Source: Enteropsectra breve
Lineage: Eukaryota > Microsporidia
Length of the DNA stretch: 37,827 nucleotides
NCBI GenBank assembly: GCA_024243835.1
Contig: JALPMN010000626.1
Coordinates: 6,923 to 44,749 of the forward strand
Reading direction: 5' to 3'
Part shown: piece after piece, positions 1-37,827 of the stretch
Position numbering within the stretch: position 1 is the stretch's first letter
Layout: every line of letters starts with the position of its first letter
Notes under the pieces: generated by a model
The model's input: the letters and a program-made list of their open reading frames with translations, nothing else
Database searches by the model: none
Told to the model about the DNA's origin: nothing
Made by a program: the position numbers and the translations under genes

Positions 1-153
1 TATAAAACGAATTAAATTTATAACGTAAAAATAAGTTTATTAAACGATTTAAATTTATAACTTATAAATAAGTTTATAATGTAGAATTAAATTGAGATGG
101 TTTTATTCTTTGTTTTAATGTATCCTATTAAAATGTATCTTAGTTTTTATAAA

Positions 154-384
154 TTATTGAGCAACTTGTGGTGTGCACTTGCGCACTGGGAATTTTATAA
201 AATCAAGTACTTTGATAATGTGCTCGATCCTCTCATTCGAAGCGGTCATATTCAGATAATTGAGAAATAGTTCTGCCTTCATGGGACTGTAATCACAAAC
301 GATATCATTGTATACTGCCTCTATGCTGCATTGAGTGTCTCTTGCTTTATCAATGTCTTCCTTCAGCTTTCTCAGATGCTCCAT
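154..384 (-). CDS. Small hypothetical protein, 76 aa
   Basis: The ATG at 382-384 is directly preceded by CCC (GGG at 385-387 on the plus strand), the start context shared by the other real genes here, which is the main reason to believe this short frame. The product is charged at its N-terminus (MEHLRKLKEDIDKAR) and probably helical, with no signal peptide, membrane segment or zinc motif. It shows none of the family signatures found in the neighbouring genes, so it is probably a separate soluble protein. I do not recognise it. It could be a small complex subunit, but that is a guess from size and helicity. Confidence 0.5.
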   Translation of the reverse strand: MEHLRKLKEDIDKARDTQCSIEAVYNDIVCDYSPMKAELFLNYLNMTASNERIEHIIKVLDFIKFPVRKCTPQVAQ

Positions 385-1010
385 GGGAAATAAAAAGTCA
401 TAGAAATTTATTGCATTTATTTTAAAGACTCATTTTAGAACATTTTACTGTTGCTAAAGAGCAACTGCGATGCAACAACTATAGCATTTAGATTATAACG
501 ACATTCATTTATTCTAAATCAAAATGGTTTAAGAAGACCTTGATGGGCTATAAATGTCATATTATTAAATGGGTTCTAATAAAGGACTGGCTTTCTTGGA
601 TAAAGTTGTGTCAAACAGGGCCAAAATCCACTCATCAAAAAAGGTTGGAAAGTTTATTTGTGTCCAGAAACTCGGAAAAGATATGATACAGCTGGCACCA
701 AGAATAAGTTTGTAAAGAGCAGCGGTGATTTATTCCTATATGATTAGCACAAACATATCATTATATTTTTATCCTCGTTAAATATCAGCGATTTTAGACA
801 TTAATCTAAAAGCTCTATTCAAATAGCCACATGATGCTTTAATGTAAATCTCTTTAAGATGGTGACTATTCTATAAGAGTCTTATTTCCAGGGCTTCACG
901 TTTAGCACAAGAAGCATAAACTATAAATTTAAAAGAGGCATAAACTATAAATTTAAAAGAAGCATATACTATAAGCTTAAATAATATAATTTTCTGTTAT
1001 AGCAAAGTAT
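385..1010. other. Intergenic spacer, 626 bp
   Basis: No convincing gene. A plus-strand stretch at about 600-750 reads as a protein-like frame for some 40 codons (with a segment like KKGWKVYLCPETRKRYD) and has no start. It may be a relic of an unidentified gene. A 24-bp tandem repeat lies at 911-982. Confidence 0.5.
911..982. repeat. Tandem repeat, 3 x 24 bp
   Basis: Three head-to-tail 24-bp copies at 911-934, 935-958 and 959-982, each beginning GARGCATAAACTATAAATTT or a close variant. The first two differ by one base; the third has drifted at three or four positions. It sits just beyond the 3' end of the minus-strand gene at 1011-2465. Confidence 0.85.
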
Positions 1011-2465
1011 TTATACATTGAAGAGATTTATAGGCAGCTTTACTGCTTGATTCTCATTTTCTCTACGATAAACCACATCAAGATCTTTTATAAAATCCTT
1101 GTACAGCATCCACATCAGCACATTAAGCCGATTGTTCCTGATCTTCGAATCAACATATGATTCAAGGGTGAACAGCCTGGGCATGCAGCGGACATAGACC
1201 TTTGCAAGCTCCATTGTATAATTTTCAATAAAATATTCTTCAATTACGTAGCATTTTTCCATCCTAAATCTTATAATAGAGGATCTTAGGAAATAGCTTA
1301 TGGCCTTAAGCTCATCACTGTTCAATACCGGCCAATTGGCATTCACCCACCGCATTATTATCAACACACATTCCAGCTTCAGCATTATCCTGTTTCTTGC
1401 GGCTATTTTAACAAGGTTCAAAGTATCGCTTATTCTGAACGGCCTTGGGTTTGAAAAGAATACAGCCAATACCTCGTTCCACTCGTTGATATCCAGGTTG
1501 CACTGGATATACCTCAGAATCTTCGGAACAAAGTAGCCCCTGGAATCTGCTTTCAAATACTCAATAATTTTTTCCATATTTTTGTGCCTGTTGCAGTGGT
1601 TGAAAACGCTATCCATCATTTTTTCGAGAATATCATCTTTCTTCTCAGCCAGAGATAAATTGAGATAGCGATACTTCTCGTAATAAATATTTTCCAGAAC
1701 CTGCAGGGTATTTGGATTTGCAAGGAAATAATAAAGGTAGTAGCTGGATAGCACCGGCCTGAGGTACATGCTGTTCATAGCGCGGATGTACTGCTCATAT
1801 ATTTTCAGAAACTGCATCGGGCTGTTGTAGCACTTAAGGTCTGCGGCCATTTTCTGGATAAAATAGATTCTCTTTCCGTAGTCCTGCAGCTTTTCGTTAT
1901 TTGTGCCATTGATATACGCCTCATCACAGAATATTTTTGCATAGCCATCAAATTTTGCACTGTCATTTAGCTCATGTGTCTGAAAGTACTTGTGAACTGC
2001 AGCCCAGTTGTTGTTTCTGCTAAAATCAGGAATCATGTGGCTGTCTATCAGTATTTCCATGAGTATTTCGTGGTTCATTTCCTCTTCTTTATCATTGTAA
2101 ATTTTATAAAGATAAATTAGAGACTTAAAATCAAGGTTGTACTGGACATAAAGATAAAAGAGCTGCCCGAACATCTTCCTTACGATGTGCTTCTCAAAGC
2201 TCATGCTGCAGTGCGCATTCGGACAGGGCCAGTACGTGCTGTGGCTCGACTTTATGAAGCAGAGGATGTGGGATGTGCACCTGCATTTGGGACAGCGGAA
2301 AAACACATCATTTGTCTCAAAGTTCGGGCCTAACGCCGGCTCGAAAAACCTGCACATCGCATCGAAGCAGACGCCGGCCTGTTCCTCCCTCAGTTCTGAG
2401 ACATGCACGATCGTATCTTCACAAAAAGCTAATGCAAAGGATATCAGTGCTGCTAGGTTGATCAT
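1011..2465 (-). CDS. Secreted C4HC3 zinc-finger/helical family protein, 484 aa
   Basis: ATG at 2463-2465, preceded by CCCCT (CCCC at 2467-2470). The N-terminus (MINLAALISFALAFC) looks like a signal peptide with cleavage around residue 15-18. Candidate zinc ligands are C33, C38, C58, C61, H66, C69, C81 and C86; the first pair is C-x4-C, whereas most paralogues have C-x2-C. The rest is helical, with the family motif NPxTLxVLENIY in the middle and YVRCMP near the end. Closest to the gene at 16312, which shares the CCCT-ATG context and the C-x4-C pair. Both lack the C-terminal helix (consensus HxELxxLRxxY) found in several other members. Function unknown; an exported protein-binding role is an inference. 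Confidence 0.85.
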   Translation of the reverse strand: MINLAALISFALAFCEDTIVHVSELREEQAGVCFDAMCRFFEPALGPNFETNDVFFRCPKCRCTSHILCFIKSSHSTYWPCPNAHCSMSFEKHIVRKMFGQLFYLYVQYNLDFKSLIYLYKIYNDKEEEMNHEILMEILIDSHMIPDFSRNNNWAAVHKYFQTHELNDSAKFDGYAKIFCDEAYINGTNNEKLQDYGKRIYFIQKMAADLKCYNSPMQFLKIYEQYIRAMNSMYLRPVLSSYYLYYFLANPNTLQVLENIYYEKYRYLNLSLAEKKDDILEKMMDSVFNHCNRHKNMEKIIEYLKADSRGYFVPKILRYIQCNLDINEWNEVLAVFFSNPRPFRISDTLNLVKIAARNRIMLKLECVLIIMRWVNANWPVLNSDELKAISYFLRSSIIRFRMEKCYVIEEYFIENYTMELAKVYVRCMPRLFTLESYVDSKIRNNRLNVLMWMLYKDFIKDLDVVYRRENENQAVKLPINLFNV

Positions 2466-2470
2466 AGGGG

Positions 2471-3037
2471 TAATTTCTATTAATCTGATAAAAGTTTGAT
2501 GATCTGGCGCAATAAACTAGATAAAGAAAATTTTTAGCAAAAATATTCCCATGCAAAAAGCAAATCCTTATAATTTCATCTGAGGAATACATCTTACAAT
2601 AATGGAGCTTATTCTATAAATGCTTGTTAGCAAATATTTGCACATTTAGATTGAATATGGGGAGCATTATAAAAAAATTAAAAAAACTTAGTTTACTCAA
2701 ATCGTCTCACAGTAAACTTTTAGGGATTCACCCTTAGCATACGCAGCGCGCTTTACTTTCCGCCGCCTCTTTATTAATGTGTGTTGGCTGTCATCACTGG
2801 GGGGGGGGGAGCATTATATGTTTCTAGTATCTTGTTTTTGATGGACGGAAACTGCCCTTAATAAGCTTTAAAAAATCTTTAAATTTGTTAAATTTTATTT
2901 AATGAGTGCTTTTTCCTTATATTATTCTTCTTCTTGATTTCTCCCTAAGATAAACTCATACGTATCACACTATGGCTAATATATGCCTACGTAAGCTTTA
3001 AAAAATCTTTAACTTTTTATTTTAAAAATATTAAAAT
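2471..3037. other. Intergenic spacer, 567 bp, with GC-rich patch and G11 run
   Basis: No gene seen. It contains a locally GC-rich patch around 2735-2770, an uninterrupted run of eleven G at 2799-2809, and a 21-bp direct repeat (TAAGCTTTAAAAAATCTTTAA) at 2862-2882 and 2992-3012. Confidence 0.6.
2862..3012. repeat. 21-bp direct repeat pair, 130 bp apart
   Basis: TAAGCTTTAAAAAATCTTTAA occurs identically at 2862-2882 and 2992-3012, just downstream of the 3' end of the minus-strand gene at 3038. Significance unknown. Confidence 0.7.
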
Positions 3038-4633
3038 TTATTGAATATTCATTGCTTCTTTAAAAAACTCATCTCTTAAAGCATTAAGCTCAGCATGATT
3101 TTGTTGTGCGATCTCAGCATAATTCTCATTACATTCCTGGAGTAAAAATGCTTCCCTTTTAATTTTAAAGTCATTCATCATTGGATTCTTGATATAATAC
3201 CCCCCTGGCATGCATCTGGCATAGACCTTTCCAAGATCCGTAGTGTAATACTTCACAAAGATATCTCTAACCCCCTTTTGCAGGTCTTGTGTGAGAAGTG
3301 GCATGTATTCTTGAAAATATAAAGAAATACACGAGATTTCTGCGGCAGCTAATGGAGCTTCGAGTGAACTGACCTTGCAAAGCATTTTATCGATATAACT
3401 AAGGTCTTTGAAGATTTTAAGTCTGAATGCAGCCTTAAACACCTCTATGGCTTTTTTGATAGACATGCCCTGAAAGTCCTTTTCTTCTTTGAATAAACCC
3501 AGCTGGTGCAACACAATTTTTTCTGCTTTTTTGGTCATCCCATTATGTTCGAAATAGTTTATGAAAATGGGAATGAATACTCCGTTATTTGCATTCTGTA
3601 GATACGTATTTACCCTTATTTCGATCGCAAAGATATTGTTTTTTCCTAGTTCAGCCAGTACATTGCGCAAAAAGTCCGAATTCGATGTATTTTTTCCCAC
3701 ATTATCCAAATAATACGACGTTAAAGGCTCTTCAATTACAAGATCCATACAGCTATGATATATTTTAAGGTAGATATTCTCCATGCACTTAAATGGATTT
3801 TCGCGCCTCATGATGTTATCCATAAAATGGCTAGCAAGAGCCTCCTGTACCGCTGGATCATTCTCATTAACTACATAATACTGGTACACATCCAAAAGAT
3901 TGGCCGTGCTGGTGTGGTCTATTTTAGAAAGCAGGTTGCACATTATATGAACAGAGCGCAGTATTCTCGCTGTAACAATCAGCTCAATTTCTGTTTCTGG
4001 CCAGCTGTGAGGCGTATAGTGCAAGATTGATTCATATTCATCATCATGCGCTTTGACAATCCTGTAGTACCATCTAAAATAATAGTCTTTGATTCCAGCT
4101 ATTTTTTCGAAATACATCGCGAGTAAGTCCCATAGCTTCAGCTGACCAAAATCCTTCAGTGAATGGCTATTTATTAATATATTCATGATCTCCGTATGAT
4201 TTATTTGCCTCTTGTCATTTATAAAGCGCGCGTAGAATTTTTTAAATTTCTTAAAAGGCATTTTATTGGTTATAATGGAATAGAGCAAGTGTGCAAACAG
4301 TCTATTTATATCATTGCTCTTTAAAACCACGTTGCATGTGTGGTTTGAGCATTTAAGCCGTCTGTTTACCGATGACTCCATCAAGCATGTGAGGTGTACT
4401 ACTGTTTTGCATTTTGGACAGCAAAAGAAACTGGAACTGTTGTTTTGGAAATAGGAGTCCCCCTTTAAAAAGTATTTGTGGGGTACCTTCTTTGTGACTA
4501 AATTCAAACAGCATATGCATGCAAGGCCCTTTTATATACGGTTATTCAATTCTTGATCTTTAATAAGCATTGTTTCAACCGCTGCATTTATATGCGATAT
4601 TAAGATCACAAAAAGTGTTGTAAACCATATCAT
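3038..4633 (-). pseudogene. Family member interrupted by an in-frame TAA at codon 34
   Basis: A CCC-ATG start at 4631-4633 opens a signal-peptide frame (MIWFTTLFVILISHINAA) closely matching the next gene. Codon 34 (4532-4534) is TAA. The same frame then continues uninterrupted for about 497 codons to 3038, including the first Cys pair, CPKC-x4-H-x2-C, C-x4-C and the YARCMP signature. No frameshift is needed, only one nonsense substitution. After the stop there is no in-frame ATG before the zinc module, so internal initiation would lose that module; a TTG at 4507 is the only near-cognate start. Upstream sequence (GCAAAATTTACCC) is conserved with the gene at 5448. Options are a young pseudogene, stop readthrough, or a sequencing error. 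Confidence 0.8.
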
Positions 4634-4636
4634 GGG

Positions 4637-5447
4637 TAAATTTTGCCATACACTTAAAATCAATAAGGGGATACAATATTGATATCAATGCGCATTAAAT
4701 GCTCTTGATGGCTCATAAAGTAATCTAAAAGCACAGTATTCAGTTTTAATTGGCTGTTTATAGCACAATACCCATCAAATATGAATAATCTTTCTGTTGC
4801 TATCAAAGTTATAAATGAAAAATTAATTATGATGAGTACTAAATGAGAAAAATTACATATTAACCTATTCTATTGTGTTATCTGATTGGTACACTCATTA
4901 TATTAGTATTCTTTACTTGCCTGCCTTATATTTAGTCCATCAGCTTTAAGTAATTCGTAAAAAAGAGCACTATTAATATTTGCGTTATAAAATAGAAGTT
5001 TGATAAAAGCAATACAATGGTTGAGTTAAGCTAGTCTAGTCAGCAGATACTTATAACACAGTTAAATACACTAATACCACTATCAATAGCTAATAAGCAT
5101 CCTTTTTCTTATGGAGCTTCAACTCTCCTCAAAACTCCAGAATGAATGGGATTTAAATAGCACCAGCTATGCTAGCTTTTCGATGCCATCTTGACTATTG
5201 CAGTCATTTTAATGGTTAAACTAGTATTTCTGATACAAATAGTGCATTTTTCTTAATCAGAAGGTGTTTAATCAGAAAGTTTAATCAGAGTTAAAGGCAA
5301 AGATCTTAAATTAATAGTTTAATGAGCTTAAAATGATCTATAAAGGAATAAAACAAACCAATAATGATAAAAAAACAACGGATAATATTGAACCTGATAA
5401 ACAAATAATCAACATTGCCATATAGCGTAATTTTAGAAAGTAAATAT
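4637..5447. other. Intergenic spacer, 811 bp
   Basis: No gene seen. The part next to the 4633 start is partly similar to the region upstream of 7040 (for example the stretch around 4749-4780 versus about 7158-7190), so the duplication of these two genes included upstream sequence. TTAATCAGA occurs at 5253-5261, 5268-5276 and 5281-5289. Confidence 0.5.
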
Positions 5448-7040
5448 TTATTGGATAGCCATTACTTCTTTAAAAAACTCATCTCTTAAAGCATTAAGCT
5501 CAGCATGATTTTGTTGTGCGATCTCTGCATAACCCTCATTACATTCCTGGTGTAAATATTCTTCCCTTTTAACCTTAAAGTCATTCATCTTTGAATTCTG
5601 AAGATAATACTCCCCTGGCATGCATCTGACATAGATCTTTCCAAGGTTCTTTGTATAATTCTTGACAAAGAAATATCTAACTATCTCTTGCTGATATTCA
5701 ATGAGATGCTGCATGCGCTCTTGGAGATATGAAGAAATACTTGATACTTCCCCAGCTGTCAGCGGTACTGTAAGTAAACTAAGCTTGCACAACATCTTCT
5801 CTATGTGCTCCAGTTCTAAGAAAATGCCAAGCCTGGGTGCGGTTTTCAGCAAATATATCGTGTTTTTGATAGACATGCCCTGAAAGTCCGTATTTTTATT
5901 GAATAAATCCAGCTGGAGCAAGGCAATTTCTCTTGCTTTGCCAGGCATCCCATTGTGTTCAAAATAGTTAATGAAGGTGGGAATGAAAACCCCTTTATTT
6001 GTATTTTTTAAATAAGCGTTAATCCTTTTCTCTACTGCGTAGATATTGTTTTTTCCGAGTTCAGCCAGAACATTATTCACAAAATCGGATTTGAGGAAGC
6101 GATTTTCCAGGTTAACCAAATAATACGGTGTTAATAGTTCTTCAATTATCAGATCCTTACGACCATGATATAATTTAACGTAGATGTCCTCCATACACTT
6201 AAATGGATTTTCGCGCCTCATGATATTGTCGGTAAAATAGCCGGCAAGAACCCACTGTATCATACGATCGCTCTCATTAGCAACAAAAAATTCATAAACG
6301 TTTAAAAGATTAGCAGCACCGTCTATATTAGATAGCTGGTTGTGCATTGAGTTGATAGCGCGCAGTTTTCTAGCTGTATTAATCAGTTCGATTTCAGTTT
6401 CTGGGTGCTTTTGAGGGGGAAGTGATAAAATAGACTCATATTCATATTCATCGCCTGCCTTAATAATGTCGTAGTACCATTTGAAGTAGTTAGCCTTGTT
6501 TTCTGATATTTGATTAAAATATAATCGGAGCATCTCCCATAGCTTTAACTGGCCAAAATCACTCAGTGAATGGCTGTTTATTAAAATATTCATGATTTCC
6601 ATGTGGCTAACTTTCCTGTTTTCACTTATAAAGCGCGCGTAGTGGTTTTTATACTTTCTAAAATGAATATTTTTAGTCACTGTCGCATAGAGCAGATGTG
6701 CAAACAGTTTGTTTATGTCATTCTTCTTTAACACCAGGTTGCATGTGAGGTTTGGGCATTTTAGCTGTCTCTTTACGGAAGTGTTCAGAAAGCATGTTAG
6801 GTGTGCTATTGAGGTGCATGCTGGGCAGCAAAAAAAGGTAGAACTGTAATTTTGGAAATGGGAATCTCCTTTAGAAAAGGAATTTTGGCGCTCATTTTCT
6901 CTCAGTGCCCGCAGGCAGCATACGCAGGCAAGATCATTTGCTATTCTCCCCTTAAATTCATGATTTTTAATAAGCATTGTATCACCTGACGCGTTTATTT
7001 GTAAAATTGAGATCACAAAAAGTGATGCAAGCCAAATCAT
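5448..7040 (-). CDS. Secreted C4HC3 zinc-finger/helical family protein, 530 aa
   Basis: The start is the ATG at 7038-7040, directly after CCC; a longer frame from a TTG at 7055 is rejected because it would run through the conserved CCC/AAATTT signal. Signal peptide at residues 1-18 (MIWLASLFVISILQINAS), then the family motif ETMLI/DTMLI. Zinc-ligand candidates: C39, C42, C72, C75, H80, C83, C95 and C100. KKNDINKLFAHLLY follows the zinc module; a GVFIPTFINYFEHNGM motif lies in the middle; YVRCMP and a C-terminal helix (HAELNALRDEFFKE) close the protein. It is an intact sister of the interrupted gene at 3038-4633. No transmembrane segment other than the signal peptide, so the product is probably secreted. 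Confidence 0.88.
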   Translation of the reverse strand: MIWLASLFVISILQINASGDTMLIKNHEFKGRIANDLACVCCLRALRENERQNSFSKGDSHFQNYSSTFFCCPACTSIAHLTCFLNTSVKRQLKCPNLTCNLVLKKNDINKLFAHLLYATVTKNIHFRKYKNHYARFISENRKVSHMEIMNILINSHSLSDFGQLKLWEMLRLYFNQISENKANYFKWYYDIIKAGDEYEYESILSLPPQKHPETEIELINTARKLRAINSMHNQLSNIDGAANLLNVYEFFVANESDRMIQWVLAGYFTDNIMRRENPFKCMEDIYVKLYHGRKDLIIEELLTPYYLVNLENRFLKSDFVNNVLAELGKNNIYAVEKRINAYLKNTNKGVFIPTFINYFEHNGMPGKAREIALLQLDLFNKNTDFQGMSIKNTIYLLKTAPRLGIFLELEHIEKMLCKLSLLTVPLTAGEVSSISSYLQERMQHLIEYQQEIVRYFFVKNYTKNLGKIYVRCMPGEYYLQNSKMNDFKVKREEYLHQECNEGYAEIAQQNHAELNALRDEFFKEVMAIQ

Positions 7041-7054
7041 GGGTAAATTTTGCA
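7041..7054 (-). promoter_or_regulatory. CCC/AAATTT start signal
   Basis: Minus-strand TGCAAAATTTACCC abuts the ATG at 7038-7040 and is the same as the block before 4633 except for the outermost base. It fixes the start and rules out the upstream TTG. Confidence 0.6.
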
Positions 7055-8131
7055 ATGCACTTTATATTCGTAAAATAAAACTGAAAAAGCCTAGGAATCA
7101 CATACCACAATGAACGATTGTGTAAGCACCATTTGATTATCATAAAAGAGTAAGAACGACTTTAATTGCATGTTTTTAGTACATCTACCATCATATAAGG
7201 AAATTATATGTATAAAATCAGTTCATAAAAATTTTTAATAAACATGTAATGTATAATAACATTTTAATTAGTAGGTTGTTTCTTCTGAGCGGGGTTATCT
7301 GCTGCTTTTAGAAGCATATAATATGTTATCACAGTAGAAGAGTTTTTATATAAAAAGCTTATCATAACCTCCCTCTGGCTATGCTAGAATAATTAATTAA
7401 AAAGGCGAGCAATATTTTTATTTTTCTAATAACGAAGATGTGAGAAGAAATTAGAACATATAGCTAGGCACTAAAAATCTAAGCTGAACCTAAACACGAT
7501 GAATTTAGTTAGTAGTGTACAAATTTTACATTCACTAAGTCATACCAGTTCAGCATTATACAATGAACTGCAGCAAATTACGTAAACTAAAAATTTTTAA
7601 TTAGCACTAGGACAAAGCAAGGAAGTCAACAGGTCTTTCTATAGTTATCCGTATCGTATAATTCTTTCCCCAAACGGCACAAGTAAATTCATCGCAGGGA
7701 AAAATTTGATTCTTAAGCAATTGAATTGTCGTTTAAAAAGTAATATAAAGATACTTAATCATCTAGATATTATACAATTCACAAGTTTGTTGTATAATTT
7801 GATACGGAGCATGAGAGAGCCAATTTTGGTAATACTATAGTATTGCACTAAGTTCCGGCTATATGGCAGGAATGAAGAAAGAAATTTTACAGACAAACCC
7901 TTTATTCTATATAAACTTAGATTTAAAGCTTACAAAACAATTGACAGTCAACTTTCTTGACGAATTTTGTGTTATGAATACCAGAGCACCAATATAGACA
8001 AACTCAGCATTTAAATACTATTAAAATAACTGTTACATAAATGAATACTCTGAATTTATTGATCCTGCCTCATTAGTGCCCAAATATATTATTCAAGAAT
8101 AAAAATAAAATGATAAAAATGAAAATTTCTT
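7055..8131. other. Intergenic spacer, 1.08 kb
   Basis: No gene or RNA recognised in either strand. A perfect 14-bp palindrome, AATACTATAGTATT, lies at 7831-7844. Confidence 0.5.
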
Positions 8132-9952
8132 TTAATTCTTAACTTGATTAGTAATACCTTTTGGCTTATTTGCTCCATGGTTTGATTTTCTTATTGCCAA
8201 ACGATTTATATGTTCAATTTTGGCTGCGGCATCATAGTCGTAGATTCCTCGGTATTTTAAGTGCTCTGAACGCATATCTTTAAACTCAAGAAGTGCATCA
8301 TCGGTATAGAACGCTTTAGGCATGCATTCCATATAGAATTGTTCGAGATCTGGTGTATAGTACCTGACAAACATTTTTTGAATATCGATAATACTCTCCT
8401 TATTTTCAGGTGCGTTCATGTGAGCTTTAAGCAGTGAGGAAATACATGCTACATCTTCAGAGGCCAGCTTTGATTGCCATACAGTCATCCAGTTTAGTAT
8501 TTCATCAATATGCTCAATAGTTGTTGGAAACCTTATTCTTTCAGCCTCAGCCAGTACATAGCTTGCATTCTTTAGTGAGATATCTTGATCCCTATTATTT
8601 ATACTCAGCTCTTGGCGCTGTGACTCAATAATTTGGCTTGACTTCTTTTCGCCTACAGGCGGAAAGAGGCCGAACGCGAAGCTTGCCTTTTCTAGTGAGA
8701 TGTCATATTTCCTATTGCTTGTACTAAGCTTTTGAAGCTGAATACCAATTATCTTTTTTACGATATCTGTCCTGCCTTTGGCTGTGAAAAAACTCATTAA
8801 AGCAGGAATGAAGACATCCTTGTTGTCCAGCCTGCAATATGTGCATGCCATTTGCACCAATCTAAACATGTTATTGTTTTCGAACTCTATTAGCAGATAA
8901 AACAGAAAGTCTTGCGCATTTTCATTTATGTTCTTAGTCGTCGAAATTAAGTTTGATGGGTTTTCTATTATAGATCTCAATGTCTCATCCTTCAAAGGGC
9001 CTGCTATCACCAGTACATTGGATTTGAACTTATTAATGTATATTTCTTCAAGACACAATAAAGGATTGTGCAACGCCATTACAGAATGTATAAAATGGGC
9101 AGCAAGTGTTTTTTTAATTCGGCTTGATGCTTCTTTTTCAATATTTTCGTTATAGAAAGACAGTAGCTTTTCAGAAGTCATTTCCTCTTTAAACATTTTT
9201 CTCATATTGTTGATACGGTATAACACTGTTGCTTCATCAAATAATCCTTGTTTATCAACACCATGGCCAGCGATAAAATTCTTTATAGATTCTGCATGCC
9301 CCTCATCAAGAACTTTGAGGTAAACTTTAAATTTGCCGCTATAATTAATATAGTTCCAGTTAAAATAACTAATAAGGGATAACCAAAGTTTTGGTTGATC
9401 AATATCCAAAAGCGTTTTGCTTTCAATCAAAATATTCATAAGAATTTTTTGAGTATATACGGTTTCCTTTTTTAAATACCGATTGTAGAATCTTTGATAT
9501 ACCTCAAAATTTTGATTTCTGTGAACAAAGACATAGAACAGCTGGGCAAACAACCTGTTGAGATCATTGCTTTTAAATACCAGCTTACATCTTGGATTTG
9601 CGCATGCATACACACTATTTTCCGAGTGATCGAACAAACAATTAATATGTCCAATAGAGTCACATTGAGGACAGTGAAAATAGTTAATGCTATAGTTGCC
9701 GAAACTTATATTCACATCATCCTCTTCGACTAAAGTCCTGTCCTCCACATATTCTGACTTGACAATTCTGCTTTTGCAGAAGTGACATTTGGTGAAGCTT
9801 TTAGTTTTCTCATTTAGATCTGGAATACGCATAAGCATCATTTTATCGTTAGCCGTGTACTGATTAAATGGTGCTTTTCTTATGCACTTTTTTTCACTTC
9901 CTGCAGAAATATTTGATACTAGAATACTAACAAGTGATATCAGTCCAATCAT
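8132..9952 (-). CDS. Secreted C4HC3 zinc-finger/helical family protein, 606 aa
   Basis: Start at the ATG 9950-9952 directly behind CCC; a TTG two codons upstream (9958) overlaps the signal and is rejected. Signal peptide at residues 1-18 (MIGLISLVSILVSNISAG). Zinc-ligand candidates are C56, C59, C94, C97, H102, C105, C117 and C122, with a longer first loop than other subfamilies. KSNDLNRLFAQLFYVF follows. The C-terminal signature is YMECMP instead of the usual YxRCMP. It is the longest member because of an internal tandem duplication of 40 codons (about 8560-8620 against 8680-8740 on the plus strand, roughly residues 385-465), shared with the pseudogene at 11605 but not with the gene at 13947. 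Function unknown. Confidence 0.88.
   Translation of the reverse strand: MIGLISLVSILVSNISAGSEKKCIRKAPFNQYTANDKMMLMRIPDLNEKTKSFTKCHFCKSRIVKSEYVEDRTLVEEDDVNISFGNYSINYFHCPQCDSIGHINCLFDHSENSVYACANPRCKLVFKSNDLNRLFAQLFYVFVHRNQNFEVYQRFYNRYLKKETVYTQKILMNILIESKTLLDIDQPKLWLSLISYFNWNYINYSGKFKVYLKVLDEGHAESIKNFIAGHGVDKQGLFDEATVLYRINNMRKMFKEEMTSEKLLSFYNENIEKEASSRIKKTLAAHFIHSVMALHNPLLCLEEIYINKFKSNVLVIAGPLKDETLRSIIENPSNLISTTKNINENAQDFLFYLLIEFENNNMFRLVQMACTYCRLDNKDVFIPALMSFFTAKGRTDIVKKIIGIQLQKLSTSNRKYDISLEKASFAFGLFPPVGEKKSSQIIESQRQELSINNRDQDISLKNASYVLAEAERIRFPTTIEHIDEILNWMTVWQSKLASEDVACISSLLKAHMNAPENKESIIDIQKMFVRYYTPDLEQFYMECMPKAFYTDDALLEFKDMRSEHLKYRGIYDYDAAAKIEHINRLAIRKSNHGANKPKGITNQVKN
8555..8745 (-). repeat. 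Internal 120-bp coding tandem duplication
   Basis: The coding stretch around 8560-8620 matches that around 8680-8740 at an exact 120-bp offset. In protein terms QLQKLSTSNRKYDISLEKAS is repeated as QRQELSINNRDQDISLKNAS. The pseudogene at 11605-13424 has the same duplication (about 12027 and 12147); the paralogue at 13947 has a single copy. Confidence 0.85.
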
Positions 9953-9955
9953 GGG

Positions 9956-11604
9956 CAAAATATCCGTTGATTATTTAAAAATTTAAAAATTTTTTTAATG
10001 AATGTAGAATTATAATTATGTGCTACTTGCTCACAAAATAACAGCTTGTATATTATTGTTAATGAAAATAATACATCCATATATTTTCTGAGCGATTTGT
10101 TGTTGTTACTGTTGGATGATGAAGCATTGCTGTACGTTATCTTAAATTGCTGATTGTGATATCAAAAGTAATAAAATAGTTGATTATTGTGATATCTCAA
10201 TTATCATTTATAAAGATATAAAAGGAAATTAAATAAATGAAATATATTCTTAAATAATCGTTTTAATGTATTGTCTTAGAACGCGTCGGCGGTCTCGTGC
10301 CTGTGAAGTATGGCGGCCCGCTAGCAACAGTTAAAATAGATCTTTGTTTTGCTTAACTGCAATTAATAACTTTAGAGTATAAAGGAATAATAAAGGAGTC
10401 TTGTTACAACAGCTATAATGGATATATGCCGTATAGTTGTCATCAATAGATCATTCGACTATTTTGTAAAAAAATATAAAAAATAGAATAAGAAAAGACA
10501 TTCAATAATTAAATTGTATAGACATTAATGTATTGCAACGGCATGCTAAATATTATTCAGAATGAAACTCTATTTTTGACTATTTATACAAATTTAAAAA
10601 AATTTTATTTTTGCAATCATTGGATTTCTGGCACCGTTATCTTCGGATATTCCAATATTAATGTGTATATTATAGTATTACGAATGCTCAGTAGCATTGA
10701 TGGATTTAATATCAGTTTCAAGCATTTAAACGCGAAAATTTGTTAGCAAACCCTTTATTATTTCAGCAGCTAGAAAAACTAAGTGTAAAAGTGTCCACAA
10801 TATATAACCTTTTAATATTATTTGTTTTGGTTTTAGACAAGTTTTGAGGGGCGTTTTATAATTTTTAATAGAATTGCCTCTGCAAAATCGTGTGGCAAGT
10901 AAAAACTAAAGCATCGCTCTTGAATACTCTGGCTACTATATACAAAGCTCTGAGGGTGGCAGCCTTCAATAGTTTCCAGTCTTCAAAACACTGGTCCAAT
11001 GATGGCAATGTTGCATAAATTTACATTATTTTCAATTCAGATAAAACCGTTTCGTTTAAAATTAGTTGTAGGTAAAGTGTAGATATAGCATCGATGCTCT
11101 TATTATTTGTGGTATGAACAGTCGCTTACAACATTAATTAGTATCCGTACTCATGTTTAAAGTTAACCTCAAATTGTGATTTTTATAATTAAAATAAGAT
11201 GTGAAAGTTATGCAAGAAAATAATATAACAGAAACCAACGCTATGATGGTAAGGATAATCAAAAATAAAATAGTTTTTGTATTCAACCATTTATCGTAGT
11301 GAATAATTTCAAACATAAGCAGCGGATGTAATGATGGCTACAATCCCCAAATAACCATAAAATTTCAAACTTTTAAATAACTGTCAAGAGATATGCTTGG
11401 CGATTTTTCTTTTATTAACATAGTAAAAGCCTAATTTCTTTTGTATTACGATCATTTGAGTATCAATATAGACAACCCGAGTATTTTAACACCATTGTAC
11501 TCGCTGGTACATGAATGAACACAATTTATATATAAAACCAAAGTCACTTGTACCCATCGGTAATGCTTAAGATTAAAAACTGTTAAAAAAGACTTTTTTA
11601 ACAG
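9956..11604. other. Intergenic spacer, 1.65 kb, largest in the window
   Basis: No supported gene. Two short frames (10528-10746 plus; 11134-11316 minus) lack the CCC context. A GC-rich patch at about 10279-10320 (with CGTCGGCGGTCTCGTGCC) stands out in the AT-rich background, but I cannot assign it to a tRNA or other RNA. Confidence 0.5.
11134..11316 (-). CDS. Doubtful small single-pass membrane protein, 60 aa
   Basis: An ATG frame containing a strongly hydrophobic stretch (roughly residues 15-40, ILFLIILTIIALVSVILF) flanked by polar ends, as a small single-pass membrane protein would have. There is no CCC before the ATG and no recognised homologue. AT-rich DNA easily gives such Phe/Ile/Leu-rich frames by chance, so it is kept only as a candidate. 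Confidence 0.15.
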   Translation of the reverse strand: MFEIIHYDKWLNTKTILFLIILTIIALVSVILFSCITFTSYFNYKNHNLRLTLNMSTDTN

Positions 11605-13424
11605 TTTTTAACTTGATTAGTAATGCCGTTTGGCTCATTTGCTTCTAAGATTGATTCTCTAATATCCAAACGATCTATGTGTTCATTTATTGCTACATAA
11701 TCATACTAATCTGCCCCTCGGTATTTTAGTGCTCTAAACGCATATCTTTAAACTCTAGAAGTGCATCATCGGAATAATACTCTTTGGGCATGCATTCCAT
11801 ATAGATTTGTTCGAGCTCTGGGGTATAGTACCTGACAAACATTTTTTGAATATCGATAATACTCCCCTTATTTTCAGGTGCGTCCATGTGAGCTTTAACC
11901 AGTGAGGAAACACATGCTACATCTTGAGAGGTCAGCTTTGATTTCCATTCAGCCACCCAGTTTAAAATTTCATCAATATGCTCAATAGTTGTTGGAAACC
12001 TTATTCTTTCAGCTTCAGCCAGTACATAGCTTGCATTCTTTAGTGAGATATCTTGATCCTTATTGTTTATATTAAGCTCTTGGCGTTGCGGCACAATAAT
12101 TTGGCTTGAGTTCTTTTCGCCAGTAGGCGGAAAGAGGCCGAACGCAAAACGTGCCTTTTCTAGCGAGACATCAAAATTCCTATTGCTTGTACTAAGCTTT
12201 TGAAGCTGAATACCAATTATTTTTTTACGATATCTGTCCTGCCGTTGGCCGAGAAAAAACTCATTAAAGCAGGAATGAAGACACCCTTGTTGTCCAGCCT
12301 GCAATATGTGCATGCCATTTGCACCAATCTAAACATGTTATTGTTTTCGAATTCCTCAAGCAGACAAAGCAATAGGTTTCTTGCTTCGCGTATTATATTC
12401 TTTTCATCTTTAGGGGCATCGGATAACAGGTTTGCTATCATGTCGCTAAAAGTCATAGAGGTCAATGGGGCTTCAATTAACAGCTCATTGCATTTGGACT
12501 TACAAATGTATATTTCTTCCAGACACAACAAAGGATTGTGAAACGCCATGACAGAATGTATAAGATGAGCAGTAATTTTTTTTCTCAATGAATCGAATAT
12601 GCCTTTATCCACACATTTATTATACAGTTTGAACAGGTCGTTTAATGCCATAATATTCTTAAAACGCTCATTCATTTTGCTGATGCGGTTCAACACCGCT
12701 GCAGTATCAAATAATTTACCTTTTTCTTTATCACTCATCTTATCATTTCTCCAAATAAAATTTGAACTTCGTGTATCAAGAGCCTTAGCGTAAATGGCAA
12801 AATATTTTTTATCATTTCTATTGTTCTTTTCAAAGTAAACTTGTACATCCGTCCATAGAATTTTCTGATCAATATCTTGAAGCGTTTTGCTTTCGATTAA
12901 AATATTCATGAGCATTGCATGGGTAAAGCGCTTCCCTTTTTTTTTAAGTATAAGTTGTATGTTCTTTTAAAATCCTTGAAGTTAGCATCTCTGTACAAAA
13001 AGACATAGAACAGCTGGGCGAATAGTCTGTAGAGATCGTTACTTTTAAAAACCAACTTGCATTGTGGATTTGGGCATTCATAAATTTGATGTTCTGATTT
13101 CTCGAACAAACAATTCAAGTGCCCAATGCAATCGCATTGAGGACAGCGAAAATACTTAATGCTAACATTACCATAGTTTACGTTCATTCCATGATTTTTT
13201 TCTGATGTACAGATCTCTGCTTCCTCTTTATTTATGATTTGACCGGTACAAAAGTGGCACTTCGCATTATTTTCAATTTTTTCATTTAAACAAGGAATAG
13301 GAACAAGGATCATTTTATCGGCAGCTGTGTACGTATTAAATGGGGATCTTTGTATAGATATTCCATCACTATTTGCTGAGATATTTAATATCCAAAAATT
13401 GATAAAAGTTACCGGTATCTTCAT
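11605..13424 (-). pseudogene. Family pseudogene with three frameshifts
   Basis: A near-complete paralogue of the genes at 8132 and 13947. It has a CCC-ATG start at 13422-13424, a signal peptide, and the full set of C-x2-C, CPQC-x4-H-x2-C and C-x4-C ligands. Compared with its sisters it has lost single bases at three places: in the T9 run at 12937-12945 (frame breaks before MLMNIL), in the T7 run at 12220-12226 (after the motif TDIVKK), and at about 11724-11728 (after DMRLEH, giving TAA). A further in-frame stop follows near 11706. The last ~120 bp (11605-11725) are recognisable as the lost C-terminal coding region. The rest is well conserved, so inactivation is recent, or the homopolymer gaps are sequencing errors; the extra stop argues for a real pseudogene. 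Confidence 0.85.
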
Positions 13425-13427
13425 GGG

Positions 13428-13946
13428 TAAAATTTTCCATAAATTTTAAAAAAAATTATAAAATTATAAGTAAGATGCTTAGATATAAATTGCCTCACAT
13501 TATCCAAGTTGTTCTCTTTTGGCGCATCACGCTCCAGCCAAATTTATCTCGAAATTTCTATTATTAAGCGTATTATTTTATCTTTTAATAGTTTTACTGT
13601 AATTTTTTATACAATGTTCCCAATAAACACACGGATAAATCTTACTTCTGTTCTTAGTTTTATTTATCCATCTATATTTTCTTTTACCATTCTATCATTG
13701 ATCTATTTTTTCTACGATTAATGATCGTGAGACTTCTCCCTACACGTTTTGACATTCTTCAACCATATGCTTCACATAATGGCATTTATAAACCCTTATT
13801 GCAACTTCTTTTTTTATCTGTGTAGTTTAAGATTAGAGCAAGTTATTAACTAACTCTTATTTTTTATACTTAATGGCATACATCACTCATTTGAAATGAA
13901 AAAAATATTTTTTGTTTTTGAAAAATTTAATTTTTCTGTTTGAGAA
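13428..13946. other. Intergenic spacer, 519 bp
   Basis: Nothing recognised. A plus-strand frame at 13509-13721 begins only at a TTG and is low-complexity Phe/Ile/Ser, so it is not annotated. Confidence 0.5.
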
Positions 13947-15650
13947 TCAATTTAAGACTTGATTGATATCGCCGCTTACTGCAGCTTCTTTTAATATTGT
14001 TTCTCTAATAGCAAGGCGTTTTTTATGTTCAATATCTGCCACCGTATCATGGTCTTTTACTCCTAGGGCTTTAAAATGCTTTTGACGTTTCTCTCTAAAC
14101 CCAAGAAGCGCATCGTCAGAATAATACTCTTTAGGCATGCATCTCATGTATATTTGCACGAGCTTTGGTGAATGATGTTTAACAAAATAGTTTTGAATTA
14201 TGATAATACTCTCTTTATTCTTAGGAGCAGCCATGTGTGCTTCAAGAAGTGAGTTTATGTATTTCATCTCACCGATAGAGAGATCTGACTGCCACAGACG
14301 CATCCAGTTTAAAATTTCCTCGATATGCTCCATAGTTGTTGAAAAACCTCCTTTTACAGCCACTGTTATTACAAATATTGCATTATTTAGCGAGATCTTT
14401 TGGTGAAGATTGCTTATGTTAAGCTTTTTAAGCTGAATATCAATAATTTCTTTAACGATATCTGGCCTGCCGTTTGATGCAAAAAAATTTATAAGGGCGG
14501 GAATGAAGACTCCCTTGTTGTCCAGCCTGCAATAGATGCGTGCCATTTGCACTATTCTGTAAATATTGTTATTTTCGAACTCTGTAAGCAGATAAAACAG
14601 AAAGACATGCGCCATGTCTTCTTTAATATCTTCGGTCATCGAAACATACTGTGATGGGTTTTCTATTATTTCACCCAAAATATCAGCGGCCAGCGGGGCT
14701 TTAATCACTAGGTCATTTGACTTAGCTTTGTGAATGTATATTTCCTCCAGGCACATCAAAGGATTGTGAAACTCCATCACTAAATGTATAAAATGGGCAG
14801 CAAGCTTTTTTCTCAGTGAATTGGATGCTGCCTTCTCAACATACTTGTTATAAAGCGCCAATAGTTTTTGAGATGTAAAAATAGCTTTAAACTCCTCACT
14901 CATCCTACTAATGCTGTTTAACAGCGTTCCTGTCTCAAATAGTTCTTTAACCTTAAGAGGAGTCAAGTCATCGAACTCTCGTACAAAATTTGCGTGTCCG
15001 GTGTTAAGAACATTATAGTAGACTTTAAAATATCCTTTAAAATCTAAAATATTCTTTCCAAAATAAACCTGTACATCCTTCCACAGCTTTTTCTGATCAA
15101 TGTCTTGAAGCGTTTTGCTTTCTGTCAAAATATTCATGAGCATCGCATGGCTGAAATCCCCTTCTTTTGATAAATACAAATTGTAGATCTTTTTATAGTC
15201 CGCAAAGTTAGCACCTCTGTGCACAAAAACATAGAACAGCTGGGCGAATAGCCGGTTTAGATCGTTGCTTTTAAATATCAGAATACAATTTGGATTTGGG
15301 CATGCAAATACTCGATCTTTCGATTTCTCGAACAAGCAGTTGAGATGCCCGATACATTCGCATTGTGGGCAGCGAAAATAGTTGATGCTGACGCTGCCGT
15401 TGCTTATATTCATACTGTCGTTTATTGTTGAAGCTCCAAACGGTGCTTTCTCCGTCTTTATGATTTTATATTTACAAAACAGGCAACTAATATTGTTTTC
15501 AATTTTCTCGTTTAATCTAGGAAAAGGCACAAGCATCATTTTATCGGCAGCTGTGTACAGATTAAATGGAGATCTTCTTACAGAGGCTCTACCACTGTTT
15601 GCTGAGATGTTTGATACCAAAAAAGTGATAAATGATACCAACCTGATCAT
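13947..15650 (-). CDS. Secreted C4HC3 zinc-finger/helical family protein, 567 aa
   Basis: ATG at 15648-15650 directly after CCC. Signal peptide at residues 1-18 (MIRLVSFITFLVSNISAN). Zinc-ligand candidates C56, C59, C94, C97, H102, C105, C117 and C122 are at exactly the same residue numbers as in the 8132 gene. KSNDLNRLFAQLFYVFVHR follows, then LMNILTESKTLQDIDQKKLW. The central region has GVFIPALINFF with only one copy of the segment duplicated in its two sisters, so it represents the shorter, probably ancestral form. YMRCMP near the C-terminus. It is the intact outer member of a trio of close paralogues. Confidence 0.88.
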   Translation of the reverse strand: MIRLVSFITFLVSNISANSGRASVRRSPFNLYTAADKMMLVPFPRLNEKIENNISCLFCKYKIIKTEKAPFGASTINDSMNISNGSVSINYFRCPQCECIGHLNCLFEKSKDRVFACPNPNCILIFKSNDLNRLFAQLFYVFVHRGANFADYKKIYNLYLSKEGDFSHAMLMNILTESKTLQDIDQKKLWKDVQVYFGKNILDFKGYFKVYYNVLNTGHANFVREFDDLTPLKVKELFETGTLLNSISRMSEEFKAIFTSQKLLALYNKYVEKAASNSLRKKLAAHFIHLVMEFHNPLMCLEEIYIHKAKSNDLVIKAPLAADILGEIIENPSQYVSMTEDIKEDMAHVFLFYLLTEFENNNIYRIVQMARIYCRLDNKGVFIPALINFFASNGRPDIVKEIIDIQLKKLNISNLHQKISLNNAIFVITVAVKGGFSTTMEHIEEILNWMRLWQSDLSIGEMKYINSLLEAHMAAPKNKESIIIIQNYFVKHHSPKLVQIYMRCMPKEYYSDDALLGFREKRQKHFKALGVKDHDTVADIEHKKRLAIRETILKEAAVSGDINQVLN

Positions 15651-15653
15651 GGG

Positions 15654-16311
15654 CTGAAATTTCTGTCGGGCAGATAAAAATTTTCAAAAAATTGTAAGTG
15701 ATGCAAAGATATCAATTAATTGATAAATCGAAAAGAATAGCTTTGAATCATATCGCTTAAAAGTCAGATTGCCCACTAAGGCATGATGAATCCTTTTTAT
15801 TCACTTCTTATGTCTTCCCTTTCATCATAAATTTCATTTTTTATAGTTTTCGATCTTTATTATAACAAACTAGCGAATAATGAAAAATAAGAATTATTTT
15901 TACGATGCATTATTAAAGATAGAGTTTATATTTACATTTCCACGATTAGTTATGGCTTGCAGTGTTAAGCATGATTTTGAATAGGAAAATGAGTATCATA
16001 AACTGATATGCATCCTTTGTTTGCCATAGGCTTTGATATGAGAAAATGAGGCTAACATGTAATTTAACAGTAGCTAATAAAACAGTCTTCTATAATATAT
16101 ACAGGCTGAAAAAGTACGAACAGGCATGCTGGAACAGCAATAATAAGAATAAAGATCTCTCATGGTCCTCCAAATTATGAAGTCAGATACTACTATTTAA
16201 AATCTAAATAATCTATTATTAAAGTTTCAATTTATAGTTATAGCAGATAACACTTTATACCCTTTTTTTGTATTAAAAAGCCGTTATAAAATTTCATCAA
16301 AACATTGATTC
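15654..16311. other. Intergenic spacer, 658 bp
   Basis: No gene, RNA or notable repeat recognised on either strand. Confidence 0.5.
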
Positions 16312-17646
16312 CTATCCGTTCAGCTGTCTATCGATGATTTTTGGACCTAAAAATGAATCACATACAAAGTCATGTGACATGCAACACCCATAAACCTTGG
16401 CAAGCTCTAAATTATAATTTTCAACGACAAAGTCTCTAAGTGCTATGTGTTCCACCCTAGAAAAGGCTTTGGTCGATATCTTTAAGAAGTCTCCAATGGC
16501 TATTAAGTCTTTTTCACTAGTATAGTATCTATTATTGTTAAGCCATTTCATTACTTGTATAACACTTTCCTTGTCAAACCTGACTTTATTTAGCGCCCCA
16601 ATTTTTATATAGACAAGCATTTCTGCCTTTGTGAATGGCAAGCTTAGCCTCAAGTTTGAAAAGAAGGCTTTCACAACATCGCCGCAGTTGTTTATATTCA
16701 TTTTCAGCTGGATGTATTCCAATATTATTGGAATAAAAACCCCTGTGTATTTACCGTTAAAATATTCTACAATTTTCCTCATATTCGTTGGTATGTCACA
16801 TATATTAAAAATTGTTTTTATCATTTCATTGAAAGTATTATCGCCACTTTGCTCCAATTCATATCGTTCTGCATTGTATTTTGCAATGTAGATATTTTCA
16901 AGAACCATCAAGGTATATGGATTTTCCATGAAATAAAAAATATAATAGTCACCCAGGCATTGCTTTAACAGGGGATAGTACATTCTTTCAATGTATTCTT
17001 CATAAACATCCAGGCACTGCTCCGTGCTCCTGTAGTAATTCAGCTTGCACCACATCTGCTGGATGTAATAAAAATTGCGTGCATAATTTTTTAGTTTACC
17101 GCTATTTTCTTCACATGTTCCCCTTGGGCCTCCACAAAACAAATTCTCATACTCTTTGAACTTCTCACCACCGCTAATCTCGTTGAACTCAAAGTATTTG
17201 CGGATCTTCTTCCAGTTGTTGCTATCATTTAAAACATGAATCATATGGCTTCTTAGCAGTATATCCATCAGTATATCATGATTAATGCTATTTTTATTTC
17301 CGTAGCATCTTTTATAGAAGTTGTTGTACGACTCGAATCTAATGTCCTTTTGTACATAGAGATAAAAAAGCAAACCGAATATTCTTTCTATGTCGTGCGC
17401 CATGTAATTCATACTGCACTGAGCATTCAGGCACATACGGTACTCGCTATAGCTGGATTCTATGAAACAGGATATGTGTGATATGCTTTGGCACTTGGGA
17501 CAGCAAAAGGATAGTTGATTTTCAGGATCAGGAGAGAAATAATTACACATTTCATAGCAGCATTTGTCCTCCCCCTGGGCACATAGAAACATGTCTTCAC
17601 TTATTCCTCCAACAACTTTGATCAAGTTTAGAATGATTCTAATCAT
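16312..17646 (-). CDS. Secreted C4HC3 zinc-finger/helical family protein, 444 aa
   Basis: The ATG at 17644-17646 preceded by CCCT is taken as start; the frame is open back to a TTG at 17754, but that extension has no match in other members. The hydrophobic N-terminus (MIRIILNLIKVVGG) is shorter and more basic than in other members, so export is less certain. Ligand candidates: C29 or C30, C34, C49, C52, H57, C60, C72 and C77. NPYTLMVLENIY and GVFIPIILEYIQ are shared with the gene at 1011. The signature reads YGCCMS, a departure from YxRCMP. The shortest intact member; it lacks the C-terminal helix. Its 5' end and upstream region recur at 21371-21560. Confidence 0.82.
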   Translation of the reverse strand: MIRIILNLIKVVGGISEDMFLCAQGEDKCCYEMCNYFSPDPENQLSFCCPKCQSISHISCFIESSYSEYRMCLNAQCSMNYMAHDIERIFGLLFYLYVQKDIRFESYNNFYKRCYGNKNSINHDILMDILLRSHMIHVLNDSNNWKKIRKYFEFNEISGGEKFKEYENLFCGGPRGTCEENSGKLKNYARNFYYIQQMWCKLNYYRSTEQCLDVYEEYIERMYYPLLKQCLGDYYIFYFMENPYTLMVLENIYIAKYNAERYELEQSGDNTFNEMIKTIFNICDIPTNMRKIVEYFNGKYTGVFIPIILEYIQLKMNINNCGDVVKAFFSNLRLSLPFTKAEMLVYIKIGALNKVRFDKESVIQVMKWLNNNRYYTSEKDLIAIGDFLKISTKAFSRVEHIALRDFVVENYNLELAKVYGCCMSHDFVCDSFLGPKIIDRQLNG

Positions 17647-17843
17647 AGGGCACAGAATAAGAAAAATTGATAAAAAAATTCGTTTATACCAAAATTTTTT
17701 AGATAAAGCGTTTTCAGAAAAATACGTTGAAATACTAAGACATAAAGAAGGCAAATAACAAACCCGCTTATTTTTTTGATGATGCGTGATATGTATTTAT
17801 AAACAGTCAAAATATACTTATTTGAGCTTGAATACTTTAATAA

Positions 17844-19394
17844 TCAATTCTTCAAATTAGATTTTTGTCTAGTATTCTGCTGTAGATATATCTCTCTTAG
17901 ACTAAGAAGTTCTCGCTGCTCAGCATGTGCCAACTCAGAACCATTATTTATCCCTACTTTTATGTAATGATTTATTCGTTTCTTGATGAAACTGAATTCA
18001 TTGTTTTTGTGCTTAAAAAAGCGAGAGGGCATGCATCTAGCATATATTTTCCCGTTGTTCGTTGTATAGTACTTGGCAAAGATTTCTTCTATTATTTCGC
18101 ATATTTCATCTGGGCGACTTTTAATATACTTTTTTAATAAGAGCGCAATAGAAAGTGCATCTTTGTCGCTCAGCTCTGACCTATATGAGTGTACACACTC
18201 TAAGATTTTCTCGATATGATCAAGTGTCAGCCCTACGTCGCATGAATGGGCTTTCTTTATAAGCCTCATTGCATCTGGCCTGAGCGTATCCTTGAAATAA
18301 TAAAATTCATCAAGCCTTGCTAGCTGTGCGATGATTATTTGTCTAGCCATGGCATGATATTCCTCTGCCTTATAGAAATATATAAGAACTTGTGTTAAAA
18401 CTCCACCATTATTTGACTTCAAATATGCATCATGCATTTTTTCTATAGTATCTGCATTGCTCTTTGTTAGAAAGGAGGTTATATTATCAACCATGATGCT
18501 TGCTGTTTCGGTGCTTTGCTGAAGGCTTAAAGTATTGAATGTAAGAAAGTACAGCTCGTCCATAATTGCAAAGGGATTCTTGAATCTCATTAGATAGCTC
18601 ATAAAATAATCTGCAAGTGTCGATCGCATGAATTCTGCAGTATTCTCAATTATATAACCTTGATAGACGATCAAAAAATCCTTATATTCACTGAATTCAT
18701 CAAGATATGACCACATTGAATTAATGTGGCTTATTAGTGCCTTGATTTTAACGGCTTCAATTTTTTCTTCTGGTGTAAGTTTACTGCATGAGAGTGCGAT
18801 TTCATCACTATCTAGCTTTTGAGTCTCATTATAGGCATAGAATAAATGACCATTATCAATCTGGTAATAGTCCATATACTGGGCGATAGAGTTCCAGATT
18901 TTGTTCTGGTTATGCAGTGGAATAGTTTGACTTGCAATTAAAACATTCATTAGCACGAAATGGTTTACAGACTTTGTTTCTGGTGCATAGAGGCGGTAAA
19001 GATCTTTAAATACGCTGAAAGGAAGATTTTTGTCGACAATATCATAAAATAGGTCTGCAAATATCCTGTTTATATCATTACTTTTTAGTATTAAAGAGCA
19101 TTCTGTATTTTGGCATTTTAGTATTTTATTTTTTGCTGTTTTGAGAAAAGCTTTTATATTTTCTTCTGAGCCACATTTCGGACAAATGTGTTTTGTAGAA
19201 CTGCTGAATTGGTAGGCCGGTGTTTCTTTTAATATCCGTAATAAAGCTTTCTCTTCTTCGTTAGTTCTCGTTAATGTCTCGTGCTCCTGGTCTGTACCTA
19301 CTCTTTCATTTACTACAGTATTTTCGCTTGACGACTTTTCACTCAATGCTGCGAGACTCGAGATAGATATCGTTAATACGGATATAAATCTCAT
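17844..19394 (-). CDS. Secreted family protein with reduced zinc module, 516 aa
   Basis: ATG at 19392-19394; upstream is CCC-TTG-ATG, suggesting that an original first ATG became TTG while the second ATG still serves. Signal peptide at residues 1-17 (MRFISVLTISISSLAAL), then an acidic, Glu-rich linker. The zinc module is reduced: no first Cys pair, C71 and C74 kept, the expected His replaced by N79 and the next Cys by A82, with C94 and C99 kept. Four cysteines remain, enough for one zinc-ribbon-like site. KSNDINRIFADLFY follows. The C-terminal YARCMP and the helix HAEQRELLSLRE are intact. Sister of the gene at 21667, and part of duplication unit 1. Only 197 bp separate it from the start of the next gene. 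Confidence 0.87.
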   Translation of the reverse strand: MRFISVLTISISSLAALSEKSSSENTVVNERVGTDQEHETLTRTNEEEKALLRILKETPAYQFSSSTKHICPKCGSEENIKAFLKTAKNKILKCQNTECSLILKSNDINRIFADLFYDIVDKNLPFSVFKDLYRLYAPETKSVNHFVLMNVLIASQTIPLHNQNKIWNSIAQYMDYYQIDNGHLFYAYNETQKLDSDEIALSCSKLTPEEKIEAVKIKALISHINSMWSYLDEFSEYKDFLIVYQGYIIENTAEFMRSTLADYFMSYLMRFKNPFAIMDELYFLTFNTLSLQQSTETASIMVDNITSFLTKSNADTIEKMHDAYLKSNNGGVLTQVLIYFYKAEEYHAMARQIIIAQLARLDEFYYFKDTLRPDAMRLIKKAHSCDVGLTLDHIEKILECVHSYRSELSDKDALSIALLLKKYIKSRPDEICEIIEEIFAKYYTTNNGKIYARCMPSRFFKHKNNEFSFIKKRINHYIKVGINNGSELAHAEQRELLSLREIYLQQNTRQKSNLKN

Positions 19395-19397
19395 CAA

Positions 19398-19400
19398 GGG
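19398..19400 (-). promoter_or_regulatory. CCC start signal with mutated first codon
   Basis: Minus-strand ACAAATTTTACCC-TTG-ATG. The same arrangement occurs at 23185-23187, so the ATG-to-TTG change predates the duplication. Confidence 0.5.
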
Positions 19401-19867
19401 TAAAATTTGTCGTTAGTTTTAAATCATAAAGGGGTAAGGAAGTGTTGTACAATGCAATTTGACAAGAAAAGCACTGTTTTATACTAATTAAAATGATGAT
19501 ACTCCCATTTAGAAAAATAACGATGCAGCTCCTTTTATAGCTTTAATAAAGAAAAATCAGAAAAATGTTTACAAAGCAGCTCTGATCGGAGAATTAGAAA
19601 AAATTATTTGTGTCCCAGAGTATCATAATACTAAATCTTTTGGATAAAATGCACATTTTAAGAAGAACTCACTTTATAAATATTTTTAAATCAAGGTTGT
19701 GTTTAACAAGATCAGGCATTAAAAGCTTCTATAATTCTTAGAACACTTCAATTAATAATCGAAGCCATCAGCATAAATATGTCATTTAGTGGCTTTTAAA
19801 AAACAAATAACGTATATCATTATTTGGCAGAGAAAATAGAATTTGTTTAAAAAATAATATAATTCTA

Positions 19868-20020
19868 CACTAGCCCCAAAAAAAGTCGTACACTTTTAAA
19901 AAAATAATTTTGCTGATAAAAAAAGTGTTAGAGGAAGACAAAACGCCTATATGTTTAGTGTGATGTGTTTCATTAGTGAATCAAATATCTTTGCACCGGA
20001 TTTATTTTTGATCAATAAAA
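19868..20020 (+). repeat. Left terminal inverted repeat
   Basis: Outer 32 bp plus inner blocks match the complement of 21216-21368 with scattered substitutions and small gaps. The inner limit is approximate. Confidence 0.7.
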
Positions 20021-20131
20021 ACCAGAAATAAATTTTTAACTAATACAACTGGACAAAAAAAAGTTGGACAAAAAGTATAAACAAGGAATATTTCGATATT
20101 TATAAATATTATTAGAAAAAATGTTTATCCC

Positions 20132-21225
20132 ATGGCACGATTAATAAAAAAGATTACAGAACAGATTTTGGCAGGACTTGTAGTATGCCATGGGCAATGT
20201 TTCTCGATTAGAAAATTGGCGGCTGAAATGAGAATTCCTGTCTCAACCATGGCTTATCACATTAAAAAATATAAAAAGCACGGGACATCAAGCAGAATGG
20301 CAGGATCCGGTAGGCTTAGTTTACTTTCGCCTGAAGAAAAAGTCAAAGTTTTGGCCTATTCTGAATCACATCCAAGAGAATCTGCGGCCAACATCCAATG
20401 TTATATTTAGCGAGAGACTGATAAAGAGTATGTGTGCAACAATTAGGAAAATACTAAATGCAGCAAGTATTAATAGCAGAGTCGCTAGAAAAATACCACA
20501 CTTGTCGAAAAAAATATTTCGGAGAGATAAAGACTAGGCAATAAATGGTTTTCAAAGACATTGAAAGACTGAAGAAACACATTATTCAGCGACAAGACTA
20601 AAATAAACTTGTTCTCTTCAGATGGAAGGGTCTCTTTACGGAGGAAGGCTAATACAGCCTTAGAACCTGAAAATTGTGATCCGACTGTTAAATATGGTGA
20701 AGGATCAATTATGGTATGGGGCTGTTTCTCATATGAAGGAGTTGGGAGACTTGCATTCATTGATGGAATCATGGACTCCGTTCAGTATAAGAGGATATTG
20801 GCTGAAAATCTGAGTGCTTCATGTGATATGCTTGCGCTTGCAGATAATTATAGTTTTCAGCATGACAATGATCCGAAGCATACAGCTGATTATGTCGACG
20901 ATTTCTTTACAAACAATGGAATAAATGTTCTTGAATGGCTTTCGAGTCACCAGATCTCAATCCTATTGAGCTTTTATGGGATTATAATAAGCGACAGGTG
21001 AGAAAAGCTAAACCAAGCAGTGAAGGCCAGATGAAAAAACTAGTGGCAGAATTATGGTATAATACTCCTAAACAGATATGCCAAAAGCTAGTGGACTTAA
21101 TGACAAAGAGAATCGAAGACTTGTTTCGGGCTAAAGAGAAGCATACAAGATTTGCAATAAAATTGTCCAACTTTTTTTGCGCACTTGTGTTATTTAAAAA
21201 TTTATTTCTTGCTTTTAATACTTAA
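20132..21225 (+). pseudogene. Broken Tc1/mariner transposase
   Basis: ATG at 20132, itself preceded by CCC. Codons 1-92 encode the N-terminal helix-turn-helix DNA-binding region (SIRKLAAEMRIPVSTMAYHI), ending at TAG near 20410. The next segment, with the sense SRVARKIPHLSKK, is in another frame (about 20430-20530). The first frame resumes with SDK (catalytic D at 20591-20593), VWGCFS and DNDPKHTA (second D at 20864-20866). Another shift precedes SPDLNPIELLWD (E at 20968-20970). The D-to-E distance is 104 nt, that is 34 residues between them with one base lost, as expected for a DD34E Tc1-type enzyme. At least three frame changes make it inactive. Confidence 0.88.
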
Positions 21226-21368
21226 AAAGAATTCCAGTAGCAAGATATTTGATATACTAATGAGACACACCACATTACACACAAATGCGTTTTATTCTCT
21301 TCCAATACTTGCTTTATATCAGCAAAAAAATTTTTTTTAAGTGTTTAACTTATTTTTCGGGGCTAATG
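21216..21368 (-). repeat. Right terminal inverted repeat
   Basis: Complement of the left repeat; the outer end is GGGGCTAATG followed by the TA at 21369-21370. The inner limit is approximate. Confidence 0.7.
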
Positions 21369-21370
21369 TA

Positions 21371-21431
21371 GAAACATGTCTTCACTTATTCCTCCAACAA
21401 CTTTGATTAAGTATAGAAGAAGTCTAATCAT
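21371..21431 (-). pseudogene. 5' fragment of a copy of the gene at 16312
   Basis: CCCT-ATG at 21429-21431 followed by about 20 codons closely matching the start of the 16312-17646 gene (residues VVGGISEDMF recur). The coding sequence then stops exactly at the TA flanking the mobile element. The upstream region to about 21560 also matches. The remainder of the gene is absent on the other side of the element. Confidence 0.85.
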
Positions 21432-21666
21432 AGGGCATAGAATAAAAAAATTTGATAAAAAAATTCGTTTGTACCAAAATTTTTTAGATTCAGCGCTATT
21501 CAGGAAAATAGTTAGAAGTGATAAGACATAAAAAGAGCAAAAAATAAATCCGCTTATTTCTTTTGATGTTGAGTGTTATGTTTTCTAAAATAGTTAAAAT
21601 GTACTTATTTGAGCCTGAATACTTTAATAATCAATTTTGTAAATTAAATTCCTGTATAGTATTCTG

Positions 21667-23181
21667 CTATTGATATGACTCTCTTAGACTAAGAAGTTCT
21701 CGCTGCTCAGCATGTGCCAACTCAGAACCATTATTTATTCCTTTTTCTATGTAATGCTTCATTCGTTTCTTGATGAAACTGAATTCATTGTTTTGCTGCA
21801 TAAAATAGCGAGAGGGCATGCATCTAGCATATATTTTCCCGTTGTTCGTTGTATAGTACTTGGCAAAGATTTCTTCTATTTGTTCCCACATTTCTGAGCG
21901 ACTTTTAATATACTTTTTTAATAAGAGCGCAATAGAAAGTGCATCTTTGTCGCTCAGCTCTGACCTATATGAGTGTACACACTCTAAGATTTTCTCGATA
22001 TGATCAAGTGTCAGCCCTACGTCGCATGAACACGCTTCTTTTATCAGTTCGATTGCATTTGGTCTTTGCGGATCCGTGAAATAAGCAAAATTTTCAAGCC
22101 TTGCTAGCTGTGCGACGATTATTTGTCTAGCATTGCCAAGATCTTTCTTTACCTTATAGCAATGTATGAGAGTTTGAGTTAGAAGCCCACCGTTATTTGA
22201 CATCAAATATTCATCTTTCATTTTCTCGATCGTATGTGTATTGCTGTTTAGAATAAATGAAGTTATTTTATCAATCATGATGCTTGGTGTTTCGGTGCTT
22301 TGCTGAAGGTTAAAAATATTTAATGTAAGAAAGTACAGGTTATCCATTAATTTCAAAGGATTCTCCCCTCTCATTATATAGCTTATAAAGTGGTCTGCAA
22401 GAGCCGATTGCATGAATTTTACAGTATTCTCAATAATATAACGCTGAAAGACAAACAAGAAATCGCTCTCATTTTTGCATTTATCAAGAGCTATCCACAT
22501 TACGTTAATTTGTTTTATAAGTGCATAGATTTTGTTTACTTCCTTTTGTTCTGCAGTGGTAAGGTCAGCCCAGAGCTTTTTAAAATTATCATAGTGTTTT
22601 CTTAGTGTCTCATCATTATACGCCAGAAATAAGAAGGCTTTACCAATTTTATATTTCACCATGTATTCATAAATACTTTCCCACATCTTTTCTTGGTTAA
22701 GCAATGGAATCGTGTGGCTGGCAATCAAAATATGCATAAGCTCGAAATGGTTTACAGGCGTTCTTTCTGGTGCATAGAGGTCGTAAAGCTTTTCAAATTC
22801 ACTGAAAGGCAGATCTTTATTGACAATAGCATAAAATAAGTTGGCAAATATTATGCTAATATCATTACGCTCTAGTACTAAAGAACATTTTACATTTTGG
22901 CATTCTAGTACTTTATCTTTTGATGTTTCGAGAAAAGCTTTTATATTGCTTTGCATGCGACATTTAGGGCAAGCGTATTCTGTATTATCAATAGGATTAA
23001 TAGAAGGAGAAGATAATGTTTTGTTTATCGAAGCCGTTTCTTCTTCGTTAGTTCTCGCTAATGTCTCATGGGCCTGGCCTGTGCCAACTCTGTTGTTTGG
23101 TACACTGTTTTCGCTCCATGTTGTTCCATTCCATGCTGAAAGATGCGATATTGATATCGTTAATACGGATATAAATCTCAT
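21667..23181 (-). CDS. Secreted family protein with reduced zinc module, 504 aa
   Basis: ATG at 23179-23181 in the context CCC-TTG-ATG. Signal peptide at residues 1-16 (MRFISVLTISISHLSA). As in its sister at 17844, C71, C74, C94 and C99 are kept, N79 and A82 replace the His and Cys ligands, and no first Cys pair is present. The central region has diverged more than the ends: a block of roughly 100 residues around LTLDHIEKILECVHSYRSEL up to YARCMPSR is almost the same in both copies, whereas residues 100-330 differ often. That pattern could reflect gene conversion or uneven selection. Fully open, probably functional. Confidence 0.87.
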   Translation of the reverse strand: MRFISVLTISISHLSAWNGTTWSENSVPNNRVGTGQAHETLARTNEEETASINKTLSSPSINPIDNTEYACPKCRMQSNIKAFLETSKDKVLECQNVKCSLVLERNDISIIFANLFYAIVNKDLPFSEFEKLYDLYAPERTPVNHFELMHILIASHTIPLLNQEKMWESIYEYMVKYKIGKAFLFLAYNDETLRKHYDNFKKLWADLTTAEQKEVNKIYALIKQINVMWIALDKCKNESDFLFVFQRYIIENTVKFMQSALADHFISYIMRGENPLKLMDNLYFLTLNIFNLQQSTETPSIMIDKITSFILNSNTHTIEKMKDEYLMSNNGGLLTQTLIHCYKVKKDLGNARQIIVAQLARLENFAYFTDPQRPNAIELIKEACSCDVGLTLDHIEKILECVHSYRSELSDKDALSIALLLKKYIKSRSEMWEQIEEIFAKYYTTNNGKIYARCMPSRYFMQQNNEFSFIKKRMKHYIEKGINNGSELAHAEQRELLSLRESYQ

Positions 23182-23666
23182 CAAGGGTAAAATTTGTCGT
23201 TAGTTTTATAATTAAAAAGGGGTAAAAAAGTGTTGTCCGATGCAATTTTACAAGAAAAGCAGTGTTTTATACCAATTAAAATGATGCTACTCCTATTTAG
23301 AAAAATAACGATGCAACTCCTTTTATAGCTTTAAATACACAAATCAGAAAAATGTTTACAAAACAGCACTGATCTGAGAATTGGAAAATTTTATTTGTGA
23401 TCTTGAACATCATAATTGTAAATCTTTTGGATAAAATGCACATTTTAAGAAGAACTCACTTTATAAATATTTTTAAATCAAGATTGTGTCTACGAAGATC
23501 AGGCATTAAAATTGCCTATGATTTTTAGAACACTTCAATTAAAATACGAGGCATTCAGCATAAATATGTCATTTAGTGGCTTTTAATAAACAAATAACGT
23601 ATATCATGATTAGACAGAGAAAAATGATTTCGTGTAATAAAATAAAATAAACTTGAATTTATATAA

Positions 23667-25310
23667 TCAGTTATTGGCCTGCTTCTGTTCGTTTTCGTAT
23701 GCATTTCTCATCTTTATTAGTTCTTTGTGCTCATCTAAAGCAACCAGATCACTGTCGACTACGTTTTCTCGCTTCAATAATCTTGATCTTTTCTTAAGAA
23801 AGTCAAGCATTTTCATGGTTTTATTAGTATAAAAGCGCGAAGGCATACATCTCACATAGATTCTTGCCATGTCTTTTGTGTAGCCCTTAACAAATATATC
23901 CTGAATCTTTTTTTGTTCCTTGTTTTCGAAGCTCCCAATAAACTTTTCAAGACATGAGCAAATTAAGCAAAGCTGCCTGTCATCCAATGTAGAAACGATT
24001 GATTGTACCCAGGATATTAGTATATCAATTTCCCAAATAGAAAACTTGATATTAAGTTGCAAGGCCATGCAAAATGCAGAAATATCATTATCAATTGACA
24101 CACCATGGGAGGTTTTGTTTTCATCTAAAGGCTTCAAGCGTTGGAACGTAATTTCTTTTGCTTTGTATTGCATCCCAATACTATTAAAATACTCAATGAA
24201 AGCAGGAATAAGTATTCCCTTGCTTTTATTTTTCATATAAATTTCAATCTTTTCTATAATTGCACATATATGACTTCTCTCTAACTCCGCCAGCAAGCTG
24301 CTTTGCAAGTCACGAATCATAGGGCATTTTGAATTAATAGTCGAGAAAAAATGTTTCAAATGAGATTCAGTCTGTTCATCGTTACACTCTTTTATAGAAC
24401 CCTTTAATATGCTAGTTGCTGGTTGTTTATCACTAACATTACCAGTGTTATTTTCCCCCGGGAATGCTAATTCTTCCATAAACTTGAATGCGTTTGGTTT
24501 CTTCATAATAAAGTACATAAATATGTTAGTAAAATGCTGTTTTGCATCAGCTAATTTCTCGCTATAAACGTATTCCTCATAAATAGATATAACATCTAAA
24601 TGAGTACTGCATTCACAAAGCTCCATCCACATATTTTGGCTTTTATAAAGCAAAAATGGTATAACGTCGAAGTCTAAGGGGAAGGATTTCTTATTTTTCT
24701 CTTCAACTTTTAGTATATTTGCTTTATTTACATTCTGAAAGGTATTTACTAGTCTTAAGTGGGTCATGCTCTCTTTGGGAGCTTTGTTATATGGCTTGAG
24801 AAGTTTTCTCAGCTCATAAGTGCCAAATTCTGGAATAGTTGCGCTTTCTATCAATATATCTAAGTAGAAATCGACTGATTTTTGCTCTCTAAAAGGCAAA
24901 TAAGCATTAAAGTAAGTCTCAATGGTATCCACAGATTCATTCTTGCTGATGCACACGTAAAGTATATGGGCAAAGAACTTACTTATCTCATTGTCTTTGA
25001 ACAAAAGCGAGCAGGCTGGATTTGGGCATTTTAATTGTGCTGGGGATACATCCAGTAAGCACTTGGTATGTGCCATGTGTTTGCATTGAGGGCAGCTAAA
25101 ATATTTAAAGTTGTATTTTTGATATTCATTTTCTGCTTTACGTGTGCACTCTAAAGTTTCATTTGTCTTCTCGATTATCTCTAGACATACACAGCAAGCA
25201 AGCCCGTTTTCAATTCTCTTCTCTAACACTGTCGTCTCTATGAGCATCGTTTCAATGCTAGCTGAAAGCTGCGATAGTAAAATCATCATCACTGATATAA
25301 GCCGCATCAT
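23667..25310 (-). CDS. Secreted C4HC3 zinc-finger/helical family protein, 547 aa
   Basis: ATG at 25308-25310 directly after GGCCC. Signal peptide at residues 1-18 (MMRLISVMMILLSQLSAS), then ETMLIE. Complete ligand set: C39, C42, C73, C76, H81, C84, C95 and C100. KDNEISKFFAHILYVC follows. A Ser/Glu/Asn-rich insertion sits around residues 310-345. Central GILIPAFIEYFNSIGM, then YVRCMP and the C-terminal helix (HKELIKMRNAYENE). The closest relatives are 25899 and the truncated 31124, which share SIWEIDILI-type and NEY-type motifs. Intact; function unknown. Confidence 0.88.
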   Translation of the reverse strand: MMRLISVMMILLSQLSASIETMLIETTVLEKRIENGLACCVCLEIIEKTNETLECTRKAENEYQKYNFKYFSCPQCKHMAHTKCLLDVSPAQLKCPNPACSLLFKDNEISKFFAHILYVCISKNESVDTIETYFNAYLPFREQKSVDFYLDILIESATIPEFGTYELRKLLKPYNKAPKESMTHLRLVNTFQNVNKANILKVEEKNKKSFPLDFDVIPFLLYKSQNMWMELCECSTHLDVISIYEEYVYSEKLADAKQHFTNIFMYFIMKKPNAFKFMEELAFPGENNTGNVSDKQPATSILKGSIKECNDEQTESHLKHFFSTINSKCPMIRDLQSSLLAELERSHICAIIEKIEIYMKNKSKGILIPAFIEYFNSIGMQYKAKEITFQRLKPLDENKTSHGVSIDNDISAFCMALQLNIKFSIWEIDILISWVQSIVSTLDDRQLCLICSCLEKFIGSFENKEQKKIQDIFVKGYTKDMARIYVRCMPSRFYTNKTMKMLDFLKKRSRLLKRENVVDSDLVALDEHKELIKMRNAYENEQKQANN

Positions 25311-25512
25311 GGGCCAAAAAACCGTTGTTATTTATAGCAAAAATAGTGAAAATTTTTCATGTTTCCTCCGCAGCCAAACAGAGAACAAAAATATCTTTGT
25401 AAAGCTGTGATAAATAATCATTATAGACAGATAAAACTGTAATTGGTATTTACACGATCTAAAATATACTCTTTGGTTCAGAATCTCAATCACATTAGAC
25501 AATAACCCTGTC

Positions 25513-25842
25513 TTAAAAAATTAAAATAAAAGTTTGTAAAAGGTAAAATTTTCGTTTAACCAAGCCATTTTGAGCGTCTAGGCAAATGTCTGACAATGAA
25601 ATGTCATCGGCACTTTGGCTTCTTGCGAATTCCTTTGGATTGAAATTTAAAGGATATTTAAAATACATCGTTCTTCGCCCATCTTCAAGTAAATGGCAGT
25701 AGAAAAACTCACTATAAGTAAGAGATATTTGTTTGCTGTCCATTGGTTTAGTAGTGAAGCCGCATGAAAGTATTCCATCTGAAAAGATCATAAAAGTAAA
25801 AATAAAACTTTTTATTAAAACCATGTGAAAAAGACAATTCAT
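25513..25842 (-). CDS. Candidate small secreted protein, 109 aa
   Basis: The ATG at 25840-25842 (or the internal ATG at 25822-25824, giving 103 aa) opens a frame with a hydrophobic N-terminal segment (MVLIKSFIFTFMIFSDGILS) that looks like a signal peptide, then a non-repetitive polar region containing CHLLEDGRRTMYFKYPLNF. It has no family motifs and no zinc module. There is no CCC before either ATG, which lowers confidence. It lies in the 588-bp gap between two family genes, on the same strand. The balanced composition after the leader makes it more protein-like than the other short frames. Not recognised. Confidence 0.4.
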   Translation of the reverse strand: MNCLFHMVLIKSFIFTFMIFSDGILSCGFTTKPMDSKQISLTYSEFFYCHLLEDGRRTMYFKYPLNFNPKEFARSQSADDISLSDICLDAQNGLVKRKFYLLQTFILIF

Positions 25843-25898
25843 TCTCAAATTAATAACCAAATTTAATTTAAAAATATTTTATACTGTACCTACCAACA

Positions 25899-27596
25899 TC
25901 AGATATTGGTCTGACTTTGTTCGCTTTCGTATGCATTTCTTAATTCTAGTAGTTTATGATGCTCTTTCATAGCAACTGATTCACTGTATTCAGTCTTCTT
26001 CTCCTTTAAGTACTTATTTCGTTTCAGCGCAAAGTCTGCCATTCTAATTCCCTTATTATCATAGTAGCGCTGGGGCATACACCTCGAATAGATTTTTCCC
26101 ATATCCGCTGTATAGTTTTTAACGAACATATCCTGTATGCTGTCTTGATGCTCGTGGCTAAAGCCTGCAATAACATGCTCAAAAAAGAATGTAATGCAAT
26201 GAATCTCTTCGTCTGTCAGTGTTGATGCAATTGAGTGAATCCAGAATATTATTGTGTCAATTTCCCAGATACTAATTTTGACGCCAAGTTGGGGTGCTGC
26301 ACAAAGCACATAAATAGCGTTTTTTATTGACATGCTGGGCAAGCCGTTTTTGCCAGAAAATGATTTTACCTGAAGCCTTGCTATTTCTCTTGCTTTATCG
26401 AGCATTCCATTGTTTTCAAAATAGTTAATGAAAGTGGGAACAAATACTCCTTTATTTTCATTTTGTAAATAGTTGCTAATTTTACTTTCTATCGTATAGG
26501 AATTATTTTTCTCGAACTCAACCAGCATGTTGCTCAACAAGTCACGTAACACTATGTTCTCAATATCATCAGTCAAGGACACAGTTGCCAGGTGATTTTC
26601 AGGCAGTTCGCCACTTGCTTCCGGGTCATTTTTAGGGCACCACAAAAGATCAGATGCTAGCGGTACATTTATCCGCAGATCAGCAGTGTTATTCACAGCG
26701 ATGTAAATATCTTCCATGTATTTAAATGGGTTGGTGCTCCTCATAACGAAGTACATAAAAAGGCTAGCAAGATGCTGCTTTGTGTAAGGTGACGATGCTT
26801 TATACACATATTCCTCATATGCAGAGAAGACACCAGAAGGAGAACTGTCTTTGCAAAGCAGATCCCACAGGTTTTGAGATTCATGGAGCAAAAATGGCAG
26901 CTCACTCAGCTGAGCGCAGTGCGCACTCAGTTTGCTTTGCTCTAAATGTATGGGAAATGCCCGGTCTAAATTCCCAGTTGCCATTTTTAGCTTTCTAAGA
27001 GGCACACATTCGTAAAAACAATGTCTCTGATAGTTTTTCATTACCTCCCGTAGCCTTGCAGAGCCAAATTCTGGAACAGTAGAACTTCTAATCAAAATAT
27101 TTAAATAGTTGTTCTGTAGCTGAAGCTTGGGACAGGGGAAGAATTCCTTGCAGTATAATTCAAATGCACCCAAAGTCATATATTTGCAGAGATGCGTATA
27201 GAGCAGCTGGGCAAATAGCCTGTTTATATCATTCACTTTAAACAGCAGCGAGCATTCGGTATTTGGGCATCGCAGCGCTATTTTTGAGATTCCGCGTGGG
27301 TTCTTTGGGGATTTTGTAGAATTTCTTTGGAATGGTTTCAGGAAACAGCTGATATGGGCTATATTATCGCATTTGGGGCAACAAAAATAATTATGGCTGT
27401 AATTTTGATATTCATTTTCTAAAGATCGAGAATAGTTTAAAGTATCCATGTCATGCTCGATGATTTCAAGACAGGCACAGCAAGCAAGGCCATTTCCAAT
27501 TCTCATCTCTAATTCTGAGGTTTCTACAAGCATCGTTTCAGTACAAGCTGAAAGGCGCGATATTAAAATCATCATCCCTGATACAAGCCGAACCAT
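25899..27596 (-). CDS. Secreted C4HC3 zinc-finger/helical family protein, 565 aa
   Basis: ATG at 27594-27596 directly after ACCC. Signal peptide at residues 1-18 (MVRLVSGMMILISRLSAC). Ligand candidates C39, C42, C73, C76, H81, C84, C110 and C115; the loop before the last pair carries a basic insertion (about residues 89-105, KSPKNPRG) of the sort also seen at 31124. KVNDINRLFAQLLYTH follows the module, then NPFKYMEDIY, GVFVPTFINYFENNGM, YSRCMP and a C-terminal helix (HHKLLELRNAYESE). Only 170 bp separate the start from the end of ELP1. Confidence 0.88.
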   Translation of the reverse strand: MVRLVSGMMILISRLSACTETMLVETSELEMRIGNGLACCACLEIIEHDMDTLNYSRSLENEYQNYSHNYFCCPKCDNIAHISCFLKPFQRNSTKSPKNPRGISKIALRCPNTECSLLFKVNDINRLFAQLLYTHLCKYMTLGAFELYCKEFFPCPKLQLQNNYLNILIRSSTVPEFGSARLREVMKNYQRHCFYECVPLRKLKMATGNLDRAFPIHLEQSKLSAHCAQLSELPFLLHESQNLWDLLCKDSSPSGVFSAYEEYVYKASSPYTKQHLASLFMYFVMRSTNPFKYMEDIYIAVNNTADLRINVPLASDLLWCPKNDPEASGELPENHLATVSLTDDIENIVLRDLLSNMLVEFEKNNSYTIESKISNYLQNENKGVFVPTFINYFENNGMLDKAREIARLQVKSFSGKNGLPSMSIKNAIYVLCAAPQLGVKISIWEIDTIIFWIHSIASTLTDEEIHCITFFFEHVIAGFSHEHQDSIQDMFVKNYTADMGKIYSRCMPQRYYDNKGIRMADFALKRNKYLKEKKTEYSESVAMKEHHKLLELRNAYESEQSQTNI

Positions 27597-27766
27597 GGGT
27601 CAAATGTATCGTTATTATTTATGACAAGAAAGGTGCAAATTTTTTCTTTCTCACAGCAATCAAACTGAGAAATAAAATGATCTTTGTAAAAAAACAGTTA
27701 ATGTAATTGATAGTGCACGAATAATCAGCCAAGGAATAAATATTAAAATAAGCGCCTGTATCAAGC

Positions 27767-29731
27767 TTAGATACTGAACTCTTCTACCGCAATACTTTCC
27801 AAACTGCCGCTATTTCTCTGTATCACAATATTTTTGTTATTCACCATAAGGAGGATTGAAATGCCATCTGCATGCAGCTTGGATACTATTTTAGAATCTT
27901 TATAAATAAAGATAAAGTTCTTATTGTTGTAGATTGCATAGTTTTTATAGCAGATGAACGAAACAACATCATTAGCAATAACACTGCTTAAATTTACAGT
28001 TTTCACTTCACAGACATTTACATTATTTTTTGGTATTTCATATGAGCCAGCACTATTCTCAACATCTATCCGCACCAGCTTCTTGTTCGCCAGAATAAAT
28101 ATTTTAATCGTATTACTCTTTATTATGTATTTTACTGAAACATACCCCATAACCTTTTGAACTAGTCGATCAATATTGTTGAATATATTATAATACTTAC
28201 TTCTGTAAATAAACATGCCATTGATGTGTAACAGGGCTAAATCTCCCTGTATCATCGATGCATTTATAACTGAAGATCCAATTTCATGTGTTGTTGTTCT
28301 TAAGACATCCTTGTCTGTCGGCTTATCATCCAGGCTTATCCTGCGAATGACAGTATTAAATCGCAATACTATAGAGTCTCTATCTCCATCAATAATTTCC
28401 TCACATTTTGTGAGGTATTTTGTAAGTTCCCTCTTTTTAATGAGTATGAAATTACCGTTGTTAACTTCATATACATAAAGAGCTTTAGTCTTGTCTTCAA
28501 CTAGGCATGTTTGTTTTTCATTAAAACTATCCATTTTAGAATTTGTATCATCCTGGTTGTTGATAATACCGTAACCATAATCAATACGGTCATCCACGTA
28601 TATAAATAGCAAATTATCTTTATAAAATACAGATTTTATGTTATTTTCCAACTCTATTTCCTTGTAGAAAAATGGTGGGGCTATCTGCGACTGCTGAGGA
28701 TTGGTGCATCGCAGCTTGTTTCCATCGATTATATAAAATGGATTTATTCTTCTGTTAATAAGCAGCCTATTAACTATATTAATCCTTTCAAAATTCTCTT
28801 TATAGGTAAGTCTAATAACCATGTCTATAGTTTCATCACTAATAGATATAGTATAATAATTATATTCTTTTATGCAGATAGACTCATCATATACAGAATG
28901 AAACTCGCCTGGTATTTCAAATTTTTTGAACCAGTAAGAATTCTTCATGTAATAACCTCTTATACTTTCACCATCAGCCAGAACCAATAAGCTTTCATCG
29001 CCAATATACAGCTGTTCGATTATATTGCTGTAAAAACCGGGTGTTGGCAGAGGATCACCATGCTCAAGACCGTTTGGCTCAATAAAGACAATCTGGTCCC
29101 CTTTAATGCAGGCAAACTTGTTGTATTTCTTCATGAAAGTGGCATCATGGATGTCTTGTGGAAGTTTCTGTATAAATTCTAATTTACTGTTGAAAATATA
29201 GATGTAGTTGTGAATAACAGCGATACTGTCATTCAAGGTCATTATTTTGAATTTTAAATCTTTTTTAACGCTTTTTTGATAAAAGATACATAAATTGTCT
29301 TGGTTTACGACTTCGATAATATTATTAATACAAACAGAGCTTATTAGCTTGCAGAACGAATCAAAATGCATCAGCTCCTGTGTTGTAAGAATGTACACCG
29401 CAACATCCGTTAGAAGTACATCTCTTATGGGATCCTGTGCCTGGCCCAGATATTCGAAATCCTCTGTATAACGGTCAAAGTGATAGACGTCATTCTCATC
29501 TGATATCATGAGTATCACACGCTCACTGGATCTAAGTATTTCTGTGTCAAAATCTAGCTCCATATTAAGTTTAGAAGATGAGTTCAACTCGTCGCTTCCG
29601 GCGGAAATCATCTTTCTTACTGGCCTGTCAGCAACTAGAGTATTACCATATATAAGCACATCTTTATCCACTATTCCCGGCCCAGTGTACAATTGAAATC
29701 GATTTTCATTACTTACATAGAAATTTTCCAT
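27767..29731 (-). CDS. ELP1: Elongator complex subunit 1 (IKI3-like), short form, 654 aa
   Basis: Elp1 is the scaffold of the cytoplasmic Elongator complex, which with Elp2 and the catalytic Elp3 modifies wobble uridines of tRNAs. Recognition rests on family landmarks: FIEPNGLEHGD (residues 216-226) for the IKI3 motif FxERNGLRHGEF; then LLVLADGES and YMKNSYWFKKFEIP (261-274) for the stretch usually like QLWTxGNYHWYLKQEI; and QIAPPFFYKEIEL (about 346-358) for the PPPM motif. The rest is beta-rich, as expected for WD40-type propellers. Typical Elp1 proteins have about 1,300 residues; this one has roughly the propeller half, without the C-terminal helical/TPR and dimerisation region. ATG at 29729-29731, with CCC at 29736-29738. 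It faces the gene at 29841 across 109 bp. Confidence 0.72.
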   Translation of the reverse strand: MENFYVSNENRFQLYTGPGIVDKDVLIYGNTLVADRPVRKMISAGSDELNSSSKLNMELDFDTEILRSSERVILMISDENDVYHFDRYTEDFEYLGQAQDPIRDVLLTDVAVYILTTQELMHFDSFCKLISSVCINNIIEVVNQDNLCIFYQKSVKKDLKFKIMTLNDSIAVIHNYIYIFNSKLEFIQKLPQDIHDATFMKKYNKFACIKGDQIVFIEPNGLEHGDPLPTPGFYSNIIEQLYIGDESLLVLADGESIRGYYMKNSYWFKKFEIPGEFHSVYDESICIKEYNYYTISISDETIDMVIRLTYKENFERINIVNRLLINRRINPFYIIDGNKLRCTNPQQSQIAPPFFYKEIELENNIKSVFYKDNLLFIYVDDRIDYGYGIINNQDDTNSKMDSFNEKQTCLVEDKTKALYVYEVNNGNFILIKKRELTKYLTKCEEIIDGDRDSIVLRFNTVIRRISLDDKPTDKDVLRTTTHEIGSSVINASMIQGDLALLHINGMFIYRSKYYNIFNNIDRLVQKVMGYVSVKYIIKSNTIKIFILANKKLVRIDVENSAGSYEIPKNNVNVCEVKTVNLSSVIANDVVSFICYKNYAIYNNKNFIFIYKDSKIVSKLHADGISILLMVNNKNIVIQRNSGSLESIAVEEFSI

Positions 29732-29840
29732 AAATGGGTTAAAAATTTTTAAAGTATAAATGTAAAAACATACTTTAATTAAAAGAATAACTTATTTGTA
29801 CTTAAATCTGTATTTTATCTATTTACACTTTGTTACTAAG
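29732..29840. promoter_or_regulatory. Divergent intergenic region, probable shared promoter
   Basis: 109 bp between two divergent starts. CCC for ELP1 at 29736-29738 (minus strand) is followed upstream by an AAATTTTTAA-like run. No CCC is seen before the plus-strand ATG at 29841. Confidence 0.4.
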
Positions 29841-30113
29841 ATGGTCGATACAAGTGGAAGAGTCTATGCACTTATTCGCAAGCTCAAAGAACAATTTTCT
29901 ATAACTGCCAAACTAACTCTTGGAGCTTGTCTGCTCCAGGGCATGATTTCTGTTGTATCCATATTTATGGGCACAGAATCAAGCTATTCTTTTCTTCTTA
30001 GGCCGCAAATCTTATACTTGTGGTTTGACCGTATTTCGATTTACACGCAGCCCTGCCTCTATTTTAATGAAACTATGCATGATCGTGCAAAAACGAAGTA
30101 CCCACGCTCTTAA
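29841..30113 (+). CDS. Small hypothetical protein, 90 aa
   Basis: The ATG at 29841-29843 is chosen; a frame open back to a TTG at 29796 adds only Tyr/Leu/Phe-rich AT sequence. The product begins MVDTSGRVYALIRKLKEQF, basic and helical, then a moderately hydrophobic stretch (about residues 24-42, AKLTLGACLLQGMISVVSIF), an aromatic segment (RPQILYLWFDRISIYTQP) and a basic end. It could be a small membrane-associated protein with one or two segments. It is the only plus-strand gene apart from the transposase, and its composition is more balanced than the surroundings. I do not recognise it. Its pairing with ELP1 suggests a housekeeping rather than effector role. Confidence 0.6.
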   Translation: MVDTSGRVYALIRKLKEQFSITAKLTLGACLLQGMISVVSIFMGTESSYSFLLRPQILYLWFDRISIYTQPCLYFNETMHDRAKTKYPRS

Positions 30114-30690
30114 ACTTCTTTTCAATTAATCAAAATAAAAAATGCTACTTAAAATATAGCAAAGCAACTCTTTATGGATTATTTCTTCTCCACTGGCTAA
30201 AACAACGAATCATTAGAAAACGGTACAGGAGATTGGATGAATTTCTTTCTATTTTTAAAAGCTTTTTAGCTTACAAATGAGCAGTGAATATATTGTAGAT
30301 TATACCTCTTTCGTCCTTACTAGAGTAAACTCCTGCGTCTTCTACGAATATAGAAAAACAGAGAATAACCCATATAAAACCTATCAAATTGTATAATCAG
30401 TGTTACAGCCAGTTCCACATTTTTAGCTCAATTGTGGGGTTAAACTTCGTTACTTCTCTATAAAGATATTTTTTTCATTTAACATGGAGACCTTAATCTT
30501 CATTCTGAAATAATAATTTCTGATAGAGGAAAAGTTTTATGCTTGCATGTATAACGTTATTTCTGAAGATAAAAGTTCTTCAGTGTAATGGCGAATTTGT
30601 TTATATAAAAAGTGAAATTTGGACGTCTAAAGAAATAAAAAAATGAAATCTTAAAATGTTTGAAGACTTTATTTTACTATATAAAATCAG
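30114..30690. other. Intergenic spacer, 577 bp
   Basis: Lies between the 3' end of the 90-aa gene and the decayed 3' end of the family copy at 30691. Nothing recognised. Confidence 0.5.
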
Positions 30691-31123
30691 TTATTTGCAT
30701 GCTTCTTTTCGTTTTATATGCGATTATATTCTTTAATAGTTTTCTATCTAAAGCTACCAATTCACGGTCAATAATTTTCTCTTGCGTGCTCATTGCTTAA
30801 ACTTGGTAAGCTTTCCATTCGTATTATTCTAATAGTGCTATAATAGATAGCTGATATAAACTATACTCATATCCGTTGTATAATTTTAGCGAGCATATAC
30901 TGTACCTTGTCTTATTATTCGTAAATAAAGTTTTTGAGGAAATGTTTAAGAACAATCTTGACAAGATATGTTGATTTCCTGTGATAAAGAAGACTTTGCC
31001 TCGATATCATTATATCAATACTCCAAAATGTTCGTTGGTGCCTAATGAATCGAGCATTTTAAAATGAGATCATGCTTTATTTAACTCCAGAAAGTCCTTT
31101 TTCCCCTTGAAGGTTTAGAGCTA
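30691..31123 (-). pseudogene. Decayed 3' portion of the 31124 family gene
   Basis: The sequence is collinear with the 3' coding parts of the genes at 23667 and 25899 but broken by many stops and gaps. The stretch at 30691-30780 matches the end of 23667 (TTATT-GC-TGCTTCT-TTCGTTTT, then TCTAAAGC-ACCA), and 30865-30900 matches the region coding for the conserved TADM and MFVKNYT block in 25899. It represents about the last 170 codons of the family fold. Confidence 0.8.
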
Positions 31124-32263
31124 TTACTCTGCATTTTCATCTGCTTTGTCTTCCTTCCCATCTGTTGCACTATAGTTGTTGAAAACAGGGATAAAGGCCC
31201 CTTGATTTTCATTTTTCAAATAAATATCGATTTTTGAAGTGATTGTAAAATTATTATTCTTTTGCAACTCATTCAGCATGCAGCTTAACAAGCCACAAAC
31301 CACCGGGTGTTCATCGCTATAATTTGAGAGTTCAGATTTTAGTGGTATGTTCTTCGGTAAATTAGCATTTCTAATTGCAGCGTAGTATATTTCTTCCATG
31401 AATTTGAAAGAGTTTTCTTTCCTCATAACAAAATACATAAAGAGATTTGATAGCTGCTCTTTTAGATACAATGAGCTTGCTTTGCAGACATAAGCCTCGA
31501 ATGTGGAGTAAACTTCAGATGGAGAGCTGCACTCACAGAGCCGATCCCACATATTTTGACTTTTATAGAGCAAAAATGCTTGTTCATTTAATCTTGAAAT
31601 ATATTCTTGCTTTTCACTGTGAGGCAAAAATCGCGGAAATGCCTTATCTAGCATTTTAAAGGCATAGGACAGCTTTGATTGGGCTGCATTTTTATGAAGT
31701 GATGCATCATAAGCTATGAGAAGATCTCTTAGCATCTTTGTGCCAAATTCTGGGATAGTTGAGCTTTCAATCAAAAAATCTAAATAAATATATGGAGGCA
31801 TGCTGTTCTTAACGGGGAAATAACTTTTAAAGTATTGCTCAATATTATCTGCATACTCGCGCTTGCTAACACATGTGTAGATCAACTGAGCGAACAGTCT
31901 GATTAAATCATTGCTTTTAAACAATAGCAAGCACTCAGGATTCGGGCATTTTAAGTCTTTTGGGGTTTCTTTTTTCTCTTGGTATGCTGGTTCATTTCGG
32001 CCGCTTTTCAGGAAGCAGTCGATATGGGCCACCTGCTCGCATTTAGGACAGCAAAAATAACTGGGACTGTAATTTGTGTATTCATTTTCTGCTTCGGGCG
32101 CGCTGAATAGACAATTCGCACTATAGCTGATTGATTTCTCACACATGTCGCAACGCTTCTCATTTTTAATCCTGTCTTCTAATACTGAGATTTTTGCTAG
32201 CATCATATCACTAGTAGCTGTAAGATGCGAGAGTAAAACAATCACTCCTGATATAATCCTCAT
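31124..32263 (-). CDS. Truncated family protein, 379 aa
   Basis: ATG at 32261-32263; the context is CCC-ATA-ATG, probably from CCC-ATG-ATG. Signal peptide at residues 1-17 (MRIISGVIVLLSHLTAT), and a complete ligand set C38, C41, C72, C75, H80, C83, C106 and C111, with a lysine/glutamate-rich insertion before the last pair. KSNDLIRLFAQLIYTC follows. The frame ends early, soon after GAFIPVFNNY, so the last ~170 residues including YxRCMP are missing; their decayed remains lie at 30691-31123. It could still make a secreted zinc-finger protein lacking the C-terminal domain, or be a pseudogene whose 5' part has not yet decayed. Confidence 0.75.
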   Translation of the reverse strand: MRIISGVIVLLSHLTATSDMMLAKISVLEDRIKNEKRCDMCEKSISYSANCLFSAPEAENEYTNYSPSYFCCPKCEQVAHIDCFLKSGRNEPAYQEKKETPKDLKCPNPECLLLFKSNDLIRLFAQLIYTCVSKREYADNIEQYFKSYFPVKNSMPPYIYLDFLIESSTIPEFGTKMLRDLLIAYDASLHKNAAQSKLSYAFKMLDKAFPRFLPHSEKQEYISRLNEQAFLLYKSQNMWDRLCECSSPSEVYSTFEAYVCKASSLYLKEQLSNLFMYFVMRKENSFKFMEEIYYAAIRNANLPKNIPLKSELSNYSDEHPVVCGLLSCMLNELQKNNNFTITSKIDIYLKNENQGAFIPVFNNYSATDGKEDKADENAE

Positions 32264-32269
32264 TATGGG

Positions 32270-32568
32270 TCAAAAATATTCCTTTTTTTATTTTAATTAA
32301 GGAGAAAAAAAATATTTTGCATAAATCAAATTGTGTTTATAAAATTAAATGGGCATTTCATTGGTTATGTATGACAACTAATAAAAAGCGTACATTATTA
32401 TAGCGTTATTAATTGTCAATAGTTTAAATACAGCTTGACACGGTAAGCTCTATTTTTACTGGATTTTGTTTAATTATCCGAATCCTAATAGAAGGGATAT
32501 TCGATAGGAATAATCAATAGTGAAGCAAGCATGAAATATTTCAGGCTTAGCACGAAAGTTATTAAAAT
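32270..32568. other. Intergenic spacer, 299 bp
   Basis: AT-rich; nothing recognised. Confidence 0.5.
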
Positions 32569-34245
32569 TTATTCCATTGACCAATAATCAATATTTTGCC
32601 CACTGTAGTTTGAGTTTCGCAAATTTTCGAGTTCATATTCTTTTCTCAGCTTCTTAAGCAATTTTAGTGCACTTCCCTCTTTGTAAAACGAATCCAAGCT
32701 TTTTGTAAAGCTGGCTAAGTTTTCTTCATTACAAAGTCTATAGCACATGCATCGTACGTAGATTGCAGCGGTATCCCGTGAATAATACTTAACAAAGAGG
32801 CTTTGCAGCTCTCTGTGCTGTTCAAGCGTGAGATTGGCAGTGAAATCCTGCAAATAATCAGAAATATATCTTATATTTTCATTACTTAACGCCCTTGGAG
32901 ATGAATGTATCCACTTCAGTATTTGCTCAATATATTCATTGCTCAGTGCCTTGTTAAACCTCCTTGCAGCTCTTAATACATACATGGTATTATTGACTGA
33001 CATTTCTTGGAAAGGTTTATTGCTGGCTTCTTCTTTTAGCTGCTCCTTAATAATATCTTCAGCCTGATCGCGCATGCCGTTATTCTCGAAAAAATTAATC
33101 AGAATTGGCACGAACACCCCCTGATTGTCCGATCTTAGATATGTTTCTGCAATTTCTTTTATCATAACTAAATTGTTTTTACCGAGTTCACAAAGGACAC
33201 TTCTCAGAAGCTTTATAGGTAATACTTTTTTGGCTATCTTTTCTAAAGACTCTGGCAAAAATGGGCTTTCTGACAAATTGTGCAAAAATTCAGATGAAAG
33301 CTGCTTTTCTACTACCAGATCCTTGGTTTGACACATCTCTACAAACATCTCTTCCAGATGCTTCACTGGATTCTCTAAGGTCAATATGAAATATACAAAA
33401 TGAGCGCCCAAAGAGTTCTGTATGGCAGGCTCAGCTGCATTTTTTTCTAGCCAGCATTCATATACTTCTAAAAGATCCTTGGCTGTTAACGTCTTATCAT
33501 TCTTCTTCTGCATTTCATCTATAAAGAGGAGCAGTGTCCCAACTTCAAACAATGCTTTCCTTTCTTGTAAAGGCCTGTTAAGGAAGTTCCTGACAAATGA
33601 CGCATCTTGTGTTTCTAGGATGTGGTTGTATACTTTAAAAAGATATCTTTTATCCATATAGTTCATATCGAAATATTTCTTTAAAATTCTCCATAGACTT
33701 GCCTGGTCCATATAAGCCAGTGTTTTGCTTTCTGTTAGAATTTTTATTATCACCGAGTGGCTCACTTTTCTGTCGTCTGGAGAATAATAGCTGTACAACT
33801 TTCTAAAGACCCCAAAATTAATCTTTCTAGTGGCTAATACATATATAAGCTGTGCAAACAACTTATTTTTTTCGTTGCTTTTCAGTATCAGCTCACAATT
33901 AGGATTACTGCATTTTAAATTCTTATTTTCGGACGATTTTAGAAAGCATTCAATATGTGCTATGGAATCGCATTTAGGGCAACTAAAATAGTTGATGCTG
34001 TAATTATAATAGGTATTTTCGAACTGTGGCTCTTTGGAAAATGGCGCTGTGGCCTTGATCTGTTTCATGCAGCACATGCACTTGATTCCTTCCCTAATTT
34101 TCTTATTTAAGACACAGGTCTCCATAAGCATGTCAGAGTAGCATGACGCGCTTACAGCAATTGTGGAGCGTCTTATAAGCGATATATCATCAGTAGTAGC
34201 ACCATATGATAAAACTAGTATTAAAAACCTTGCAAATCCCAACAT
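32569..34245 (-). CDS. Secreted C4HC3 zinc-finger/helical family protein, 558 aa
   Basis: The ATG at 34243-34245 is preceded by TCC, the weakest version of the start signal here; a TTG at 34263 is rejected because the signal peptide (MLGFARFLILVLSYGAT) begins properly at the ATG. A Ser/Arg-containing extension of about 20 residues separates the leader from METCVLNKKI. Ligands C56, C59, C89, C92, H97, C100, C112 and C117. KSNEKNKLFAQLIYVL follows. Central GVFVPILINFFENNGM and MSVNNTMYVLRAARRF. The signature reads YVRCMC rather than RCMP, as in the partial gene at 37110. The C-terminus is charged (LKKLRKEYELENLR). Confidence 0.87.
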   Translation of the reverse strand: MLGFARFLILVLSYGATTDDISLIRRSTIAVSASCYSDMLMETCVLNKKIREGIKCMCCMKQIKATAPFSKEPQFENTYYNYSINYFSCPKCDSIAHIECFLKSSENKNLKCSNPNCELILKSNEKNKLFAQLIYVLATRKINFGVFRKLYSYYSPDDRKVSHSVIIKILTESKTLAYMDQASLWRILKKYFDMNYMDKRYLFKVYNHILETQDASFVRNFLNRPLQERKALFEVGTLLLFIDEMQKKNDKTLTAKDLLEVYECWLEKNAAEPAIQNSLGAHFVYFILTLENPVKHLEEMFVEMCQTKDLVVEKQLSSEFLHNLSESPFLPESLEKIAKKVLPIKLLRSVLCELGKNNLVMIKEIAETYLRSDNQGVFVPILINFFENNGMRDQAEDIIKEQLKEEASNKPFQEMSVNNTMYVLRAARRFNKALSNEYIEQILKWIHSSPRALSNENIRYISDYLQDFTANLTLEQHRELQSLFVKYYSRDTAAIYVRCMCYRLCNEENLASFTKSLDSFYKEGSALKLLKKLRKEYELENLRNSNYSGQNIDYWSME

Positions 34246-34248
34246 GGA

Positions 34249-34709
34249 TATAATAAAGAGCAAAATTTTGCCATATGAAACAAAATGAATTTTTTATCAA
34301 TAAAGAGTTTAAATTGCATAAACAACTGCGAATAAATTATTTAACAAGCAAAATATATAACATACCGCCTATTTTGATATTTTAGAACTAAATCGCTTTG
34401 ATTGTTGTTGGAAAAAAGCTTGTTTTTATTCTTTTTGTGACTACTAATATACATACTGTCTTCTCTATACAATGTTCTTTTCGGTGTTGGCATCCAAAAA
34501 TAAGCCGAAAGAGTTTTATTCTAATATTTAAATAACTATCACTACTAGCAAGCTTTGATATGGCAAGATCAACAATTTCTAAAAACTTTAAATTTTTTAT
34601 TATCAGAATTCTGTAGCTTTCTCTAGATACATGAAAGCCAGAGTGCATTATCCTTCACTCCTTTATACACGTAAAAGTTCTAAAATTACAAATGCCTACT
34701 CTATATAAT
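34249..34709. other. Intergenic spacer, 461 bp
   Basis: A minus-strand ATG frame at 34388-34648 (86 aa, basic, moderately hydrophobic) has no CCC and no recognisable homologue. It is not strong enough to annotate as a gene. Confidence 0.45.
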
Positions 34710-36206
34710 TTAATTACTGAGTTTTGGATTTACTTTGGCCATAAAGTCTTCCATTTTATTTTTGAACGAAAAAACACGCGGCATTATTTTCGTGTATATT
34801 TCCATAATTTCTGGCGTGTAGAAATCGATGAAAATCTGTTGTATTGGAATGCATTGCTCGCAGGTGAAATTTTCAGTATACCTTTTTAGAACAGAAGCGA
34901 TAAAAGACTTGTCTTCATCGCTCAGTTCAATAATGTGGAAGGACATCCACTTAACAATTCGTCTAATGGATTCAAGATCAAGCGTATAATTATAATTTTG
35001 TGCTTCTTTTAATATGTAAATGGTATTAGGTACGGACATTCCATTGAAGCACTTATTTTTATCTAGGGAGGCTAACTGATGCGTTATAATGTCAAGCACA
35101 ACGTTATGCATATTGTTTTGATTGAAGAAAGTCAATAAACTCGGCATAAAAATTCCTTGATTCGAATGCTTGTAATAGACTTCTGCCGTTGACATTATTT
35201 TTATAAAATTGCTGTTTGCGAATATAGAAAACATACTTTGTATGAATTCAGCTGATTTTGGATTTCCAGTATGCGTTTTATCAGAGCGATACATTTCAAT
35301 GCATATAGCCTCCATAAACCTAAAAGGATTGGATTGTAGCATCATGAAGCACATAAAATGGTCTTTAAGAATGTCCCTTATAGGGTGTGACTTTTCATTA
35401 ACTATGAGGTTATTATAAACTTCGGACAGATCGGCCATTGAACTGCCTTTCTCAATCTGTTCCTTCATTTTATCAATGGCGCATAGCTTTGTTGCTATTA
35501 CAGCAATTTCATTTTTAACATGATCCGATACAGTATTGAACTGCTTTTGAAACTCATTTTCTTGTTTGTTTATTTTTAGCTTATACAACTTAAATCCAAC
35601 CTTGGAATCTACTTGTATGTTTTTACTAAAATACCGCATAGAATTCTTCCACAGTGCTCTTTGGTCACTTAGAAGAAGTGTTTGGCTCCCAATCAAAATA
35701 TCAAGTAAGATAGTATGGGACAGTTTTGTGCCTTGCATCTCGGGATTCGAGCGAGGATTTTGGGCTGAATCCAATGCCTGGCTATTTTTCCTCGTATAAA
35801 GGGAATAAAACTGTTTATAAGCATAAAAATCAAGATTGTGACTCATAAATACATACAAAAGCTGAGCAAAAAGCTTATTGATATCAGTTTTTGTAAGATT
35901 TAAAGCACAGTTATAATTTGGGCATTTCAATTGCTCGTCAATCGCAGAGCCAAAAAAGCATTGAATATGTGCTATCGAGCGACAGTTTGGGCAGCAAAAA
36001 TAGTTAGCGCTATATTTTTCGTAGAAAATATCCTCATTCTTGTGCTGCACTGATGATTCTTTCTTAAGGATATGTTTCGAGCAGGCATTGCATCTAAGCC
36101 TACTGTCTATTCGCTGATTTAGTTCAGCATGTTCTATGAGCATCATTTCATTTGCTGCATTGATTTGTGATATCAATATCATTACAAAACTAAGGAATTT
36201 CATCAT
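34710..36206 (-). CDS. Secreted C4HC3 zinc-finger/helical family protein, 498 aa
   Basis: The ATG at 36204-36206, immediately behind CCC, is the start; the frame is open 34 codons further upstream, but that part has no counterpart in paralogues and would bury the signal peptide (MMKFLSFVMILISQINAA). Ligands C39, C42, C72, C75, H80, C83, C95 and C100 sit at the same residues as in 5448. KTDINKLFAQLLYVF follows. A polar insertion (around residues 140-160, SAQNPRSNPEMQ) interrupts the first helical block. The C-terminal signature has decayed to YTKIMP, without the cysteine, and the terminal helix is replaced by a short basic end. The only representative of its subfamily in the window. Confidence 0.86.
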   Translation of the reverse strand: MMKFLSFVMILISQINAANEMMLIEHAELNQRIDSRLRCNACSKHILKKESSVQHKNEDIFYEKYSANYFCCPNCRSIAHIQCFFGSAIDEQLKCPNYNCALNLTKTDINKLFAQLLYVFMSHNLDFYAYKQFYSLYTRKNSQALDSAQNPRSNPEMQGTKLSHTILLDILIGSQTLLLSDQRALWKNSMRYFSKNIQVDSKVGFKLYKLKINKQENEFQKQFNTVSDHVKNEIAVIATKLCAIDKMKEQIEKGSSMADLSEVYNNLIVNEKSHPIRDILKDHFMCFMMLQSNPFRFMEAICIEMYRSDKTHTGNPKSAEFIQSMFSIFANSNFIKIMSTAEVYYKHSNQGIFMPSLLTFFNQNNMHNVVLDIITHQLASLDKNKCFNGMSVPNTIYILKEAQNYNYTLDLESIRRIVKWMSFHIIELSDEDKSFIASVLKRYTENFTCEQCIPIQQIFIDFYTPEIMEIYTKIMPRVFSFKNKMEDFMAKVNPKLSN

Positions 36207-36222
36207 GGGTAAAATTTGATTT
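36207..36222 (-). promoter_or_regulatory. CCC/AAATTT start signal
   Basis: Minus-strand CAAATTTTACCC abuts ATG-ATG and decides the start over an upstream in-frame alternative at 36308. Confidence 0.55.
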
Positions 36223-37109
36223 TTATTTTGATTGCAAAAAGAGATTACCAGACTTAGCGGTAGTGCTCTTGGTGTTGTGTTTGAGATATAAACAGCCAAT
36301 ATTATCAAAAAGATGCAGCCCGAAATATTGGGGCTTCCGCTTCACAAGTATGTTTAATTTAAGAGAATAAGAATTTTGAAAAATGAGATCAATCAAATAT
36401 AATAATGGTTTTTTTCACAATTGAATTTATAGCAAGGAGGTGGTTTATATTAGCACCAAAAAATAGTAAAATATAATGAAGATTTTAACATATCCTGTTG
36501 GCTCCAAAGATTTTGTGAAGGCAAGCACCTGTATAATACGCCTTCTCCTATTTGATATTAAGAACGTTTTAGCTACCAGTTTCTTCTTTTTTTGAGGCAT
36601 TTTTAATAAGAGGTGATCCCAAAAGAGGTTCATATGGATTAAATATGCCCATTAGCAAACTTCATAGCTAGACAACAATTTCCAATTTTATTGAGCAAAT
36701 AATTTTTGTTATATTCTAACTACTTATCATTTGAGTTTTGTCAAGGTTAATAGCCGTCAGAACACAACTTCAAATTCGTTGCTCTTAATTCGTCAACAAA
36801 AATGTTACAACGATGTTACTTGTATTTGAATCTAAGAAATATTTCAAAAATAACATTAAAATGGAGGTCTCTACCGATAGTGTAAATAAAGCTGATCGGA
36901 ATGCCCTAGGCCTTTATTTTCTTCTTATACTTTTTTCTGATAAATAGCCAAAAACAATTTTTACAAAATAATAACCTCTTTAAAAGAAAATGCCTAAACT
37001 AAAAAACTTATTAGAAGCACATGATCACAGATATATATGCTTATCGTTTGTAAAATATTTTAATGTAAGTTGCCACATTTAAATATTTACTGTGCCTAAC
37101 GATACCACC
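36223..37109. other. Intergenic spacer, about 0.89 kb
   Basis: No supported gene. A 62-codon minus-strand ATG frame at 36445-36633 contains lysine- and arginine-rich clusters and a hydrophobic end, but has no CCC context. Confidence 0.45.
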
Positions 37110-37827
37110 TTATTCTTCATCCCACCAATCAGTAATTGGCTGTTTTTCATTTTCGTGCTTTATTTTTAGCTCTATTTTTAGCTCTTCAAGCTCCTCAAGT
37201 GGGTCTTTTTTCAACTCCTTCTGATACTCTTTCGCTTTTTCTGCAAAGGCTATAAAGTTTTTATATGTGTAGAAGAGAGTGCACATGCATCTTACATAAA
37301 TAATAGCGGTATCATGTGAGTAAAACCTGGCAAAGATATCTTGTAAATCGTTATACTGTTCTTGTTGAAGATTGGCGATGCAGCTCTGCAAATAGGAGGA
37401 AATATATATCAAATTTTCGATGCCCAAAGATTTTGGCAATAAATAAATCCAATTTAGTATTTGTTCAACATATTCACGATTCAATGGCTTGCCCAACCGC
37501 CTTGCCGCTTTTATCACATACATAGTATTTTTGACTGACATTTCTTTAAAAGGTACCTTAAACTCTACTTTAACCCCTTTTATAACCTCTACTTCAATGA
37601 TTGCTTTTAGCTGTTCTACAATAATTTTTCTTGCCAGGCTCTCCATCTGATTATTCACGAAAAAGTTTATTAGAATAGGCATTAACACACCCTTGTTCTC
37701 AGACATTATGTAGTTTTCTGTCATAGCATTTATCATAAAAATGTTATTTTTCTTTAGTTCAGAGAGAATGCTTCTTAAAAAGTTGAGAGCCAATGGATCG
37801 TATGTCCTTTTTTTCAAAAATTCAGGC
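37110..37827 (-). CDS. Family protein, C-terminal part only (cut by window edge)
   Basis: The frame is open to the last base, so the 5' end, signal peptide and zinc module lie outside the window. The visible part has GVLMPILINFFVNNQM, then an inserted Val/Lys/Glu-rich segment (EVEVIKGVKVEF) not seen in other members, MSVKNTMYVIKAARRLGK, and the signature YVRCMC shared with the gene at 32569. The C-terminus is highly charged (KKDPLEELEELKIELKIKHE, probably coiled coil) and ends in an acidic, Trp-containing tail (TDWWDEE), comparable to the DYW-containing end of 32569. These two form one subfamily. Confidence 0.85.
   Translation of the reverse strand, partial: PEFLKKRTYDPLALNFLRSILSELKKNNIFMINAMTENYIMSENKGVLMPILINFFVNNQMESLARKIIVEQLKAIIEVEVIKGVKVEFKVPFKEMSVKNTMYVIKAARRLGKPLNREYVEQILNWIYLLPKSLGIENLIYISSYLQSCIANLQQEQYNDLQDIFARFYSHDTAIIYVRCMCTLFYTYKNFIAFAEKAKEYQKELKKDPLEELEELKIELKIKHENEKQPITDWWDEE

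What the first reader, a model, noticed from the sequence alone, without database searches (positions are those of the whole stretch)
1011..37827. Array of fifteen paralogues: secreted C4HC3 zinc module fused to a helical domain
Sequence shows fifteen minus-strand members (plus a 5' fragment) with the order signal peptide, C4HC3 ligands, KSNDxNRLFAQLxY, helical region and YxRCMP. The ligand spacing (C-x2-C / C-x2-C-x4-H-x2-C / C-x4-C) resembles RING-variant or PHD fingers but ends in C-x4-C instead of C-x2-C. Secreted multigene families are known in microsporidia as candidate host-interaction factors. That this one could act as host-targeted ubiquitin-ligase-like or protein-binding effectors is inference. 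I cannot match it to a named family.
Basis: partly seen in the sequence, partly recalled or inferred. Interest (0 to 1): 0.85.

Follow-up and report, generated by a model that had tools for sequence, protein, structure and literature searches.

The report
Secreted RING-like parasite protein gene array
A microsporidian parasite carries a tandem array of fast-changing, probably secreted proteins, each with a RING-like zinc module at the front of a long helical body; some copies have dropped one of the two zinc sites, which suggests a protein-binding family facing the host rather than ordinary ubiquitin ligases.

Summary
The array is real. A six-frame profile scan finds 15 minus-strand loci, including one cut by the contig end: 11 intact genes, one with an early stop, one in three frames, one C-terminally truncated. 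The genome is microsporidian. At least nine more loci lie on four other contigs. The only named relatives found are two Enteropsectra breve proteins, ENBRE01_2640 and ENBRE01_2641.

AlphaFold gives a confident model: a cross-brace RING-like module followed by an alpha-solenoid. The module's nearest solved folds are RING/PHD domains, led by the SLX1 C4HC3 RING, but weakly. Four copies in one clade lost zinc site 1 (first C-x2-C plus H-x2-C) and kept site 2, as cross-brace pairing predicts. Two divergent relatives close with the usual C-x2-C.

Signs of E3 activity are weak: no Arg linchpin and no helix Trp. Best reading: a clade-restricted, rapidly evolving family of secreted, protein-binding solenoids with an atypical, partly decaying RING cap. 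This adds a new variant to the known microsporidian large secreted gene families. Function and host delivery are inferred.

The parts
1011..2465 (-). Family member 1, intact (484 aa); first Cys pair respaced (C-x4-C); module 2136-2429
   Evidence: ORF; profile match; ligands
3038..4633 (-). Family member 2; frame interrupted by a stop between 4528 and 4535, zinc module and helical part open downstream of it
5448..7040 (-). Family member 3, intact (530 aa), the modelled copy; zinc module plus first helix at 6669-6962
8132..9952 (-). Family member 4, intact (606 aa); module 9515-9808
11726..13424 (-). Family member 5, broken into three frames (11726-12313, 12217-12915, 12906-13424); module 12987-13280
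13947..15650 (-). Family member 6, intact (567 aa); module 15213-15506
16312..17646 (-). Family member 7, intact (444 aa); first Cys pair respaced; module 17344-17637
17844..19394 (-). Family member 8, intact (516 aa); zinc site 1 lost (all four ligands), site 2 kept; module 19026-19319
21667..23181 (-). Family member 9, intact (504 aa); zinc site 1 lost, site 2 kept; module 22813-23106
23667..25310 (-). Family member 10, intact (547 aa); module 24939-25229
25899..27596 (-). Family member 11, intact (565 aa); module 27180-27515
31124..32263 (-). Family member 12, C-terminally truncated (379 aa); module 31859-32185
32569..34245 (-). Family member 13, intact (558 aa); module 33823-34116
34710..36206 (-). 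Family member 14, intact (498 aa); module 35835-36128
37110..37826 (-). Family member 15, C-terminal part only; the gene's 5' end is beyond the contig end
17584..19842 (.). Left copy of a 2.26-kb tandem duplication holding member 8
   Evidence: repeat families D6-D8, D11, D16, D18, D19
21369..23629 (.). Right copy of the same duplication holding member 9

Best explanation
This is a clade-restricted family of secreted microsporidian proteins built as signal peptide, atypical C4HC3 cross-brace (RING-type) zinc module, and alpha-solenoid body. Most likely they leave the parasite through the secretory route and bind host proteins. The solenoid gives the variable binding surface. The zinc module acts as a folded cap and interaction surface next to the first solenoid helix, much as the SLX1 RING docks on a helical partner, rather than as a working ubiquitin ligase. 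The array grows by tandem duplication and decays by stops, frameshifts and loss of zinc site 1. Shown here: the array, family relations, tandem duplication, purifying selection, ligand pattern. Predicted: RING-type fold, alpha-solenoid. Inferred: secretion, host exposure, protein binding.
Confidence: 0.55

Rival explanations
1. Working ubiquitin (or SUMO) E3 ligases: the zinc module binds a host E2 and the solenoid brings a host substrate.
For: RING-type fold with E3 RINGs among its neighbours (RNF165, RNF38, PHF7, Deltex). Pro after C7 in 14 of 20 readable copies; residue before C2 hydrophobic or Cys in 16 of 18 readable copies. One-zinc half-RINGs can be ligases: UBR4 hemiRING plus helical UZI domain; SP-RINGs keep only the distal site (PMC10873205, passages), which I equate from memory with the site kept by the site-1-less copies. 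NemLGF2 is a secreted RING family in N. displodere (PMC4928854, passages).
Against: Linchpin position Lys in 2, His in 1 of 20 copies, never Arg; no Trp in the five residues after H-x2-C in 21 copies. Intact copies lacking site 1 are still under purifying selection over their whole length. Nearest fold, SLX1, needs its RING to bind SLX4 (PMC4726241, passages).
Confidence: 0.17
2. The proteins work inside the parasite: ER/secretory pathway, spore wall or polar tube, not host cells.
For: A signal peptide only shows entry into the secretory route (searches are hydropathy only); no localisation data exist.
Against: No KDEL-like ending and no membrane helix in 15 sequences; tandem growth, decay and fast divergence fit host-facing families: host-exposed Nematocida proteins were found enriched for targeting signals, large families and clade restriction (PMC5423893, passages).
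Confidence: 0.2
3. The Cys-rich module is a disulfide domain, not a zinc domain.
For: It would fold in the oxidising ER (general knowledge, no call).
Against: The site-1 set contains a His and three Cys, an odd Cys number, yet is lost as a set in 3 copies; His is conserved in all 11 two-site modules of A4; the predicted fold resembles cross-brace zinc domains.
Confidence: 0.06

Closest known systems
SLX1 C-terminal atypical C4HC3 RING (subgroup with FANCL)
   Same: C4HC3 ligands, RING-type fold, best structural neighbour; once taken for a PHD finger; contacts a helical partner, SLX4 (PMC4726241, passages)
   Different: SLX1 has four residues between C3 and C4; here C3-x2-C4-x4-H-x2-C and usually C7-x4-C8. 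No nuclease part seen, and secreted. Pfam SLX1_C only as a sub-threshold hit on two modules (E 0.08, 0.48)
UBR4 hemiRING-UZI and SP-RING (Siz/PIAS)
   Same: One-zinc RING relatives; UBR4 pairs a half-RING with a helical domain; SP-RINGs keep the distal site (PMC10873205, passages), taken here from memory as the same half that the site-1-less copies keep
   Different: UBR4 keeps the proximal site; here most members keep both sites; no shown E3 activity
NemLGF2 of Nematocida displodere
   Same: Large secreted microsporidian family with RING domains (PMC4928854, passages)
   Different: NemLGF2 RING is C-terminal and its model resembles leucine-rich repeats (PMC10393165, passages); here N-terminal RING-like module and alpha-solenoid. 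No NemLGF2 sequence was compared
Enteropsectra breve ENBRE01_2640 / ENBRE01_2641
   Same: True family members: same architecture; 2641 is 30% identical over 96% to member 3 and 2640 is 61% identical to 2641
   Different: Only two found there; 'hypothetical protein'
Ogr/Delta-type zinc ribbon (PF04606)
   Same: CPxC...CxNxxC of site 2; sub-threshold hits on two site-1-less copies (E 0.017, 0.047) and on member 4 (module 0.023, whole protein 0.85)
   Different: Below Pfam cut-off; full members carry a second interleaved site

Membership tests
RING/cross-brace zinc domain | Eight Cys/His ligands in four pairs, two interleaved zinc sites | tested here: met
   17 of 25 copies have all eight ligands (15 in the usual spacing, 2 C84 copies ending C-x2-C); 2 more have a respaced first pair; site-1 set lost as a unit in one clade. 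Met by most members, not by the site-1-less clade
RING/cross-brace zinc domain | RING-type beta-beta-alpha fold | tested here: inconclusive
   Model has strands 47-53 and 60-62 and helix 63-68 around the ligands; neighbours are mostly RING/PHD domains but none significant alone
RING/cross-brace zinc domain | Zinc bound with tetrahedral geometry | not testable with these tools
   Model coordinates not available; no metal data
RING-type ubiquitin E3 ligase | Basic linchpin residue after the last ligand (Arg in prototypes; varies among E3s, PMC12326332, passages) | tested here: not met
   Lys in 2, His in 1, Arg in 0 of 20 readable copies
RING-type ubiquitin E3 ligase | E2 binding and ubiquitin transfer | not testable with these tools
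   Needs purified protein
PHD finger | C3-x2-4-C4-x4-5-H-x2-C ligand spacing (recalled) | tested here: met
   C-x2-C-x4-H-x2-C in 21 of 25 copies; the 4 others are the site-1-less ones
PHD finger | Trp two residues before the last ligand pair (recalled) | tested here: not met
   Trp there in 1 of the 25 sequences printed (member 1); mostly Leu or another hydrophobic residue in the window copies
Pfam family | Match above curated cut-off | tested here: not met
   None above cut-off in 18 family members (9 window, 7 other G000, 2 E. breve; 3 of them also scanned as module alone); intact members 9 and 10 and broken copies were not scanned. Lowest E: MFS_2 0.0059 on member 8; zf-RING_16 0.0082 on ENBRE01_2641
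Microsporidian 'large gene family' (definition in PMC5423893, passages) | At least 10 homologous members in one species | tested here: met
   24 loci in this genome, several broken
Microsporidian 'large gene family' (definition in PMC5423893, passages) | Enriched in signal peptides or membrane segments | tested here: inconclusive
   Hydropathy only: 18 of 24 loci have an N-terminal 12-residue mean of 1.8 or more, one has 1.47, five were not measured or lack the N-terminus. SignalP not run
NemLGF2 | Homology to N. displodere family members | not tested
   No NemLGF2 sequence was fetched; architecture differs by the papers' description
Microsporidia (host genome of the array) | SSU_rRNA_microsporidia match over full model length | tested here: met
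   882 bits, model 1-1311; 9 of 14 control genomes also exceed this family's low cut-off of 50 bits, but this was the best-scoring SSU family of its clan

The most novel reading that the evidence does not exclude
A secreted, host-directed RING-like family in which one gene lineage has moved from a two-zinc RING to a one-zinc, SP-RING-like half-module while keeping its helical body, so that ubiquitin- or SUMO-pathway hijacking by parasite-encoded solenoid adaptors, and the stepwise conversion of a RING into a half-RING, can both be studied within one gene array.
Probability: 0.12. Interest if true: 0.75.

Novelty: new variant of a known kind. Interest (0 to 1): 0.45.

Why it matters
Microsporidia carry many large secreted gene families, almost all without a known fold or function. 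Here the fold of both parts can be predicted with fair confidence. The paralogues give a natural test of which ligands share a zinc ion and what remains when one site is lost. The family is shared by this genome and Enteropsectra breve, a nematode parasite, so it could be approached in a nematode host. It does not by itself solve how these parasites control host cells.

Tried and rejected

Considered and rejected: assembly artefact (members are 21-34% identical to member 3 and 43-65% in the close pairs measured, with differing spacers and an inserted transposon); wholesale pseudogene decay (dN/dS below 1); C-x4-C as defining (two relatives end in C-x2-C).

Contig-end placement: the loci on C71, C94, C84 and C143 lie within 0.2-3.1 kb of a contig end; 7 of 100000 random placements are as close. 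The test was made after seeing the pattern, C119 was left out, and assembly breaks at repeats would give the same result, so no subtelomeric claim is made.

Literature: searches found no description of this family in the held library (listings and abstract starts; passages of the papers cited); supplementary tables (PMC10393165 S7) could not be read.
Full report
WHAT IS THERE. The window is G000:C119:6923-44749 of a 3.96-Mb, 155-contig assembly and runs to the contig end. The assembly holds a full-length match to SSU_rRNA_microsporidia (882 bits, model 1-1311), so it is a microsporidium. A profile of 17 intact relatives, run on the six-frame translation, finds 15 loci, all on the minus strand, and none elsewhere in the window. 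Eleven are intact ORFs of 444-606 aa. Member 2 has a stop near its start, member 5 is in three frames, member 12 is truncated, and member 15 is cut by the contig end.

BEYOND THE WINDOW. Searching the same genome with two window members, one C143 member and two C84 members found five tandem copies on C143 (four intact), one on C71, one interrupted copy on C94 and two divergent copies on C84: 24 loci in all, a lower bound. The C84 copies score 75.7 and 31.0 bits against the profile (E 4.5e-25 and 1.6e-11 in a three-sequence search; both, the second above all, with high compositional bias). In the 5.8-billion-protein database the only named relatives found were ENBRE01_2641 and ENBRE01_2640 of Enteropsectra breve. 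Both lie on a contig of 8,395 bases and have consecutive locus tags, so they are probably neighbours. The searches missed rows of their own queries, so this is not proof of absence.

THE ZINC MODULE. The ligand order is C-x2-C, C-x2-C-x4-H-x2-C, C-x4-C. In 12 of 12 aligned sequences (11 window, one E. breve) the C-P-x-C and C-x-N-x2-C pairs are invariant; the C143 copies have Ser in place of that first Pro. Across 25 copies that reach the module (14 window, 5 C143, C71, C94, 2 C84, 2 E. breve), 17 have all eight ligands, counting both C84 copies, whose last pair is the ordinary C-x2-C. Members 1 and 7 have a respaced first pair, one C143 copy lacks the first Cys, and one C143 piece is cut. Members 8 and 9 and the C94 copy have lost C1, C2, H5 and C6; the C71 copy has lost three of these and kept the His. 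All four keep C3, C4, C7 and C8. On a tree made only from helical columns they form one clade (92/98) with a single change. A cross-brace fold predicts exactly this, because C1, C2, H5 and C6 share one zinc and C3, C4, C7 and C8 the other. It is one event, not a replicate.

SECRETION. All 11 intact window members begin with a hydrophobic stretch (best 12-residue mean 1.8 to 2.8). Of 12 non-family ORFs from the fetched loci and window, two exceed 2 and ten are at or below 1.02. CCC stands just before the ATG in 12 of 13 window family starts, in 6 of 9 family starts elsewhere, and before the non-family gene 27767-29731. This is the start signal described for microsporidia (PMC2803860, passages), which supports the start codons and therefore the signal peptides; it is not special to the family. 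In 15 sequences no later segment reaches the hydropathy of a membrane helix (19-residue maximum 1.08-1.38) and no C-terminus is KDEL-like. SignalP was not available.

EVOLUTION. Members 8 and 9 are a 2.26-kb tandem duplication (17584-19842 and 21369-23629) with a Tc1/mariner-like remnant in its junction. Members 2/3 and 4/5/6 are also tandem repeats. The 3' end of member 5 is 92% identical to that of member 4, while other repeat blocks between the two are 61-77% identical, a sign of recombination. dN/dS (NG86) in four close window pairs is 0.60 (8/9), 0.30 (4/6), 0.39 (10/11) and 0.27 (2/3, from the ATG below the stop of member 2), and no whole-pair bootstrap of 1000 reached 1; the YN00 estimates are higher, 0.40-0.61. 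This means fast change under overall constraint, including the pair that lost zinc site 1; the N-terminal part of that pair alone is less clear (26 of 1000 bootstraps at or above 1). The E. breve pair falls on the C119-type side of the tree, apart from the C143 clade (100/100). If the midpoint root is right, the C119 and C143 types split before the two species did; the tree has no outgroup.

FUNCTION. Host-exposed proteins of Nematocida are enriched for targeting signals, large families and clade restriction (PMC5423893, passages). This family has these traits, so host exposure is the likeliest reading, by analogy. The E3 idea is weaker: the residue after the last ligand is Lys in 2, His in 1 and Arg in 0 of 20 readable copies, and none of 21 copies has a Trp in the five residues after H-x2-C. 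The linchpin does vary among real E3s (PMC12326332, passages), and a one-zinc half-RING with a helical partner domain is a real E3 in UBR4 (PMC10873205, passages), so E3 activity is not excluded. SLX1, the best structural neighbour, is an atypical C4HC3 RING that is required to bind the helical SLX4 domain (PMC4726241, passages). I therefore favour a structural and binding role for the module.

NOVELTY. Large secreted families are well known in microsporidia (68 families in 23 genomes, PMC5423893, passages; 39 families in 13 nematode-infecting species, PMC10393165, passages), and NemLGF2 already joins secretion and RING domains. New here are the N-terminal atypical RING on an alpha-solenoid, the within-family loss of one zinc site, and the link to E. 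breve. Searches found no description of the family; supplements were not readable.

Noticed in passing
window 19916-21317: Tc1/mariner-like DNA transposon remnant (by eye): 146-nt terminal inverted repeats (77% complementary) and + strand transposase-like pieces in separate ORFs, sitting in the junction of the member 8/9 duplication.
   Followed up: partly
window 27767-29731: Non-family 654-aa gene inside the array, with sub-threshold matches to ELP1 beta-propeller domains (E 0.0026 and 0.008); CCC before its ATG.
   Followed up: no
window 11724-12023 and 8256-8555: The 3' ends of members 5 and 4 are 92% identical while other repeat blocks between them are 61-77%, suggesting gene conversion or unequal crossing-over.
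   Followed up: no
window 25513-25842: A 109-aa ORF with a hydrophobic start between members 10 and 11; no Pfam match and no CCC before its ATG.
   Followed up: no
L029 3409-6627 and 2291-3265: Beside the second array on C143: two ORFs that look like a retroelement polyprotein (reverse transcriptase and integrase motifs, judged by eye), and a pyruvate dehydrogenase E1-alpha-like ORF.
   Followed up: no
L028, L030, L031, L034: The family loci on C143, C71, C94 and C84 lie within 0.2-3.1 kb of a contig end (7 of 100000 random placements as close); subtelomeric position or assembly breaks could explain it.
   Followed up: partly
L034 1781-3463 and 3945-5588: Two very divergent family relatives with an ordinary C-x2-C closing pair, one with a long insert before it.
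   Followed up: partly
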